Shown piece by piece: positions 1 through 64,000 of a DNA stretch of 64,000 nt; within the stretch, counting starts at the first letter, position 1, and each line of letters opens with the position of its first letter. Position numbers and translations under genes: made by a program. The stretch comes from Cryobacterium sp. GrIS_2_6 (lineage in GTDB: Bacteria > Actinomycetota > Actinomycetes > Actinomycetales > Microbacteriaceae). The notes under the pieces were generated by a model. It saw nothing but the letters and a program-made list of their open reading frames with translations. It did not search any database and had not been told where the DNA came from. The stretch covers positions 248,001 through 312,000 of the forward strand of contig NZ_JAXCHP010000001.1 in NCBI RefSeq assembly GCF_035984545.1, given 5' to 3'.

Positions 1-2650
1 GGTCGCCGACACGGCTGCCGGCGCAGTCGACGGCTGGCGGGGTCTCGCCGCACGACCCGTCGATGTCGGGAACGAGCTCTCCCGCATCCTGCCGCTCAAA
101 CAGGACCAGTTCCTGCAGGTGATCCTGCTCGCACAGAACCGGTTTCAAAGGTTCCTGCTCGCCAAGACCGACGACCGTCGCGAAGTCCTGCGCACCCTCT
201 TCGGCACCAGCAGGTTCCAGAGCCTCGAGACAGAACTCATCACGCGTCGCAAGGCCCTCGACGACGAACTCACCGGCGTGCGCGTACGGCTCGACACTCT
301 CGCCGCATCCGCCGTCCGGCACGTGCCCGCAGGCACCGAGCCCGGCACCGCAACACCGGACCTGGCCTGGTTCGGGGCGGCCACCGCCGGACTCGAGCAC
401 GCACTCGCCGTCGCTGTGGCCGCGGCTGCCCGTGCGGACGCCGCACTGGTCGACGCGACGGCCAGGCTGCGCGCCCAGGAAGAGGTGCGCGCCCGCCAGG
501 ACCGCCGGGACGCCGCAGCGGCCACCCTGGCCGTGCTCGACGAGCGCAGCGCCGTTGTCGACGCCGACCGTGACGACCTCGCCGCCGCACACCGCGCTGC
601 GCGGGTGTGGCCCCAGATCGAAGCCGAGTCCGGTGCGCTCGCCGCGGCCCTCGACGCGGCGCGGACGGAGGTGGCGGCGCGGGAAAACTGGATTACGGTC
701 CACGGTTCCGACGTCGAGGACCAGAACGGCGACGACGACCAGGATGCCGTCCCACTCTCTGCCACCATCGACCTGCTCCTCGAACAGCTCGGGTCCCTGA
801 ACGACGTCCTCGCGGCCGAGGAAGAACTGCCGGCCCTCGATGCGGAGTCCGGGTCCGCCGCGGCAGGGCTCGCCGAGATCCAGGCCACGCTCGACGGGCT
901 GCAGGCACGGATCGACGCAGCGCCCGCCCTGCTCGACGACCTCGACCGGGACCTTGCCGCGCTCGCTCGCGACTCCGCCCGCGGACCGGAAGCCGTCGCC
1001 GCGCTCGCCCGCGCGGTCGCCGCGGAAACCGCAGCCGCAGAGGCTGCCGCACTCGAGGCGGACCTCGACGCCGCACGCCGCCGGCACGCGACCGCCGCCA
1101 CCGAGAACGCCGACGCCGCCGGACGCTACCGAGACCTCGTTGCCAAGCGGCTGGCAGACCACGCCGGCGAGCTCGCCGGCCGGCTCGTTTCCGGCGAACC
1201 GTGCGGGGTATGCGGTTCCACGCGGCATCCTCACCCCGCGGAGGCGCCCGGTGAGCCGGTCACCGAGGCCGACATCGAGGCCGCCCTCGCCGGCATGACC
1301 CGCGTCCAGGACGACCTCGAGCGCAGCAACGGCGAGGTCCTCACCCTGGGCGCGCGCGCTGCCGCCGCCCGTGCTTCCGCCGGCCCGGGAACAGGTGCCG
1401 ACCGCACGGCCTCGCGCGCCGCCGCGCTCACCGCACTCGAGAGTGCCCGCGCCGCGGCGGCACGGGAAACGGAACTCGGTGCCGAGCGGCTGCGGCTGCG
1501 CACCGAGCTCGACCACGCGCGGGAGACCCTCGCCGGGGTCCACTCCGGCAGGGACGATGCCGCGACCCGGCTCACCGAAATCCGCGGCCGCCGCATCGCG
1601 ATCGAGGAACGGGTGAATCGGCAATCGGCGGGCTACGCCTCCGTCACCGAGCGGGCGGAGAGCCTGCGCACCGAGCTCGAGGCGGCGCGCACCTTCGAGA
1701 CGGCCCGCGCCCTCAGCGGCGAACGGGATCGTGCCCTCGATGCCGCCTCTGCGGCCGTGGCCGAGCGGCTCACCGCCGAAGGCTTCGCCGAAGCAGCGGA
1801 GGTGGTCACCGCACGACTCGCGCCGGCCGAGATCGCGGCGAGGGAGACCGGCATCCGCGCCCACGACGATCAGCTCGCCGCGGTCCGCGCCGTGCTGGCC
1901 GAACCGGAGCTCGCCGACCTTCCCGATGCCGCGCTCGATCTCGAACCGACCAGGGCCGCCCAGGCCGCCGCAGCCGGGGCCAGGGACGAGGCGTTCGCCG
2001 AGCAGGGGGCCCTCGCCGTCCGGCAGGAGGAACTGGCCGTCGTGGTCGCCGAGGCCCGTGCGCTTGTCGCCACCTCCGCGACCCTGCTCGTCACCCAAGC
2101 CCAGGTGCGGGAGCTCGCCGCGGTCGTGCACGGCGAGGAACCGAACACCAAACGGATGAAACTCGAAACCTACGTGCTCGCCGCGCAACTCGAGGAGATC
2201 ATCCTCGCCGCGAACGGTCGCCTGCGGGACATGACCGGCGGCCGGTATGCCCTCGAACACGATGATTCCCTGCAGTACCGCGGCACCCAGTCCGGCCTCG
2301 GACTCGCCATCCTCGACCAGCACACCGGACGGGCCCGCCCGACCCAGTCGCTCTCCGGAGGCGAGACCTTTCTCGCCTCCCTCGCCCTGGCCCTCGGACT
2401 CGCCGAGGTCGTCTCGAACCAAGCCGGCGGAATCGCACTCGATACCCTCTTCGTCGACGAGGGCTTCGGCTCCCTCGACAGCGAAACGCTCGAGACGGCG
2501 ATGAGCACCCTCGACGGCCTCCGTGCCGGTGGCCGCACCATCGGACTGATCAGCCACGTGGACTCGATGAAGGAACAGATTCCGGCGAAGCTCGAGGTCA
2601 CCGTCACCGACCAGGGCTTCAGCGAAATCGGCAGCACAGTTCTCGTCTGA
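1..2650 (+). CDS. sbcC: Exonuclease SbcCD subunit C, C-terminal part (5' end outside window)
   Basis: The reading frame is open from base 2, so the protein starts upstream and its Walker A motif is not in view. About 882 residues are visible. Near the left edge sits the family stretch around QDQFLQVILLAQNRF, followed by LFGTSRFQSLE. Long Ala/Glu/Arg-rich coiled coils flank a zinc-hook CxxC (CGVCG, near base 1200). The C-terminal head has the ABC signature LSGGETFLASLALALG and a Walker B region LDTLFVDEGFGSLDSE. SbcC is an SMC-like ATPase that, with the nuclease SbcD, opens and degrades hairpin and blocked DNA ends. In known operons sbcD lies just upstream, which is outside the window. The identification is firm. 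Confidence 0.95.
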   Translation, partial: VADTAAGAVDGWRGLAARPVDVGNELSRILPLKQDQFLQVILLAQNRFQRFLLAKTDDRREVLRTLFGTSRFQSLETELITRRKALDDELTGVRVRLDTLAASAVRHVPAGTEPGTATPDLAWFGAATAGLEHALAVAVAAAARADAALVDATARLRAQEEVRARQDRRDAAAATLAVLDERSAVVDADRDDLAAAHRAARVWPQIEAESGALAAALDAARTEVAARENWITVHGSDVEDQNGDDDQDAVPLSATIDLLLEQLGSLNDVLAAEEELPALDAESGSAAAGLAEIQATLDGLQARIDAAPALLDDLDRDLAALARDSARGPEAVAALARAVAAETAAAEAAALEADLDAARRRHATAATENADAAGRYRDLVAKRLADHAGELAGRLVSGEPCGVCGSTRHPHPAEAPGEPVTEADIEAALAGMTRVQDDLERSNGEVLTLGARAAAARASAGPGTGADRTASRAAALTALESARAAAARETELGAERLRLRTELDHARETLAGVHSGRDDAATRLTEIRGRRIAIEERVNRQSAGYASVTERAESLRTELEAARTFETARALSGERDRALDAASAAVAERLTAEGFAEAAEVVTARLAPAEIAARETGIRAHDDQLAAVRAVLAEPELADLPDAALDLEPTRAAQAAAAGARDEAFAEQGALAVRQEELAVVVAEARALVATSATLLVTQAQVRELAAVVHGEEPNTKRMKLETYVLAAQLEEIILAANGRLRDMTGGRYALEHDDSLQYRGTQSGLGLAILDQHTGRARPTQSLSGGETFLASLALALGLAEVVSNQAGGIALDTLFVDEGFGSLDSETLETAMSTLDGLRAGGRTIGLISHVDSMKEQIPAKLEVTVTDQGFSEIGSTVLV

Positions 2651-2654
2651 CCGG

Positions 2655-2702
2655 CCCGCCCTGCCCGGAGGGGCTCACAGCCGATGGGCGGGACCCTCTG
2701 GG
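2655..2702 (+). terminator. G+C-rich hairpin after sbcC
   Basis: CCCGCCC and GGGCGGG pair across a 34-base loop that itself holds a small inner stem. It lies just after the sbcC stop codon. There is no T-run, so intrinsic termination is only a possibility. Confidence 0.3.
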
Positions 2703-2802
2703 CCAACACCGCGGCGCCTCATAGAAATCCGATAGCTTCCGGGACTTGGGTGGGAACCAGTCGCGACGGTATGGCCGTCACCCGGAGGAAAAGGATCTCA
2801 CA

Positions 2803-4182
2803 ATGACTTGCACCGAACCAACGGGCACGGAACCCACTGGCATCATCCCCGCCGCACCCGTCGTCAACCCGGCCTTCCACCGGCCCCGCTTCCGGGCGGG
2901 CGTGATCGTCTCGATGGGGCTCGCCGCAGCCCTCGTCACTGCGACGACGGGCGCAGGCCTGTACGTCTCCTCGATGGCCGTCGCTCAGGTCGTCGCCGCG
3001 GTCTCGTCCTCGAACAGCTCGACGTCGAGCACGAGCAGCTCAGGCTCGGTTTCAGGGTCAACCGGCTCATCGGGAACCTCAGGTTCCTCAGCGACCCTCG
3101 GTACCTCCGGCCTGCGCCCCGGCGGCCCCTCCAACTACGGGTCCGGCACCGCATCCGCCACGACGGCCACCGCGCTCGACACCACTGCGGCAACGGCCGC
3201 ACAGTCGATCGGCGTCGTCGTCATCGACACCGTCCTCAAGTACCAGAGCGCCGAAGCGGCCGGCACCGGCATCGTGCTCAGCTCGAGCGGTGAGATCCTG
3301 ACCAACAACCACGTCATCGACGGCGCGACGAGCATCAGCGTGACGGTCGTCTCGACCGGCGTGAGCTATGTCGCGGATGTCATCGGTACCGACTCCTCAC
3401 AGGACATCGCCGTGCTGAAACTCGAGAATGCTTCCGGGCTGGTCCCCGCCACTCTGGACACGACCTCGACCGTCGCGGCGGGGGACCCAGTCACCGGCGT
3501 CGGCAACGCCGGCGGAACGAGCACCCTCACCGCGGCGGCCGGCACCGTCACGAGCGTCGACCAGACCATCACCGCCTCGAGCGAGGATGCCACGGACGCC
3601 GAAACCCTGACCGGCCTGATCCAGGTTGACGCGGACATCCAGTCCGGCGACTCCGGCGGGCCCCTCTACGACGCCGACGGGGAGGTCATCGGCATTGAAA
3701 CGGCGGCGTCCTCAGGGACGGCGACGATCAGCGGCTTCGCGATCACGATCGACGCGGCGCTCGAGGTCGTCACCCTGATCCACACCGGCGTCGAAACGAG
3801 CACGGTCACGATCGGCTACCCGGCGTTCCTCGGGGTCGCGGTCGGTTCGAGCGCCACCGCGTCGGCCGACACGGGCTCTGTCAACGGCCGCAGCTACCGC
3901 GGCAGCCTCGGCGCGGCATCCGGCACCACCGGATCGACGGCCACGACCGGTGACTCGGCCGTGATCACCGCGGTCGTCGACGGTTCGGCCGCCGCCACCG
4001 CCGGGATCGTCACGGGCGACACCATCACCGCCGTCGACGGTACGTCGATCACCTCGGCCGCCGCCCTCACCTCGACTCTCAAGGCGTACAACCCCGGCGA
4101 CTCGGTCACCCTCACCTGGACGGACACCGCCGGCGCAACCCACACCGCGTCCGCGACCCTCACCGCCGGCCCCGCCAACTAG
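2803..4182 (+). CDS. HtrA/DegP-like S1C serine protease with PDZ domain
   Basis: A 459-residue membrane-anchored trypsin-like protease. Residues about 30-52 form one transmembrane segment. A Ser/Thr/Gly-rich linker (about 55-110) leads to the protease domain, with catalytic His in TNNHVIDG (near 170), Asp in SQDIAVLKL (near 201) and Ser in QSGDSGGPL (near 283). A PDZ domain fills about 365-455. Such proteins act on the outer face of the membrane in protein quality control or stress signalling. The ATG was chosen because GGAGGAAAAGGA lies 5-12 bases upstream; the longer in-frame extension begins before this ribosome site. The target proteins cannot be read from sequence. Confidence 0.88.
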   Translation: MTCTEPTGTEPTGIIPAAPVVNPAFHRPRFRAGVIVSMGLAAALVTATTGAGLYVSSMAVAQVVAAVSSSNSSTSSTSSSGSVSGSTGSSGTSGSSATLGTSGLRPGGPSNYGSGTASATTATALDTTAATAAQSIGVVVIDTVLKYQSAEAAGTGIVLSSSGEILTNNHVIDGATSISVTVVSTGVSYVADVIGTDSSQDIAVLKLENASGLVPATLDTTSTVAAGDPVTGVGNAGGTSTLTAAAGTVTSVDQTITASSEDATDAETLTGLIQVDADIQSGDSGGPLYDADGEVIGIETAASSGTATISGFAITIDAALEVVTLIHTGVETSTVTIGYPAFLGVAVGSSATASADTGSVNGRSYRGSLGAASGTTGSTATTGDSAVITAVVDGSAAATAGIVTGDTITAVDGTSITSAAALTSTLKAYNPGDSVTLTWTDTAGATHTASATLTAGPAN

Positions 4183-4206
4183 CCCCGCGCGAACGGGAAG
4201 GGGCGG

Positions 4207-4212
4207 CATACT
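4207..4212 (+). promoter_or_regulatory. Likely leaderless -10 box
   Basis: CATACT lies exactly six bases before the ATG of the DUF2834 gene, leaving no room for a leader with a ribosome site. Confidence 0.45.
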
Positions 4213-4218
4213 GTCGGC

Positions 4219-4587
4219 ATGACCCGGAACTGGACCCCGCTCGCCCTCGTGTACCTCGGCCTGAGTGTTGCCGGCCTGATCGGCACCTGGACGTACAACA
4301 TCCTCTCGATCAGCCAGGCGCGCGACTACCTCGGCGACTGGACCGGTAGTGGCCCCTCGGTGTCATCGCTCACCGTCGACCTGCTCGTGACAGCCGTGGC
4401 CGGCAGCATCCTGATCATCGTCGAAGCACGCCGGCTCGGCATGAAGCGTGCCTGGCTCTACGTCGTCCTCGCGTTCTTTCTCGCCTTCGCGTTCAGCTTT
4501 CCGCTGTTCCTCGCGATGCGCGAGCGTCAGCTGGCGGCGGCACGGATGCTGCCGGATCTTCCGCCAGAACAGCTGTCGACGCCGTGA
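4219..4587 (+). CDS. DUF2834 family small membrane protein
   Basis: 122 residues with three hydrophobic segments (about 7-27, 50-70, 77-98). The ending PLFLAMRERQL and the middle SLTVDLLVTAVAGSILIIVEARRLG match the DUF2834 pattern. Function is unknown. The last 95 bases overlap the 3' end of the convergent Pr6Pr-type gene, so both C-terminal tails are encoded on opposite strands of the same DNA. The start is set by the upstream -10-like box rather than by a ribosome site. Confidence 0.75.
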   Translation: MTRNWTPLALVYLGLSVAGLIGTWTYNILSISQARDYLGDWTGSGPSVSSLTVDLLVTAVAGSILIIVEARRLGMKRAWLYVVLAFFLAFAFSFPLFLAMRERQLAAARMLPDLPPEQLSTP

Positions 4588-5230
4588 CCCCTGTCGCATG
4601 CCCAGCCCGGCTCACGGATATCGCCGCGGCAGCGAGGCCCGCGATGACGACGGCGATTCCGAGCACGTACCCGCCGACGCTCCCATACCCGCCGGGTCCG
4701 GTCGGGTCGAGGAACGGGTACGTGTAGAACCCGGTGACGGCGCCGCGGATCACGGCGTAGACGACCCACACGATCGGATACAGGAGGGCGAAGCCCAGGG
4801 CCTTCCATGCGAGGGCCGGCCGCCCAGGAGCGAGGAGCCAATCGACCAGGATGAAGATCGGCGCCCAGACGTGCAGGACCTCGTTCGGCCAGGCGATCCC
4901 GGTGAAACCGTCGGACACGACGTTCCGCAACAGGGCGTTGTAGACGACCGCGGTCACGATTGCGTAGCAGAGCCCCGACATCCTGATCCGGGTGAAAAGC
5001 TCCGGGTCTGCCCGGAACCGGAGGGCGAGGGAACCGCCCCAGAGCAGGACGACCGCGTTGACGAGGCTCGACTGCACCGTGAAATACCCGAAGTACTCCG
5101 TCGGCACGAAGGCGTCGTGCACTGCCTGGTCGACGACTTGAGTGAGCACACTCGCGAGGAGGAGCATCCCGATCGCGAGGCGGAAGACCCCGAAGACGCC
5201 TCGTTGCGTGGTCACCGCTCCTGTTGCCAT
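4493..5230 (-). CDS. Pr6Pr-type (FAR-17a/AIG1-like) membrane protein
   Basis: 245 residues with about six transmembrane segments. The motifs FGYFTVQSSLVNAVVLLW, WPNEVLHVWAPIFILVDWLL and the loop FYTYPFLDP are typical of the Pr6Pr family, whose cellular role in bacteria is not established. The roughly 40-residue C-terminal tail is Ala/Pro-rich and is encoded opposite the end of the DUF2834 gene. Expression is probably leaderless. Confidence 0.72.
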   Translation of the reverse strand: MATGAVTTQRGVFGVFRLAIGMLLLASVLTQVVDQAVHDAFVPTEYFGYFTVQSSLVNAVVLLWGGSLALRFRADPELFTRIRMSGLCYAIVTAVVYNALLRNVVSDGFTGIAWPNEVLHVWAPIFILVDWLLAPGRPALAWKALGFALLYPIVWVVYAVIRGAVTGFYTYPFLDPTGPGGYGSVGGYVLGIAVVIAGLAAAAISVSRAGHATGVTASTAVLAEDPAASVPPPADARASRGTAES

Positions 5231-5236
5231 GGCATC

Positions 5237-5265
5237 ACGATAGCGGGGCGGACGGGCGGGGTCGA
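5237..5265 (-). promoter_or_regulatory. Promoter of the Pr6Pr-type gene
   Basis: On the minus strand TCGACC and TATCGT are 17 bases apart, and the -10 box ends six bases before the ATG, the arrangement of a leaderless transcript. Confidence 0.5.
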
Positions 5266-5283
5266 CGGGCCGGCCGGGCGCGT

Positions 5284-6177
5284 TCAGAACGGGTTGAGAA
5301 GGCGGTGCAGGAACTGCCGGGTGCGTTCCTCGCGCGGGTGCCGGAGCACCTGCCTGGGGTCGCCGTGTTCGACGATCGTGCCGCCGTCGACGAAGGCGAT
5401 CTCGCTCGCGACCTCCCGGGCGAACTCGAGTTCGTGGGTGACGATCACCATGGTCCAGCCCTCGATCGCGAGTTCCTTGATCAGGCGCAACACGTCCCCG
5501 ACCAGCTCAGGATCGAGCGAGGACGTCGGCTCGTCGAAGAGCAGGAGCTGGGGGCGGAGTGCGAGCGCCCGCACGATCCCGACCCGCTGCTGCTGGCCGC
5601 CGGAGAGTTCGAACGGAAACGCATCCGTCTTGTCGGCCAGACCCACCCGGGCGAGGAGAGCGAGCGCCTCAACGGTGACCTCCGTCTTCGGGCGGCGCTG
5701 CACGACGACAGGACCCTCGAGCACGTTCTCGAGCACCGTCTTGTGCGGGAACAGGTTGTAGTTCTGGAACACCATCGCCGACCGGTCGCGGAGGGCCGCG
5801 AGGCTCTTGTCGCTCGGGCCCTTGACGTCGCCGAAGTCGACCGTGATCGCGGTTCCGGCGAGTGAGGGGTCCCCGGGCGTGGCGTCGATGTGTGTGGCGT
5901 CTGCGACCTCGGCGGTGATCGTGATCGTGCCCCCGTCCGCGGTTTCGAGCCCGTTCAGGCACCGCAGAATGGTGGTTTTCCCCGAGCCGGAGGGGCCGAT
6001 CAGGGCGAGCACCTGGCCCCGGGCGACAGTGAGGTCGATGGACTCGAGCACGCTGGTCAAGCCGAAGCTCTTGCGCAGCCCACGCACGGTGAGCAGGGCG
6101 GCGGACGCCGCGGGCTCGCTTCCGTTGCCGTGCTGCGGCTCGGTCGGAGGGTCGAGCGGGGTGTCAATGGGCGACAT
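5284..6177 (-). CDS. L-cystine-type ABC transporter, ATP-binding protein
   Basis: 297 residues with one nucleotide-binding domain: Walker A GPSGSGKTT, Q-loop FQNYNLFPHKT, signature LSGGQQQR, Walker B LLLFDEPTSSLDPE and switch His in TVVIVTHE-like IVTHELE. Between Walker A and the Q-loop there is an extra segment ending near VDFGDVKGPSDKSLAALRDR, which resembles the TcyN-type cystine ATPases rather than plain GlnQ. It overlaps the permease gene by 14 bases and is last in a binding protein-permease-ATPase operon. It energises uptake at the inner face of the membrane. The cystine assignment rests mainly on the binding protein. Confidence 0.85.
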   Translation of the reverse strand: MSPIDTPLDPPTEPQHGNGSEPAASAALLTVRGLRKSFGLTSVLESIDLTVARGQVLALIGPSGSGKTTILRCLNGLETADGGTITITAEVADATHIDATPGDPSLAGTAITVDFGDVKGPSDKSLAALRDRSAMVFQNYNLFPHKTVLENVLEGPVVVQRRPKTEVTVEALALLARVGLADKTDAFPFELSGGQQQRVGIVRALALRPQLLLFDEPTSSLDPELVGDVLRLIKELAIEGWTMVIVTHELEFAREVASEIAFVDGGTIVEHGDPRQVLRHPREERTRQFLHRLLNPF

Positions 6178-6832
6178 AGCGGTCCAATCGCTTTTCGAGC
6201 CTGCCCTGCACGGTCGAGAGCACGAGGCAGATCACCCAGTACACGAGCGCGGCCTCGAGGTAGAGCAGCATGAATTCCTGGCTGAAAGCCGCGACCTTCT
6301 GGGCCTGCCGGAAGAGTTCGGTGACAAGGATCAGCGAGGCGAGGGAGGTGTCCTTGACGAGGCTGATGAACGTGTTCGACAGCGGGGGGACCGAGACGCG
6401 GGCGGCCTGCGGCAGGATGATCCGCGTCAGTGCCTTGCGGCGGGACATTCCGACCATCCACGCCGCCTCCCACTGGCCCTGGGGCACGGAGAGGATCGCG
6501 GCGCGGATGACCTCTGCGGCATATCCGCCGACATTGATCGAGAAGGCGATCACGGCGCTCGGCCACGGGTCGATCAGAAGCCCGAGGGAGGGAAGCCCGT
6601 AGAAGATAACGAAGAGCTGCACGAGCAGCGGCGTTCCCCGCACGATCGAGATGAACACCCGGGCGATCGCGGACAACCAGCGCTGCCGGGACAGCCTCAT
6701 GAGCGCGAGGACGAGCGCGAGCACGAGACCGAGCGCGAAGGAGACGAGCGCGAGCGGAATCGTGCCCTGGATGGCGCCCATCAGGATCGGACCCAGTGCG
6801 CTGAGGGCGAGGTCCCAGTTCGACTGAGTCAT
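6164..6832 (-). CDS. L-cystine-type ABC transporter, permease
   Basis: 222 residues, about five transmembrane segments, of the HisM/GlnP polar amino-acid family. The EAA-type cytoplasmic loop reads QWEAAWMVGMSRRKALTRIILPQA. It lies seven bases downstream of the binding-protein gene and overlaps the ATPase gene, so the three proteins are probably co-translated. It forms the membrane channel, most likely as a homodimer because no second permease is present. Confidence 0.87.
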   Translation of the reverse strand: MTQSNWDLALSALGPILMGAIQGTIPLALVSFALGLVLALVLALMRLSRQRWLSAIARVFISIVRGTPLLVQLFVIFYGLPSLGLLIDPWPSAVIAFSINVGGYAAEVIRAAILSVPQGQWEAAWMVGMSRRKALTRIILPQAARVSVPPLSNTFISLVKDTSLASLILVTELFRQAQKVAAFSQEFMLLYLEAALVYWVICLVLSTVQGRLEKRLDRYVAH

Positions 6833-6839
6833 CTGCCGG

Positions 6840-7667
6840 CTACTTCGAGACGTCGGCCCCGAAGTACTTCTCCGAGATCGAGGTCAGGGTGCCGTCCGCG
6901 GCAAGATCGGCGAGGGCGGTGTCGACGGCGGTTGCGAGGGCGGTGCTCCCGCCGGCGAACGCGAGGGCGCTCTTCGACTTGTCGGTCGTGGTCGCGGCGA
7001 CCTTGAGCCCCGAAGCGTCGTTGTTCTTCTTGTAGTCGAGGAAGGTCAGGTTGTCGTTGATCGTGGCGTCGACCCGGCCCTGCTCGACGAGGGCGACGGA
7101 CTGGGCCCAGCCCTCGACGGCCTGCACGTTGGCGCCGCTCTGGGTCGCGAGAGTGTTCCAGTTGCTCGTGAGCGACTGGGCGGTGGTCTTCCCGGAGAGG
7201 CTCTCGAACGAGGTGATCGAGGTGTTGTCCGACTTCACGACGATGACGCCCGTCGAGTAGGTGTACGGGGTGGAGAAGGTGTACTTGGCGGTGCGCTCAG
7301 GGGTGATCGAGACCTGGTTGGCGATCGCGTCGAACCGGCCGGCCTCGAGCCCGGCGAAGATGCCGTCCCACTGGGTCTCCTGGAAGGTCGCGGTGACTCC
7401 GAGCTTGGCGGCGACGGCCTTGACCACGTCGACGTCGTATCCGGTGATGTCTCCGGCGCCGTTCTCGTGGAACGAGAACGGGCGGTATGTTCCCTCTGTC
7501 CCGACGGTGAGTGTTCCCGCCTGCTGCACCTTGGTGAGGGAATCGTCGGCGGTCGTTGCGCCGCTCGTGCTTCCGGCCGTGCCGCCGGCGGCGCACGCGG
7601 TGAGGGACAGTGCTGCGAGGGTGACGATGGCTCCCGCGACGAGCGCGGAGCGGAACGTGAGCTTCAT
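6840..7667 (-). CDS. L-cystine-type ABC transporter, substrate-binding lipoprotein
   Basis: 275 residues. The signal peptide ends in a lipobox (LSLTACAAGG, Cys near 24), so the protein is lipid-anchored outside the membrane. The solute-binding fold shows GTEGTYRPFSFHENG, GYDVDVVKAVAAKLG, QETQWDGIFAGLEAGRFD and KTTAQSLTSNWNTLA. The last is characteristic of cystine-binding TcyA/TcyJ proteins. The start was set at the ATG that begins the signal peptide; an upstream in-frame extension runs through repeat DNA and has no lipoprotein character. First gene of the operon. The preceding 360-base gap holds repeats and promoters. Confidence 0.87.
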   Translation of the reverse strand: MKLTFRSALVAGAIVTLAALSLTACAAGGTAGSTSGATTADDSLTKVQQAGTLTVGTEGTYRPFSFHENGAGDITGYDVDVVKAVAAKLGVTATFQETQWDGIFAGLEAGRFDAIANQVSITPERTAKYTFSTPYTYSTGVIVVKSDNTSITSFESLSGKTTAQSLTSNWNTLATQSGANVQAVEGWAQSVALVEQGRVDATINDNLTFLDYKKNNDASGLKVAATTTDKSKSALAFAGGSTALATAVDTALADLAADGTLTSISEKYFGADVSK

Positions 7668-7826
7668 GGGAATGCCTAACGCGAATGCAGGGAATCGAAC
7701 CGCCGGTTTGACGCTTCGGAAGGTAAAAGACCAGGGTGGCGGTCCTTCACACGAGGGAGTCTCCGGGCCGGGTGTGTTCACCGGGGACTTCCGAAGAATA
7801 ACAAGGTGCAGGCATCCCCGACTATT

Positions 7827-7902
7827 CCCGTGACGCACGATGACGCCCGTGACGCACGATGACGCCCGTGACGCACGATGACGCCCGTGACGCACGATGA
7901 CG
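7827..7902. repeat. Four exact 19-bp tandem repeats
   Basis: The unit CCCGTGACGCACGATGACG occurs four times head to tail without a mismatch. Because 19 is not a multiple of three, no frame keeps a peptide repeat, which argues for a DNA-level role or recent slippage. The repeats stand between the cystine-transporter operon and the divergent ADP-ribosylglycohydrolase-like gene. The rest of the 7668-8028 gap holds a -35/-10 pair for the plus-strand gene and a TATTCT box near 7797 facing the transporter. Confidence 0.9.
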
Positions 7903-7959
7903 CCCGCGCCGGTCGTTCTCCGCCATCGCGAATGGGCGCCACGGGAGGGGGCTTCCGCC

Positions 7960-7988
7960 TTGTCGGCCGTGCCGCCGGGACGTATGCT
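7960..7988 (+). promoter_or_regulatory. Promoter of the ADP-ribosylglycohydrolase-like gene
   Basis: TTGTCG and TATGCT are separated by 17 bases. The expected transcript start is about 35 bases before the chosen GTG, which has its own ribosome site. Confidence 0.55.
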
Positions 7989-8028
7989 GCGCGCATTCGA
8001 TGTCGTTGCTCATGCCACGGAGGTCGCT

Positions 8029-8898
8029 GTGCGCACACCCGAACAGCATGATCGGTCCGGCGCTGTCCTGCTGGGACTCGCCGCCGGGGACGCCCTCGCG
8101 TCCGGCGGTGACTTCGAGTGGTCCGAGCGGACGGCCGCGGCCGTGGACCTCGCGCTGCTCACGGCCGACGGCCTCGACCCCAGGGAGGCTGCGGTGCGGG
8201 AAGACCTCGGGCCGGCCGCGGAACCGGAATTCGGCGATTCGGAAGCGGCCGGGCTCGCAGCCGGCCGATGCCTGCTCCGAACGGCCCCCGTCGCCCTCGC
8301 CATGCTCGACGACCCGGTGGCGCTCGCCGAGGCTGCGCGGTTGGTGTCGTCCGGGCACGGCACCGCGCTGAACCGCACCGCACTGACCGACTCGGGACGC
8401 ATCGACGCTGACCCGGGCGCCGGCGACGCGGGCGTTCTCTTCGCGCTCTCGCTCCGCGTGGCGGTCCTCGAGGGGCGCCTCGATCCCCGGGCCGGGTTCG
8501 AGACCCTGCCCGCAGGGGCGCGCGCCGCCTGGGAGGCCCACCTCGCCGCGGCCGGGCAGGGCCGCACGGGCGACGTGCAGCGTGTGGGTCCGGTCGACTG
8601 GATTCTGCAGGGCGCGTGGGCGATCCTCGGCGACGCGGGTGCAGTGGATGCTTCCCGCCTCGAACCGGTCATCTCCGCTGCCGCGCACAGCGGTGCCGAT
8701 CCCGCCAGCGTGGCCGCCGCCGGCGCGCTGCTCGCGGGACGGTGGGGACTCGAGGCGGTGCCGGCCACCTGGCGCCGCCGCCTGCATGGACGGCCTGACC
8801 TGTTCGGCATCGACCTCGTGCGTCTCGGGATGCTGTCCGCCCGGAGCGAGGTGCCGCACGATCCCGACGACCCGGCCCGGATGGACGTGCTGCGCTGA
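8029..8898 (+). CDS. ADP-ribosylglycohydrolase-like protein, probably inactive
   Basis: 289 residues. The N-terminus SGAVLLGLAAGDALA and the C-terminal ADPASVAAAGALLAG followed by VPATWRRRLHG follow the DraG/ARH fold pattern. Active members bind two Mg ions through a DDT motif after the first helix and a DADT motif near the end. Here these positions read SERT and GADP, so most metal ligands seem lost. The GTG start is preceded by ACGGAGGT four bases upstream and fits the promoter above; longer in-frame starts lie inside that promoter. The role may be non-catalytic binding. It is single-gene and divergent from the cystine transporter. Confidence 0.6.
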   Translation: MRTPEQHDRSGAVLLGLAAGDALASGGDFEWSERTAAAVDLALLTADGLDPREAAVREDLGPAAEPEFGDSEAAGLAAGRCLLRTAPVALAMLDDPVALAEAARLVSSGHGTALNRTALTDSGRIDADPGAGDAGVLFALSLRVAVLEGRLDPRAGFETLPAGARAAWEAHLAAAGQGRTGDVQRVGPVDWILQGAWAILGDAGAVDASRLEPVISAAAHSGADPASVAAAGALLAGRWGLEAVPATWRRRLHGRPDLFGIDLVRLGMLSARSEVPHDPDDPARMDVLR

Positions 8899-8998
8899 GG
8901 TTCGGTAGCGCTGAGGGTCTGAAGCGCCCGGGGTTTTGTAGACTCGACTGGGCTCCGCTCGCCGAATTCCCTGGGCGTCCCTCGAGAGGACAGCAGTA

Positions 8999-10582
8999 AT
9001 GAGCCTGATCAGGCTGAACGACGTCAGTGTTCGATTCGAGAAGACGCAGATCCTGCGCGACGCCTTCTTCCGGCTGGAGCCGGGCGACAGGGTCGGCCTG
9101 ATCGGCAAGAACGGGTCTGGGAAGACCACGATCCTCAAGCTCATCCTCGACCAGGTGGCACCGGACACCGGCACCGTCACGCTCGAGAGCGGTGTCTCGA
9201 TCGGGTACTTCTCGCAGTTCTCCGAACTGGACGGCTCCTCCACCATCACCGAGGTCCTGCACGGCCTCTTCGCTCCGATCAAGGCCATCGAAACCGAACT
9301 CGCGTCGATCGACGCGGCCATCGCCGTGGCCACGGACTTCGACGCCCTCCTGCACCGCCAGGCCGAACTGTTCGAGGACATGGACCGGCTCGGCGGCTGG
9401 GATTACCCGCGCCGGATCGACACGGCACTCAGCACCCTCGGTTTCAACGAGGCCCACCGCGTCTGCGCGATCGACGAGCTCTCCGGCGGCTGGCGCAACC
9501 GGGCGGCGCTTGCCAAGATCCTGCTCGAGGACCCCGACGTCCTGCTCCTCGACGAGCCCACCAACTACCTCGACGTCGCCGGCGTCGAATGGCTCGAGGC
9601 CTGGTTCCGGGACTTCCACGGTGCGGCGATCATCGTCTCGCACGACCGGAAATTCCTCGACGCCGTCGTCACCCGGATCATCGAGGTCGAGAATTTCCAC
9701 CTGCACGAGTACCCCGGCAACTTCGGCGAATACGTCATCCAGAAGCAGTTCCGGCTCAAGACGCTCGAGCAGCAGTTCGTGCACGAGTCCGAGCTCCTCG
9801 CGTTCGAGTCCGAGGGGATCTCCGACCGCAGGGAGGCGGCGAAGGCGGCGAGCCGCACCCTCGACGGCCAGCTGGCGCAGATCAAGAAGGCGAGGGCGCC
9901 GCGCCCGGTCGACCAGATCATCACGGAGATCTATCGCGGCCTGCACGTGAAGGACGTGCTCTGCCGGGTCGAGGGCCTCAGCAAGTCCTATGGTGACAAG
10001 GCCCTGTTCTCCGACCTGAGCTTCGAGGTCCGGCGCGGGAACAGGATCGTTGTGCTCGGCGCCAACGGCAGTGGCAAGACGACCCTGCTGCGGGTTCTCG
10101 ACGGCGAGGAGAAGGCCGACTCCGGGTCCGTGACCTGGGCGGGCGGCATCGCGCCGGTCTCATACAACCAGGTCCTCGCCGAGCTCGACGAGAAGGACAC
10201 CGTCACGCACGCGGTGAACGCCATGCCCGGCAGCCTCGCGTTCACCGCGACCCGCAAGTCGGTGAACCGTTTCCTCGCGATGTTCCAGTTCTCAGAGGCC
10301 GACCTCAAGCAGACGATCGGCAACCTGTCCGGCGGGCAGAAGGCGCGCGTCGCCATGGCGCAGTGCCTGCTCTCCGGGGCTTCGGTGCTTCTGCTCGACG
10401 AACCGACCAACCACCTCGACCTGTCGAGCACCCAGGTGATGGAGCGGGCCCTCGTGCACTTCCCCGGCGCTGTCGTCGTGGTCAGCCATGACCGGTTCTT
10501 CACCGACAAGATCGCCAACCGGTTCCTGGTCTTCGGCAGCGAGGCCGCGGAGCCGGGCGAGATCGAGGTCAGGGTCGCCTGA
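8999..10582 (+). CDS. ABC-F family ATPase (ribosome-associated type)
   Basis: 527 residues with two nucleotide-binding domains and no membrane segment. The first has Walker A GKNGSGKTT, signature LSGGWRNR and DEPTNYLD; the second has GANGSGKTT, LSGGQKAR and DEPTNHLD. A charged linker (about 250-310) joins them, as in ABC-F proteins that act on the ribosome E-site in translation rescue or antibiotic protection. Which subfamily cannot be decided here. The ribosome site AGAGGA lies eight bases before the ATG, and a TAGACT box stands near 8940. Confidence 0.9.
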   Translation: MSLIRLNDVSVRFEKTQILRDAFFRLEPGDRVGLIGKNGSGKTTILKLILDQVAPDTGTVTLESGVSIGYFSQFSELDGSSTITEVLHGLFAPIKAIETELASIDAAIAVATDFDALLHRQAELFEDMDRLGGWDYPRRIDTALSTLGFNEAHRVCAIDELSGGWRNRAALAKILLEDPDVLLLDEPTNYLDVAGVEWLEAWFRDFHGAAIIVSHDRKFLDAVVTRIIEVENFHLHEYPGNFGEYVIQKQFRLKTLEQQFVHESELLAFESEGISDRREAAKAASRTLDGQLAQIKKARAPRPVDQIITEIYRGLHVKDVLCRVEGLSKSYGDKALFSDLSFEVRRGNRIVVLGANGSGKTTLLRVLDGEEKADSGSVTWAGGIAPVSYNQVLAELDEKDTVTHAVNAMPGSLAFTATRKSVNRFLAMFQFSEADLKQTIGNLSGGQKARVAMAQCLLSGASVLLLDEPTNHLDLSSTQVMERALVHFPGAVVVVSHDRFFTDKIANRFLVFGSEAAEPGEIEVRVA

Positions 10583-10602
10583 CCCCGCCGGAAACGACCC
10601 GC

Positions 10603-12729
10603 TTACATCAGGCCGAGCGCCCCGAGGGCGAAGCGAATGGCCGGGGCGATATGGGTCGAATACGCGGCAGTCATGTGCACGGTGTCGTACTTGGTCGGAA
10701 TCGTGCCCGCGAACGCCGGGCAGGCGCCGTTGTAACAGCTGAACGGCAGCGAGGACACGAAGAAGCTGCCGGTTCCGTTCAACGCGCTGGTCGCCGCCGC
10801 GAAGTCCTGCCAGGCCTGGTCGATGCCCGTGTTGCAGTTCTGCGGGCTCGACACCGGCGAATAGCACTGGCCGAGGCTGGCCCCGAGGGGCGGCGGCGCG
10901 AGGTACACGATCCGGCCGGCGGCGTTGTACACGGCCGCCTCCGCGGCCGTCGACGCGACGAGGGTCTCCGCGGAGAGGGCGGTCCGGTCGGGCGTCTTGC
11001 CGAGGGCGTACGCGTTCGAGATCACGACGAGCCGCGGGTTGTCGGCCACGATGCGCTGGGCGACGTCCTGTTTGCGCTGGGGGCAGGCATCCATCACGCC
11101 GGCGCCGTCGTTCTGCACGGGCACGGCCGTGAACCGGCAGCCGTACAGGCCGATCGTGGTGATCTTCCACTGCCCGTTGCTGCCCTCCGCGATCGCCTTG
11201 AAGGCGGGGGCATAGGCAAGGGCCGTGGAGTCGCCAACGAGGTACATTCGATTCGGGGCGTCCGAGCTGCCCCAGGTGCAGCCGTCGAAGCTCGGCGTGC
11301 TTCCGACATCGAAGCAGCCCCTGGCCGGGTTGTTCTTCGACGTCGTCGTGATCGCGTCGTCGAGGGTGGGGGAGAGGTCGCCCGGCCACGCGGTCGACGA
11401 GGCAGCCGCGCCGAGATCGGCCTGCAGCTGGGCTGTCGGGTCCTCCACCGGGCCGGGCGCCGCGATGGGTGCTGCCGGGGAACTCGTGCCGTGCAGGGTG
11501 ACCTGGGCGCTGACACCGATCACGGTCGCGATCACGAACAGGCTCAGCCCGGCAAGAATGAATTGGGAGCCGAACTTCTCCCGCCAGGTGCGCCAGGCGA
11601 GGCGGCTGGATTCCGCTGAGCCGCCGAACCGGTGCAGCCACGGTGACCGGTGCAGTGGCTGCTCGATGAGGTAGTACGACACGATCGAGAGCGCGAGGAT
11701 CATGCCGAGGATGACCGGGACGCTGAGCGTGGGGTCGGCCATCAGCAGGAACACCATCACCGGGAAGTGCCAGAGGTACAGCGAGTACGAGAGGTCGCCG
11801 ATCCAGACGCTGAGCGGGTTCGTGAGCGGGAACAGGTAGTGCTGCGGGCCGGTGATGCCGCCGATGATCACGAGGGCGGTCGCGGCGACGGGGACGGCTG
11901 CCCAGGGCCCTGGAAAGGCGAGGGTGTCGTCGATCAGGAAGAAGCCGGCCAGGATCGCGAGCAGTCCTGCCCAGCCGAGGAGCCCGCGCAGGGCGACGGG
12001 GATCCGGTGGAAGACCGGGGCGGCCGCGGCGAGCAGGGCGCCGACGCCGAGCTCCCAGACCCGGGAGAACGTGGACAGGTAGGCGGCGGACGGCGTGGTC
12101 GCGCTCTCACCGAGGGCATAGAAAAAAGACACGACAATGACGACGACCATCACCAGGCCGAGGACGACCCTGCCGCCGCGGGCGCTCCGCAGGCGCTTCG
12201 CGCCCACGGTGAGCACGAGGAGCATCACGATCGGCCAGACGAGATAGAACTGCTCCTCGACCGAGAGCGACCAGTACGGCTGCAGCGGCGAGGCCGGGTC
12301 GCTCGCATGGAAGTAGTCCGTGCCGATGGCCGTGAAGTGCCAGTTCGCCGCGAAGACGAAGGCCCAGACGGCATCCCAGAGCGTGGAGAGCGCCCGCGTG
12401 GTGTTGAACAGGAAATGGGCGAGGACCGCCGTGGCGACCAGCACGGTCACCGCGGCCGGAGCGATCCGCCGGATGCGCCTGGCGTAGAAACGCCGGAGCG
12501 AAATCGTACCCGTCGTCTCATGGTCGCGGAGCAGGATCCCGGTGATCAGGAAGCCCGAGATGACGAAGAAGATGTCCACGCCGATGAAACCGCCGGTCGG
12601 CCACAGGATCACGTGGTTGAGCACGACCGCGACGATGGCGACGGCCCGCAGCCCCTGGATATCCCGGCGCACGGTGGTTTCGCGTGGCGGCGCCGGAGCA
12701 GGTCGCTCGGTCTTGAGTGTCGATGTCAC
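10603..12729 (-). CDS. OafA/YrhL-type acyltransferase with SGNH domain
   Basis: 708 residues. The N-terminal half is a ten- to eleven-helix acyltransferase-3 domain with DIQGLRAVAIVAVVLNH and GFIGVDIFFVISGFLI. The C-terminal third is an extracytoplasmic SGNH esterase-like domain, with the GDS block in LVGDSTALAYAPAF and the terminal His in YDTVHMTAAYS. Such proteins move acetyl or other acyl groups onto wall polysaccharides or surface glycans. The GTG start has AGGGAGA four bases upstream; an ATG 17 codons earlier lacks a ribosome site. Converges on the ABC-F gene with a 20-base gap. Confidence 0.87.
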   Translation of the reverse strand: MTSTLKTERPAPAPPRETTVRRDIQGLRAVAIVAVVLNHVILWPTGGFIGVDIFFVISGFLITGILLRDHETTGTISLRRFYARRIRRIAPAAVTVLVATAVLAHFLFNTTRALSTLWDAVWAFVFAANWHFTAIGTDYFHASDPASPLQPYWSLSVEEQFYLVWPIVMLLVLTVGAKRLRSARGGRVVLGLVMVVVIVVSFFYALGESATTPSAAYLSTFSRVWELGVGALLAAAAPVFHRIPVALRGLLGWAGLLAILAGFFLIDDTLAFPGPWAAVPVAATALVIIGGITGPQHYLFPLTNPLSVWIGDLSYSLYLWHFPVMVFLLMADPTLSVPVILGMILALSIVSYYLIEQPLHRSPWLHRFGGSAESSRLAWRTWREKFGSQFILAGLSLFVIATVIGVSAQVTLHGTSSPAAPIAAPGPVEDPTAQLQADLGAAASSTAWPGDLSPTLDDAITTTSKNNPARGCFDVGSTPSFDGCTWGSSDAPNRMYLVGDSTALAYAPAFKAIAEGSNGQWKITTIGLYGCRFTAVPVQNDGAGVMDACPQRKQDVAQRIVADNPRLVVISNAYALGKTPDRTALSAETLVASTAAEAAVYNAAGRIVYLAPPPLGASLGQCYSPVSSPQNCNTGIDQAWQDFAAATSALNGTGSFFVSSLPFSCYNGACPAFAGTIPTKYDTVHMTAAYSTHIAPAIRFALGALGLM

Positions 12730-12817
12730 GGGTCTCCCTGGTTCTGAATGCCCGGGGAGTTTACCGGAAGGATGTGTCATCGCGGATGCGTGCGCGGCTC
12801 CCGGAACGCGCGCGGAC

Positions 12818-14968
12818 TCAGGAACGCAGTGCCAGGGCGAACGGAAGCACCGCAGAGGTGCCCGCCCGGCGCAGCAGCCGCCCGGCGACGGTGAGGGTCC
12901 ACCGGCTGTCGGCGAGGTCGTCGATCAGCAGGACCGGCTTTCCGGCGAAGGGCGCCAGGGACGCGGCGAGTTCTGGCCCGACCTCGAAACGGTTCCACAC
13001 CGCGGCGAGGCGATAGGCGCTGTTCCCGCCGCTGCCGCCTTCGGGCCCGCCGCCGACGAGGTCCAGGGAGCCGATCCAGGGCAGGCGCCCGGCCTCCGAC
13101 AGGGCGCGGGCGACCGAGGCGACGAGAAGCGGATGCCGCCGCGACGGCATGCTGATCACCGCGGCCGGTCGTTCGTCCCAATTCCAGTCGGCGAGCACCC
13201 GTACGCAGGCGCTTGTCATCGCGGCGGTCGCCGGGGCATCCGCCGCCTGGACTGCGAAGAGGTCGCGGAGGGGTCCGCCCCAGCCGAGGTCGGTGAGCCG
13301 GGCGAGGGCGCGGCCCGCGGCGAGACGCTCGCCAACCGGGATGTTGCCGCGCACGTCGACCCCGAGACTCGCCACCCCGGTCGGCCACTGGGCGCGGGGT
13401 TCGAGTTCGACGCCGACCCGGTCGAGCGAGGCGGCGGCTGCCGAGGCCGCCGCTACGGCGACGTCGGACGGGTACCAGGCCGCCGTGCAGTTGTCGCAAC
13501 GGCCGCAGGGCACCGCGCTGTCGTCGTCGAGGGCGCGCTGCAGGAACTCCATCCTGCAGCCGGTCGTGCGTTCGTAGTCAATCATCGACTGCTGTTCGGC
13601 GAGCCGGGCTGCCGCGATGCGCTCGTAGCGCACCTGGTCGTAGACCCAGGGGTGCCCGGTCGATACCCAGCCGCCGGTGACCCTGCGCACGGCGCCGTCG
13701 ACGTCGAGGACCTTGAGCAGCAGTTCGAGGGGGGACCGCTTGAGGTCGACGCGCGCCTCGAGCGCCGGCGTCGAGAGAGGGCGACCACCCGCGTCGCCGA
13801 GGGCGCCGAGCACGGCCTCCGCCTTGTGCTCGCTCGGCATCGACGAGGTCGCGAAGTACTGCCAGATCGCCTCGTCCTCGATACCGGGGAGCAGGAGAAC
13901 GTCGGCGTTCTCGGTCGCGCGCCCGGCGCGACCGACCTGCTGGTAGTACGCGACGGGGGAGGATGGGGCGCCCAGGTGCAGCACGAAACCGAGGTCCGGC
14001 TTGTCGAAGCCCATGCCGAGGGCACTTGTGGCGACGAGGGCCTTGACCTCGTTGCGCTTGAGCATCCCCTCGGACTCCTCGCGTTCCGCGGTGTCGGTCT
14101 GGCCGGTGTACGCGCGCACGGCATGGCCGGCCTCGCGCAACAGGCGCGCGGTGTCCTCGGCCGCTGAGACGGTGAGGGTGTAGATGATGCCGCTGCCGGG
14201 CAGCTCGTCGATGTGGCTGAGCAGCCAGGCGAGCCGGGCTCGCGAGTCGGGCAGCCGAAGCACGCCGAGCCGGAGAGAGGCTCGGGCGAGCGGCCCGCGG
14301 ATGGTGACGACGCCGGGCCCCGCGGCCTGACCTGTTGCCGGCGCCGCCGGTGCGAGCTGCTCCGCGACGTCCGTCACGACGCGGCTGTTCGCCGTTGCGG
14401 TCGTCGCGAGGACCGGCACCCCGGACGGCATCGTCGCGATGAGGTCGCGCAGCCGCCGGTAGTCCGGGCGGAAGTCATGACCCCAGTCGGAAATGCAGTG
14501 CGCTTCGTCGACGACGAGCAGGCCGACGCGACTGATGAGCGCGGGCAGCTGCTCGTCGCGGAAGGAGGGGTTGTTCAGTCGCTCGGGGGAGACCAGAAGC
14601 ACGTCGACCTCATCCCTCCGCAGCTGTTCGATCACCCCGGCCCACTCGTGCGCGTTCGAGGAGTTGATCGACACGGCACGCACGCCGGCGCGCGCCGCCG
14701 CGGCGACCTGGTCCCGCATGAGGGCGAGCAGCGGCGAGACGAGGATGGTGGGGCCTGCGCCCTGGCGGCGCAGCAGCAGGGTCGCGACGAAGTACACCGC
14801 GGACTTTCCCCAGCCGGTGCGCTGCACGACGAGCGCGCGGCGGCGGTCGTCGACGAGGGTGGAGATGGCCTCGAACTGCCCGTCGTGGAAGTCGGCGTCG
14901 TCGCGCCCGACCAGGGTGCGGAGAATCTCACGGGCGGATGCGCGGGTATCGGTCCGGATGTCGGTCAT
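12818..14968 (-). CDS. recQ: RecQ family DNA helicase with phosphoribosyltransferase-like tail
   Basis: 716 residues. Helicase motifs run in order: Walker A QRTGWGKSAVYF, DEAHCISDWGHDFRPDYRRL, TATANSRV, ATSALGMGFDKPD and QQVGRAGR. A zinc-binding region with CRMEF and CGRCDNC follows (about 485-515). The last 120 residues look like a ComF-type phosphoribosyltransferase fold: VISMPSRRHP and VLLIDDLADSRWTLTVAG, the latter resembling the PRPP loop. This tail occurs in other actinobacterial RecQ proteins to my knowledge. The enzyme unwinds DNA 3'-5' in recombination repair. Divergent from the next gene with only 59 bases between. Confidence 0.92.
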   Translation of the reverse strand: MTDIRTDTRASAREILRTLVGRDDADFHDGQFEAISTLVDDRRRALVVQRTGWGKSAVYFVATLLLRRQGAGPTILVSPLLALMRDQVAAAARAGVRAVSINSSNAHEWAGVIEQLRRDEVDVLLVSPERLNNPSFRDEQLPALISRVGLLVVDEAHCISDWGHDFRPDYRRLRDLIATMPSGVPVLATTATANSRVVTDVAEQLAPAAPATGQAAGPGVVTIRGPLARASLRLGVLRLPDSRARLAWLLSHIDELPGSGIIYTLTVSAAEDTARLLREAGHAVRAYTGQTDTAEREESEGMLKRNEVKALVATSALGMGFDKPDLGFVLHLGAPSSPVAYYQQVGRAGRATENADVLLLPGIEDEAIWQYFATSSMPSEHKAEAVLGALGDAGGRPLSTPALEARVDLKRSPLELLLKVLDVDGAVRRVTGGWVSTGHPWVYDQVRYERIAAARLAEQQSMIDYERTTGCRMEFLQRALDDDSAVPCGRCDNCTAAWYPSDVAVAAASAAAASLDRVGVELEPRAQWPTGVASLGVDVRGNIPVGERLAAGRALARLTDLGWGGPLRDLFAVQAADAPATAAMTSACVRVLADWNWDERPAAVISMPSRRHPLLVASVARALSEAGRLPWIGSLDLVGGGPEGGSGGNSAYRLAAVWNRFEVGPELAASLAPFAGKPVLLIDDLADSRWTLTVAGRLLRRAGTSAVLPFALALRS

Positions 14969-15015
14969 CCTCCCAGCTTCGCAGGTGCCGCTGACAGTTC
15001 TGCCGGGACGCTCGG

Positions 15016-15021
15016 TAGGCT
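15016..15021 (+). promoter_or_regulatory. Likely leaderless -10 box
   Basis: TAGGCT ends six bases before the GTG of the next gene. CTGACA stands 19 bases upstream as a possible -35. Confidence 0.5.
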
Positions 15022-15027
15022 CGCAAC

Positions 15028-15750
15028 GTGAAGGTCACCCAGGAACTCGAATCCCGCATGCACCCCGACGCGATCGCCGGCTTTCGGCTCATGCTCGCCG
15101 AGGCCCGCGTGAGGGACACGATCCTGCTGCCCGAGCGGGCGATGCAGCGGATGGTGGGACACGTGCAGTGGATCCTGCGCCGGGTGGGTGCCGACGGCAT
15201 CCACCTCACCGATGCCGGCTACCTGCCGCCGGTCGATGTGCTCGCGGCGTCGACGGAGCTCGACTGGGGCTGGCCCGTGACGGTCAACCGTGAGGTGCAC
15301 ATGCTCCCGCTGCAGGAGCTGCGTGACCACCTCCGCCGGGTCGGGCTACTGCGGGTGACCAAGGGACGGCTCGTGCTCACGAGCAGGGGTCGCGCACTCG
15401 CCGAAAACCCGCGCGAGCTCTGGTGGCACCTCGCGCGCACCATCCGCACGAGCCGCTCGCCCGTCGAGGCGGACGCCACGAGCCTCCTCCTGGTGCTCAT
15501 CGCCCGGCGGGGGTTCACGGAGGTCGCCCTGTTCAAGCAGGCGCTCGCGCTCGGCCTCGAGACCATCGGCTGGGGGCAGAAGAACGGCGAGCGTTTGTCG
15601 CCGGATGCCGCGTTCCAGGTCGTGCTCCCCAAGTGGCGCCTCTTCAACCACCTCGGGGTCTTCGAGAAGAAGCCCCGCGACTACCTGAACTGGACGATCA
15701 CCCCCGGCGGGGCCGCCTTCGCCCGCGCGGCCCTGCAGAGCGAGGTCTAG
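15028..15750 (+). CDS. Uncharacterised protein with winged-helix-like segment
   Basis: 240 residues, not recognised. It is soluble, with no signal peptide or membrane segment. The middle (about 92-130) has LQELRDHLRRVGLLRVTKGRLVLTSRG split over two lines of a helix-helix-strand-strand pattern, as in winged-helix domains. The C-terminal half has a second helix-rich unit ending LNWTITPGGAAFARAAL. The GTG start is fixed by the adjacent -10 box. It could be a DNA-binding protein related to plasmid- or transposon-type conserved proteins, but there is no firm evidence. Confidence 0.6.
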   Translation: MKVTQELESRMHPDAIAGFRLMLAEARVRDTILLPERAMQRMVGHVQWILRRVGADGIHLTDAGYLPPVDVLAASTELDWGWPVTVNREVHMLPLQELRDHLRRVGLLRVTKGRLVLTSRGRALAENPRELWWHLARTIRTSRSPVEADATSLLLVLIARRGFTEVALFKQALALGLETIGWGQKNGERLSPDAAFQVVLPKWRLFNHLGVFEKKPRDYLNWTITPGGAAFARAALQSEV

Positions 15751-15781
15751 CCGCGGAACACCCGCGCTCGCCGGCTGCCGC

Positions 15782-16414
15782 TCAGGCCGCGATGCCCGAC
15801 CCGATCGTCGTGAGGAAGAGCGGCACGAGGGCGGCGAACTTGGCGAAGGTGACCAGCGTCGTGACGACGACGATGCCGGTCCAGACCCAGATCGGGGTCA
15901 GGCCGCGGCCCGCCTGGTTACGCACGACGATCGAGCGGCCGATCACGTAGATACCGGAGCAGAGGAAGGTCCAGGCCCAGTGGAACGGGCGGGTGAACCC
16001 GTCGGCGAGCAGCCGGCGCCGGTCGAAGTAGGCGAGGGTGACCGACGCCGCGTAGACGGCGATGCTGAGGAGCTGGCTGAGGACATCCGTCGCCGACGTC
16101 GTCGTGCCGGTGGAGCCCTCCGACAGCCCCCGGTTGAAGTCCGCGGTGAGGTCGGTCGACGCCACGTTGATGAGCGACAGGAGCGGCAGCAGCGTGATGA
16201 TCCAGATGGCCGCGGTGTAGACGGGCGTGTCCGGTGAGAGGACCCTGGTCGGAGCGAGGTGCCCGTAGACGGGAGGCTCGGGATAGTGCAGGTCCGTGGT
16301 CCAGGCCGCGCCGTTCCACCAGCGCTGGCGAGGGGATCCTGCGGGGTCCGGATACCAGCCCGCCGCGGGAGCCGCCGCGGGCAGGGGAATGTAATTGCCT
16401 GATCCGTCGGTCAT
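15782..16414 (-). CDS. DUF2510 domain membrane protein
   Basis: 210 residues. The N-terminal 45 residues hold the short DUF2510 motif GWYPDPAGSPRQRWWNGAAW, common in actinobacterial membrane proteins. Four hydrophobic segments follow (about 65-85, 108-128, 140-158 and 175-195), separated by short loops. A purine-rich GGGGGC lies three bases before the ATG. No function is known; the domain is thought to serve interactions at the membrane. Confidence 0.78.
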   Translation of the reverse strand: MTDGSGNYIPLPAAAPAAGWYPDPAGSPRQRWWNGAAWTTDLHYPEPPVYGHLAPTRVLSPDTPVYTAAIWIITLLPLLSLINVASTDLTADFNRGLSEGSTGTTTSATDVLSQLLSIAVYAASVTLAYFDRRRLLADGFTRPFHWAWTFLCSGIYVIGRSIVVRNQAGRGLTPIWVWTGIVVVTTLVTFAKFAALVPLFLTTIGSGIAA

Positions 16415-16456
16415 TGTGCCCCCACTTAGTCGAGTGCGGCCAGTCTAGGGCCTCCG

Positions 16457-16980
16457 CTACGGGACCAGGGGGAAATCGCGGACCTGGCCCGGGGAGAGCC
16501 AGGCGTCCTGGCCCTCCACCCGTACCCGGATCGGCGGGGCACCGCCGGCGCTGAGTGTCACGCGCAGGTTCGTCGACGTGAGCTCGAGCAGGATCGGGTG
16601 GTCCCGGTAGTTGATGCTGAACGAGAACGCACCGAGCTCCGCGGGGAGTACGGGGTGGAGCCAGAGGATGTCGTCGCGGATCTCGAGGCCGCTGTACCAC
16701 CGCACCATCATGTCCACTGACCCCGCGATCGCGCCGAGGTGGATGCCCTCATGGGTGGTGCCGCCCTGGATGTCGGCGAGGTCGCTGTCCAGGGCCCTGG
16801 TCAGGAACTGCCAGGAGCGCTCCCGGTCGCGACGGGCCTCCACCCAGGAATGCACGACGTCGTTCAGGGTCGACCCGTGCGTGGACCGCGCCCCTAGAAG
16901 TCCACCGTGGCGACGATGGATCAGGTCGAGCAGGCCGAGGTCGCCGTAGCGAGCGCGATACCCGGTCCGCGCCATCAGCC
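16457..16980 (-). pseudogene. Remnant of a GH65 disaccharide phosphorylase (C-terminal end only)
   Basis: The intact part encodes ARSTHGSTLN, DIQGGTTHEGIHLGAIAG, DILWLHPVLPAELG and a terminal beta-sheet ending SPGQVRDFPLVP. This is the last fifth of kojibiose/maltose/trehalose phosphorylase-type proteins, which are normally 750-800 residues. Just upstream the expected TVDFY-type strand is present but in another frame (VATVDF, about 16897-16914) and runs into a stop, so a frameshift separates it. Further upstream the gene is gone and the M18 aminopeptidase begins. The catalytic part is missing, so no enzyme can be made. Confidence 0.78.
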
Positions 16981-17025
16981 AGGCGGTCGTGCATGCCCGT
17001 CGTCGGCCGGTGCTTGGATAGGGGG

Positions 17026-18378
17026 ATGACCTTTGCACCGGATTCGCACCCAGAGTACATCGACGACCTCGCCGGCTTCATCGCAGCGTCGCCGTCCTCG
17101 TACCACGCCGCCGCGGAACTCGAACGAAGGCTCGAGGCCGGTGGATTCACCCGGCTCGACGAGCGCAACGAGTGGCCGGGCAGCGCGGGCAGCACGGTCG
17201 GCGCGAACGCGGCCGTGGCCAGGCGGCACTTCATTGTGCGCGACGGCGCGGTCGTCGCCTGGGTTCAGCCGGCTGGGGCCGGCCCGGTGTCGCCGTTCCG
17301 CATCCTCGGTGCCCACACCGATTCCCCCGGCTTCAAGCTCAAGCCGAAGCCGACCATCGGCAACCGGGGCTGGCTGCAGGCCGGCGTCGAGGTCTACGGC
17401 GGCCCGCTGCTCAACTCCTGGCTCGACCGCGAGCTCGAACTCGCCGGGCGCCTCGTCACCCGCGACGGCACAGAGCACCTCGTGCGCACCGGCCCGTTCC
17501 TGCGCATCCCGCAGCTCGCCATCCACCTCGACCGAGACGCCAACAACGGTCTCACCCTCGACCGCCAACGCCACCTGAACCCGGTCTACGGGGTCGGCGA
17601 CCTCGATGCCGCGGACCTGCTCGCCCACCTCGCCGGCCTGGCCGGGCTTGAGGCGGCGGATGTGGCCGGTTACGACCTCCTCACCGCCGACTCCGCTGCC
17701 CCCGCGCGCTTCGGCCTCGGCAACGTGCTCTTCGCCGCCGGACGCCTCGACAACCTGTCGTCCGTGCACGCGGGACTGGTCGCGCTCCTCGCGGTCACGG
17801 ACGATGGCTCGGCCGGTGTCGACGCCGCCGCGGGCGTAGTCCAGAGCACGAGTGTCCTCGCCGCCTTCGACCACGAGGAACTCGGTTCCCAGACCCGCTC
17901 CGGCGCGAGCGGACCGCTCCTCGACGATGTCCTGACCCGGATCGGGGCCGGACTCGGCGCATCCGCCTCGGACAAGCTGCGCGCGTACGCCGCCTCGTGG
18001 TGCCTCTCGGCCGACGCCGGGCACCTCGTGCACCCGAACTATCCCGAGAAGCACGACCCGGCGAACCTGCCGGTCCCTGGCGCGGGCCCGTTGCTCAAGA
18101 TCAACGCGACGCAGCGCTACGCCACGGATGCCGCCGGCGCCGCACTCTGGGCCCGCACCTGCGCGCAGGCGGGCGTGGCCTACCAGGAGTTCGTCTCGAA
18201 CAACACGGTCCCGTGCGGCTCGACGATCGGCCCGCTCACCGCGACCCGGCTCGGCATCCACACGGTCGACGTCGGCATCGGGCTCCTGTCGATGCATTCG
18301 GCCCGCGAACTCTGCCACGTGGCCGACCCGGTCGCACTCAGCGCGGCGATCGGCGCCTTCTTCGCTCCTGGGGAGTGA
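17026..18378 (+). CDS. M18 family aminopeptidase
   Basis: 450 residues. Conserved blocks appear in order: GAHTDSPGFKLKPKP (metal His and Asp), NNGLTLDRQRHLNPV, AFDHEELGSQTRSGA (catalytic and metal Glu), SADAGHLVHPNYPEKHDP, and CGSTIGPLTATRLGI with VDVGIGLLSMHSARE at the end. The enzyme is a cytosolic dinuclear-zinc aminopeptidase that prefers acidic N-terminal residues and forms a dodecameric shell. The ATG was chosen by alignment of the family start; it has no leader with a ribosome site, and a weak TTGGAT box lies six bases upstream. It abuts the truncated GH65 remnant. Confidence 0.93.
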   Translation: MTFAPDSHPEYIDDLAGFIAASPSSYHAAAELERRLEAGGFTRLDERNEWPGSAGSTVGANAAVARRHFIVRDGAVVAWVQPAGAGPVSPFRILGAHTDSPGFKLKPKPTIGNRGWLQAGVEVYGGPLLNSWLDRELELAGRLVTRDGTEHLVRTGPFLRIPQLAIHLDRDANNGLTLDRQRHLNPVYGVGDLDAADLLAHLAGLAGLEAADVAGYDLLTADSAAPARFGLGNVLFAAGRLDNLSSVHAGLVALLAVTDDGSAGVDAAAGVVQSTSVLAAFDHEELGSQTRSGASGPLLDDVLTRIGAGLGASASDKLRAYAASWCLSADAGHLVHPNYPEKHDPANLPVPGAGPLLKINATQRYATDAAGAALWARTCAQAGVAYQEFVSNNTVPCGSTIGPLTATRLGIHTVDVGIGLLSMHSARELCHVADPVALSAAIGAFFAPGE

Positions 18379-18410
18379 CGACGGCCCGACGACGGGGTAG
18401 CGGATACTTC

Positions 18411-18452
18411 CACTATCGGATATCCTCACTATCAGATAGTTCGTCTATCTGA
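18411..18452. promoter_or_regulatory. Three CTATCNGA direct repeats, candidate operator
   Basis: CTATCGGA, CTATCAGA and CTATCTGA start exactly 16 bases apart (18413, 18429, 18445). The middle copy is the centre of a palindrome ACTATCAGATAGT, and GATAG-n5-CTATC follows. The array lies in the 190-base gap before the stub gene and MerR gene, where a repressor would block transcription. Confidence 0.55.
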
Positions 18453-18487
18453 CGGGACGGTCGTGTGCCGTCCAGAAGGAGAATCCC

Positions 18488-18574
18488 ATGACCACCCAGC
18501 TTGTCGTCGGCGCCGGTTATCTCGGCAGCGCCCTTGCCCGTGCCCTCGTCGAGCGCGGAGACACCGACCGATGA
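18488..18574 (+). pseudogene. 28-codon Rossmann-fold stub (truncated NAD-binding epimerase)
   Basis: The short frame reads TTQLVVGAGYLGSALARALV then ERGDTDR and stops. This is the first beta-alpha unit of an NAD(P)-binding oxidoreductase, with glycine motif GAGYLG. It resembles the N-terminus of the intact epimerase-like protein at 59.2-60.1 kb (HHLVVGAGLIGRPVAERLA). AGAAGGAGA lies upstream at normal distance. Its stop overlaps the MerR start as ATGA, so the stub may now serve only as a leader peptide that couples translation. Confidence 0.65.
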
Positions 18575-19236
18575 GAATGGCAGAGCTGAGCACCCGGAGC
18601 CGGACCCCCGTTGCGACGATCAAGTTTTACCAGCGTGAGAACCTCCTCGCCGGCGGGGAGCGCTCCGGGCCGAACCAGGCGCTGTACGCGGAGTCGCACC
18701 TCGAGCGCATCCGCCTCATTCGCGGCCTCACCGAGGTCGGCGGGCTGAGCGTCGCGGCCGTCCGGCGGGTGCTCGAGGCCATCGACTCCGAGCGGTCGCT
18801 GCCGGAGACCTTCGAGATCGCGCAGCACTCGGTGTCGGCGACGATCGACGCGTCCGCGGTGAGCGCCGAAGCACTGGCCCGGGTGGACGCCCTCACCGCC
18901 GGCTGGCACGTCTCGGCGGCGAACCCCGGCCGACTGGCCGCGGCCCGGGTCGTCGACACCTTCGCCGAGGTCGGCCAGACCGACGCTCGCGGCTGGTTCG
19001 ACCGGTACGCCGCCGCCGCCCTGCTGGCCGCCGAGGCCGACATCGACGAACTGGATGCGCGGGTCGACCGGGCCGCGAAGGGCGAGACCGTCGTGGTCGG
19101 CACCGTTCTCGGCGACAAGCTCTTCTCCGGCCTGCGCCGCGCCGCGCAGGAACACATCGCCGCCCTTCGCTACGGCGTGCCTCCCGAAGCGGCGCCCGAG
19201 CCCGCGCCGGGGTCCGCACCCGACCACACCCCCTGA
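18571..19236 (+). CDS. MerR family transcriptional regulator
   Basis: 221 residues. The N-terminal winged helix is MerR-like: TPVATIKFYQRENLL, then RLIRGLTEVGGLSVAAVRRVL. The C-terminal part is long, helical and Ala-rich, without an obvious cysteine metal site, so a small organic ligand or none is more likely than a metal. Start chosen at the ATG that overlaps the stub stop codon. It may control itself and the downstream membrane-protein gene through the upstream CTATCNGA array, though that array could also belong to the lost epimerase's regulator. Confidence 0.8.
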   Translation: MRMAELSTRSRTPVATIKFYQRENLLAGGERSGPNQALYAESHLERIRLIRGLTEVGGLSVAAVRRVLEAIDSERSLPETFEIAQHSVSATIDASAVSAEALARVDALTAGWHVSAANPGRLAAARVVDTFAEVGQTDARGWFDRYAAAALLAAEADIDELDARVDRAAKGETVVVGTVLGDKLFSGLRRAAQEHIAALRYGVPPEAAPEPAPGSAPDHTP

Positions 19237-19315
19237 ACATCGCACGAGAGCACGACAGCACGACAGCACGAGCTACCGCACCGCCACGCCCGACCGACAG
19301 AACAGGGAGCGCCCC

Positions 19316-19993
19316 ATGAACACCCCCGAGTTTCCAGAGACCCCGGCGTCAGGCACCACGGCACCGCCGTCATCCGCCGACAACCGGCGAGCGATCATCG
19401 CCTGGCCCGCCCTGCGCACCCTGGCCTGGCATCGACCGCTGCTCGCGGCGACCGCGGCCATGGCGGTGCTCGTGGTGGTCTGCCTGGTCGGCCTCCTGAT
19501 CGATCCGCGCAGCCTCACCGGCGCGCCGGTCTGGGCCAAGCCGCTCAAGTTCTCGATCAGCGTGCTCGTCTACGCGGCGAGCCTCGCCTGGCTGCTCGGG
19601 ATCCTTTCTGCGCGTCGTCGCCGACTGGCCTGGTGGATCGGCACGGTGTCGACAATCGCGCTTGTCATCGAAATGGTGATCATCGTCGGCATGCACGCCC
19701 TGCAGGTGATCCCACGCACGGCCCTGCTGCTCGAGGTGCTCGCTTCCCGGCTGGTGGCGCTGCGCGCTCCGGTGGTGCGGTTGCGGCTGATCCGGCTCGT
19801 GATCGGGCTCTATCTCGGTGTCCTCGCGATCCTCACCGGTCAGGCGCTCGCCGGGGAGTCGATCGTGCGCCCGGATGCGCTCGTGACGACCCTCACCATC
19901 GCGCTCGTCGCTGCCGTCGCCCTGGCGGCGACGCTCGTGCTGTCCGCCGCCTCCCGCGCCGCGCTTCCGCCCACGGATGCCGCCGCGCCGTGA
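19316..19993 (+). CDS. Membrane protein with apparent internal deletion
   Basis: 225 residues and about six hydrophobic segments. WAKPLKFSISVLVYAASLAW and TIALVIEMVIIVG belong to a family of actinobacterial membrane proteins, as does HALQVIPRTALLLEVL further on. In the relatives I recall, the first block is followed by an AARG-SHFN stretch and over 100 further residues before HALQ. Here IIVG is joined directly to MHALQ, so an in-frame deletion is likely. Start has CAGGGAG seven bases upstream. Function unknown; possibly non-functional. Confidence 0.6.
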   Translation: MNTPEFPETPASGTTAPPSSADNRRAIIAWPALRTLAWHRPLLAATAAMAVLVVVCLVGLLIDPRSLTGAPVWAKPLKFSISVLVYAASLAWLLGILSARRRRLAWWIGTVSTIALVIEMVIIVGMHALQVIPRTALLLEVLASRLVALRAPVVRLRLIRLVIGLYLGVLAILTGQALAGESIVRPDALVTTLTIALVAAVALAATLVLSAASRAALPPTDAAAP

Positions 19994-20047
19994 GGTGTCG
20001 CAGATCGACGTTAACTCGGCCCGGGAAGGTCGATCTGCGACACCTCA
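19991..20047. repeat. Perfect 19-bp inverted repeat joining two convergent genes
   Basis: TGAGGTGTCGCAGATCGAC and its exact reverse complement are separated by 19 bases. The left arm begins with the stop codon of the membrane-protein gene, while the right arm encodes the C-terminal EVSQID of the convergent oxygenase gene. A transcript from either side could form a strong hairpin, possibly a bidirectional terminator, but there are no T-runs. Confidence 0.9.
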
Positions 20048-20961
20048 GCGTCGGGCTCTGGCGCGAGGCGAGCACGGGCGATGCGGTCGAGGCGGGTCCG
20101 GGCCGCGTCCTCGGACGTCGACGACGCGCCGAGCAGCATCTGCACGATCCCGAGAACCGCCCCCGTCGCCCACACGACGGGGAACACCGAACGGCGAAGC
20201 CCGAGCAGCCGCCGGTACTCGCGGGGGAGCGAGGCGACCGCACCGGCGAACATCACCCGGTAGAACGGCAGCATCCCGCGCCGCAGCGGCGGATTTCGGA
20301 TGAAACGCACCGCCTCGGCGACGCGCTCGTCGCTCTTGAGCACCCCGGCATCCGTGAAGGCGGCCAACTGGGCGGCGAGTTCCGCCGCCGACCGCGGCGG
20401 GTCCTGCACTCCCACCAGCTCGCCGGCCTTTGCCCACTCGCGCACGTACCCGTCCGCGCCGCCCGGGATGCTGCCTCCCCACAGCTTGTGGGACTCGAGG
20501 AAGGCATCCGTGAAGACGATGTGCACCCAGGAGAGCAGCTCGGCGTCCCCGGCGGCGTAGGGTCGCGAGACTCCCGCCGCATCGAGGTAGGTGCCCGTCA
20601 CCCGGTCGTGGAAGCGCCCCACTCGCGTCGACTCGTCTGTGGCGACGGTCGTGTCGGCGAAGGTGACCGTCACGAGCCACTGGATCGTCCCGGAGAGGCG
20701 TCCGAGAGGGTCCTCCCGGTACCGCGACCAGTCGTGCACCCCGGCCATCGCGCCCGGGTGCAGGGTCTGCATCAGCAGCGCGCGGATCCCGGCGACCATC
20801 GTCGCCATTCCGCCGTGCACCGCCCACGCGGCCGATTCGGGCCCGAAGAAACCGGCGTCCTCGCCGCGTTCCATCTTCTCCACCCACGCGGGCCGTCCCT
20901 CGGAGTTTCCGGACAGCATCGAGAGAAGATGCGACCGCCAGCTGTCCGTGAACCTGCCCAT
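20011..20961 (-). CDS. MpaB-type oxygenase domain protein (DUF2236)
   Basis: 316 residues. The DUF2236/MpaB core shows HGGMATMVAGIRALLMQTLH, HDWSRYREDPLGRL and LLSWVHIVFTDAFLESH. In related rubber oxygenases and MpaB the conserved His residues bind haem. The substrate here is unknown. The last eleven residues (VSQIDLPGPS and neighbours) are encoded inside the inverted repeat, which may have extended the protein. A TAGCCT box lies five bases before the ATG, so the transcript is probably leaderless. Divergent from the photolyase gene. Confidence 0.82.
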   Translation of the reverse strand: MGRFTDSWRSHLLSMLSGNSEGRPAWVEKMERGEDAGFFGPESAAWAVHGGMATMVAGIRALLMQTLHPGAMAGVHDWSRYREDPLGRLSGTIQWLVTVTFADTTVATDESTRVGRFHDRVTGTYLDAAGVSRPYAAGDAELLSWVHIVFTDAFLESHKLWGGSIPGGADGYVREWAKAGELVGVQDPPRSAAELAAQLAAFTDAGVLKSDERVAEAVRFIRNPPLRRGMLPFYRVMFAGAVASLPREYRRLLGLRRSVFPVVWATGAVLGIVQMLLGASSTSEDAARTRLDRIARARLAPEPDAEVSQIDLPGPS

Positions 20962-20966
20962 ACCCG

Positions 20967-20972
20967 AGGCTA
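20967..20972 (-). promoter_or_regulatory. Likely leaderless -10 box
   Basis: TAGCCT on the minus strand ends five bases before the ATG of the MpaB-type gene. Confidence 0.4.
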
Positions 20973-21039
20973 ACCGGCGCCGGCTGGGCATCCGCCCCGA
21001 ACAGCACGACCGGCGGAATCTGATGCGTTCGCCCGGCTC

Positions 21040-21045
21040 TAGACT
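21040..21045 (+). promoter_or_regulatory. Likely leaderless -10 box
   Basis: TAGACT ends seven bases before the photolyase ATG; no ribosome site is visible. Confidence 0.5.
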
Positions 21046-21052
21046 CACCACC

Positions 21053-22516
21053 ATGCCGGTGCCCCGATTCCTGTTCGCCGACCAGCTCGGACCGCATTTC
21101 GACGACGGCGGACCGATCGTCCTGGTCGAGGCCGTCGGGGTCCTCGGCCGCCGGCCGTACCACCGGGCGAAGGCGCACCTGATCCTCAGCGCGCTGCGGC
21201 ACCGGGCACGGGAACTCGGCGATCGGGTGGAATTCCTGCGCACGGAGCACTATCGCGACGTGCTCTCCGGCCGCCCGCTCGAGGTGATCGATCCCACCAG
21301 CTGGGGGGCGCGGGCGCTCGTGGTCGAACTCGGGGCCGACGTACTGCCCAGTCGGGGTTTCGTCACGAGCGAGGCCGACTTCGCGGACTGGGCGGCGGGC
21401 CGACCGGCCTCCCGGCTGGTGCTCGAGCAGTTCTACCGTTCGGTGCGCGCCCGGACCGGCGTCCTGATGCGCGGCCCAGACCCCGAGGGCGGCCGGTTCA
21501 ACTTCGACCACGACAACCGCCGCCCGCCACCCCGTGGGGCTGTCGGCCTCGGCCTGCCCGACCCGTGGACCCCGGTCGAAGACGAGATCGACGCCGAGGT
21601 GCGCCGCGACCTCGACCGGCTGCAGGCGGATGGCCGGATCACCCTGATTGGCCGGGACGGACCGCGACGCTTCGCCGCGACCCGGACCGAAGCCCTGGCC
21701 GCCCTCGACGACTTCATCGAGACCCGTCTGAACGACTTCGGTCCCTTCGAGGACGCGTCGCTGCGCGGAGACGATGCGATGGCGCACTCCCGGTTGAGCG
21801 TTCCGCTGAACCTGGGCCTGTTGCACCCGCGGGAGGTGATCGATGCGGTCGTCGCCGCCCACGCGAGCGGCGCGGCGCCGCTGCAGAGCGTCGAGGCCGT
21901 CGTCCGTCAGCTGATGGGCTGGCGGGACTGGGTGTGGCACCTCTACTGGCACCTCGGACCCGACTATGTCGGCGGCAGCAATTTCCTCAATGCCCACGAG
22001 CCGCTGCCCCGGTCGTTCCGTGAGCTCGACGGCTCCGGCGTGCGCGCGGCCTGTGTCAGCCACGTGCTGAACGCCGTCGCCGACACCGGCTGGGCCCATC
22101 ACATCCAGCGCCTGATGATCCTGGGCAACCAGGCCCTGCAGCGCGGCTATCACCCGGGCGAGCTGAACGACTGGTTCATCGCGGCATTCGTGGACGGCAC
22201 ACCGTGGGTGATGCCGGCCAACGTCGTCGGGATGTCCCAGCATGCCGACGGCGGCATCGTCGCGACCAAACCATACGCGTCGGGCGGCGCCTACATCTCG
22301 TCGATGAGCGATTTCTGCGGCGGCTGCCCGTTCAACCCGAAGAAACGACTCGGCGAGGATGCCTGCCCATTCACGGCCGGCTACTGGGCCTTCCTTGACC
22401 GGGTCGAGCCGCGCATCCGCGGCAACCACCGCATGAACCAGCCGCTGGCCGGACTGCGACGTCTCGTCGACCGTGAGGCCGTCGTCGCGCAGGAGCACTC
22501 TCGCACGGTGTGGTGA
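21053..22516 (+). CDS. Fe-S cluster photolyase/cryptochrome (PhrB/FeS-BCP group)
   Basis: 487 residues, the usual length of the bacterial (6-4)-photolyase group. N-terminal alpha/beta domain starts RFLFADQLGPHFD. The FAD domain has GWRDWVWHLYWHLGPDYV, SHVLNAVADTGWAHHIQRLM, NDWFIAAFVDGTPWVMPANV and the Met/Gln-rich surround GMSQHADGG. Four Cys expected for a [4Fe-4S] cluster are present: one in RAACVSH and three in FCGGCPFNPK with DACPF. The protein would repair UV lesions with blue light or act as a photoreceptor. Start set by the leaderless box. Confidence 0.92.
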   Translation: MPVPRFLFADQLGPHFDDGGPIVLVEAVGVLGRRPYHRAKAHLILSALRHRARELGDRVEFLRTEHYRDVLSGRPLEVIDPTSWGARALVVELGADVLPSRGFVTSEADFADWAAGRPASRLVLEQFYRSVRARTGVLMRGPDPEGGRFNFDHDNRRPPPRGAVGLGLPDPWTPVEDEIDAEVRRDLDRLQADGRITLIGRDGPRRFAATRTEALAALDDFIETRLNDFGPFEDASLRGDDAMAHSRLSVPLNLGLLHPREVIDAVVAAHASGAAPLQSVEAVVRQLMGWRDWVWHLYWHLGPDYVGGSNFLNAHEPLPRSFRELDGSGVRAACVSHVLNAVADTGWAHHIQRLMILGNQALQRGYHPGELNDWFIAAFVDGTPWVMPANVVGMSQHADGGIVATKPYASGGAYISSMSDFCGGCPFNPKKRLGEDACPFTAGYWAFLDRVEPRIRGNHRMNQPLAGLRRLVDREAVVAQEHSRTVW

Positions 22517-22517
22517 G

Positions 22518-22537
22518 CGCCCGGGCACTGCCGGGCG
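22518..22537 (+). terminator. Hairpin after the photolyase gene
   Basis: CGCCCGG and CCGGGCG pair over a six-base loop directly after the stop codon, followed by only two T residues. A weak terminator candidate. Confidence 0.4.
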
Positions 22538-22591
22538 TTAGATTCAGGGAGAGGGCGCTCGTGGCCGGGGTTCGAGACGGCGGAAACCAGG

Positions 22592-23022
22592 AGGAAGATC
22601 GAGAACATTGAACTGCGCCGGGTGCGCCTGCCGCTCGTCCGGCCGGTCCGTACCTCCTTCGGCTCCGTGTCCGAGCGCGAGGCCCTCCTCGTGCACGTGA
22701 GCACGGCGGATGCCGAGGGCTGGGCCGAATGCGCCGCTGAGGCCGAGCCCCGCTATAGTTCGGAGTTCCTCGACGGCTGCGAACTCGTGATCCGCGACCA
22801 CCTCGCCCCGCGGCTCAACGCGGCCGGCGAACGCCTCACCGCCGAACGGGTCGCACCGGCTACCTCGAGGCCAGGCGGATCCACGACGTCGCGGCCGCCC
22901 ACGGCGTTCCGGTGTGGTGCGGCGGCATGCTCGAGACCGGCATCGGCCGGGCGGCGAACGTGGAGGTGCTACCCGACGTGCTCCACGACCTCACCGTGTC
23001 GAGTTCGGACATCCGTTTCTGA
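22592..23022 (+). pseudogene. Collapsed menC-like gene (o-succinylbenzoate synthase/enolase superfamily)
   Basis: The first 80 codons read [34 protein letters not shown] and ERLTAERV, the N-terminal capping domain of MenC or N-acylamino-acid racemases. The expected start codon appears as AGG at 22592. The frame then shifts and jumps to [34 protein letters not shown] and a stop, the far C-terminus of the same family. The lysine- and metal-bearing barrel of roughly 220 residues between is missing. The gene is therefore dead. An intact copy must be elsewhere if the cell makes menaquinone this way. Confidence 0.85.
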
Positions 23023-23043
23023 TAGAGCGGCAGGAGAAGTCCT

Positions 23044-23072
23044 CGACCTGCGCGGTCAGGCGGAGTAGCGTG
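23044..23072 (+). promoter_or_regulatory. Promoter of the DUF4255 gene
   Basis: TCGACC and TAGCGT are 17 bases apart. The predicted transcript start is about 35 bases before the ATG. It lies just after the menC remnant. Confidence 0.5.
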
Positions 23073-23113
23073 AAATCGGTGGCGGGTCCACTGCCCCAGA
23101 AGCCGGAGTCACC

Positions 23114-24040
23114 ATGTCGTCGCTCTCGAACTACGGGCAGGTGATCGCGGCCACGACGGTGGCGCTCCAGACGATGCTCGCCCGGCCGCCCTTCGGACTG
23201 AACGTCACGGCGCGCAGCCTCGACGTCGCACGCACCGGGGTCACAGGGTCTTCGATCAACCTGTTCCTCTACAGCGACAGCCTGATCAGCTACCGCGAGG
23301 CGAGCGCCCAGCACGGACCCAGCCGGGTCATCGCGGAATTGCGCTACCTCGTGAGCGCCTTCGCCGCCGACATCGAGGACACCGACGCGGCGAGCCACCG
23401 CGACTTCGGCACCGCCCAGGCCGCGATCGAGCGGCACCCGGTGCTCACGGTTCCCGTGACCGGGAGCGAGAACCTCCAGGTCTGGCTCACCCCCTCTCCG
23501 CTCACGACCGAGGTGCTCACCTCGCTCTGGCAGGCGTCCTCCACCCCCTTGCGCGTCTCGTTCGCGGTGATGGCGTCATTCACCCTCGACACGACGGAAC
23601 GGGTCACGAAACTCGGAACGATCCGCGACGTCGTGAAGCTCGCCGGTGCGGGGGCGATCGCCGTGTTCAGCGGCACGGATACCGGTGCGAAGGCCGCGGC
23701 TGCGGCATCCGCTGCGAGCGAGCTCGGCAAGGCCCTCGTCACCGTCGGGCTCGACAGCGTCGTCGCCTCGTCCCCCGAGGAGACGGATGCGACGCTCGAC
23801 CGCCTGTTCGAGCGGGTCAAGGATGCGGGCGCCGTACTCCTGGTCGACGACGCCGATGCCCTCTTCGGCGTGCGCCCCGAGGAACTCGACCTCGACGACC
23901 CGTATGCGGCGATCGACGTCGGGGCCGTGCTCGACCGGCTGGGGAACGCCCCGAGCGTCGTCATCATCGCGCTCACGGGACTCTCCGGCGACGAGCTCGC
24001 CGACCGCGCGAGGGTCGAGGTCAGGTTCCCCGGCGACTGA
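23114..24040 (+). CDS. DUF4255 (Pvc16-like) protein fused to a degenerate AAA+ domain
   Basis: 308 residues. Positions 1-160 match DUF4255: VIAATTVALQTMLA, TGSSINLFLY, LRYLVSAFAADIED and a HPVL strand. In contractile injection systems this family (Pvc16) closes the end of the tail. Positions about 180-308 resemble the AAA+ ATPase Pvc15: the P-loop site reads FSGTDTGAKAAA instead of GxxGxGKT, while AVLLVDDADALFGVR keeps the Walker B outline and PYAAIDVGAVLDRL follows the usual YANIEV-LLQRM pattern. The ATP site seems lost. No sheath, tube or baseplate gene is nearby. GGAG six bases before the ATG supports the start. Confidence 0.72.
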   Translation: MSSLSNYGQVIAATTVALQTMLARPPFGLNVTARSLDVARTGVTGSSINLFLYSDSLISYREASAQHGPSRVIAELRYLVSAFAADIEDTDAASHRDFGTAQAAIERHPVLTVPVTGSENLQVWLTPSPLTTEVLTSLWQASSTPLRVSFAVMASFTLDTTERVTKLGTIRDVVKLAGAGAIAVFSGTDTGAKAAAAASAASELGKALVTVGLDSVVASSPEETDATLDRLFERVKDAGAVLLVDDADALFGVRPEELDLDDPYAAIDVGAVLDRLGNAPSVVIIALTGLSGDELADRARVEVRFPGD

Positions 24041-24049
24041 AGCCCCGCT

Positions 24050-24055
24050 TACGCT
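24050..24055 (+). promoter_or_regulatory. Likely leaderless -10 box
   Basis: TACGCT ends six bases before the ATG of the next small gene; GAGGGA fills the gap but is too close to act as a ribosome site. Confidence 0.45.
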
Positions 24056-24061
24056 GAGGGA

Positions 24062-24352
24062 ATGCCCTCGTTCCGGATCACCATGACCATCGGCAGCCTG
24101 CAACCCGGGGTCGCCCCCGACTCCGTCCTGCCCGCTGCGGCCGCCGCCGCGGCCGAACTCACGACCGTCGAGGCGTCCGACCTCGCCGTCGTGGCGGGCT
24201 CGGCGCGCGCGACCGTGCGCTTCACCGCGGACGATTCGGCCTCAGCGGTCCGAATCAGCGCGCACACCCTCGCGGGCACCCGCGTCCGCGCCGGAGTGAT
24301 CACGTGGCAGGTCACTGAGCGCGTCCACGGTCGCTGGCTGCCCGTCCACTGA
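24062..24352 (+). CDS. Small conserved-looking hypothetical protein
   Basis: 96 residues, not recognised. It is predicted as alternating strands around one Ala-rich helix (PAAAAAAAELTTVEA), ending TWQVTERVHGRWLPVH, with no membrane segment or signal. Codon use and third-position G+C match the neighbours, supporting that it is real. It follows the DUF4255 gene by 21 bases and may depend on it, though it has its own leaderless-type box. Converges on RNase HI with five bases between. Confidence 0.55.
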   Translation: MPSFRITMTIGSLQPGVAPDSVLPAAAAAAAELTTVEASDLAVVAGSARATVRFTADDSASAVRISAHTLAGTRVRAGVITWQVTERVHGRWLPVH

Positions 24353-24357
24353 CCCCG

Positions 24358-25098
24358 TTAGATCAGGGTGCGGAGCGCCTCCTCAACCGTCAGCCCGAGG
24401 CGCGCTGCGTGTGCGGTGAGCCGGGCGTGCTGCTCGGAGGTGAGCGTGAGGGAGACCTTATGCGCGGCGGCAGGGTCTGCAGCGTCGTCGAACGAGAACA
24501 ACTCCGGATGCGCCGCGCGCGCCGGCGGAGCCGCAACGGTTCGGCGCACGGCCGGCTTCTGCTCTCGCGAGGAGGCACCGGCAGCAGGACCGACCGCAGG
24601 GACCGCCTGGGCAGCCGGTGCCGCCGGGGTGCCCGCGCGCACGAACCCGGGACCCTTCGGGATCGGCCCACCGCGCTGGTACGCCTCGGAGACGGCCCGT
24701 GCCCGGGCATCGGCTGCCTCGTTGAGCGGGTGGTTCGCGTGTCCCTTGACCCATTCGAACCGGTAGCGACGGCCGGCGAGCGCCGCGTCGATCTCCTGGA
24801 GCAAGTCGAGGTTCAGCACCGGCTTGCCGTCGGCCTTGCGCCAGCCCTTGGCCTTCCAGCCGCGCATCCACTTGGTCACCGAGTTGATCACGTACTGGCT
24901 GTCGCACAGCACGAGGAGGTCCTCGTCGAGGTGCGCGGTCGCGTGGAAGAGCTCGAGAACGGCCTTGAGCTCGCCCTGGTTGTTGGTGGCGTGCTTCCAG
25001 CCGCCGGCGTCCCAGCAGGAGTCGTCGACGTACCAGGCCCAGCCGGCCGGTCCCGGGTTGCCGAGTGCCGAACCGTCGGCGGCAGCGGTGATGGTCAT
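24358..25098 (-). CDS. rnhA: Ribonuclease HI with C-terminal extension
   Basis: 246 residues. The RNase H domain (1-150) has the acidic active site: Asp in ADGSALGNPGPAGW, Glu in NNQGELKAVL, Asp in LCDSQYVINS and Asp in HPLNEAADARA, plus the handle WMRGWKAKGWRKADGKPV. It removes RNA from RNA-DNA hybrids. The final 95 residues are unusual: a Pro/Ala-rich linker and then SLTLTSEQHARLTAHAARLG with TVEEALRTLI, resembling a ribbon-helix-helix DNA-binding unit. The ribosome site GAGGAGAGG lies three to five bases before the ATG. Confidence 0.92.
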   Translation of the reverse strand: MTITAAADGSALGNPGPAGWAWYVDDSCWDAGGWKHATNNQGELKAVLELFHATAHLDEDLLVLCDSQYVINSVTKWMRGWKAKGWRKADGKPVLNLDLLQEIDAALAGRRYRFEWVKGHANHPLNEAADARARAVSEAYQRGGPIPKGPGFVRAGTPAAPAAQAVPAVGPAAGASSREQKPAVRRTVAAPPARAAHPELFSFDDAADPAAAHKVSLTLTSEQHARLTAHAARLGLTVEEALRTLI

Positions 25099-25111
25099 GG
25101 TGGCCTCTCCT

Positions 25112-25133
25112 CGGGGAGCGGTCTCGCTCCCCG
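25112..25133 (-). promoter_or_regulatory. Hairpin in the leader of the RNase HI gene
   Basis: CGGGGAGCG and CGCTCCCCG pair over a four-base loop just upstream of the rnhA ribosome site and 36 bases after the stop of the marP-like gene. It could separate the two cistrons or shape the rnhA leader. No T-run follows. Confidence 0.45.
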
Positions 25134-25168
25134 GTGTTCTTCCCTATTTTCGCATTGACCGGGCGGAG

Positions 25169-26350
25169 CTAGCCGACGACGCAGTGCCCGGGCTCGACGG
25201 AGTCGGTGAGCGATGCGGCCTCTGCGGCGACGGGGGTGACGGACTCCATTGCGAGGGCGTAGCCGATGTTGGCGGTGACCGTCGACTTCGCGAAGACGAC
25301 GCCGACGACTTTGCCGTCCTGATTGAGCAGCGGCCCGCCGGACTCGCCGTGCTGGATGTCCGCCGCGAGGGTGTAGATCGGCCTGGAGGTCGGATTGTCG
25401 CCGTAGATGTCACCGACGACGGCCGGAGCGACCGCGACGACCTCCGCGGGTCCGGTTTCGAACGGTCCGCCGTACGGATAGCCGTCGCTCACGGCGAGGC
25501 TTCCCGTTGCGAGGTCTGCACCGAGGCCGAGGGGTTCGGCACCGAGCCCCGCGACGGCGATGACGGCGAGGTCTGCCGCCGGGTCGAAGTAGACGACGGT
25601 TCCCGCGCGGGCCGTGCCGTCTGCCGACTCGACGACGGGCTCTGAGACGCCCGCGACGACGTGCGCATTGGTCAGCACCCGGCCCGGCGCGATGACGAAG
25701 CCGCTCCCGGACTGGTTCTGCCCGCAGGCGTATGCCGTCCCGACGATCTTGAGCACGGAATCCTGCGCGGCGAGCAGTTCGGCGCTCGTTTCGGTGACGA
25801 CGGGAACCGTGGGCACCGGCCCGTTGAAGGCCTCGATGACCCGCGGGATGCCCTCGGTGACGACCATCGCACGCAGTTGGGCGAGGAAGGCCTTGACCGG
25901 ATCGGGCGTGAGTGAGTCGATCGACCGCACCACCGTCGACGAGGCGATCGCGGGCGACAGGATCGGCACCCCGAGTGACCCGATGCTGAAGGCGAGCATC
26001 GACAGGATGCTCGCTGCGACGACGACGGCGATGCCGGCGCCGAACACCCGGTCGACGACGAGCAGCCGTTTTCGGGCCGCTCGGGGACGGAGCACCCTGC
26101 CGAGGGTTCCGCCGATCGACAGACCGCCGAGCAGGAGGGCGGCGGCGGTGGCGAGGGTTGCTGCGGTGCGCCACTCCGCTGCAGGCACCCAGGCTCCGAC
26201 GAGTGGAACGAGGAAGTATGCGGCGATACCGCCGGCGACGAGGCCGGCGATGCCGCTCAGGCTGCCGATCAGGCCGCTGCGGTAGCCGGAGACGAAATAG
26301 CCCAGCAGGAGCAGGACGAGGAGGACGTCCACGATGGTCGAAATGGGCAT
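25169..26350 (-). CDS. marP: MarP-like membrane serine protease with CvpA domain
   Basis: 393 residues, close to the 397 of Mycobacterium tuberculosis MarP. The N-terminal 165 residues form four transmembrane helices of the colicin-V-production type. The periplasmic chymotrypsin-like domain has His in LTNAHVVAG, Asp in PAADLAVIAV and Ser in QHGESGGPLL. Two cysteines (CGQNQ and the terminal GHCVVG) could form the redox-sensitive disulphide described for MarP. Known members protect against acid and oxidative stress by acting on peptidoglycan hydrolases. The start ATG begins the first helix. Divergent from the DUF4192 gene. Confidence 0.88.
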   Translation of the reverse strand: MPISTIVDVLLVLLLLGYFVSGYRSGLIGSLSGIAGLVAGGIAAYFLVPLVGAWVPAAEWRTAATLATAAALLLGGLSIGGTLGRVLRPRAARKRLLVVDRVFGAGIAVVVAASILSMLAFSIGSLGVPILSPAIASSTVVRSIDSLTPDPVKAFLAQLRAMVVTEGIPRVIEAFNGPVPTVPVVTETSAELLAAQDSVLKIVGTAYACGQNQSGSGFVIAPGRVLTNAHVVAGVSEPVVESADGTARAGTVVYFDPAADLAVIAVAGLGAEPLGLGADLATGSLAVSDGYPYGGPFETGPAEVVAVAPAVVGDIYGDNPTSRPIYTLAADIQHGESGGPLLNQDGKVVGVVFAKSTVTANIGYALAMESVTPVAAEAASLTDSVEPGHCVVG

Positions 26351-26369
26351 AGCTCCAAGACTACGTCGG

Positions 26370-26408
26370 GAGTTATGCACAGGTCCGTTCCTTGCGCGAG
26401 TTATGCAC
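26370..26408. promoter_or_regulatory. Two DnaA-box-like direct repeats
   Basis: GAGTTATGCAC occurs twice, 28 bases apart. The first copy contains TTATGCACA, an exact match to the general DnaA box TTWTNCACA; the second ends in C, one mismatch. They lie in the divergent promoter region of the marP-like and DUF4192 genes. Confidence 0.45.
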
Positions 26409-26459
26409 CGATCCCCAGCGAGCGCACCCGGGGAGGGAACGCCCCGGGAGAGTGTCCGC

Positions 26460-27689
26460 ATGACACCGACCATCGTGAAGACAAAGGAAGCCCACGACTT
26501 CCTCGCCCTCGTGCCACAGCTCGCCGGGTTCCAGCCCGAACGCAGCGTGGTCCTCGTCGCCTTCCGTGGCAACCGCACCTGCGGCGCCCTGCGCTTCAAC
26601 CTGCCGGAACCCGACCTCGCACGCACGGTCCTCCGCCGCGTCGCGACCACTCTCGTCGGCACGCTGTGCAAGATCGAGGGGGTGGATGCCGTCGTACCCG
26701 TCCTCTACACCGACGAACGGTTCGCGGAGGCGCCGGGCATCCCCGGTGAGCGCTTCGCGGAAATCCTGGGCCGCCGGGCCGAACTGTCCGGCTTCCTGGT
26801 CCGGGATTCCCTGTGCGTCGCCGCAGACGGCTGGGGTTCCTACCTCGACCCCGCCTGCCCGGCGGGCGGGCGGCCGCTGTCCGAGATCGCGGAGTCCCCG
26901 GTGAACCGCGACCTGCCGCCGGAGGCCCGGCGTGAACTCGGGCACCTCGTGAGCCGGGCCGACCTGCCGAAGGTCGACCTGGCGCTCCGGGAGCACTGCG
27001 CCCGGAGGCTGACCCGGTACGAATGCCTCGGGTCCCAGGTTCCCGACGCGCCTGACCTGCCCGAACTCGTGGCCATGGTCGGGGACATCCTCGACCCGGT
27101 GTCGACAACGGAGGCCGCGCTCGAACTGGACCCCTCCGCTCTCGAGGCCGAAGAGGCCGCAACCCTTCTGTTCCTGCTGAAGAGCCCGGCCCGGCGCGAC
27201 CAGGTCATGCTGCAGATCGCGTTCGGCGAGGAGATCGGGCGGATGACGCACGAACTGAACGAACGGTATGCCGCGATCCAGCGCGAGACCGGCCGCAGCA
27301 TGGACGACATCGTCGCAGAGGAGCAGGCCGGATCCGGCGCCACACGGGGCCTCGCGCAGACAGGCGACCTCATGCTCGGATCCGTCTCGCAACGCCCTGA
27401 CCCTGAACGGATCGAACGCGGTATCGACCTCCTGAAGACCCTGGTCGCGCTAGCCCCGAAACGGGTGCGCCCCGCGCCACTGTGCATGCTCGCCTGGCTG
27501 TCGTGGGCGCTCGGGCGCAGCTCGGTCGCCGGGATCTTCATCGACCAGGCCCTGGCGATCGACCCGGAATACGGCATGGCCAGGCTGCTGCTCACCGTCG
27601 TCTCCGCCGGGCACCTGCCCGAGTGGGCGTTCGCGGTACCCGCCTGGGACCCGGAGGACGAGCCGGGTCGGCCCGGCCAACCCGGCTGA
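26460..27689 (+). CDS. DUF4192 family protein
   Basis: 409 residues. The N-terminus (DFLALVPQLAGFQPERSVVL, then VAFRGNRTCGALRFNLP) is diagnostic for DUF4192, a family restricted largely to actinobacteria and without known function. The C-terminal 100 residues contain a helical stretch (RPAPLCMLAWLSWALG, then IFIDQALAIDPEYGMARLLL) that resembles tetratricopeptide-type helices. No signal peptide. GGGAGAG seven bases before the ATG fixes the start; an in-frame extension overlaps the marP-like promoter and is rejected. Confidence 0.8.
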   Translation: MTPTIVKTKEAHDFLALVPQLAGFQPERSVVLVAFRGNRTCGALRFNLPEPDLARTVLRRVATTLVGTLCKIEGVDAVVPVLYTDERFAEAPGIPGERFAEILGRRAELSGFLVRDSLCVAADGWGSYLDPACPAGGRPLSEIAESPVNRDLPPEARRELGHLVSRADLPKVDLALREHCARRLTRYECLGSQVPDAPDLPELVAMVGDILDPVSTTEAALELDPSALEAEEAATLLFLLKSPARRDQVMLQIAFGEEIGRMTHELNERYAAIQRETGRSMDDIVAEEQAGSGATRGLAQTGDLMLGSVSQRPDPERIERGIDLLKTLVALAPKRVRPAPLCMLAWLSWALGRSSVAGIFIDQALAIDPEYGMARLLLTVVSAGHLPEWAFAVPAWDPEDEPGRPGQPG

Positions 27690-27711
27690 CCCGGCGCGGG
27701 CCGGCTCCTCG

Positions 27712-29214
<1,503 letters not shown>

Positions 29215-29217
29215 TTT

Positions 29218-29700
29218 TTACCGTGTTCCCCAGTTGTAGAACTGTTTGTGGAGTTTGAGATAGACGAATGTTTCAGTGGACCTGACCCCGTCGAGGTTGC
29301 GGATCTGGGAGTTGAGCAGGTCGAGGAGCTCATCGTCGTCCTCGCAGACGACCTCGACGAGGATGTCGAAGGAGCCTGCCGTCAGCACGACGTAGTCAAC
29401 GGCCGGCATCGCGGCGAGCAGGTCCGCCAGCATCCGGGTGTCTCCCGAGGCACGGATGCCGATCATGGCCTGGCGGAAGAAACCGAGCTGCATCGGGTCG
29501 GTGACGGCCACAACCTGCATGACCCCGCCATCCGTGAGCTTCTGCACCCGCTGGCGCACGGCGGCCTCGCTGAGCCCGACGGCCTTGCCGATCTCCGCGT
29601 ACGACCGGCGCCCGTCGACCTGCAATTGCTCAATGATTTTCTTCGAGACATCATCGAGGGGTACCGGCTTGCCCGGCGTGGTACGTCCGTTTGCGACCAT
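29218..29700 (-). CDS. Lrp/AsnC family regulator
   Basis: 160 residues. N-terminal winged helix (IIEQLQVDGRRSYAEIGKAV, GLSEAAVRQRVQKL) and C-terminal amino-acid-sensing RAM domain (DYVVLTAGSFDILVEVVCED). Such regulators usually form octamers and respond to an amino acid. Cotranscribed with the aminotransferase immediately downstream, which suggests substrate-dependent control of it. The ATG has a CATAAT box six bases upstream, so the message is probably leaderless; the bases between hold no ribosome site. Confidence 0.9.
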   Translation of the reverse strand: MVANGRTTPGKPVPLDDVSKKIIEQLQVDGRRSYAEIGKAVGLSEAAVRQRVQKLTDGGVMQVVAVTDPMQLGFFRQAMIGIRASGDTRMLADLLAAMPAVDYVVLTAGSFDILVEVVCEDDDELLDLLNSQIRNLDGVRSTETFVYLKLHKQFYNWGTR

Positions 29701-29706
29701 CCAGCG

Positions 29707-29712
29707 ATTATG
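29707..29712 (-). promoter_or_regulatory. Extended -10 box of the lrp-like gene
   Basis: Minus strand TGGCATAAT combines an extended -10 TGn with a near-consensus CATAAT, six bases before the ATG. Confidence 0.55.
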
Positions 29713-29740
29713 CCAGCGAGACCCTGCCCCGGCAAGCGAT

Positions 29741-29770
29741 TCCGCAGCTTTTCACGGCAAACGCTGCGGA
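29741..29770. promoter_or_regulatory. Inverted repeat upstream of the lrp-like gene
   Basis: TCCGCAGC and GCTGCGGA are exact complements with 14 A/T-richer bases between. The site lies 30-70 bases upstream of the lrp start, the usual place for Lrp autoregulation. The rest of the 177-base gap leads to the FHA gene, with a TACGGT box near 29843. Confidence 0.4.
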
Positions 29771-29877
29771 TTCCATATCTTTGAGGGTTTTGGCGGTGCG
29801 TGGGGCCTCCCCGCGCCGAACGGCGGATCCGCGTACTCGGGATACGGTGAAGACCCTACGAGGACGAAGGGAGTCCC

Positions 29878-30987
29878 ATGGGCCGAGAGTGGATGTTCGT
29901 GGCCGGCCGCTCCTTCATCGCCGCGGTCCCCGTCGACGCGCCCCGTGGTCTCGTCACGGCGCTCTCGAGCAGGGCCGGAGACGCCTGCGTCTCGGCCGAG
30001 GCGCTCGTCGGACTGTTGCCGCTCGGTGGCTCCGACGCTCTCGAGTCCTTCGCGCTCGTGATCCGTGCAGCGGCGGATGAGTCCGCCGTGACCGTCGTCG
30101 TGCGCGGACCGGTCGCCGTCGACGTGTTTTCGGTCGGCGGTTCACGACGCTTCACAGACCAGGGCATCCGGCCCTGGAACCTCGCCGATTTCTCCGCAGT
30201 GACCGGCGTCGTCATCGGTTCCCCGGACACGGCGGCGCTCGCCGCAGTGCCCGGCGGAAGCGAAACCGGGAACGCACAGGGCACAGCGGTCGGCCGGACG
30301 GTGCGCTGGTCGCCAGGCGGCCTGCCGGCCGAAACGGACGACACCGCGATGCGGCTGCCGGAGGACACCGTGATCCACAGGCCGGACGACACGGTGATCC
30401 GCGGGGCGGACGACACGGTGATCCGCGGGGCGGACGACACCGTGCTCCGAGGGGCGGACGACACCGTGCTCCGAGGGGCGGACGACACCGTGCTCCGCGG
30501 GGCGGACGACACCGTGATCCGAGGGGCGGACGACACGGTGAGCAGCCCGCAGAATGACACCGAGGACACCGCGACCGGCGCGGCCCTCCGTCCTCCACTC
30601 GCCCGGTTCCGGCTGTCCGACGGCCGTGAGTTCCCTCTCGACCGTCCATACCGGCTCGGCAGGCGCCCGGCACAGCCGCGCATCCCCGTCGGACCGAGCA
30701 TCACTCTCGTGGCCGTCGTCTCTGCCGGCTCGCTCGTGTCCGCGACCCACGTCGACATCCGGCAGGTTGGGGACGTCATCGTCGTCACTGACGCGGGCTC
30801 CCGGAACGGCACCATTGTGGTCTCCGCGGACGGGCGCAAGGAACGGCTCCGTCCCGGCGATTCCCGAACTGTGCCTCCGGGTACGAGAATAGACATCGGG
30901 GACGATAACATCATCGAGATCATCCCGGCGAGCGGCACCGAGTCGGCTCCGTATTTCCCAGCACATCGTGGAAGGCACCACCCGTGA
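29878..30987 (+). CDS. FHA-domain protein with DDTV[I/L]RGA tandem repeats
   Basis: 369 residues. The first 125 form a small alpha/beta domain (EWMFVAGRSFIAAVPVD, VVRGPVAVDVFSVGG) of unknown type. Residues about 162-225 hold eight 8-residue repeats based on DDTVIRGA. The C-terminal 120 residues are an FHA domain, with LGRRPAQPR, VSATHVDI and SRNGTIV marking the phosphothreonine pocket. No signal peptide, so it is cytoplasmic. GAAGGGAG four bases before the ATG fixes the start. It is the first gene of a cluster with a PP2C phosphatase and a Ser/Thr kinase, and the repeat threonines are plausible phosphate acceptors. Confidence 0.85.
   Translation: MGREWMFVAGRSFIAAVPVDAPRGLVTALSSRAGDACVSAEALVGLLPLGGSDALESFALVIRAAADESAVTVVVRGPVAVDVFSVGGSRRFTDQGIRPWNLADFSAVTGVVIGSPDTAALAAVPGGSETGNAQGTAVGRTVRWSPGGLPAETDDTAMRLPEDTVIHRPDDTVIRGADDTVIRGADDTVLRGADDTVLRGADDTVLRGADDTVIRGADDTVSSPQNDTEDTATGAALRPPLARFRLSDGREFPLDRPYRLGRRPAQPRIPVGPSITLVAVVSAGSLVSATHVDIRQVGDVIVVTDAGSRNGTIVVSADGRKERLRPGDSRTVPPGTRIDIGDDNIIEIIPASGTESAPYFPAHRGRHHP
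30361..30552 (+). repeat. Eight 24-bp coding repeats (Thr-rich)
   Basis: Six units encode DDTV followed by I or L and RGA; they are flanked by divergent copies EDTVIHRP and DDTVSS. DNA identity between units is high, differing mainly at GTG-ATC versus GTG-CTC and CGC versus CGA, which suggests expansion by slippage or recombination. Confidence 0.92.
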
Positions 30988-31883
30988 CCCAGATTGGTCA
31001 AGGCTCAGGCGGATTCGAGGTCGCTTTCCCCTCGGTGAAGAAAACGGTCTCGCTCGCGTGGGCCGCACTCACCGACACCGGGCATCGCCGCGAAGTCAAT
31101 GAAGACAGCCTGATCTCCGCGCCGCCCATTTTCGCGGTCGCGGACGGCATGGGCGGGCATTCCGCGGGCGACGTCGCGAGCGCGGCCGTCGTGCACCGGC
31201 TCGGCGAACTTGCCGGGCGGGACTCGCCGCAGAATGCGGCCATCAACGCGGCACTCGGCCTCGCGGTCACGGACATGGCGTCCGGTGTCGGCGTGACCGA
31301 CCTGGGCACAGGGACCACGGTGACGGGAGCGGCACTCACCCTCGTGTCCGGCGCTCCCCAGTGGGTCGTCTTCAACATCGGCGACTCCCGGGTCTACCTG
31401 CTCACCTCCGGTGTGCTCGAACAGATCACCATCGACCATTCCGTCGTGCAGGAACTCGTCGACGCCGGCCGGATCACCCGCGACGAAGCGGATGTCCATC
31501 CGCACGGCAATATCATCACCCGCGCAGTCGGGTTCCACGAGGCGCCCGTCCCCGACTACCGTGTGCTGCCTGTGCACCCGGGGATGCGCCTCCTGATCTG
31601 CTCAGACGGGTTGACCAAGGAACTCACCGCATACGGCATCCGGCATTTCCTGATCTCGAACCCGGACCCGGACGACGCGGCGAAGGCGCTCGTCGAGGCC
31701 GCGCTCGAGAACGGCGGTCGCGACAACGTGACGGTGATCGTCCTCGACGTCCTCGATATCGAAGACAGCGAAGACAGCGAAGACAGCGAAGAACGTGAAG
31801 AGGACGTGGGGACCGGCGGCCCGTCCGACTCGCAGGACGCCGACACCGGCCCGCTCGACATCGTCCATCTCGACACGAACTGA
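30984..31883 (+). CDS. PP2C-type Ser/Thr protein phosphatase
   Basis: 299 residues. Metal-binding motifs are complete: GHRREVNEDSLI, ADGMGGHSAGD, FNIGDSRVYLL, LLICSDGLTKEL and GGRDNVTVIVLD. No membrane segment follows, unlike mycobacterial PstP, so it is cytoplasmic. The tail is acidic with short repeats (DSEDSEDSEEREED). It should remove phosphate from substrates of the neighbouring kinase, including the FHA protein. The GTG start overlaps the FHA stop codon (GTGA). Confidence 0.92.
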   Translation: MTQIGQGSGGFEVAFPSVKKTVSLAWAALTDTGHRREVNEDSLISAPPIFAVADGMGGHSAGDVASAAVVHRLGELAGRDSPQNAAINAALGLAVTDMASGVGVTDLGTGTTVTGAALTLVSGAPQWVVFNIGDSRVYLLTSGVLEQITIDHSVVQELVDAGRITRDEADVHPHGNIITRAVGFHEAPVPDYRVLPVHPGMRLLICSDGLTKELTAYGIRHFLISNPDPDDAAKALVEAALENGGRDNVTVIVLDVLDIEDSEDSEDSEEREEDVGTGGPSDSQDADTGPLDIVHLDTN

Positions 31884-31891
31884 GTTCGACA

Positions 31892-31907
31892 CCCCCTGAG
31901 TTGGGGG
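31892..31907 (+). terminator. Small hairpin after the PP2C gene
   Basis: CCCCC and GGGGG pair over a six-base loop eight bases after the stop codon. No T-run; may only attenuate read-through to the kinase gene. Confidence 0.3.
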
Positions 31908-31917
31908 AGCAGCATCC

Positions 31918-31946
31918 CGGACACGTGCGGGGCAACTGCATAAACT
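31918..31946 (+). promoter_or_regulatory. Promoter of the kinase gene
   Basis: CGGACA and TAAACT are 17 bases apart. The transcript would start about 80 bases before the ATG. This divides the cluster into an FHA-PP2C unit and a kinase-led unit. Confidence 0.5.
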
Positions 31947-32033
31947 TGAGTGACGCCAGTCGTGATACCCGTTCGATGCGCGTTCACGGACCAGTTCAGG
32001 GACCATTGGCGAGAGCGAGACGGGGAGGCCGCG

Positions 32034-33572
32034 ATGCAGCGACGATTACCGTCGATGCCCCCGAACCTGCCGGGGTTCTCCTACCTCCGGGTGCTCGGCT
32101 CCGGAGGCTTCGCCGACGTCTTCCTCTACCAGCAGGACCTTCCGCGCCGACAGGTCGCGGTCAAGGTGCTCCTCGCCGAGGTCGTCAACGACCAGGTCCG
32201 GCAGCTGTTCCAGGCCGAGGCCAATCTGATGGCCTCGCTGAGCTCGCACCCGTCGATCCTGACCGTGTTCCAGGCCGGCGTCTCGGCGGACGGACGCCCG
32301 TACCTCGTGATGGAACAGTGCTCTCCCGCGCTCAGCCAGCGCTACCGCGCGGAGCCACTCGGCGTCCCTGAGGTGCTCCAGGTCGGCATCACCATCGCGA
32401 ACGCCGTCCAGGCCGCGCACCAGGCCGGCATGCTGCACAGGGACCTCAAACCCTCGAACATCCTCGTCACCCGCTACGGGCACGCCGTGCTCGGCGACTT
32501 CGGCATCGCGGCCACGGTGAGCGAAGCCAGAAACGTCGAAGCGGTCGGGCTGTCCATCCCCTGGTCCGCTCCGGAAGTCCTCCTCGACGAGGTGTCAGGC
32601 TCCGTCGCCTCCGAGGTCTGGTCCCTCGGCGCCACCCTGTACTCCTTCCTCGCCGGTCATTCGCCGTTCGAGATTCCCGGCGCCGAGAACAGCTCGGCCC
32701 ATCTCATCTCCCGCATCAACAAGGCCAGGGTCCCGGCGATCGGCCGGGCGGATGTCCCGAGCAGGCTCGAGCTCATCCTCCAGCGTGCGATGTCCCGGCG
32801 GCCAGAGTCGCGCCAGGGCAGCGTGCTCGAGCTCATCAGGGAGCTGCAGTCGGTCGAGGGCGAACTGGGTCTCCTCCCCACCCGGCTCGAAGTCGCCGAC
32901 GAGGACTGGGCCGCTGAGAACGGCGTCGACGACGACGACCGCACCCGGATCTCGGCCGTGAATTCGATCAATGCCTACCAGGAGCCGCGCCGCCGCCGCG
33001 TGAATCAGGCGCCGCGAGGGCGCCGTTCGGCGGCCGGTGCGCTCGCCGACACCTCCGGCGCGCGCAGCCCGTCCGGTTTCGACGCTTCGGCGGGGACTGC
33101 GGGCAGCGTGGGCACGGCCAGGGGCACGTCCCGCAGCACAGCCAGGGGTTCCGTGCAAGGGGGTTGGCGGCGTTCGGCGCTCGTCTGGGCTCTCGTTGCG
33201 GCATCCGTCGTCATCGTCGTACTCGCCGTCGTGACGGCGTCGGCGCTCTCGCACCAGGCGACGCCAGGGCTGCCGACCGTGAGCAACGTCTCGGGGGAGC
33301 TGCGGGACGGTATGGTCGTGTTCGGCTGGGCGGACCCCGGCATCGCCCAGGGGGACAGCTACGTGATCACCCTCCGCACCGGTGAGAGCAGCATCCAGAA
33401 GGGCACTGAGTTCAGCGTCGACCCGCACGGACAGGCCAGGGTCTGCGTAAGCGTCGCCGTGAACCGGGACGGGCGCACCGGGGGCGCGAGCGGCGAGAAG
33501 TGCGTCGACGCCGGCGGATCAGTGACCGGCAGCGCGCGCGGCGACCTGACCCGAGGCGGCGACGCTTCGTGA
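32034..33572 (+). CDS. Membrane Ser/Thr protein kinase (PknB-like) with external domain
   Basis: 512 residues. The kinase domain (about 10-275) is intact: GSGGFADVF, VAVKVL lysine, HRDLKPSN catalytic loop, GDFGIA metal site and SAPEVL. A juxtamembrane linker contains DDDDRTRISAV, a likely autophosphorylation segment. One transmembrane helix lies near 381-403 (LVWALVAASVVIVVLAVV). The outside part is a single fibronectin-like domain with two Cys, not PASTA repeats. GGGGAGG five bases before the ATG supports the start. It should sense the envelope and phosphorylate the FHA proteins of the cluster. Its stop overlaps the next start (GTGA). Confidence 0.92.
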   Translation: MQRRLPSMPPNLPGFSYLRVLGSGGFADVFLYQQDLPRRQVAVKVLLAEVVNDQVRQLFQAEANLMASLSSHPSILTVFQAGVSADGRPYLVMEQCSPALSQRYRAEPLGVPEVLQVGITIANAVQAAHQAGMLHRDLKPSNILVTRYGHAVLGDFGIAATVSEARNVEAVGLSIPWSAPEVLLDEVSGSVASEVWSLGATLYSFLAGHSPFEIPGAENSSAHLISRINKARVPAIGRADVPSRLELILQRAMSRRPESRQGSVLELIRELQSVEGELGLLPTRLEVADEDWAAENGVDDDDRTRISAVNSINAYQEPRRRRVNQAPRGRRSAAGALADTSGARSPSGFDASAGTAGSVGTARGTSRSTARGSVQGGWRRSALVWALVAASVVIVVLAVVTASALSHQATPGLPTVSNVSGELRDGMVVFGWADPGIAQGDSYVITLRTGESSIQKGTEFSVDPHGQARVCVSVAVNRDGRTGGASGEKCVDAGGSVTGSARGDLTRGGDAS

Positions 33573-36500
33573 TCCGTCTCTGGGTCTCCCGCCAGTTCGC
33601 TGCGCACCGCTCGGCGTGGGCGACGGCCCTCGGCGGAACGCTCGTCCTCGCCCTCGTCGTGACGACCGCTGTCGTGTCCGGCGGATACACCGCCCAGCGT
33701 CTTGACCTCGGCGATGCCGCCGTCTGGGTCACCAACGAGACCCGCCAGGCTGTCGGCCGGGCGAACACGGCGGTGATGGAGCTCAACACGGTCGTGACGA
33801 GCGAGAGCTCAAATCTCGACGTGCTCCAGTCCGGAGCGACGGTCCTCGTGCTCGACACCGGCAACAGCTCCCTCGATATCCTGGACCCGGCCACGGCAAC
33901 CATCGTGCGCAGCGTGGCACTGCCGCCCCGGGCGCCCGCCGTGTTCCTCGCTGGAACCCGCACCCTGATCGCCTCGAACGGCGAGGTCTGGGAGACCCCG
34001 ACGAGCCGGCTCGCGAGTTTCGACACGGCGACCGCGCCGACGCTCTCCCTCGGCGCCGGCTCGGTCGTGAGCGTCGACGACACCGGAACCCTGGTCTCAT
34101 TCACGCCCGCGACGGGCGCCCTCGCCCAGGCGCCCTCCGGAAGCGGAACGGTCACCTCGAGCCAGACGCTCAACGCCGGATCGCCGGGCGACGATTACCA
34201 GCTGACGAGCGTGAACGGCGCCTGGGCGCTGCTCAACGCGACCTCGCGGCACCTGTTCCTCGATGGCAGGGACGTCGACCTGTCCGGGTTGATCATCGAC
34301 GGCACCGCCCCCGCCCTGCAGCAGCCGAGTCTCTCCGGCTCCCGGGTGCTGATCGCCCACGAGCGGGGGCTCGTCGCCGTCCCACTCTCCGGCGGCGCCC
34401 CGACCGTGCTCGTCAGCGGCCGGAACGGTACCGCGGCGGCCCCGGACACCGCCGGACAGTGCGCCTATGCTGCCTGGTCGGACGGAACGGTCTGGCGCGA
34501 CTGCGGCGACGCCGGGTCAGGCGGCTCGGCGTCTGGAGCGTCCGGAGGCTCCCGTGGAACGCAATCCGGCACGACGACGACCCTCACCGGGCTCAACGGC
34601 AACGCCAGACTCGCCTTCCGGCGCAACGGCACCGGGCTCGTGCTGAACGATGCGCACAACGGTTCCACCTGGGCGGTCCAGCGCGACAATCAGCTGATCG
34701 ACAACTGGGCCGACCTGATCGACACGGCCCCGGACACCCAGCGCATCGAGACCAACGGCGACGACACCCCTCCGGTCTACGACAAGGTGCAGGCCCCGCC
34801 CGTGGCCGTGGACGACTCCTTCGGAGCCCGGCCCGGCCGGATCGTGACCCTCCCTGTGCTCCTCAACGACTCCGATCCCAACGGGGACGTGCTCGTGATC
34901 GAATCGGTCACACCGATCGACGCGACCGACGGCCGGCTTGAACTCGTCGGCAACAACCAGCAGGTGCAGCTCACCGTCGCGGAGGCGGCAACCGGTCAGA
35001 TCCGCTTCGGGTACACGATCAATGACGGCCGTGGCGGGAGCGCATCCGCAACCGTCACCGTCACTCTCCGGGCGCCGGGGGAGAACTCCGCTCCCGAGCA
35101 GGTTCGAACCACCCACGCGACCGTGCGGGCAGGCGGCCGGGTGACAAGCCAGGTGCTCGGCGACTGGATCGACCCCGACGGCGACCCGGTCTACCTCGCC
35201 GCAGCGTCCGCCGCCGGCCCCGACCTGCTGAGCTTCACCCCCGCAGGCGCCGTCGTGTTCACGGATGCCGGCATGAACGCCGACGACAAACGGGTCGGCC
35301 TGAGCGTCTCCGACGGCCGTCTGCTCGGCACGGGCTCGCTCACCGTCTCCGTGCGCGCGAGCGGCGCCGTGCCGATCGTCGCGGACTCCTTCATCGTGCT
35401 CGCGACTGCGGGGGCCGAGGTCTCGGTGTCCCCGCTCGACCACGCCCGCGGCGGGTCGGCGCCGCTGCGACTTTCGAGCGTCCCTGCCAAGCCGGATGCC
35501 ACGATCACCCCCGACTTCGCCTCCGGTGCGTTCCGGTTCCTGAGCAGCACGCCGGGGGTCCACGAGATCGAGTACTCGGTCACCGACGGGCAGCTCACCG
35601 CGACGGGAAGGGTGCGCGTCGACGTCGCTCCCGCCGCCGACGCCAACAGCACCCCCGTCACCGTTCCCCACACGGCCTTCATCCGTGGCCAGCAGGCCAC
35701 CCTCGTCGACGTGCTCGCGACCGACTTCGACCCTGCGAACGGGGTGCTGCTGGTCACAGGGACGATGAACGTGCCGGCGTCGAGCGGTATGCGGATCGAG
35801 ATCCTCGACCAGCGGATCCTCCGGGTCACCCTGACCCGTCCGCTGCCGGACGGCGGGCTCAGCTTCGGGTATCGGATCAGCAATGGGCTCGCCGATGCCG
35901 AAGGCACCGTCACCGTCGTCGAAATCCCCGCGCTCGGTCAGAAACAGGCCCCGATCGCCGTTGCGGACACCGCGACCGTCCGGGTCGGCGACACCATCGA
36001 CATCCCGGTCCTCGCGAACGACGAACAGCCGGACGGTGACTCGCTGACCCTGGACCCTGTCCTCGCCTCCGGCCTGCCAGCCGGAGCAGGCCTGCTCTTC
36101 GCCGCGGGCACCGTGCTGCGTTACCTCGCGCCGACCACTCCCGGCACGTACTCCGCGGTGTACCGGGTGAATGCCCCCGACGGCCAGTATGCCAACGCGG
36201 AGGTGCGCATCTCGGTGCGCGAAGCCGACCCGAGCACCAACAATCCTCCCGTCCCGAAGACGGTGACCGCGCGGGTGCTCTCCGGCGGCACCGTCGAAGT
36301 GTCGATCCCGCTGACCGGGATCGACCCTGACGGCGACTCGGTCCAGCTCGTCGGCCAGGAGACCAACCCGGAGAAGGGATCCGTCACCGCGGACGGGACG
36401 GACACGTTCCGATACCAGGCCGGGGAATACTCCGCAGGGACCGACACGTTCAGCTACGCCGTCGTCGATGCCCTCGGCGCTCGGGCGATCGGCACCGTGC

Positions 36501-39500
36501 GGATCGGGATCAGCCCGCGCCTCGACGGCGCCCGCAACCCTGTCGCGGCCCCCGACGACGTCGTGGTGCGTCCGGGAAGCACCGTCTCCGTGCACGTGCT
36601 CGCGAACGACTCGGACCCCGACGGCGGCCGGCTCACGATCAGCGGCGTCGAACCGAGCGGCACCCCGGCCGACCTCGCGGCCGACCACGGCACGGCCATG
36701 ATCGCCGGGGACACCATCGCGGTCACGGCGCCCGCGACACCCGGCCGGTTCGGCTTCATCTACGAGATCAGCAACGAGCGCGGCGGCACCAGCTCGACTT
36801 TCCTCACCGTCGTCGTGCGTGCGGATGCCCCGCGTGCCAGGCCAGAGGCCAGGGACACCCACTTGACCCTCTCCGACGTGCTCGCGGGCGGCACCGTCGA
36901 CGTCGACGTTCTCGCAAACGTGACCTTCGCCGACGGGCCGGCGCGCGGCCTGGCGCTGAGCGTCCCCGAGTCCTGGGCCGACTCCGCGAGGGTCACAGAC
37001 GCCAAGCGCGTCCGGGTGACCGTGCACGCCACGAGCCAGATCATCCCGTTCCAGGTCGCGAACCCCGACGACGCGAGCATCACCGCCCTCGCGTTCATCT
37101 GGGTGCCGGGGTACACCGACGCCCTGCCGCAACTGCGGAAGGGTGTTCCCGCGCTCACTGTCGCGAGCGGCGCTAACCTCACCATCCCGATCAACGACTA
37201 CGTCGTCGCCGTCGGCGGCAAGCAGGTGCGCCTCACCGACCGGAGCCTCGTGCACGCCACCCGGTCCAACGGTGCAGACCTCGCCACCTCGGACACGAGC
37301 ATCGCCTTCACGAGCGCGGACCAGTACTACGGTCCGGCCTCGGTGTCGTTCGTCGTCACTGACGGCACCGGCGCAGGAGACCCGGCCGGCCACACTGCCA
37401 CGATCGTGCTCCCGATCACGGTGACGCCGCAGGCGAACCAGCCACCGGCCTTCGACGGCGCCGTACTCGACTTCGAACCCGACCAGACCAAGGTCATCGA
37501 CCTGTCCAAACTGACCTCCTACCCGTACCCGAACGACCAGGCCTCCCTCGTGTACGCGGTGCTCGACCCGAAACCGGCCGGATTCGACTACTCCCTCGAT
37601 GGCCAGCAGCTGACCCTGCACGCCAGGACAACGACGCTGCCTGCCTCGGGTGGGCAGGGCGGCCACGGGTCCATCACGATCGGCGTCTCGGCCGGCGGTA
37701 CGCCCGGCCGGGCCGGGCGCATCGAGATGAGTGTCGTCGCGTCGACCCGGCCGCTTGCCATTCCGGCGGCGGATGTCGCGATCGCCCCCCGCGCCCAGAC
37801 GACCGTCGTCGACGTGCTCGCCAACGACGGCGCGGCCAACCCGTTCCCACAGGTCCCGCTCCGGGTCGTCGCCGTGCGCGGACTCGGCGGTGCCGGGATC
37901 CCCGCCGGAGTCAGGATCACCCCGAGCGCCGACAACAGCACACTCAGCGTGCAGGTCGCAGCGAACGCCGCCGCGGCGGACACGAACCTCGAGTACGAGG
38001 TCGCCGACGCGACGAACGACCCGAACCGGTACGCCTGGGGCACCGTGCGGATCTCGGTTCAGGACCGGCCGGACCCGGTGACGAGCCTCTCCGTGACCGG
38101 GTTCTCGGACACCCGTCTCGCGGTCGCCTTCAACCCCGGCGCCGCGAACAACTCCGCCGTCACCGGCTACGAGATCACCCTCGTGACTGCCGTGACGGGC
38201 GCAGCGATCAGCACCACCACCTGCCAGGCGACCTCGTGCACGGTTCCGACCGGCGGTAACGGGCGGGCCAACGCGGTCCGGGTCTCGGTCGCAGCGCGCA
38301 ACGGCCTCGGCCTCGGCGCGACGACCGCGCTCGCGGACACCGTCTGGTCCGATGTCGTGCCGGCGGCGCCCGGGAATCTCACGGCCGCGCCGCTCAACGG
38401 TGGCCTGACGATCAGCTGGGCACCCGTTCCGAACGGTGCGGGTTCCCCGATCGCGGACTACCTGGTCACAGTCAACGGCACGACCCAGCCCGCCGTGAGC
38501 GCGACGGGTCCTGGCTGCGGGACCACCCGGTGCTCGCTCACGGTGAACGGCCTCGCCAACGGCACTGACGTTCCGGTGAGCGTGAGCGCCCGTAATGAGT
38601 CATATCCCGCCCTCTCGGCGTGGACATCCGCTTCGACCCAGGGCACGCCATACGGTGCGCCGACAGCCGGCGCGGTCTCCGCATCGGCCGGTGCCGCCGG
38701 CACCGTCCACGTCGCATGGGATGCCTTCTCCGGTTCCGGCGACCCCGTCGGCGGGTACTACGTGCAACGTCTCACGAACGGTACGGTGCCGACGGGGAAC
38801 CAGGCGTGCACGGTCACGTCCCCGGCCCCCGGCACCGTCGTCGTCCCCCACACGGGCGCGAACGTCGCCGAGATCAAGGCTCTCGGAGCAGGCGCCACGA
38901 GCGTCGACTTCACCGGGCTCACCTCGGACACCGCGTCATACTCCTTCGTGGTCTGGGGATACAACAGGGCCGGCTGCAGTAACAGCCAGGTCACCACCGT
39001 TCAGGTGCAGTCGACTCCCGGCGCGGTCACCGACCCGGGAGCCTCGATGGGGATGCACGACACGGCGTACGACCTGCAGATCACGCCGGTGAGCCCGGGC
39101 GCCGGCGTCACGGGCTATGAAGTCCGGGCCGTCGACGCCGCGACGGGGACCCCCGGCGCGAGCACGACCTTCACCGGGACCGCCCTGCCACGCCAGCTGC
39201 TGAGCCCGACGGTCTTCGGCGCACCGTTCAGCTACCAGGTGCGCGCGTGTGACACCACGGCCACCTGGGGCACCTGTGGGGCCTGGTCTGCGACGATGAC
39301 GGCACCGGCGGCATCCGTCAGCCTCGCCGTGACCGGCCTGGCCTACGACCCGGCAACAGGCGTATTCGGCTGGACGAACGGCCCGAACAACGGCAGCCAC
39401 ACCACCGGATACAGCTGTTCGGTGCCGACGGACCCGGGTGCGGCGCCCGTGCCTGGCGGCCCAACGAGCTGCACTCTCGCCGCTCCTGCAGCAGCAGGCA

Positions 39501-39571
39501 CGGCCCGCCTCACTGTTTCCGTCGACCTCGGGCTCGGCGCGGGCAACCCGGTGTACAACTACGACCGATGA
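33569..39571 (+). CDS. Giant membrane-anchored surface protein with Ig-like and fibronectin domains
   Basis: 2000 residues. One N-terminal transmembrane segment (about 15-36) serves as signal anchor. A region of about 70-420 with repeated short strands (LDTGNSSLDILDPATATIVR) looks like a beta-propeller. Then follow about ten cadherin/Ig-like repeats of roughly 95 residues with the mark ANDSDPDGG or NDSDPNGD, to about 1500. The last 480 residues are fibronectin type III-like and carry close Cys pairs (TTCQATSCTV, GCGTTRCSL), likely disulphides. There is no LPXTG or C-terminal helix. The GTG start overlaps the kinase stop, pointing to coupled synthesis and a shared job in adhesion or envelope assembly. 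Confidence 0.85.
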   Translation: MIRLWVSRQFAAHRSAWATALGGTLVLALVVTTAVVSGGYTAQRLDLGDAAVWVTNETRQAVGRANTAVMELNTVVTSESSNLDVLQSGATVLVLDTGNSSLDILDPATATIVRSVALPPRAPAVFLAGTRTLIASNGEVWETPTSRLASFDTATAPTLSLGAGSVVSVDDTGTLVSFTPATGALAQAPSGSGTVTSSQTLNAGSPGDDYQLTSVNGAWALLNATSRHLFLDGRDVDLSGLIIDGTAPALQQPSLSGSRVLIAHERGLVAVPLSGGAPTVLVSGRNGTAAAPDTAGQCAYAAWSDGTVWRDCGDAGSGGSASGASGGSRGTQSGTTTTLTGLNGNARLAFRRNGTGLVLNDAHNGSTWAVQRDNQLIDNWADLIDTAPDTQRIETNGDDTPPVYDKVQAPPVAVDDSFGARPGRIVTLPVLLNDSDPNGDVLVIESVTPIDATDGRLELVGNNQQVQLTVAEAATGQIRFGYTINDGRGGSASATVTVTLRAPGENSAPEQVRTTHATVRAGGRVTSQVLGDWIDPDGDPVYLAAASAAGPDLLSFTPAGAVVFTDAGMNADDKRVGLSVSDGRLLGTGSLTVSVRASGAVPIVADSFIVLATAGAEVSVSPLDHARGGSAPLRLSSVPAKPDATITPDFASGAFRFLSSTPGVHEIEYSVTDGQLTATGRVRVDVAPAADANSTPVTVPHTAFIRGQQATLVDVLATDFDPANGVLLVTGTMNVPASSGMRIEILDQRILRVTLTRPLPDGGLSFGYRISNGLADAEGTVTVVEIPALGQKQAPIAVADTATVRVGDTIDIPVLANDEQPDGDSLTLDPVLASGLPAGAGLLFAAGTVLRYLAPTTPGTYSAVYRVNAPDGQYANAEVRISVREADPSTNNPPVPKTVTARVLSGGTVEVSIPLTGIDPDGDSVQLVGQETNPEKGSVTADGTDTFRYQAGEYSAGTDTFSYAVVDALGARAIGTVRIGISPRLDGARNPVAAPDDVVVRPGSTVSVHVLANDSDPDGGRLTISGVEPSGTPADLAADHGTAMIAGDTIAVTAPATPGRFGFIYEISNERGGTSSTFLTVVVRADAPRARPEARDTHLTLSDVLAGGTVDVDVLANVTFADGPARGLALSVPESWADSARVTDAKRVRVTVHATSQIIPFQVANPDDASITALAFIWVPGYTDALPQLRKGVPALTVASGANLTIPINDYVVAVGGKQVRLTDRSLVHATRSNGADLATSDTSIAFTSADQYYGPASVSFVVTDGTGAGDPAGHTATIVLPITVTPQANQPPAFDGAVLDFEPDQTKVIDLSKLTSYPYPNDQASLVYAVLDPKPAGFDYSLDGQQLTLHARTTTLPASGGQGGHGSITIGVSAGGTPGRAGRIEMSVVASTRPLAIPAADVAIAPRAQTTVVDVLANDGAANPFPQVPLRVVAVRGLGGAGIPAGVRITPSADNSTLSVQVAANAAAADTNLEYEVADATNDPNRYAWGTVRISVQDRPDPVTSLSVTGFSDTRLAVAFNPGAANNSAVTGYEITLVTAVTGAAISTTTCQATSCTVPTGGNGRANAVRVSVAARNGLGLGATTALADTVWSDVVPAAPGNLTAAPLNGGLTISWAPVPNGAGSPIADYLVTVNGTTQPAVSATGPGCGTTRCSLTVNGLANGTDVPVSVSARNESYPALSAWTSASTQGTPYGAPTAGAVSASAGAAGTVHVAWDAFSGSGDPVGGYYVQRLTNGTVPTGNQACTVTSPAPGTVVVPHTGANVAEIKALGAGATSVDFTGLTSDTASYSFVVWGYNRAGCSNSQVTTVQVQSTPGAVTDPGASMGMHDTAYDLQITPVSPGAGVTGYEVRAVDAATGTPGASTTFTGTALPRQLLSPTVFGAPFSYQVRACDTTATWGTCGAWSATMTAPAASVSLAVTGLAYDPATGVFGWTNGPNNGSHTTGYSCSVPTDPGAAPVPGGPTSCTLAAPAAAGTARLTVSVDLGLGAGNPVYNYDR

Positions 39572-39622
39572 GATCGATGAGACTGTTGAGACTGTTCCGA
39601 TGAAGACCCGAAAGACACTGAG

Positions 39623-40657
39623 ATGACTATCCCAAGGACCGGCCCGATGAATGCCCCGACGAACTCGACCGAGCAGGCGGCCGCCGCCACGATGACCGCA
39701 GGGGAGGCCGCGCAATTCGCCGAGGTCTTCGAACGGCTCGTCTCCGGGGTCGAGCGGGTGCTGCTCGGCAAGCACCACGTCATCCGGATGGCTTTCACCG
39801 CGCTGCTCAGCGGCGGTCACCTGCTGCTTGAAGACGTGCCTGGCACCGGCAAGACGAGCCTCGCCCGGGCGATCGCGCAGAGCGTCCAGGGCACCAGCAA
39901 CCGAATCCAGTTCACGCCGGACCTGCTCCCCGGCGACATCACCGGCGTCAGCATCTACGACCAGCGCAATGGAGCCTTCGAATTCCACCGCGGTCCCGTG
40001 TTCGCGAACATCGTGCTCGCCGACGAGATCAACCGCGCGAGCCCGAAGACCCAGGCGGCGCTGCTCGAGGTGATGGAGGAGGAGCAGATCACCGCGGACG
40101 GGGTGACGCACCCCGTCGCCGAGCCGTTCATGGTGATCGCCACCCAGAACCCGATCGAGCAGGCGGGCACCTACCGGCTGCCAGAGGCCCAACTCGACCG
40201 GTTCATCATGAAGGCCTCGATCGGCTATCCCGACCACGCCTCGACGATCCAGATCCTCGAGGGTGCCGGACGGCGTGCGCACGCGGTCGTCATCCCCGCC
40301 GTCGTCTCTGCCGCGACGGTTGTCGAACTCGCCGCGCTCGCCCGGACGGTCCACGTCGACCCCTCGATCAACGACTACGTCTCCCGCCTGGTCGACGCGA
40401 CGCGCACGACCACCGAGGTGCGCCTCGGCGCGAGCGTTCGCGGTGCGCTGGCCCTCATCCGCACAGCGAAGACCCTCGCTGCGGCCAACGGGCGGCACTA
40501 TGTCATTCCCGACGACGTGAAACAGCTCGCAGAGGCGGTCCTCGCGCACCGGCTCCTGCTCGATCCGGAGGCCGAGTTCGACGGTGTCACACCCTCGAGC
40601 ATCGTTGCGCGCATCCTGATCGAGACGCCTCCGCCGGGAGACCGGCAGGCCGCGTGA
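39623..40657 (+). CDS. MoxR family AAA+ ATPase
   Basis: 344 residues. Walker A EDVPGTGKTSLARA, Walker B VLADEINRASPKTQAALLE, sensor 1 FMVIATQNPIEQ and arginine finger region PEAQLDRFIMK are all present, with the C-terminal lid after 240. MoxR ATPases act as chaperones for metal or complex insertion together with DUF58 and von Willebrand-type proteins, and a DUF58 gene follows directly. The ATG lacks a strong ribosome site; a second ATG eight codons on is possible. A 51-base gap with a duplicated GAGACTGTT precedes it. Confidence 0.93.
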   Translation: MTIPRTGPMNAPTNSTEQAAAATMTAGEAAQFAEVFERLVSGVERVLLGKHHVIRMAFTALLSGGHLLLEDVPGTGKTSLARAIAQSVQGTSNRIQFTPDLLPGDITGVSIYDQRNGAFEFHRGPVFANIVLADEINRASPKTQAALLEVMEEEQITADGVTHPVAEPFMVIATQNPIEQAGTYRLPEAQLDRFIMKASIGYPDHASTIQILEGAGRRAHAVVIPAVVSAATVVELAALARTVHVDPSINDYVSRLVDATRTTTEVRLGASVRGALALIRTAKTLAAANGRHYVIPDDVKQLAEAVLAHRLLLDPEAEFDGVTPSSIVARILIETPPPGDRQAA

Positions 40658-42036
40658 GCGATCTGGGCGGCGCAGGTCCGAACGGCGTCGGCGAGGACTC
40701 CGCCGACGGTCGTCTCGCCGTGCTGCTCGTGCGTTCGGTCGGTGCGGTCCTGGCGACCGGTGCGCTGCTGACGAGGACCTGGCGGCTCGCCACTGCCGTC
40801 GTCACGATCCTCGGCTGGAGCGTGCTCGCATCCGCCGCCGTCGCCCTCGCGACCGGGTACCGGCTCGGCTGGACCGAACTCGTGGTGCTGGGCTGGACTG
40901 GGCTCGCGCTCGTCCTGGCTTCATTCGGCTTCCTCTTCGGGCGGACCGCGTACCAGATTCGGCTCAGGGTTCCCGTGGACCGGGTCGTCGTGGGGGAACG
41001 GGTTCCCGGTGAACTGATCGTGCGCAACCCGACCGGCCGCCGGCTGCCTGGCGTCGGGGTCGAGGTTCCCGTCGGCCTCGGCCTCGCCGAGTTCGCCATG
41101 CCCGGGCTCGCGAGGGGTGCAAGCTTCGAGGACGTCTTCATCGTCCCGACCGTGCGGCGCGGGATCATCCCGATCGGGCCGGTGCGGACGGTGCGCGCAG
41201 ACCCGGTCGGCCTCGTGCGCCGGGAACTCGTCTGGGCGGAACGGGTCGACCTCTTCGTGCATCCGCGCACCCTCCCGATTCCGAGTATGAGCACGGGGTT
41301 CATCCGTGACCTCGAGGGAAACCCCACCCGTGACCTCACCAACCTCGACATCTCGTTCCACGCCCTGCGGGAGTACGTTCCGGGGGATGAACGGCGCAGC
41401 ATCCACTGGAAGAGCACCGCGAAGACCGGCCGCCTCATGGTGCGCCAGTACGAGGCGTCCCGGCGCAGTCACCTCCTGGTCGCACTGAGCCTCGCCGCAG
41501 ACGACTACGCAGACGACGAGGAATTCGAACTCGCCGTGAGCGTCGCGGGCTCGCTCGGGGTGCGGGCGATCCGCGACGCACGCACGGTGTCCGTCGTCAC
41601 GAGCGCCATTGCACCCGGCGCCGGCCGCCCGGGTGCGGCCGGCCGGGACCAGGGGCAGCACCGGCCGAACCGGGCAGGCACGAAGCGGCGGCGCCCCGCC
41701 GCCGAAAGGCTCAGCACCCTGACGATCACCCGCCTGCTCGACGACCTGTGCCGTGTGGATCGCACGGCGGATGCGCTGCCGCTCGGCGCACTCGCGCAGT
41801 CCGCAGCGGACACCGTCGCCGGTATTTCGGTCGTCTTCCTCGTGTACGGCTCAACGGTGAGCCTCGCCGAGCTGCGCGCAGCGGCGACCCACTTCCCCGG
41901 CGGGGTCGAAGTCGTGGCCGTCGTCTGCGCGACAGAGTCTGTGCCGAGCCTCCGGCGCGTCGCCGAGCTCAGCGTGCTCACCATCGGCTTCCTCGAAGAC
42001 CTGCAGCACAGCCTCGCCAAGGGGGTTGCCGCGTGA
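40654..42036 (+). CDS. DUF58 domain membrane protein
   Basis: 460 residues. Two transmembrane helices near 45-90 are followed by a beta-rich domain and the DUF58 signature: FHALREYVPGDERRSIHWKSTAKTG (split here as FHALREYVPGDE and RRSIHWKSTAKTG), then MVRQYE. An inserted Arg-rich loop (about 325-350) is extra. DUF58 proteins partner with MoxR in envelope-related assembly. The GTG start overlaps the moxR stop (GTGA). The next gene overlaps in the same way. Confidence 0.9.
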   Translation: MSDLGGAGPNGVGEDSADGRLAVLLVRSVGAVLATGALLTRTWRLATAVVTILGWSVLASAAVALATGYRLGWTELVVLGWTGLALVLASFGFLFGRTAYQIRLRVPVDRVVVGERVPGELIVRNPTGRRLPGVGVEVPVGLGLAEFAMPGLARGASFEDVFIVPTVRRGIIPIGPVRTVRADPVGLVRRELVWAERVDLFVHPRTLPIPSMSTGFIRDLEGNPTRDLTNLDISFHALREYVPGDERRSIHWKSTAKTGRLMVRQYEASRRSHLLVALSLAADDYADDEEFELAVSVAGSLGVRAIRDARTVSVVTSAIAPGAGRPGAAGRDQGQHRPNRAGTKRRRPAAERLSTLTITRLLDDLCRVDRTADALPLGALAQSAADTVAGISVVFLVYGSTVSLAELRAAATHFPGGVEVVAVVCATESVPSLRRVAELSVLTIGFLEDLQHSLAKGVAA

Positions 42037-44420
42037 CCGGGAGAGTGAAGCCCCGCGCATCCGCCGCCTTCGTCGTCGGGAACACGGCGGCGCTGCTGCT
42101 CGCGACGATGGTCGCGGCCGTGACTCTCTGGCCGGTTTACGGGAACCGCGAATTCGTGGTGCTCGTCGTCGTCACCGCGTTGCTCGGTTCGGGAATTGCG
42201 ATCGTCGGTATGGTGTTCCGCTGGCGGGCGTGGCTGGTCTCGCTCGTCACGATCGCGGTGTATTTCCTGGTCGGAGTGCCGCTTGCGATCCCGGGCGAGG
42301 CGACCAGGGGCGTCCTGCCGACCCTCGCCGGGCTCGGAGACCTCGCCGCGGCGACCGCACTGAGCTGGAAGGAGCTCGTCACGATCGTGCTCCCCGTCGG
42401 CTCGTACCAGGCCCTGTTGGTTCCGGCTCTCATCCTCGTCCTGTCGAGCACCGTCGCCGGACTCTCGATCGCCCTCAGGGCACGGGTCGGCGAGCTCGGC
42501 GCACTCGGACCGATCGCGCTCTACGTCGCCGGGATCGGCCTCGGACCGACCGTCGGATTCGCGCCGATCGAGACCGGTCTCGCTCTCTTCGTCGTGCTGC
42601 TGTTCTGGCTGCTCTGGCAACGCGCGGCACGCCGGCGGGCGCTGCTCGGCCTCTCCGGTGCCCGGCAGTCCGCGCGCACCCGCGAATCGCGGGCCGGTCG
42701 CCGGCTCACCGCGGCCCGCGGGGTGCTCTCGGCCGCGCTGATCGCCGCCCTCGCGATCGGGGTCGGTACCGCGGCGGCCATGGCCTTCCCTGTGCAGGTG
42801 CCCCGGGATGTCGTGCGGGCCCGCGTGCAGCAGCCCTTCGACCCGAATGATTACCCGAGCCCGCTGAGTGAATTCCGCAGTTACCTGCAGCCCGGGCGGT
42901 CCGATGCCGTGATGCTGTCGGTGACCGGCCTGCCGGCCGGGGGACGGTTGCGACTCGCGGCCCTCGATTCCTACAACGGAATCGTCTATTCCCTCGATGG
43001 GGCAGCGAACTTCTTCACCCGACTTCCCGACCGGCTCGACCAGAGCGGGGTCTCCGGCGACCCCTCGTCGATCGACGTGACCATCGACGATTACGCGGGC
43101 GTCTGGGTCCCGGGTACCGGGCAACTCGAACGCATCCGCTTCAGCGGGGAGACCGGCACGGCCCGGGCCGATGCGTTCTACTACAACGACGGCACGGGGA
43201 CCGCTGCCGTCCTCGGGGGACTCGCCTCCGGCGACACCTACACGGCCACCGCGGTCGTGCCACTGGTTCCCGGGTCGCTCGCGACGCTCACGCCGGGCAC
43301 GGCCGCCCTCCCGGCACTCGAGGCGCTGCCCGACTCCGTCGAAGGGGCGCTCGCGGGATACGTTCGCGCCGGGGACCCGCCCGGCGTGCAATTGCAGGCC
43401 ATGCTGGACGGGTTGAAGGCGGATGGTTACGTGAGTCACGGCATCGGTGAGGACGAGCCGGTGAGCCGGTCGGGCCACGGTCTGGACCGGATCAGTCAGC
43501 TTTTCACCGATAAGCCCATGCTCGGGGACGCCGAACAGTACGCCGTCGCGGCCGCGCTGTTGGCGCGGCGGCTGGGGTTTCCAGCCAGGGTCGTCATGGG
43601 ATTCGTCCCCGAGCCGCTCGGATCCGCCGACGCGTCGGAAACGCCGGTGATCGTGCACGGGGCCGACGTATCCGCCTGGATCGAGGTCCAGACGGCAACG
43701 GAGGGCTGGGTGACGATCGACCCCACTCCCGCCGTGCGCGACGTGCCGGAGAAACAGCCGGACCGGCCCCAGATCGTCTCGCGACCGCAGACCGTCGTGC
43801 CGCCGCTGGTTCCGAGTGTGACGGAGCAGCGGGATCCCGCCTCTCCCGAGAATGCCGCGGAGACACCGCCGGCACCGCTGTCGCCGTTGCTGGCGCTGCT
43901 CGTCACCGTGCTGACGATCACCGGTTGGACGCTGCTCGCCGCCCTCGTCATCGCCGGCCCGTTCCTCGTCGTGATCCTCGCTAAGGCCCGTCGGCGCAGG
44001 CTCCGCCGCGGAAGGGGCTCAACGCTCGACCGGGTGCGCGGCGGCTGGCGCGAATACGCGGACACCGCGGTGGACTTCGGCATCGATGTGCCGGTCGGCG
44101 CGACCCGCCTCGAACTGGCCGAGGCGGTCGGCGGGGAGCCGCCTGTTGCGGCGGCGGTCGCGGTGGACCGGGCTGTTTTCGCGCCGGGGCGGCCGAGCGA
44201 CGGCGTCGCTGACCAGATCTGGAGAATGGTCGAAGACCTGCGGTCCGCGCTCGCCGCGGGACGCACCCGCAGGGACCGGTTCCGAGCCCTCATTTCGCTG
44301 CGCTCGTTCGCTCGCTACGCTGGAAGGGCATCCGTTCCACCTGCGAATCGGGGCACGCCGAGCGGGGACCGGGTTTCCAAACCCGGCCGGGACCGGCGAA
44401 AGGAAGGAGTCGTTTCGTGA
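42033..44420 (+). CDS. Transglutaminase-like membrane protein lacking catalytic Cys and His
   Basis: 795 residues. Five to six transmembrane helices (about 10-220), an external transglutaminase-like domain (about 260-620), another helix (about 630-660) and a cytoplasmic DUF4129-type tail. In active enzymes the Cys lies in a GxCEQ-like motif; here the motif reads LGDAEQYA (Ala at about 500). The usual His of HAW is Ser (DVSAWIEV, about 547), while the Asp of TIDPTP remains (about 563). The fold is kept but cross-linking chemistry is not expected. MoxR-DUF58-transglutaminase is a common trio. GTG start overlaps the DUF58 stop. Confidence 0.88.
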   Translation: MTGRVKPRASAAFVVGNTAALLLATMVAAVTLWPVYGNREFVVLVVVTALLGSGIAIVGMVFRWRAWLVSLVTIAVYFLVGVPLAIPGEATRGVLPTLAGLGDLAAATALSWKELVTIVLPVGSYQALLVPALILVLSSTVAGLSIALRARVGELGALGPIALYVAGIGLGPTVGFAPIETGLALFVVLLFWLLWQRAARRRALLGLSGARQSARTRESRAGRRLTAARGVLSAALIAALAIGVGTAAAMAFPVQVPRDVVRARVQQPFDPNDYPSPLSEFRSYLQPGRSDAVMLSVTGLPAGGRLRLAALDSYNGIVYSLDGAANFFTRLPDRLDQSGVSGDPSSIDVTIDDYAGVWVPGTGQLERIRFSGETGTARADAFYYNDGTGTAAVLGGLASGDTYTATAVVPLVPGSLATLTPGTAALPALEALPDSVEGALAGYVRAGDPPGVQLQAMLDGLKADGYVSHGIGEDEPVSRSGHGLDRISQLFTDKPMLGDAEQYAVAAALLARRLGFPARVVMGFVPEPLGSADASETPVIVHGADVSAWIEVQTATEGWVTIDPTPAVRDVPEKQPDRPQIVSRPQTVVPPLVPSVTEQRDPASPENAAETPPAPLSPLLALLVTVLTITGWTLLAALVIAGPFLVVILAKARRRRLRRGRGSTLDRVRGGWREYADTAVDFGIDVPVGATRLELAEAVGGEPPVAAAVAVDRAVFAPGRPSDGVADQIWRMVEDLRSALAAGRTRRDRFRALISLRSFARYAGRASVPPANRGTPSGDRVSKPGRDRRKEGVVS

Positions 44421-45166
44421 ATTGCCTGATCTGCGGGGCGCCGCTGAGCGCGGGCGCCATGTTCTGCGGTGAGTGCGGCAGTTCGACGAAGGCGACCCCG
44501 AAGACCCGCAAGCGTCACGACCCGCGTCCGAACGACACGACGATCATCCAGCCGCTGCGACCCCGCCCGACCGTTGTCTCGATTCCGGTGACCACCGCTG
44601 CGGCCGGTCCCGGCGTGCTCGGCAAGCCTGGGGTGTCCGCCCCGCCCGTTGCCGTACCGTCACCCGAACCCGAACCCGAACCCGAAGCCGAAGCCGAAGC
44701 CGAAACCGAGATCGAATCGTCGTCGCCGTTCGCACCGGGCCGTCGCCTGCACCCCGTTACTCCCACGCGTCCGTCCAGGCAGGGCGCGCATACCCACGCT
44801 TCCCACGTCGCCCTCACCGGTGGTGGAGCCCCGACAGCGGTCGGCGCCTTCGTGCTGCAGTTCAGCACAGGGGAGGACCTCGAAGTGTGCGGCACCGGAC
44901 TGATCGGACGCCGGCCGATGCCGCAACCGAGCGAGCACTTCGACCGTCTTGTGCAGATCATCGATCCGGGCATGTCGGTGTCGAAGACCCACCTCGAGTT
45001 CGGCCAACATGACGGCGAGCTCTGGGTCAACGACCGCTTCTCCGGCAACGGCACCGTCATCCGCCGCCCCGACGCGACGATGGTGCGGTGCGAGCCCGGG
45101 CGCCGATATCTCGTGCCGCGCGGATCGCGCGTCGAGATCGGTGACCAGTACTTCCAAGTCAGCTGA
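44417..45166 (+). CDS. Zinc-ribbon FHA-domain protein
   Basis: 249 residues. The N-terminus has a CxxC-x13-CxxC zinc ribbon (NCLICGAPLSAGAMFCGECG). A linker follows with NDTTIIQP and an EPEPEPEAEAEAE stretch. The C-terminal FHA domain (about 150-245) keeps LIGRRPMP, SVSKTHLEF and FSGNGTVI. It is cytoplasmic and presumably docks phosphothreonine on the kinase, the repeat protein or the FtsK-like ATPase. Firmicute EssC secretion ATPases carry FHA domains on the same chain; here the unit is separate but next to the ATPase gene. GTG start overlaps the previous stop. Confidence 0.88.
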   Translation: MNCLICGAPLSAGAMFCGECGSSTKATPKTRKRHDPRPNDTTIIQPLRPRPTVVSIPVTTAAAGPGVLGKPGVSAPPVAVPSPEPEPEPEAEAEAETEIESSSPFAPGRRLHPVTPTRPSRQGAHTHASHVALTGGGAPTAVGAFVLQFSTGEDLEVCGTGLIGRRPMPQPSEHFDRLVQIIDPGMSVSKTHLEFGQHDGELWVNDRFSGNGTVIRRPDATMVRCEPGRRYLVPRGSRVEIGDQYFQVS

Positions 45167-45310
45167 GACATCGACCTGTCCGGCCAGTCCGGCCAGTCCG
45201 GCCTCTTCGGCCTGTCCTCGACGCTCCTCACCACCCCGGCCATCCCGCCCCCGGCGCACGGATGCGGTCGGCCGCCTGTCCTGATCCCGTTCCGGTGCTC
45301 TGCTACCCGG

Positions 45311-48300
45311 GTGACCGACTTCTTCCTCGCCGACGAACCGCTGTCGCTGCCCGCGTCCCCGACGGAACCCGCTCCCGCCGCGTTCCCCTTGATCGCCTCC
45401 CTGGCGCCCCTCGTGGCGGCCGGCGTGATCTGGCTCCTGACCGGTTCGGCGTTCGTGCTGCTGTTCGCGGTGCTCGGCCCGGTGATCGCCGTGGCGAGCG
45501 TGGTCGATGGGCGCCGAGCCGCACGCCGCACCCGCCGCCGCGATGCCGCCGCGCACTCCGCGGCTCTCGCCGAGCTACGGAACGCGGTCACCGAGCGCCA
45601 CACAGAGCTGCGGCTACGGCGTCGGCAGGAGACCCCGTCCGCGTCACAGCTCCTCGAGACGCCGGACCGGGCATCCCGCTGGAGATCTCGGGCCGGAGGC
45701 GCAGTATCCGTGGTTCTGGGATCGGGTAGCACGGCGAGCGGTATCCGTCTCGAGGGAACCGGCTCGGAGCGGGAGCTGCGCGACTGGGCCGCCACGCTCC
45801 TGGATGCACCCATCACAGCGGATGCCTCTGGCGGCGTCGCGCTCGTCGGGCCCACGGCCCTCGTGCGCGCGTTCGCCCGGGCGCTGCTCGTGCAGCTTGC
45901 ATTCGCCCTGACACCCGACCGTTTCGCCCTGGAACCGGTCGCTTCGGACCGACCGGACGACGACTGGGCGTGGACCAGGGCCCTGCCGCACACGACCCGT
46001 GCAGGCGTCGCGGCTGACGCGGGTCCCGCGGAGGCCGCTGGGCCCGCGGACCGCAGAAGCCCCGCGGAGGCAGCCCGGAAGGTCGTCCTGCTTCGGTTCA
46101 CCGACATGCCGGTCGAAGGCAACCACGCTCCCACCGTCGAACCTCGACAGGGACACCCGCGGGTGCCGTGGTTGCTGCTGGCCACGGACCTCGTCGACGT
46201 GCCGCCCGGCTGCGCGACGGTCGTGCGTCTTCACAGTGCAACCCGGGCGGAGGTGCTCTTCCTTGCGGAATCCGAGCACCCAGAGAGCCCCGGGAGCTCC
46301 GCGGTTCATGGGTCTCGTCGGGGGTCGTCCCAGCGCCCGGACTTCCGGCCGGAGTTCGTCACGAGGGAACAGGCGATCGGCTTCGCCCGGCTGCTCCGAG
46401 AGCGTGCTGCAACGGCGGGTCTTCTCGGTGGGCATGGTTCGCTGCCCGCCCGGGTGACGCGCGCCGAGCTGGCCGCGATCGCCGGGCATCCGCTCGCCGC
46501 GGTGGCGGCGGACTGGGACGGTCTCGCGTGCGCGATCGGTGTCGGCGCCGACGGGCCGGTCACGCTCGACCTCGTCGGCCAGGGTCCGCACGCCGTTGTC
46601 GGCGGCACGACCGGGAGCGGCAAGAGCGAACTGCTGGTCAGCTGGGTCAGCCAGATCGCCGCGGATCGCCCGCCGGACGACGTCACCTTCCTGCTCATCG
46701 ACTTCAAGGGCGGCGCCGCGTTTCGCCCGCTCGCTGTTCTCCCGCACTGTGTCGGGCTGGTCACCGACCTCGACGGGCGCCGGGCGGAGCGCGCCCTCGC
46801 GAGCCTCGGCGCAGAACTTCGTCACCGCGAACGGGTGCTCGCCGCGGCGGGTGCGAGGGACCTCGCCGAATGGCGTTCGCTCGACGGGCCGGCGTCGCCG
46901 AAGAGGCCCGCGTTGCCGCGGCTCGTGATCGTCGTCGACGAGTTCGCGACCATGCTCGCGTCGTTTCCGGAACTGCACGCGCTCTTCGTCGACATTGCGG
47001 CCAGGGGACGCTCGCTCGGCGTGCACCTCGTGCTGTGCACGCAGCGCCCGGCCGGAGTCGTGCGGGACGCCCTGCTCGCAAACTGCACCCTCCGGATCTC
47101 CCTGCGCGTCAACAACGCGGCGGACAGCCAGGCCGTGCTGGGGACGGACGCCGCAGCCGCCATCGCCGCCGCCGTTCCCGGTCGCTGCCTGATCGCGCTG
47201 GGGGACGGCGACCCAGAGGCCTGCCAGGTCGCCGTCACCTCGGGCGCGGAGATCGAGGCCCTGGCTGCGGTCGCGGGCTCAACCGTGGACGGAGGAGTCG
47301 TGCCGCCGCGGCACCCTCGCCGACCGTGGCTCGATCCGCTCCCTCCTCGGGTGGCCCTCGCCGACCTCGACGGGCTTCAGGACCTCGACAGGCCCGAGTC
47401 GGAGGCACATGCGCCGGACCGAACCCCGGCCGTGGAACACGAATTCCGCGTCGGACTGGTCGACGAGCCGGACCGGCAACGGTACAGCGTGGCCCGGTAC
47501 GGTCCCGGGGACGGGAACATGTTCGTCCTCGGGGGAGCACGGAGCGGCAAGACCTCGGTGCTCAGCGTTTTCGCGTCCCAGGCACGCGCCGCGCACTCGT
47601 GGGTCGGTTGGCCGAATCCCGAAGTCGAAGCGGTCTGGGACGCCCTCACCGAGGCGCGCGACTGGATCGACCGGGGAGGCGCGGGCCGGGTTCGCACCGA
47701 CCAGGCCGGTGCAGGCCCGGCCCGCCGCGCCAGCTCGAGGCTCCTGCTCCTCGACGATTTCGATTCGGTCTGCGCCCGCTGGGAGCCCGACCACCGGCAG
47801 GCGGCGCTCGAATGCCTCGCGAGCCTGCTTCGCGACGGACTCCCGGTCGGACTGCGCGTCGTCATCACGGCGCAACGCGTCAACGGGCCGCTTCAGAACC
47901 TGGCGGCGCTGTGCCAGGAACACCTGTTGCTTCGGCTGCCCGATCGCGCCGAACACCTCGCCGCCGGGGGACAGGCAGCCCAGTTCGATCCAACCCTCCC
48001 TCCCGGCGGCGGACACTGGCGTGGACGGCGCATTCAGGTGCTCGCTCCGCAATCTCTTGTCCCGGACACAGCTGCATCCCCTGTCGCCGGTAGGCCGGAC
48101 CGCGCAGTCCCCGGCCCTGACGTGCGCCCGACCGCGACCGTACTCGTTCTCTCCGCGGGCACATCGATCATCCACGTGAGCGGGTCCCCGGCCCGCTCCG
48201 CCGCTCACTTTCGAGCGGATGCCGCGCACCCGGACGTTGTGGAGCTGACCGCCGGTGCCGGTCCCGCGAACTCGGAGGCAGTCCTGGTCCGGCGTGGCGC

Positions 48301-48526
48301 GGCGACCGTCTTCATCGGGGATCCCGAGACCTGGCAGGCCAACTGGTCGCTCCTGGCCGCGCTTCGGGTGCGCGCACCCATCGTCTTCGACGGCTGCACC
48401 CTCGCCGACTACCGCATGCTGACCCGCAGGCGAGATCTTCCGCCACCCCTGGCACCCGGCCGCGGTCATCTCTGGTCCCTGTCGCCCGAAGGCGCCCTCG
48501 CCCGGGTGGTCTTCGAGGCGGCGTGA
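45311..48526 (+). CDS. EccC/FtsK-SpoIIIE-like ATPase with two ATPase domains
   Basis: 1071 residues. Two adjacent transmembrane helices (about 26-62), then a soluble region and two ATPase domains. Domain 1 has Walker A VVGGTTGSGKSELL (near 435), LLIDFKGGAAF and Walker B IVVDEFATM. Domain 2 has GGARSGKTS (near 741) and LLLLDDFDSV, where the usual catalytic Glu is Asp. The plan matches type VII secretion motor proteins (EccC/EssC) more than DNA-translocating FtsK, which has a gamma domain and four helices. It probably drives protein export. No WXG100 substrate or EccB/D gene is in view. The GTG start lacks a strong ribosome site; the preceding 144-base gap holds only GGCCAGTCC repeats. Confidence 0.87.
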   Translation: MTDFFLADEPLSLPASPTEPAPAAFPLIASLAPLVAAGVIWLLTGSAFVLLFAVLGPVIAVASVVDGRRAARRTRRRDAAAHSAALAELRNAVTERHTELRLRRRQETPSASQLLETPDRASRWRSRAGGAVSVVLGSGSTASGIRLEGTGSERELRDWAATLLDAPITADASGGVALVGPTALVRAFARALLVQLAFALTPDRFALEPVASDRPDDDWAWTRALPHTTRAGVAADAGPAEAAGPADRRSPAEAARKVVLLRFTDMPVEGNHAPTVEPRQGHPRVPWLLLATDLVDVPPGCATVVRLHSATRAEVLFLAESEHPESPGSSAVHGSRRGSSQRPDFRPEFVTREQAIGFARLLRERAATAGLLGGHGSLPARVTRAELAAIAGHPLAAVAADWDGLACAIGVGADGPVTLDLVGQGPHAVVGGTTGSGKSELLVSWVSQIAADRPPDDVTFLLIDFKGGAAFRPLAVLPHCVGLVTDLDGRRAERALASLGAELRHRERVLAAAGARDLAEWRSLDGPASPKRPALPRLVIVVDEFATMLASFPELHALFVDIAARGRSLGVHLVLCTQRPAGVVRDALLANCTLRISLRVNNAADSQAVLGTDAAAAIAAAVPGRCLIALGDGDPEACQVAVTSGAEIEALAAVAGSTVDGGVVPPRHPRRPWLDPLPPRVALADLDGLQDLDRPESEAHAPDRTPAVEHEFRVGLVDEPDRQRYSVARYGPGDGNMFVLGGARSGKTSVLSVFASQARAAHSWVGWPNPEVEAVWDALTEARDWIDRGGAGRVRTDQAGAGPARRASSRLLLLDDFDSVCARWEPDHRQAALECLASLLRDGLPVGLRVVITAQRVNGPLQNLAALCQEHLLLRLPDRAEHLAAGGQAAQFDPTLPPGGGHWRGRRIQVLAPQSLVPDTAASPVAGRPDRAVPGPDVRPTATVLVLSAGTSIIHVSGSPARSAAHFRADAAHPDVVELTAGAGPANSEAVLVRRGAATVFIGDPETWQANWSLLAALRVRAPIVFDGCTLADYRMLTRRRDLPPPLAPGRGHLWSLSPEGALARVVFEAA

Positions 48527-48541
48527 TTCCGGTCCGGTCTC

Positions 48542-48573
48542 GGGCGCCACCCGACCAGCGCAAGCGCCCTTTT
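48542..48573 (+). terminator. Intrinsic terminator of the large cluster
   Basis: GGGCGC and GCGCCC pair over 16 bases and are followed directly by TTTT, 15 bases after the stop codon of the EccC-like gene. Confidence 0.6.
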
Positions 48574-48606
48574 CGAGTGCCAAACGACCCCAAGACCGCT
48601 GATTTC

Positions 48607-48653
48607 GTGACAAGTGCGTTACGTAATCGATGATTTGGTCACTTAGCCGTGAC
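48607..48653 (+). promoter_or_regulatory. Candidate GlnR boxes before the polyamine operon
   Basis: GTGAC-n6-GTTAC (48607-48622) and GTCAC-n6-GTGAC (48638-48653) both fit the AC-n9-AC pattern of actinobacterial GlnR sites; they start 31 bases apart. The operon encodes nitrogen-rich substrate uptake, which suits such control. A TATCTA box near 48675 may be the -10. Confidence 0.45.
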
Positions 48654-48738
48654 TAACGGCCCGCGCTGTGCGAGTATCTAGCAACTCACCCGTCGTCGTG
48701 TGGGTGTTCGCTCGCTGAAACGCAAGGAGACCCCAGAC

Positions 48739-49950
48739 ATGATGCCGAGGCCGTTGCCCGCCGACCCGATGATCCGCCAGCTCGTCCGCCAGGCCCAGCA
48801 GGCCACCCTGGGTCGTCGCACCCTGCTCGCGGGGGCCGGCGCCGGAGCCGCGGCCCTCGCCCTCGCGGCGTGCTCCACCGGCGGAGCCGCCAAGCCGTCC
48901 GCGGCCGCCGACGTCTCCGATTCAGACAAAACCATCCGCTGGGACAACTGGGCGCTCTACATCGACGTAAACGACGCAGGCAGCTACCCCACGCTCGAGG
49001 CGTTCACCGCAGAGACCGGCATCAAGGTCGCGTACACGGAAGCCGTCGACGACAACAACACCTACTACGGCAAGGTCAAGGACCAACTCGCTCTCGGCAA
49101 GGACATCGGCGCCGATGTCGCGTGCCTCACCGACTGGATGGTCGGCCGACTGATCCGCTTCGGCTACACCCAGGGCCTCGATCACGCGAACATCCCCAAC
49201 CTCAGCAACCTGGTCCCGTCCCTCACGGACGTAGACTTCGACCCCGGTCGCTCGATGAGCGTGCCGTGGCAGGGCGGATTCGCGGGGATCGCCTGGAACA
49301 AGGAGAAGCTCCCCAACGGCTTCACCTCGGTCTCCGAACTGTGGGACCCGAGCCTCAAGGGCCGCATCGGCGTCCTCTCGGAGATGCGCGACACGATGGG
49401 CCTGATCATGCTCGACCAGGGCGTCGACATCTCCGGGAAGTGGGGTGACTCCGAATTCGGCGCCGCGATCGACGAGTTCAAGAAGCAGGTCGCCAACGGC
49501 CAGGTCCGCAATATCAAGGGCAACGCCTACAAGGAGGACCTCGTCAACGAGGACACTCTCGCCGCCATCGTCTGGTCGGGTGACATCGTGCAGCTCAACG
49601 CCGAGAACGGCGACAAGTGGGGCTTCGCCGTACCCGAGAAGGGCGGAACGCTCTGGAACGACAACTTCATCGTGCCGATCGGATCCCCGCGCAAGAAGAA
49701 CGTCGAAAAGCTGATCAACTACTACTACGAGCCAGAGGTCGCCGCAGAGGTCGCCGCGTACGTGAACTACATCACTCCCGTCGCCGGCGCGAAGGATGCC
49801 GCGATGGCGATCGACCCCGAGCTGGCGAACAACCAGCTGATCTTCCCTGACGCCTCGACCCTCGCGAAGGCGCACGTGTTCCGCACCCTCGACGGGACAG
49901 AGGAGCAGAAGTACGGCGCCGACTTCCAGTCGATCCTGCTGGGAGCCTAG
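48739..49950 (+). CDS. Spermidine/putrescine-type ABC transporter, substrate-binding lipoprotein
   Basis: 403 residues. The N-terminus has a twin-arginine segment (TLGRRTLLAGAGAG) and lipobox ALAACSTG, so a Tat-exported lipoprotein is likely. The mature part follows the PotD/PotF pattern: IRWDNWALYID, YYGKVKDQLALGKDIGADV, VPWQGGFAGIAWNKEKLP and DLVNEDTLAAIVWSGD. AAGGAGA eight bases upstream fixes the ATG; a second ATG follows immediately. First gene of a four-gene transport operon. The ligand may be putrescine, spermidine or a related amine. Confidence 0.88.
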   Translation: MMPRPLPADPMIRQLVRQAQQATLGRRTLLAGAGAGAAALALAACSTGGAAKPSAAADVSDSDKTIRWDNWALYIDVNDAGSYPTLEAFTAETGIKVAYTEAVDDNNTYYGKVKDQLALGKDIGADVACLTDWMVGRLIRFGYTQGLDHANIPNLSNLVPSLTDVDFDPGRSMSVPWQGGFAGIAWNKEKLPNGFTSVSELWDPSLKGRIGVLSEMRDTMGLIMLDQGVDISGKWGDSEFGAAIDEFKKQVANGQVRNIKGNAYKEDLVNEDTLAAIVWSGDIVQLNAENGDKWGFAVPEKGGTLWNDNFIVPIGSPRKKNVEKLINYYYEPEVAAEVAAYVNYITPVAGAKDAAMAIDPELANNQLIFPDASTLAKAHVFRTLDGTEEQKYGADFQSILLGA

Positions 49951-49951
49951 G

Positions 49952-51157
49952 GTGGCGTCCGGCACCTTCGCCGATGCGGGCGCCGACCTCGAGTTGGTCG
50001 GAATCCAGAAGCGCTTCCCCGGCTTCACCGCCATCGAACACCTCGATCTCTCGATCCCGGCCGGCTCCTTCTTCGCCCTGCTCGGCCCGTCCGGCTGTGG
50101 CAAGACCACGACGCTCCGGCTCGTCGCCGGCCTCGAGGAGCCGACCGCCGGCACCATCCTGATCGGCGGGGCTGATGTCACGCAGCAGAAGGCCTTCCAG
50201 CGCCCGGTCAACACGGTGTTCCAGAGCTATGCGCTCTTCCCGCACATGACGGTGCTCGAGAACGTCGCCTTCGGGCTCCGCCGCCGGAAGATCGCCGACC
50301 CGGTCGGCAAGGCGCACGAGGCGCTCCGCCTCGTCGAGCTCGACCACCTCGCCGCGCGCAAGCCCCAGCAGCTGTCCGGCGGGCAGCAGCAGCGGGTCGC
50401 CCTCGCCAGGGCGATCGTGAACAAGCCGGCACTCCTGCTGCTCGACGAACCGCTCGGCGCTCTCGACCTCAAGCTGCGCCGCCAGATGCAGCTTGAGCTC
50501 AAGACCATCCAGGAGGAAGTCGGTCTCACCTTCCTGCATGTCACCCACGACCAGGAGGAGGCCATGACCATGGCCGACACCATCGCGGTGATGAACAAGG
50601 GCCGGATCGAACAGATGGGCGCGCCCGAGCTGCTCTACGAGCTGCCGAAGACGGCGTTCGTCGCGAACTTCCTCGGCCAGTCGAACCTCTTCACCGGGCC
50701 CGTCATCGGCAGCACGAGCACCTCGATCACCGTCGACATCGCGGGGCACCGGGTGCTGGTCCCCGCCGACCGGGCGCACCGCCACGCCGGCGAGGTCACG
50801 ATCGGCGTCCGGCCGGAGAAGATGTGGCTGCACCGCAAGGCGCCCGTCGAGGCCGCCGACCGCAACGTCATGGGTCCCGGCCGGGTGATCGACGTGTCGT
50901 TCAGCGGTGTGAGCACCCAGTACCTCGTCGCCGTGCCGTACATCGGCACCCTGATCGTCTTCGCCCAGAACATGGCCTTCGGCCCGGTGGCGGATGTCGG
51001 CGACGAGGTCTGGCTGGACTGGCACGTCGAGCACGGCTTCGGCCTCGAAGACGAACCCGTTCCGGGAGCCGGGCCCCGGTTCGCCGCGGACACCGACACC
51101 CGGAGCATCGCGGCGCAGCGCCGCGAGTCCCTCGTCACGGAGCTCGAGGAGGCCTAG
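49952..51157 (+). CDS. potA: Polyamine ABC transporter, ATP-binding protein
   Basis: 401 residues. Complete nucleotide-binding domain: Walker A GPSGCGKTT, Q-loop FQSYALFPHMTV, signature LSGGQQQR, Walker B LLLLDEPLGALD and switch THDQEEAM. The C-terminal third is the TOBE regulatory domain (TIGVRPEKMWLH). The GTG start lies one base after the binding-protein stop, with GGGAG upstream. Supplies energy for the two permeases that follow. Confidence 0.92.
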   Translation: MASGTFADAGADLELVGIQKRFPGFTAIEHLDLSIPAGSFFALLGPSGCGKTTTLRLVAGLEEPTAGTILIGGADVTQQKAFQRPVNTVFQSYALFPHMTVLENVAFGLRRRKIADPVGKAHEALRLVELDHLAARKPQQLSGGQQQRVALARAIVNKPALLLLDEPLGALDLKLRRQMQLELKTIQEEVGLTFLHVTHDQEEAMTMADTIAVMNKGRIEQMGAPELLYELPKTAFVANFLGQSNLFTGPVIGSTSTSITVDIAGHRVLVPADRAHRHAGEVTIGVRPEKMWLHRKAPVEAADRNVMGPGRVIDVSFSGVSTQYLVAVPYIGTLIVFAQNMAFGPVADVGDEVWLDWHVEHGFGLEDEPVPGAGPRFAADTDTRSIAAQRRESLVTELEEA

Positions 51158-52071
51158 TGGCGTTCGCGGCCTTCGCCACCACGACTGCGCAGGCAGACCC
51201 GGCCCCGCGGCGACGCAGCCGGGTCGCCCTCCTGTTGCTGTTGCCCGGCATCCTCTATCTCGTTCTGTTCTTCCTGACACCGCTCGTCTCGCTCCTGATC
51301 ACCTCGTTCCAGGCTCCCGCGGAATTCGGGGACATCGGCCAGTACAACTACGCGTTCAACTGGCAGAACTACGTCGACGTCGTCACCGACTACTGGCCGC
51401 ACATCGTGCGGTCCTTCGCCTTCGCCCTCGCCGCGACGGTGCTCGCCCTGCTGTTCAGCTACCCGCTCGCGTACTTCATCGGTGTGACCGCGCGGCGCTG
51501 GCCGCTGCTGCAGAGCCTGATGCTCGTGCTCGTGATCGCCCCGTTCTTCATCAGCTTCCTGCTGCGCACCCTGGCCTGGAAGCAGATCCTCTCCGACGAG
51601 TCCTTCGTCGTGACGAGCCTCAAGGCCGTCTCCCTGCTGGCACCGGATGCCCACCTCACCGGGACCCCGATCGCCGTCATCTTCGGGTTGACCTACAATT
51701 TCATCCCGTTCATGACACTCCCGCTCTACACGACTCTCGAGCGGCTCGACCTGCGCTACCTCGAGGCGGCGAGCGACCTGTACGCGCACCCGTTCGAGGT
51801 GTTCCGCAAGGTGACGATTCCGTTGTCGATGCCCGGGATCGTTGCGGGCACCCTGCTGACCTTCATCCCCGCCGCCGGCGACTATGTCAACGCGAGTCGC
51901 GACTTCCTGGGCGGGCCGGACAGCCAGATGATCGGCAACGTGATCGAGGCCAACTTCCTGGTCCTGTTGAACTACCCGGTGGCCGCGGCGCTCTCGATCA
52001 TCCTGATGAGCGTGATTCTCGTGATCGTCGGAATCTACGTCAAGCGCGCGGGCACGGAGGAACTGCTGTGA
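51157..52071 (+). CDS. potB: Polyamine ABC transporter, permease (PotB-like)
   Basis: 304 residues and six transmembrane helices. The cytoplasmic EAA loop is LRYLEAASDLYAHPFEVFRK followed by VTIPLSMPGIVAG. The GTG start overlaps the potA stop by one base (TAGTG) and has GAGGAGG four bases upstream; longer in-frame readings lie within potA and are discarded. Forms the membrane channel with the PotC-like protein. Confidence 0.9.
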   Translation: MAFAAFATTTAQADPAPRRRSRVALLLLLPGILYLVLFFLTPLVSLLITSFQAPAEFGDIGQYNYAFNWQNYVDVVTDYWPHIVRSFAFALAATVLALLFSYPLAYFIGVTARRWPLLQSLMLVLVIAPFFISFLLRTLAWKQILSDESFVVTSLKAVSLLAPDAHLTGTPIAVIFGLTYNFIPFMTLPLYTTLERLDLRYLEAASDLYAHPFEVFRKVTIPLSMPGIVAGTLLTFIPAAGDYVNASRDFLGGPDSQMIGNVIEANFLVLLNYPVAAALSIILMSVILVIVGIYVKRAGTEELL

Positions 52072-52874
52072 AAATCTCCCTCGGCAGATGGCTGCTTCCG
52101 GTCTACTCCGCCCTCGCCCTGCTGTTCCTGATGGTTCCGATCGCCTACACGTTCGTCTTCTCGTTCAACGATTCGCTGAAGTCGAACATCACCTGGCGCG
52201 GGTTCACCTTCGACAAGTGGCTGAACGTGTGCGCCGTGCAGAACGGCGCGGTCTGCGAGGCGTTCGGAAACAGCCTCGTGATCGGCTCTGTCGCGACCGT
52301 GCTTGCGACCGTGATGGGCACGATGATCGCGATCGCCATCGTGCGCTACCGGTTCCGGTTCCGCTCGGCGACGAGTCTCCTGCTGTTCCTGCCGATGGCC
52401 ACCCCCGAGGTCGTGCTCGGCGCGGGACTGGCCGCGCAGTTCCTGTCGCTCGGCGTCGCCAAGGACATGACCACGATCATCCTCGCGCACACGATGTTCT
52501 GCATCAGCTTCGTCGTCGTGACCGTCAAGGCCCGCGTCGCGAGCCTCGACCCCGCGCTCGAGGAGGCCGGGCGGGACCTCTATGGCTCGTCGACCCAGGT
52601 CTTCCTCAGGGTGACGCTCCCGCTGCTGGTCCCCGGCATCTTCGCCGCCGCCCTGTTGTCCTTTGCGCTGAGCTTCGACGACTTCATCATCACGAACTTC
52701 AACTCGGGCGCGGTGACGACCTTCCCGAAGTACATCTACATCTCAGCGGCCCGCGGCATCCCGGCCGAGGCGAACGTGATCGCATCCGCCGTCTTCATCT
52801 TCGCGCTCGTCGTCGTCGTCACCGCGCAGGTATCCTCCGCGGCACGGGCCAAACGGCTCGCCCGGCAGGGGTAG
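52068..52874 (+). CDS. potC: Polyamine ABC transporter, permease (PotC-like)
   Basis: 268 residues and six transmembrane helices. The EAA loop reads LEEAGRDLYGSSTQVFLR then VTLPLLVPGIFA. The FSFNDS and SFDDFIITNF segments are typical PotC/PotI marks. GTG start overlaps the potB stop (GTGA) with GGAGG ahead. Last gene of the operon; 12 bases separate it from the convergent asparaginase-like gene, with no terminator visible. Confidence 0.9.
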   Translation: MKISLGRWLLPVYSALALLFLMVPIAYTFVFSFNDSLKSNITWRGFTFDKWLNVCAVQNGAVCEAFGNSLVIGSVATVLATVMGTMIAIAIVRYRFRFRSATSLLLFLPMATPEVVLGAGLAAQFLSLGVAKDMTTIILAHTMFCISFVVVTVKARVASLDPALEEAGRDLYGSSTQVFLRVTLPLLVPGIFAAALLSFALSFDDFIITNFNSGAVTTFPKYIYISAARGIPAEANVIASAVFIFALVVVVTAQVSSAARAKRLARQG

Positions 52875-52886
52875 CGGGGGAGGCGA

Positions 52887-53921
52887 CTAGCGGTAGCTCG
52901 CGTGAAGCCGCCCGACGGGGTGGCCGCCGCCGTACACGGCGAGGCCGAGGTCGGGGAGCAGCGCCTCGACATCCGTGTGTGCGATCGCGCCGGCGTCGGC
53001 GAGAAGGTTGAGCGCGACGAGCGTCGCCGCGCGCAGGCTGCCGTCCAGGATCTTGAGGGCGACGGTCGTTCCGTTCGGGGCGGCAGCGACCATGATGCCC
53101 TCAGCGCCGCCCTTAACGAACAGGCCGAGCCGATCTATCACGAGGGTGTCCGGCTTGCCGGGGCCCGCCACGACCCAGCCGTTCTGGCGAACTGCCTCGG
53201 AGAGGAAGCCGGCCTCGCGGTAGATCGCGAACGGCGAGTTCGACTTGGACGAGGCGATCCGGCCGATGCCGCGCGCCAGCCCGGCGAGGGAGAGCGCGTG
53301 AACGGGCGCGCCGCAGCCGTCGACACCCGAGGCGGCCGGGCGTTCGCCGGTGAAGCGTTCGACGACGTCGAGAATGCGCTTCTGCAGCGGATGCTCCGGC
53401 TCGAGATACCCGGTCAGCGGCCACTCGTTCTGCACGCACGCCACGAGCATCGCCGCGTGCTTGCCCGAGCACTCCATGTAGATGGGCGCCTGGCCGGCGC
53501 CGAGGCGAACGAGCGCGTCGCGGGTCGCGTGGTCGATCGGCCATGCCGGCGGGCAGGCGAGCGCCGTCTCCGGGATTCCGGCGCGGGAGAGCAGGCCGCG
53601 CACGAGGTCGGCGTGCCGCTGGGTGCCGGTGTGGCTCGCCGTCGCGATCGCGGCGTCCTCACCGCGCAGGGTGACGCCGCTCGCCATCACGGCGACGGCC
53701 TGGAACGGCTTCATCGACGAGCGTGGGAAGACCGGGCTCGTCACGTCGCCGAGGGACCTCAGCACGGCGCCCTCGCCCGTCAGCACGACGGCGGAACCGG
53801 CGTGCCTCGATTCGACGAAGCCGCTGCGTTCGACGACGGCGAGCTCGACGGCATCCGTCACGGCGAAGGTCTGCACGGGGTGCGGGAGCTGGGTGTGCCC
53901 GATTGTGTCCGCGAACGACAC
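52887..53921 (-). CDS. Asparaginase II family protein (rhizobial type)
   Basis: 344 residues, of the Rhizobium-type asparaginase family rather than the classical ansA/ansB fold. Marks are RSSMKPFQAVAVMASG, ASHTGTQRHADLV, YMECSGKHAAMLVAC and SGVDGCGAPVHALSLAG, including the Cys/Lys pair typical of this family. It likely releases ammonia from asparagine or a similar amide in the cytosol. The GTG start overlaps the stop of the transaminase gene by one base (TAGTG), so the two are cotranscribed in nitrogen catabolism. No clear ribosome site. Confidence 0.82.
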   Translation of the reverse strand: MSFADTIGHTQLPHPVQTFAVTDAVELAVVERSGFVESRHAGSAVVLTGEGAVLRSLGDVTSPVFPRSSMKPFQAVAVMASGVTLRGEDAAIATASHTGTQRHADLVRGLLSRAGIPETALACPPAWPIDHATRDALVRLGAGQAPIYMECSGKHAAMLVACVQNEWPLTGYLEPEHPLQKRILDVVERFTGERPAASGVDGCGAPVHALSLAGLARGIGRIASSKSNSPFAIYREAGFLSEAVRQNGWVVAGPGKPDTLVIDRLGLFVKGGAEGIMVAAAPNGTTVALKILDGSLRAATLVALNLLADAGAIAHTDVEALLPDLGLAVYGGGHPVGRLHASYR

Positions 53922-55291
53922 TAGAGCGCGGCGATCGCGTCGTCGATGATCGAGAGGGCATCGAGGAGCAGGACGTCGGTGACGGCGAGGCTCGGCAGGA
54001 AGCGGAGCACGTTGCCGTAGGTGCCTGCTGTCAGCAGCAGGACGCCGTGCTGGGCGGCGTATGCGGCGATCGAGTTGACGGCGGCGGCGTTGGCGACCTT
54101 GGTCGTCGCCCCGGTGCCCGGCTGCACGAGCTCGATCGCGATCATCGCGCCACGACCACGGATGTCCCCGATGATGTCGTACTTGTCCTGCAGCTTCCCG
54201 AGGCCCGCACGAAGGGTCTTCTCGATCCGCTGTCCCTCCGCGAGGAGGTTGTTCGCTTCGATGGCCTCGAACACGGCGATCGCGGCTGCGCAGGACACCG
54301 GATTGCCGCCGAAGGTGCCGCCGAGGCCGCCGGTCTGGGAAGCGTCCATGATCTCGGCGCGGCCCGTGACCGCCGCGAGGGGGAAGCCGCCGGCGATGCC
54401 CTTGGCCGTGAGCACGAGGTCGGGGACCCAGCCGAAGTGCTCGCTCGCGTAGTAGGCGCCCGTGCGGGCCATGCCGCTCTGGATCTCGTCGGCGATCATG
54501 ACGACGCCGTTGGCGGTGCACCAGTCCTGCAGGGCGGTGAAGTACCCCTCGGCGGCGACCATGAAGCCGCCTTCGCCCTGGATCGGTTCGACGACGAGGC
54601 AGGCCATGTCGGACGCGCCGATGACCTTGTCGAGGTAGGCGATCGTGCGTGCCGCGGCATCCGCCCCGCTGAGGCCGTCATGATAGGGGTAGGAGCTCGG
54701 CACGTGGTAGACGTCGCTCGCGAGCGGGCCGTAGCCGGTCGCATACGGCATCGCCTTGTAGTTCATCGCCATCGTGAGCACGGTGCGGCCGTGGTACGCG
54801 TGGTCGAGCACGGCGACGGCACGGCGGCCGGTGAACTTGCGGGCGATCTTCACGCCGTTCTCCACGGCCTCGGCGCCCGAGTTGATCAGCACCGACTTCT
54901 TGGCGAAATCGCCAGGGGTGTGCTCGGCGAGGAGCTCGCAGACGCGCACGTATTCCTCGTACGGCGTGACTGTGAAGAGGGTATGGATGAAGTCCTCTGC
55001 CTGCCCGACGGCAGCAGCGACCACGCTCGCCTCGGTGTGGCCGATCGTCGTGACGCCGATGCCGGCGCCGAGGTCGATGAACTGGTTGCCGTCGACGTCG
55101 ACGACGATGGCCCCGTGGGCCTTCACAATGTACACAGGGAGGGCGGAGCCGACGCCGCCGGACACCGTCGCGAGGCGGCGCTTCTGCAGTTCGACCGAAC
55201 GCGGGCCCGGGACGGCCGTGACGATGCGTCGCTCCTGCGTGACCGAGGGAGCAGTGGGCGTTGGGGTCGAGGGCGTCAGCGTGTCAGTCAT
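53921..55291 (-). CDS. gabT: 4-aminobutyrate aminotransferase, copy 1
   Basis: 456 residues. Class III PLP fold with VDVDGNQFIDLGAGIGVTT, NSGAEAVENGVKIARK, EPIQGEGGF, MIADEIQSGMARTG and PLP lysine in LTAKGIAGGFPLAAV. It transfers the amino group of GABA to 2-oxoglutarate, giving succinic semialdehyde; no semialdehyde dehydrogenase gene is in view. About half of the residues match copy 2 by eye. A TAAACT box lies nine bases upstream. Operon with the asparaginase-like gene, convergent to the polyamine transporter. Confidence 0.92.
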   Translation of the reverse strand: MTDTLTPSTPTPTAPSVTQERRIVTAVPGPRSVELQKRRLATVSGGVGSALPVYIVKAHGAIVVDVDGNQFIDLGAGIGVTTIGHTEASVVAAAVGQAEDFIHTLFTVTPYEEYVRVCELLAEHTPGDFAKKSVLINSGAEAVENGVKIARKFTGRRAVAVLDHAYHGRTVLTMAMNYKAMPYATGYGPLASDVYHVPSSYPYHDGLSGADAAARTIAYLDKVIGASDMACLVVEPIQGEGGFMVAAEGYFTALQDWCTANGVVMIADEIQSGMARTGAYYASEHFGWVPDLVLTAKGIAGGFPLAAVTGRAEIMDASQTGGLGGTFGGNPVSCAAAIAVFEAIEANNLLAEGQRIEKTLRAGLGKLQDKYDIIGDIRGRGAMIAIELVQPGTGATTKVANAAAVNSIAAYAAQHGVLLLTAGTYGNVLRFLPSLAVTDVLLLDALSIIDDAIAAL

Positions 55292-55300
55292 GATGCGTCC

Positions 55301-55306
55301 AGTTTA
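55301..55306 (-). promoter_or_regulatory. -10 box of gabT copy 1
   Basis: Minus strand TAAACT followed by GGACGC, nine bases before the ATG. The other gabT copy has TAAGCT-GGACCC in the same place. Confidence 0.45.
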
Positions 55307-55341
55307 CCCAGTGTCGTTTCCCGGTTGGGGTAGCGCCCTGA

Positions 55342-55347
55342 GAGAAT
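55342..55347 (+). promoter_or_regulatory. Likely leaderless -10 box
   Basis: GAGAAT ends six bases before the ATG of the OsmC-like gene. Confidence 0.4.
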
Positions 55348-55353
55348 CGGGGA

Positions 55354-55827
55354 ATGAAAATCGAGCACCACTACGACGTGCGGGTGGCCTGGACGGGCAA
55401 CCGCGGTACGGGAACGAGCGACTACCGGGCGTACGGTCGCGACCATGTCGTCTCGGCGGAGGGCAAGCACCCGCTCGAGGGGTCATCTGACCGAACGTTC
55501 CACGGTGATGCTGACCGCTGGAACCCCGAGGAACTGCTGCTCGCGGCGCTGAGCCAGTGCCACATGCTGTCCTACCTGCACGTGGCCGCGCGGAACGGTG
55601 TCGTCGTGGTCGGCTACACCGACGACGCAACCGGCACGATGGTGCAGACGAGGGATGGCGGCGGTCACTTCACCGAGGCGACGCTGCGTCCGCGGGTCAC
55701 CGTGGCCGATCGCGGCCAGGTGGAGCTGGCGCACTCGCTGCACGCCGAGGCGGCCCGCGAGTGCTTCATCGCGGCCTCCGTGAACTTCCCGGTGCGCCAC
55801 GAACCCGAAACCGTCGCCGTTCCCTGA
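55354..55827 (+). CDS. OsmC/Ohr family protein
   Basis: 157 residues. Both redox cysteines are present: LSQCHMLSYLH (near 71) and ARECFIAASVNFPV (near 134), with the strand pattern of the OsmC fold. Members reduce organic hydroperoxides with thiols in the cytosol. RWNPEELLLAALSQCH is the most diagnostic part. It lies between the two transaminase genes on the opposite strand and has no obvious functional tie to them. Confidence 0.88.
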   Translation: MKIEHHYDVRVAWTGNRGTGTSDYRAYGRDHVVSAEGKHPLEGSSDRTFHGDADRWNPEELLLAALSQCHMLSYLHVAARNGVVVVGYTDDATGTMVQTRDGGGHFTEATLRPRVTVADRGQVELAHSLHAEAARECFIAASVNFPVRHEPETVAVP

Positions 55828-55853
55828 CCCTCGGGCCAGGGAACGGGCGAGGT

Positions 55854-57191
55854 TCACACTCCGGAGAGGGCGCGGAGGGTTTCCTCGATGACGGATGCCG
55901 CGTCGTCGATGAGTTCCTCGGAGATGACGACGGACGGCATGATCCGCAGCACGGAGTCCCAGCTGCCTGCATCGAGCACGATCACGCCGTGCGAGGTCGC
56001 GTGCTTGAGGATCGCGGTGAGCGCCTCGGGGTACGGCGTGGTCGTTCCGGGGTGCACGAGCTCGACGCCGAACATGGCGCCCTTGCCGCGCACCTCGCCG
56101 ACGACGGAGAACTTCTCGGCCCAGTCGCCGATGCGGGCCCAGAGGGCCTTCTCGACGCGCTTTGCTTCGCCGAGCAGGTCGTCGCGTTCGATGATCTCGA
56201 GCACCTTGAGCGCTGCCGCGGTCGAAACCGGGTTGCCGCCGAAGGTTCCGCCGATGCCGCCGGGCTGGACGGCATCCATGATGTCGGCGCGACCGGTGAC
56301 GGCCGCAAGCGGGAAGCCGCCCGCGATGCCCTTTGCCGTGGTGACGAGGTCAGGGACGACGCCGTGGTGCTCGATCGCGTACCAGACGCCGGTGCGGGCG
56401 ATGCCGGCCTGGATCTCGTCGGAGACGAAGACGATGCCGTTCTCGGTGCAGAACTCGCTGATCCGCTTGAAGTAGCCGGGGGCGGGGATGACGATGCCGC
56501 CATCGCCCTGGATCGGTTCGACGAAGAACGCCGCGATCTCGGTGGCGCCGATGTGGGTCGTGATGTAGTCGATCGTCTTCTCGGCGGCTTCCTCGCCGGT
56601 CAGGCCGTCACGGTACGGGTAGCTCGTCGGGACGCTGTAGATCTCGCCGGGGAACGGGCCCATGCCGGCGCGTTCCGGCCAGGGCCGGTACGTCATCGTC
56701 ATGGTCAGGTTGGTGCGGCCGTGGAAGGCATGGTCGAGCGCGACGATGGCGCGGCGCCCGGTGAACTTGCGGGCGATCTTGACCGCGTTCTCGACGGCCT
56801 CGGCACCGGTGTTGACCAGGATCGACTTCTTCGGGAAGTCACCGGGGGTGATCTCGGCGAGCTTCTCGGCGACGGCGACGTAGTTCTCGTACGGAGTGAC
56901 GGTGAAGAGGGTGTGGGTCAGCTTCGCCGCCTGCGCGGCAGCGGCCTCCGCGACCTCAGCGTTCGCGTGCCCGATCGTGGTGACTCCGATGCCGCAGCCC
57001 ATGTCGATGATCTGGTTGCCGTCGACGTCGACGAGGATCGCGCCGGCTCCGTGGTCCATGTAGATGTTGACAAGCGTGCCGGCTCCACGGGACACCGAGT
57101 TGACCCGGCGTTCCTGCAGTTCAATGGACTTGGGGCCCGGCAGGGCGGTGACGAGTTTACGTTTTTGGGGGACCGAGTACGAAGCAGACAT
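55854..57191 (-). CDS. gabT: 4-aminobutyrate aminotransferase, copy 2
   Basis: 445 residues with the same landmarks as copy 1: VDVDGNQIIDMGCGIGVTT, NTGAEAVENAVKIARK, EPIQGDGG, VSDEIQAGIARTG and PLP lysine in TTAKGIAGGFPLAAV. Two paralogues in such proximity suggest specialisation, for example one for GABA and one for 5-aminovalerate or an amine from polyamine breakdown. A TAAGCT box exactly six bases before the ATG implies a leaderless message. Single gene; 26 bases from the convergent OsmC-like gene. Confidence 0.92.
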   Translation of the reverse strand: MSASYSVPQKRKLVTALPGPKSIELQERRVNSVSRGAGTLVNIYMDHGAGAILVDVDGNQIIDMGCGIGVTTIGHANAEVAEAAAAQAAKLTHTLFTVTPYENYVAVAEKLAEITPGDFPKKSILVNTGAEAVENAVKIARKFTGRRAIVALDHAFHGRTNLTMTMTYRPWPERAGMGPFPGEIYSVPTSYPYRDGLTGEEAAEKTIDYITTHIGATEIAAFFVEPIQGDGGIVIPAPGYFKRISEFCTENGIVFVSDEIQAGIARTGVWYAIEHHGVVPDLVTTAKGIAGGFPLAAVTGRADIMDAVQPGGIGGTFGGNPVSTAAALKVLEIIERDDLLGEAKRVEKALWARIGDWAEKFSVVGEVRGKGAMFGVELVHPGTTTPYPEALTAILKHATSHGVIVLDAGSWDSVLRIMPSVVISEELIDDAASVIEETLRALSGV

Positions 57192-57197
57192 GGGTCC

Positions 57198-57203
57198 AGC
57201 TTA
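57198..57203 (-). promoter_or_regulatory. Likely leaderless -10 box
   Basis: Minus strand TAAGCT ends six bases before the ATG of gabT copy 2. Confidence 0.5.
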
Positions 57204-57255
57204 GTTTGCGACGATTTCCCCGGTGTTTCCGCGCGCCGGTGGCGGCTGAACCCGG

Positions 57256-58062
57256 CTAGACGCGCTCTCGCGGGAAGACCTTGTCTGCGAGCCCGTGCAG
57301 CCCGGGGCGGGGTGATTCGTTGTACCGCCCGGCGAGCTCCTGGCCGGAGAGCTGGTGGATCGCGGCCATGATCTCGTCGGTGGCCTGGCGCCTGGCCCTG
57401 CCTGAGGTCGCGGGTCCGTGGCGGCTCACGTCGATCGGCTCGCCGAAGTTCACGGTGATCTTCCGCACCCGTGGGACCCGGGTGCCGACGGGCTGGATCT
57501 CCTGGGTGCCGATCAGGCCGACCGGCACGACGACGGCACCCGTCGTGAGTGCGAGCCAGGCGACGCCGGTGCGTCCCTTGTAGAGCCGTCCGTCGAGGGA
57601 ACGGGTGCCCTCTGGATAGATGGCGAAGGCGCTGTCCGATTCGAGGATGCTGCGGCCCGCGTCGAGCGCGTCTTGTGCGGCCTGGCCCGCGCCGCGTTCG
57701 ATCCCGACAGCACCGATCGACTCGAACCAGGTGCGGGTGAGATAGCCCTTGATTCCCGTCCCGGTGAAGTACGTCGACTTCGCGAGGTACTGCACACGAC
57801 GCGGCGTCACGAGCGGGATGACCATGCTGTCGATGAAGGAGAGATGGTTGCTCGCGATGATGACACGGCCGGAGCGGGGGATGTTCTCGGTTCCCGTGAT
57901 GACGGGCCGGAAGATGATCCGGGCGATCGGCGCCATGACGCCGTAACTCAGGTAGTAGACGAATCCGGGGCGACGGGTTCTGGGGAGATCCGAAGCGGTC
58001 TCCGCGGTCTCGTCGGGCTCCTGGATAAGGGGTTCCTGGGGTTCGTCCTTGGCTCCGGTCAC
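57256..58062 (-). CDS. plsC: 1-acylglycerol-3-phosphate acyltransferase (PlsC-like)
   Basis: 268 residues. Acyltransferase block I is SNHLSFIDSM (the NHxxxxD motif) and the later block is YPEGTRSLDGRLYKGRTG; one hydrophobic segment near 40-60 lies at the membrane. The enzyme adds a fatty acyl chain to lysophosphatidate in phospholipid synthesis. The first 35 residues are a charged extension. The GTG start has a TAGGGT box six bases before it. Divergent from dxr with 52 bases between, so the promoters face outwards from a very short spacer. Confidence 0.85.
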   Translation of the reverse strand: MTGAKDEPQEPLIQEPDETAETASDLPRTRRPGFVYYLSYGVMAPIARIIFRPVITGTENIPRSGRVIIASNHLSFIDSMVIPLVTPRRVQYLAKSTYFTGTGIKGYLTRTWFESIGAVGIERGAGQAAQDALDAGRSILESDSAFAIYPEGTRSLDGRLYKGRTGVAWLALTTGAVVVPVGLIGTQEIQPVGTRVPRVRKITVNFGEPIDVSRHGPATSGRARRQATDEIMAAIHQLSGQELAGRYNESPRPGLHGLADKVFPRERV

Positions 58063-58068
58063 TGCTCG

Positions 58069-58074
58069 ACCCTA
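58069..58074 (-). promoter_or_regulatory. Likely leaderless -10 box
   Basis: Minus strand TAGGGT ends six bases before the GTG of the PlsC-like gene. Confidence 0.45.
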
Positions 58075-58079
58075 CCGCC

Positions 58080-58108
58080 GTGACACCCGGTACCACGAAA
58101 GCTAGCAT
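58080..58108 (+). promoter_or_regulatory. Promoter of dxr
   Basis: GTGACA and TAGCAT are exactly 17 bases apart, and the -10 ends six bases before the ATG. The best -35/-10 pair seen among the leaderless promoters here. Confidence 0.65.
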
Positions 58109-58114
58109 GAGGGA

Positions 58115-59203
58115 ATGCGCAGACGAGTAGTAATTCTCGGGTCCACCGGCTCGATCGGAACCCAGGCCCTCGATGTGATCCGGGCGAATCCCACCCGGTT
58201 CGAAGTGGTCGGACTCTCGGCAGGCGCCAACCGGGAGATGCTCGCGCAGCAGGCCGAGGAATTCGAGGTCGACGACACCGCGCTCGGCGCGGACGAATCC
58301 GAACAGCTCGTGACGGATGTCGACGCCGACGTCGTGCTCAACGGCATCACGGGCTCCGTGGGGCTCGGTCCGACCCTCGCGGCGCTCAGGGCCGGGCGCA
58401 CCCTCGCCCTCGCGAACAAGGAATCCCTCATCGTGGGCGGCGACCTGGTCACCGCGCTCGCCGCTCCCGGGCAGATCGTTCCCGTCGACTCTGAGCATTC
58501 CGCGATCGCGCAGGCGTTGCGATCGGGGACGGCGCGTGAGGTGTCCCGGCTCGTGCTGACGGCATCCGGTGGCCCGTTCAGGGGTCGTACCCGCGAGGAG
58601 ATGCGGGCCGTCACCCCCGCCCAGGCGCTCGCGCACCCGACCTGGGACATGGGCCTCGTCGTCACGACGAACTCGTCGACCCTCGTGAACAAGGGCCTCG
58701 AGATCATCGAGGCTCACCTGCTTTTCGACGTCGCGTACGAAGACATCGACGTCGCCGTGCACCCGCAGTCGATCGTGCACTCGATGGTCGAGTTCATCGA
58801 CGGCTCGACGATCGCGCAGGCCTCGCCGCCCGACATGCGCCTGCCGATCTCGCTCGGTCTCGACTGGCCGAACCGCGTCGCCGCCGTCGGCGTTCCCCTC
58901 GACTGGACGAAGCCGCAGACCTGGACCTTCGAACCACTCGACACCGTCGCGTTCCCGGCCGTCGCGCTCGCGAAGCAGGTCGGCCGTGCCGGTGGCACAT
59001 ACCCGGCCGTGTTCAACGCGGCCAATGAGCAGGCCGTCGCCGCGTTCCACGCCGGCAGGATCGGTTTCCTCGACATCGTTGACACCATCCAGCGGGTCGT
59101 CGAGACCCACGAGCAGGACGGCCCGCTCACCCGGGAGTCCCTCAACGCAGCCGAGACCTGGGCGCGCGCCGCCGCAGACAAGCTCCTCGCCCGATCGGCA
59201 TAA
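58115..59203 (+). CDS. dxr: 1-deoxy-D-xylulose 5-phosphate reductoisomerase
   Basis: 362 residues. NADPH motif [23 protein letters not shown], metal ligands in PVDSEHSAI and [10 protein letters not shown], and [12 protein letters not shown] and FNAANEQAV are present. The flexible loop area reads [17 protein letters not shown]. It makes 2-C-methyl-D-erythritol 4-phosphate, the first committed step of the non-mevalonate isoprenoid route. In many actinobacteria rip1 and ispG follow at once; here a three-gene minus-strand block intervenes before rip1. Confidence 0.96.
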
Positions 59204-59220
59204 CCTCTGGCGGTCCGGGG

Positions 59221-60135
59221 TCAGGCGCGGTAGCTGTCCGCCGTCGCCGTGAGCGCGTCGAGCCAGGGGGTTGCGACGACGCCGAGCTCGCGTTCGGTCT
59301 CCGCCGAGTCGATGATGAACGGCGACGTGAACTGGTAGCTCGAGGCGTAGACCTCGCGCATCAGGGGGTTGACCAGGCCGATGCCGCGGAGCACCCACTG
59401 CGGGTAGCCGGAGACCGAGCCCGCGCAGTCGTACCGTTCGTTCAGCTCGGCCGCGATCTCCACCCGGCTGGCCGACGCACTCGGCACGTGCCAGATCCGG
59501 CCCCAGTCCCCGGTGTAGTCTGCGGCGGCGATCAGGGTCGAAATGATGTCGGGCAGGTAACTCCAGCTGTGCGGGAGCTCGGGCCTGCCGACGACGCGCG
59601 CGGTCTTCGAAGCCAGGATCGCGGTGAAGAAGTCCGTGCCGAGGTGCGCGGTCCCGGTCGCTCCCGGCCCGAAGTAGTCGCTCGCGCGCACCTCGACCGC
59701 CCGGATCTGCCCGGCCTCGTGCGCCGCACGCACCCGGCGCCACCCCTCCTTGCGAACCAGGCCCTTGCGCTCGGTCGTCGTCTCCGGCGTGTGCTCGGTC
59801 ATCGCCCCCCTCGGCGCGCCGTACGGGTAGAGGTTCCCCATCACGACGAGGGAGGCGTCGCTCGCCGCGGCGGCGGTGATCGCCGCCCCGATGATCGGCG
59901 GCCACTGCGCGGCCCAGTCCGTGTATGGCGGGTTCGTGCAGAGGAAGATCGTCGAGGCCCGTGCCGCGGCGGCGGAGAAGGCATCCGGGTCACTCGCGTC
60001 GAGCACGAGCGGGGTCGCACCCGCCGCGGGTGAGCCTGAGCGCGTCGCGATCGTGACGGTGTCCCCGCGCGCCGCGAGCCGTTCGGCGACGGGACGGCCG
60101 ATCAGGCCGGCCCCGACTACAAGATGGTGAGTCAT
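59221..60135 (-). CDS. NAD(P)-dependent epimerase/dehydratase-like protein
   Basis: 304 residues. Rossmann motif VVGAGLIGRPVAERLAARG at the N-terminus, then VRASDYFGPGA and a C-terminal part typical of atypical short-chain dehydrogenases. The Tyr-x-x-x-Lys catalytic pair is not evident, so it may be a non-classical reductase or binding protein. GGAAGGAC four bases before the ATG decides the start against a longer in-frame reading. Last in a possible minus-strand operon after the kinase and lipoprotein genes. Related to the 28-codon stub near 18.5 kb. Confidence 0.8.
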   Translation of the reverse strand: MTHHLVVGAGLIGRPVAERLAARGDTVTIATRSGSPAAGATPLVLDASDPDAFSAAAARASTIFLCTNPPYTDWAAQWPPIIGAAITAAAASDASLVVMGNLYPYGAPRGAMTEHTPETTTERKGLVRKEGWRRVRAAHEAGQIRAVEVRASDYFGPGATGTAHLGTDFFTAILASKTARVVGRPELPHSWSYLPDIISTLIAAADYTGDWGRIWHVPSASASRVEIAAELNERYDCAGSVSGYPQWVLRGIGLVNPLMREVYASSYQFTSPFIIDSAETERELGVVATPWLDALTATADSYRA

Positions 60136-60160
60136 ATGTCCTTCCGGCCGATGACGAGGG

Positions 60161-60640
60161 TCACCCGTCGCAGTTGTCCTTTTTCGGATCGCACTTGTCC
60201 TTCTTACCGTTGCCCTTGCCGTTGCCGTTGCCGCTGTCAACGGACGGAACCGGGACTGGGATGGCGGCCGGAGTAGCGGAACTGAGCCTGGCCGCCTCCT
60301 CGAGCGCGGCGAGGTCTGCGGTCACGCTGTCGATCGCAGCCTGGATCTCGGTCGCACGGGTTCCCGTGACCTGGCCGGTCGCGGCCGCCGTGAGCAGGTC
60401 GGCCTGCACGGCGTCGAGGGCGGCAGAGGCGCCCGGGTAATCGCCGGCCGCAGCGGCCTCCGTCACCGAGAGCACGCCGGACTGCAACTGGCTCGCCGTC
60501 GACGGCTGAACGGGGGAGCTGTCGGAAGCGCACCCCGTGAGGGCGGCGGCCACGAGCAGCGCGCCGCCCACGAGCGCGGCGAGGCGGCCGCAGATGCCGT
60601 TGGTGCCGGTGCCGGTGCTCTTGCGCATGCCGATGCTCAC
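60161..60640 (-). CDS. Small lipoprotein downstream of a kinase
   Basis: 159 residues. Signal peptide with lipobox AALTGCASDS (Cys near 38), so it is anchored outside the membrane. The mature part is helical (SVTEAAAAGDYPGASAALDA) with an Asn/Gly/Lys tail that ends KCDPKKDNCDG, a two-Cys mini-motif. No family recognised. The GTG start overlaps the kinase stop (GTGA), suggesting that the lipoprotein works with the external end of the kinase. Confidence 0.75.
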   Translation of the reverse strand: MSIGMRKSTGTGTNGICGRLAALVGGALLVAAALTGCASDSSPVQPSTASQLQSGVLSVTEAAAAGDYPGASAALDAVQADLLTAAATGQVTGTRATEIQAAIDSVTADLAALEEAARLSSATPAAIPVPVPSVDSGNGNGKGNGKKDKCDPKKDNCDG

Positions 60641-62043
60641 GGTGCCACGCTTTCCTGGAGCTGTCGCAGGTGTTCCCCGAGGGTGCCGGCGACGTCGGGG
60701 TATGCCGGGGTGCTCGTGGATGAGCCGGCAGGGGCATCCGCCTGGGCAGGGGGGCGCAGCGTGAAGCCGAGCACGATGATCGTGATCAGGGCGACCGCGG
60801 CGACGGCGAGCACGGCGAGACCGGTCCTGCCGGTGAGCACGCGAGGCCAGGCCGTGGTCCGGGGTGCGCGAGCGGATGCCGCCGGCGCCCCGGTCGCCTG
60901 TCGTGGCGCCCCGGAACCGAGGGCCACCGTCTCGGCAGTAGACCCGGCACTGGCGAAGACGGTGGACTCGCCGGGAAGGACCCGCGTCGGGGCATCCGTT
61001 GCCGAGAAGGCGCGTGTCGCAGCATAGGCCGCCGTCGGGTCCAGCGCCTGCGTCGGGGCATCCGACGCCGGGAGGAGGCTCGTCGGGGTGTACGCCTCCG
61101 TCGTCGCACCGGCATCGGGTGACACGGTCGCCTCCGTCGTTCCCGCGATGGTTTCCGCCGCCGCCTCGGACCGCGCCAGCAGCCGCAGGCGCTGCGCGGC
61201 ATCCGCCGGGCTCAGCCGCTCGCCCGGTTCGCGCTGGGTCATGCCGCCGAGCACGTCCGCCCACGCCGGACCGAACGCCGGGGGGATCTCCGGGTCGCGC
61301 TGCAACCGCGCCATCGCGGACTCGATCGCCGTTCCCGGGTAAGCCCGCTCGCGGGTGAGGCATTCGAGCAGCACGAGACCGAGCGAGTAGACGTCGCTCG
61401 GCGCGCCGATCGTCGTGCCGAGCGCCTGTTCGGGGCTGAGATAGCCGGCCGTGCCGAGGAAGGTTCCTGTCGCCGTGAGGCGGGTCGCGTCGACGAGGCG
61501 GGCGATGCCGAAGTCGGCGAGCTTGGCGTGCGCCGCGCGTCCGGGGAACCCGGAGGCGGCGAGCAGCACGTTCGCCGGCTTGATGTCGCGGTGGATGATC
61601 CCGCGTTCGTGCACGTAGTGCAGCGCTTCGGCGAGGTCGGCGCCGAGTGTTGCGACCTCCGAGCGCGGCAGCGGGCCTGAGGCGATCCTCGTGCGGAGGT
61701 CGGTTCCGTCTACGAGCTCCATCACGATGAAGGTGCGCGCGGTCCCGTCGACGATCGCGGTGCCTGCGTCGAAGAGCGTGACGAGGGCGAAATGGTTGAG
61801 GCTCGCCAGCACGGCGACTTCGCCGCTCTGACGTTCCGGACCCGCGTCGTCCGCGGTGTCGAGCCGGAAGAGCTTGACCGCGACGGTGCGGCCGAGGGCG
61901 AGGTCGGTCGCCTCATACACGACGGCCATCCCGCCGGCGCCGATCAGGCGGTCGATCCGGAAGCGGTCAGCGAGGCTGACGCCGATGAGGCCGTCAACGG
62001 TGCGGGGACCGCCGGAGGAAGGCGAAGACAGGGGAAACTCCAT
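60637..62043 (-). CDS. Membrane Ser/Thr protein kinase, second copy
   Basis: 468 residues. Intact kinase domain (about 25-285): GAGGMAVVYEA, VAVKLF, HRDIKPANVLL, ADFGIARL and GTAGYLSPEQA. A long linker rich in threonine repeats (DAPTQALDPT, DAPTRVLPGESTVF) precedes one transmembrane helix near 403-427. The outside part is only about 40 residues, so sensing probably depends on the partner lipoprotein encoded next. It is not the kinase of the large FHA cluster. The ATG starts just before the conserved domain, with no strong ribosome site. Confidence 0.92.
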   Translation of the reverse strand: MEFPLSSPSSGGPRTVDGLIGVSLADRFRIDRLIGAGGMAVVYEATDLALGRTVAVKLFRLDTADDAGPERQSGEVAVLASLNHFALVTLFDAGTAIVDGTARTFIVMELVDGTDLRTRIASGPLPRSEVATLGADLAEALHYVHERGIIHRDIKPANVLLAASGFPGRAAHAKLADFGIARLVDATRLTATGTFLGTAGYLSPEQALGTTIGAPSDVYSLGLVLLECLTRERAYPGTAIESAMARLQRDPEIPPAFGPAWADVLGGMTQREPGERLSPADAAQRLRLLARSEAAAETIAGTTEATVSPDAGATTEAYTPTSLLPASDAPTQALDPTAAYAATRAFSATDAPTRVLPGESTVFASAGSTAETVALGSGAPRQATGAPAASARAPRTTAWPRVLTGRTGLAVLAVAAVALITIIVLGFTLRPPAQADAPAGSSTSTPAYPDVAGTLGEHLRQLQESVAP

Positions 62044-62116
62044 TCGGGTTCGGTACCCCCCAAGCAAACCACACCCCGCATAACAAACCGCCAGCGGCCT
62101 GTCAGCTTCGGGTGGG

Positions 62117-62122
62117 TAATCT
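62117..62122 (+). promoter_or_regulatory. Likely leaderless -10 box
   Basis: TAATCT ends six bases before the GTG of the rip1-like gene. Confidence 0.5.
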
Positions 62123-62128
62123 ACGACT

Positions 62129-63538
62129 GTGGAAACCGTGCTGCTGTACATATTGGGCGTCGTGATCGTCGTCGTCGGACTCGCCCTGTCCATCGGCCTG
62201 CACGAAATCGGCCACCTGCTGCCGGCGAAAGGGTTCGGCGTCAAGGTCACTCAGTACATGATCGGTTTCGGCCCCACGCTCTGGTCGCGCCGCAAAGGCG
62301 AGACGGAATACGGAGTGAAGGCCATTCCCCTCGGTGGCTATATCTCGATGATCGGCATGTTCCCGCCCGCGAAGCCCGGGGAGAAGCCCCACCCGAACAG
62401 CACGGGCTTCTTCAACCAGCTTGTGCAGGAAGGCGCTCCTGCCCAGGACCCCCTAGCCCAGGACCCGAGCGCGAAGAAGCCAGGGGCCCTGACGAGCCTC
62501 GTCGAAGATGCCCGGCAGTCGAGCGCCGACACCATCGGTGCAGGCGAGGAACACCGCGCCTTCTACCGCCTGGCGGTGTGGAAGCGCATCATCATCATGC
62601 TCGGGGGGCCCACCATGAACCTGCTGATCGCGGTCGTGCTCTTCGCGGTCCTCCTGATGGGCTTCGGCACCGCGCAGGCGAGCACAACGGTCGGAAGTGT
62701 GTCCGCCTGCGTACTCCCCGCGACGAGTACCCAGACCACCTGTGCCGCGACCGACGAGAAGTCCCCGGGGGCGGCAGCGGGCCTGCAGCCCGGCGATCGC
62801 CTCGTGAGCATCGGCGGCACCGCGATCACGAGCTGGGACCAGTCGACCGGGATCATCCGCAGCTCACCCGGCACCCCGCTCGCCGTCGTCGTCGACCGCG
62901 CCGGAACCGACGTGACTCTGACGATCACCCCCAAACTGACCGAACGGTACGTTCTCGACGCCGCGGGGAAAGTCACTTCGGATGCCGGGGGCAAGGCCAT
63001 CACGCAGGAAGTCGGCTTCGTCGGCATCGGCCCGGCAGGCGAACTCGTCCAGCAGCCCGCCACGGCCGTACTGCCCGCCGTCGGCGACAACGTCGGCGCC
63101 GTCGTGCACATGATCCTGAACCTCCCCCAGCGGATGGTCGACATCGTCAATGCCGCGTTCGGTCCTGGCGAGCGCGACCCGAACGGTCCGATCAGCGTCG
63201 TCGGAGTCGGCCGCGTCGCCGGCGAGATCGCTAGCGTCAACACCATCCCCGTCGCAAGCAAGGCCGCGAGCCTGATCGGCCTGCTCGCCTCCCTCAACGT
63301 GGCCCTGTTCGTGTTCAACCTCATCCCGCTGATGCCGCTCGACGGAGGCCACGTCGCCGGCGCACTCTGGGAGGGCCTGCGCCGCCGGGTCGCGAAGCTC
63401 TTCAAGCGCAAGGATCCCGGCCCCGTCGATATGGCCAGGCTGATGCCGCTCACCTTCGCGGTCGTCATCCTGCTCGGTGGCATGAGCCTCTTGCTCATCT
63501 ACGCCGACATCGTCAAGCCGATCAACCTCTTCGGCTGA
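62129..63538 (+). CDS. rip1: Site-2 protease of the RseP/Rip1 family (M50)
   Basis: 469 residues. Zinc motif LHEIGHLLPAKGFGV in the first transmembrane helix, FGPTLWSRRKGETEYGVKA with PLGGY, a central PDZ domain (about 205-300), and the second zinc-binding helix region LIPLMPLDGGHV. A hydrophilic insert of about 50 residues (PNSTGFFNQLVQ, AQDPLAQDPSAKK) makes it longer than M. tuberculosis Rip1. It cuts transmembrane anti-sigma factors and other single-pass proteins within the membrane. The GTG is fixed by the leaderless-type box. Confidence 0.93.
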   Translation: METVLLYILGVVIVVVGLALSIGLHEIGHLLPAKGFGVKVTQYMIGFGPTLWSRRKGETEYGVKAIPLGGYISMIGMFPPAKPGEKPHPNSTGFFNQLVQEGAPAQDPLAQDPSAKKPGALTSLVEDARQSSADTIGAGEEHRAFYRLAVWKRIIIMLGGPTMNLLIAVVLFAVLLMGFGTAQASTTVGSVSACVLPATSTQTTCAATDEKSPGAAAGLQPGDRLVSIGGTAITSWDQSTGIIRSSPGTPLAVVVDRAGTDVTLTITPKLTERYVLDAAGKVTSDAGGKAITQEVGFVGIGPAGELVQQPATAVLPAVGDNVGAVVHMILNLPQRMVDIVNAAFGPGERDPNGPISVVGVGRVAGEIASVNTIPVASKAASLIGLLASLNVALFVFNLIPLMPLDGGHVAGALWEGLRRRVAKLFKRKDPGPVDMARLMPLTFAVVILLGGMSLLLIYADIVKPINLFG

Positions 63539-63548
63539 GACCCGGAGC

Positions 63549-63608
63549 CCCGGGCCCGCGGTTCGGCCGCATACTCCCGGGCCCGCGGTTCGGCCGCATA
63601 CTCCCGGG
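63549..63608. repeat. Two 27-bp tandem repeats after rip1
   Basis: A 27-base unit beginning CCCGGGCCCGCGGTTCGG occurs twice exactly, then six bases of a third copy. It contains palindromic CGGGCCCG cores. It fills most of the gap between rip1 and the last gene. Confidence 0.85.
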
Positions 63609-63636
63609 GGCGGATGCCGCGGGTCGTCCCGGCACG

Positions 63637-63642
63637 TAGCAT
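63637..63642 (+). promoter_or_regulatory. Likely leaderless -10 box
   Basis: TAGCAT ends six bases before the ATG of the final gene. Confidence 0.5.
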
Positions 63643-63648
63643 CGGAAT

Positions 63649-64000
63649 ATGCCACCACTCTGGGATACCGACGCGCCGTGGTTCGACCACGAGCGATCTC
63701 TTCCCGGCGGCCCCGGCAACCGGATGCCCCGAGCGGGCCGCGTGCTCTTCCCCGCGATCTTCTCGTTCCTGGCCCAGGTGCCCGCCACCGTGCTGCTCGC
63801 CCGCTACGGCCGCGAATTCGGCCATACCGGCCACGACCTCGGCGGTGAGCTCGGCGCGCCCCGGCCCGGCTGGTTCCTCGCGGTCGCCCTCGCCCTGATC
63901 GGCCCGATCGCCCTCCTCGGCGCACGCCGCTTCCCGGGCCCTGTCGCTGCTGTGTGCGCTGCGGCGGCCGGAGCGCTCATCCTGCTCCGCCCGGACATCG
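63649..64000 (+). CDS. Membrane protein, N-terminal part (3' end outside window)
   Basis: The first 117 codons are visible. After a soluble start (PPLWDTDAPWFDHERSLPGG) come three hydrophobic segments: VLFPAIFSFLAQVPATVLLA, WFLAVALALIGPIALLG and FPGPVAAVCAAAAGALILL. This resembles the sensor end of actinobacterial histidine kinases, but no kinase domain is in view, so the class is open. Start fixed by the TAGCAT box. The reading frame is open at the window edge. Confidence 0.6.
   Translation, partial: MPPLWDTDAPWFDHERSLPGGPGNRMPRAGRVLFPAIFSFLAQVPATVLLARYGREFGHTGHDLGGELGAPRPGWFLAVALALIGPIALLGARRFPGPVAAVCAAAAGALILLRPDI

Follow-up and report, generated by a model that had tools for sequence, protein, structure and literature searches.

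Cryobacterium sp. GrIS_2_6 contains a cluster of nine genes that consists of two separable modules. (The window that we analyzed is a stretch of 64,000 nucleotides, and the cluster lies at positions 29878-48526 within it.) Module 1 is the middle five genes, which encode a kinase, a giant envelope protein, a MoxR-type ATPase, a DUF58 protein, and a transglutaminase-fold protein; as judged from sequence similarity and gene order, this block is homologous to the core of the PFNA operon of Bifidobacterium. Module 2 is made up of the remaining genes and is an FHA/PP2C and EccC unit. All nine genes are on the + strand and are present as listed in the original prediction, and its five junctions with a GTGA overlap are confirmed as well; the remaining gaps are of 66, 51, and 144 bases. 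The genes are:

29878..30987, + strand, FHA protein (FHA_A), 369 aa, Pfam FHA at residues 259-341
30984..31883, + strand, PP2C-type Ser/Thr phosphatase, 299 aa, Pfam PP2C
31950..33572, + strand, membrane Ser/Thr kinase, 540 aa, Pfam Pkinase, transmembrane segment near residue 406
33569..39571, + strand, giant envelope protein, 2000 aa, N-terminal hydrophobic helix
39623..40657, + strand, MoxR-type AAA+ ATPase, 344 aa, Pfam AAA_3 and AAA_lid_2
40654..42036, + strand, DUF58 membrane protein, 460 aa, Pfam DUF58
42033..44420, + strand, transglutaminase-fold polytopic membrane protein (TGase), 795 aa, Pfam Transglut_core
44417..45166, + strand, zinc-ribbon and FHA protein, 249 aa, Pfam FHA
45311..48526, + strand, short EccC-type ATPase, 1071 aa, Pfam FtsK_SpoIIIE

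The Pfam matches above the families' own cut-offs were FHA, PP2C, Pkinase, Big_9, fn3, AAA_3, AAA_lid_2, DUF58, Transglut_core, FHA, and FtsK_SpoIIIE. Operon status here is predicted from gene spacing. When gene order was compared across Microbacteriaceae, as the original prediction had suggested, the same order was found again in many genera of the family, beyond chance. None of the nine genes is a substrate gene, and a small cargo ORF within the locus can be ruled out: the largest intergenic gap is 144 bases, which leaves no room for one.

The order reported for the PFNA operon (PMC8430577) is pkb2, fn3, aaa-atp, duf58, tgm, prpC, a hypothetical gene, and fha. At our locus, and also in L257-L259, pkb2-fn3-aaa-atp-duf58-tgm are found in this order on one strand. 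The giant aligns to its Bifidobacterium counterpart at 30% over 1684 columns (499 bits) and shares with it the Ig repeats and two FN3 domains. The TGase aligns at 29% (228 bits), DUF58 is 31% identical, and MoxR is 57% identical to MoxR from Bifidobacterium callitrichidarum; for the kinase, homology was seen with a profile only (305 bits). PP2C and FHA genes are also members of both clusters, but their placement differs: in our locus, PP2C and one FHA gene are upstream of the block, while a second FHA gene and the EccC-type ATPase are downstream. The passages on PFNA that we consulted do not mention an EccC-type ATPase, and the stretches from Bifidobacteriaceae contained no match to one.

The two modules often occur apart. 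We sampled 60 EccC loci: 40 have the complete block, 19 lack it, and one has part of it; three of these loci (L037 and L070, absent, and L036, partial) are cut by contig ends, which leaves 57 informative loci. In 17 of the 57, the EccC unit is present without any block gene, and two of these 17 genomes (G155 and G010, which is a draft in 150 contigs) have no giant match anywhere. On the EccC tree, well-supported branches force at least six changes in the state of the block while EccC stays, which argues against EccC serving only to export the giant. The block also occurs without EccC: the stretches retrieved from eight genomes of Bifidobacteriaceae gave no match to EccC. These results, and the hydrophobic helix at the start of the giant, which points to Sec-type insertion, go against the proposal in the original prediction that assembly or export of the giant is what the EccC-like motor and the rest of the cluster are for. 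The tight operon and the conserved order do fit that proposal, as does the finding that related giants adjoin EssC-like ATPases, but we now consider it rather improbable.

Related blocks, or parts of them, adjoin long EssC-like ATPases at L095/L096, L097, L106, L140, L144, L150, and L151. Of 80 named TGase loci, which were ranked by likeness to L097, 39 have an EccC match. In two examined cases, L095 and L097/L098, WXG100-like genes lie alongside. If the long-ATPase loci are chosen by the ATPase match alone, block genes are nearby in only four of 20; the other 16 showed none within the 13-20 kb retrieved, so the block is often not found together with type VII-like ATPases. A weak rule (motif and hydropathy only) found no mycosin motif near the long ATPases in 25 loci, and the same weak hydropathy rule found polytopic neighbors other than TGases at L098 and L154.

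The giant is probably a rod with a membrane anchor at its N terminus. Its predicted parts are:

33599..33676, + strand, N-terminal helix (residues 11-36), probable membrane anchor, from AlphaFold2 (pLDDT about 50 there) and hydropathy
33719..34702, + strand, membrane-proximal beta-propeller (residues 51-378), from AlphaFold2, pLDDT mostly above 90
34793..38068, + strand, Ig/cadherin-like repeat array, approximate limits, with seven stretches matching Pfam Big_9, five Cadherin_4, and four Cadherin_5
38366..38602, + strand, the better matching of two fibronectin type III stretches, Pfam fn3

The best Foldseek matches of the propeller model were a YVTN surface-layer protein (1l0q, E = 2.2e-11, TM score 0.39) and BamB. 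Hydropathy gave no C-terminal transmembrane segment. Giants of this type are nearly constant in length (mean 1975, standard deviation 24, n = 40), and so is a second set (2029, standard deviation 12, n = 65); lengths vary more among the eight giants from Bifidobacteriaceae (1776-2162) and among 19 other paralogs (1749-2055).

The original prediction also included a transglutaminase-fold protein. The fold stands (it matches Pfam Transglut_core, and a profile search against PDB matched the TgpA-type 6g49), but the catalytic Cys and His are absent, so the description needed a correction. Active transglutaminases have a Cys-His-Asp triad. With the triad anchored on the paralogs L235 and L237 from the same genome, the locus TGase does not fit the active motif: Ala500 is at the Cys position (43530-43532) and Ser547 is at the His position (43671-43673). 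Another TGase in this genome reads GYCVHFA. Cys is missing from the catalytic position in all 54 of the TGases that have a letter there and in all 80 of the named TGases, which were collected via the pattern GDxEQ (x free). The locus protein is thus, on the evidence of these residues, a predicted pseudo-enzyme. TgpA-type operons have the same three neighboring genes (MoxR, DUF58, and transglutaminase), but the TGases of the type found at our locus lack the Cys. If our reading is right, enzyme activity should not be taken for granted for PFNA-type transglutaminases.

The last gene encodes an ATPase of the EccC/EssC family, with an N-terminal transmembrane pair and tandem FtsK-type ATPase domains. 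The motifs of domain 1 are retained, as in the type VII ATPases 4nh0, 4lya, and EccC5 of ESX-5, which also have the transmembrane pair, the tandem domains, and Walker A and B in domain 1. Unlike those proteins, it has just 1071 amino acids, and no Walker consensus was seen in its last part; domain 2 is partly kept (just 42 of 61 sequences match the Walker A pattern there). NCBIfam models for EssC and EccC match it, all under their equivalog cut-offs. The best Foldseek match for its AlphaFold2 model (pLDDT 80, pTM 0.66) was EccC from Thermomonospora curvata (4nh0; 883 columns, E = 1.9e-34, TM scores 0.44/0.54). In a tree of domain 1, the short ATPase is set apart from 22 long forms. A Pfam FHA domain is present in 14 of 21 long ATPases; the short ATPase has no such match, yet an FHA gene precedes it.

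The cluster belongs to neither T7SSa nor T7SSd. The original prediction that it is not a canonical type VII locus was borne out by Pfam and NCBIfam searches of the nine genes, which found no WXG100, EccB, EccD, or mycosin. Unlike T7SSa (ESX) systems, the nine genes include no Esx pair. T7SSd comprises TsdA, C, D, H, and I, where TsdA is a WXG100 protein, TsdC is an ATPase with an N-terminal FHA domain, TsdD is a transmembrane kinase, and TsdI is an Ig-domain giant with a Sec signal and a C-terminal transmembrane segment (Garrett, Higginson and Palmer 2024, PMC11217815). Our cluster is similar in having an EccC/EssC-type ATPase, a transmembrane kinase, as expected for TsdD, and a giant Ig-domain envelope protein, and in the idea of control through phospho-Thr and FHA. 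It differs in that no WXG100 gene is in the locus, the ATPase is shorter than TsdC and has no FHA domain, the giant has an N-terminal helix and not the C-terminal segment of TsdI, and MoxR and the transglutaminase fold are present. "MoxR," "transglutaminase," and "fibronectin" do not occur in the T7SSd paper (PMC11217815), and "type VII secretion" is absent from the PFNA papers that we word-searched, which does not prove that the link is unpublished. Our analysis joins work on the PFNA operon to work on non-canonical type VII systems (Ig giants, kinases, and FHA), whose terms were not shared in these word searches.

A separate ESX locus could have owned the ATPase, but searches of the genome for WXG100 and EccC-like proteins found no such locus, nor any second EccC-like gene besides FtsK. 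(A genome-wide search for EccB gave no matches, with the controls of the same search silent too.) The one WXG100 match is about 3.8 Mb away along the contig, or about 0.4 Mb if the contig is circular, and lies beside mtrAB-like genes. The short ATPase might secrete this orphan protein, as a type VII system with scattered parts: a single EccC-like match and a single WXG100 match are present in the genome, and a WXG100 match also turned up in each of the 36 other Cryobacterium species sampled. However, WXG100 matches of any kind occur in genomes without EccC beyond the FtsK level, such as G072, G150, G153, G211, and G214; G098 has a WXG100 match with no EccC match, and WXG100 is missing from G110 and G179, both of which have an EccC match of either the short or the long form. 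In five of six loci from other families, the orphan lies in synteny with mtrAB-like genes. We did not accept the orphan as evidence for a partner, because WXG100 matches occur without EccC and the copy in this genome is syntenic with mtrAB-like genes, and we view this explanation as quite unlikely.

The genes for phosphorylation form a complete set, as originally predicted, and by loose patterns the motifs of kinase, PP2C, and FHA are retained here and in nearly all orthologs. The HRD[LIVM]KPxN-type loop of the kinase is in 38 of 39 sequences, and the four metal-site patterns (loose) of PP2C are in 52 of 52. The kinase ectodomain is small, with two invariant Cys in the alignment; it has no Pfam domain and is FN3-like by our reading. 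A search with the ectodomain returned 24 proteins, mostly unnamed. The linker of FHA_A (about 30355-30543) has eight acidic-D-T-V units at a spacing of eight residues, and [DE]T[VIL] occurs 109 times in 40 FHA_A sequences versus 26.6 ± 4.7 in shuffles; five control proteins showed no excess. The zinc-ribbon FHA protein has the FHA patterns in 49 of 49 sequences and CxxC..CxxC in 47 of 49; in gene 8 this motif is present, though the zinc-ribbon Pfam matches are below cut-off. We rejected it as a carrier of Thr motifs, with counts no higher than in shuffles (20 versus 18.3 ± 4.6). It was found in only nine of the 19 reduced loci.

This full signaling set would also suit a cell-wall sensor or growth regulator, in which rod and kinase sense the state of the wall, with the EccC-like protein acting as a scaffold or as a translocase not involved in secretion. 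The lost catalytic residues of the TGase and the missing Walker consensus toward the end of the ATPase point to scaffolding. However, TGSGKS in ATPase domain 1 is kept in 56 of 61, the closest match by fold is with a type VII ATPase, and every one of the 36 other species sampled from the genus retains an EccC match. We consider this explanation unlikely.

We put about even chances on an envelope-spanning, phosphorylation-controlled machine of two modules with an EccC-type motor. The rod would be inserted by Sec and span the wall with an almost constant length, and MoxR, DUF58, and the pseudo-transglutaminase would assemble or remodel it. The kinase ectodomain may sense the rod or the wall, and the kinase would then phosphorylate the Thr motifs in the linker of FHA_A and also MoxR, which in the PFNA operon of B. 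longum is reported to be phosphorylated by Pkb2 (PMC8430577). FHA_A and the zinc-ribbon FHA protein would dock on phospho-Thr and gate the motor, which is without the FHA domain present within the polypeptide of many of its longer relatives, and PP2C would return the switch to its starting state. The substrate of the motor is probably encoded outside the locus, and the rod would act either as a conduit or as a scaffold in the wall. Points that count against this model are the lack of a substrate gene at the locus, the separability of the two modules, the many long-ATPase loci with no block gene nearby, the absence of a Thr-motif excess in the zinc-ribbon FHA protein and its patchy occurrence in reduced loci, the incomplete Walker A fit of ATPase domain 2, and the more variable giant lengths in Bifidobacteriaceae and the 19 other paralogs. 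More tentatively, and with the odds against it, the PFNA block could be the half that spans the wall in a class of actinobacterial secretion machines resembling type VII systems, with the rod as conduit or tether and the trio as assembly chaperone; in this family, the motor would have parted from its FHA domain, now in a separate gene, and would work with no WXG100 partner in the locus. Cytokine binding in bifidobacteria would then be a late side use. If our analysis is right, the PFNA genes are worth studying in harmless, easily handled actinobacteria as components of a machine for envelope functions or secretion.

The PFNA operon was called unique to bifidobacteria by its authors and was proposed to sense host immune signals or bind cytokines in gut bifidobacteria. 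Homology to PFNA might imply that our cluster, too, is a host-recognition adhesin or a cytokine receptor, but related blocks occur in Cryobacterium, Agreia, Herbiconiux, Microbacterium, Arthrobacter, and Promicromonospora, and we consider such a role very improbable. These genera are largely soil, water, or plant bacteria, and loss of the block was not seen in host-free lineages. That a PFNA-type block sits in an operon ending with a secretion-type motor suggests that the block is a general envelope part and not mainly a reader of host immune signals. Full and reduced loci both occur within the genus Cryobacterium, which offers natural comparisons. Some of the changes in block state are relocations elsewhere in the genome, not losses.

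The original prediction placed nine codirectional genes at 29878..48526, encoding an FHA protein (FHA_A), a PP2C phosphatase, a kinase, a giant Ig/FN3 envelope protein, MoxR, DUF58, a transglutaminase-fold membrane protein (TGase), a zinc-ribbon FHA protein, and an EccC-like ATPase. The window (C1:248001-312000 of its own genome, G000, which has 4.34 Mb in two contigs) does contain these nine genes, all on the plus strand, with five GTGA overlaps. The starts of the giant and TGase genes are best set at 33569 and 42033, because the GTGA at each overlaps the stop of the preceding gene. The limits of the cluster also hold as first drawn, because other genes flank it on both sides:

Upstream of the cluster, minus strand: Lrp/AsnC regulator and class III aminotransferase
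Downstream of the cluster: solute-binding protein, ABC ATPase, and permease

We take the downstream genes to be of the polyamine type. A DUF4192 gene lies near the cluster (window:26334-27686), and another is directly 5' of a reduced PP2C-EccC unit in another genus (L060:13558-14790), so the chromosomal location may be partly conserved between the two.

The EccC-like protein had a match with E of 6e-130 or better in all 36 other species of its genus, Cryobacterium (Microbacteriaceae); in 23 genomes from other families, the same search gave 292 bits at best, mostly to longer ATPases. Within the family, 198 of 199 genomes had a match at E of 0.001, a count that includes FtsK and hence does not measure the short form (1071 aa in the window). 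We sampled 60 loci around short EccC matches: 20 from other Cryobacterium species (of the 36) and 40 from the family (40 genomes, 38 genera), the latter hand-picked from the listing. The sample is biased to better matches. Gene order, whose comparison across relatives had been proposed with the prediction, was surveyed with profiles built from the genus. The nine-gene order recurs in most of the loci that have the entire kinase-giant-MoxR-DUF58-TGase block (full loci; 40 of 60). Another 19 have none of the block's genes, and one has two of the five. Once three loci truncated by contig ends (L036, L037, and L070) are excluded, the block is full in 40 and absent in 17 (reduced loci), with no partial block among these 57. 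FHA_A, PP2C, and the zinc-ribbon FHA gene were found in 35, 38, and 38 of the 40 full loci and in 4, 14, and 9 of the 19 block-less loci, which makes the outer unit less constant than the block. The kinase ectodomain is 89% identical to a Cryobacterium breve protein.

A tree built from 58 short EccC proteins (quick method, without bootstrap) requires 11 switches between the full and the reduced state, and at least 6 of these are forced by well supported branches. The giant's first 610 residues were matched elsewhere in 15 of 17 reduced-locus genomes; the other two (G010 and G155) gave no match, and all 8 full-locus genomes searched in parallel had one. In G206, G166, and G136, the copy elsewhere clusters with the window type (moderate support). 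The five-gene block thus relocates or disappears as one unit, with EccC remaining.

The block missing from reduced loci matches precisely the five-gene core (pkb2-fn3-aaa-atp-duf58-tgm) of the Bifidobacterium PFNA operon, which also includes prpC and fha. PMC8430577 reports that the PFNA genes of B. longum are co-transcribed and that Pkb2 phosphorylates the PFNA MoxR; according to PMC6803598, other organisms yielded no PFNA orthologs. A TGase homolog is present in 14 of 17 Bifidobacteriaceae genomes. The Bifidobacterium callitrichidarum locus (G440) reads kinase-giant-MoxR-DUF58-TGase-PP2C, and its giant aligns with the window's at 30% identity over 1684 columns. There was no EccC match in nine stretches fetched from 8 Bifidobacteriaceae genomes. 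The window cluster is an enlarged PFNA-type locus. Three other loci (L108, L109, and L110) carry the block with no EccC in the fetched stretch, and they form a separate lineage on the giant tree.

The TGase has lost its catalytic residues. In the window:

43530-43532, plus strand: Cys position of the TGase, Ala replaces the catalytic Cys
43671-43673, plus strand: His position of the TGase, Ser replaces the catalytic His

Of the 54 sequences with a letter at the Cys position, not one has Cys; the counts there are A 25, Q 10, E 7, D 7, and G 5, and a further sequence has a gap. His is kept in 4 of 54 and Asp in 48 of 54. Among 80 TGases of the named type, 79 carry D at the Cys position and one carries G, and His is kept in 58 of the 59 with the motif read. 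Every block TGase read lacks Cys at this position, including that of Bifidobacterium (GDSEQYA); another TGase of the window's own genome has GYCVHFA there. The fold might act as a scaffold.

Signalling motifs are kept. Across 40 FHA_A sequences, the count of [DE]T[VIL] is 109, versus 26.6 +/- 4.7 in shuffles; PP2C, MoxR, DUF58, TGase, and EccC show no such excess. The run of eight units is peculiar to the window, as most orthologs have 1-7 motifs and a few have none. FHA proteins would dock on phospho-Thr, and the motor would be controlled.

In an AlphaFold2 model, the giant has an N-terminal helix and then a propeller (pLDDT mostly >90), whose TM-scores to YVTN and BamB propellers are <0.5 by query length; 3' of the propeller region, Pfam finds Ig repeats and two FN3 domains. 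Loci of the window type (n = 40) encode giants of 1975 residues on average (sd 24), and the 65 named loci encode giants of 2029 (sd 12); length is less fixed in 19 other paralogs (1749-2055) and in 8 Bifidobacteriaceae (1776-2162). From the near-constant length, we infer a wall-spanning part, not a free adhesin: the rod would span the wall.

The ATPase has an EccC fold. Its AlphaFold2 model (pLDDT 80, pTM 0.66) best matches Thermomonospora curvata EccC in the PDB over 883 columns; the TM-scores, 0.44 and 0.54, indicate a different domain arrangement. TGSGKS of domain 1 is kept in 56 of 61 proteins, and the domain 2 Walker A is present in 42 of 61. Pfam finds an FHA domain in 14 of 21 long, EssC-like ATPases and none in the short window form. 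On a tree of domain 1 (84 rows, quick method), a single branch with support of 89 has all 61 short forms on one side, adjoining a 1279-aa form from another family. When 248 genomes of the order were searched, the matches listed outside the window's family included, in family f14, long matches to ATPases of 1155-1327 aa, intermediate in length between the short and long forms (L154 of G049, and G261, G276, G291, G332, G346, G414, and G425); L154, the one f14 locus examined, has no block gene.

Some blocks adjoin type VII-like genes. Loci L095/L096 read giant-MoxR-DUF58-TGase-PP2C-FHA-kinase, followed by a 1743-aa ATPase (no FHA domain by Pfam) and three WXG100-like genes, one of them above the NCBIfam cut-off. 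L097/L098 have a similar order, ending in an FHA-bearing ATPase and a WXG100-like gene just below the Pfam cut-off (27.0 versus 27.3 bits). We retrieved 80 named loci via TGase, ranked by similarity to the L097 TGase; within a 10-kb flank, the giant occurs in 69, the kinase in 66, and an EccC match in 39. Genera represented include Cryobacterium, Agreia, Herbiconiux, Microbacterium, and Agrococcus, and also Arthrobacter, Micrococcus, Oerskovia, Promicromonospora, and Isoptericola. When long-ATPase loci were picked by ATPase match alone (L135-L154), block genes were found in just 4 of 20 (L140, L144, L150, and L151), and the other 16 had none within the 13-20 kb fetched. The link is weaker when starting from the ATPase than from the TGase. 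In this type VII-associated lineage, G149 (L099/L100), L101, and L113 have blocks with tandem giant genes, two or three in number. A 4848-base contig of Stenotrophomonas maltophilia P13 (L186) carries actinobacterial block genes, which are probably contamination of that assembly.

The window cluster may operate like T7SSd, the non-canonical type VII system described in PMC11217815, and presumably has a substrate. However, it is not a T7SSd member, because it lacks the WXG100 gene, the FHA domain on the ATPase, and the giant's topology of that system. The window's genome does have a lone WXG100 gene at G000:C1:4121772 (L001; L033:9758-10024, minus strand), adjoining mtrAB-like genes. Its neighbours are the same in the genus loci examined and in 5 of 6 loci from other families; it encodes a conserved orphan Esx protein.
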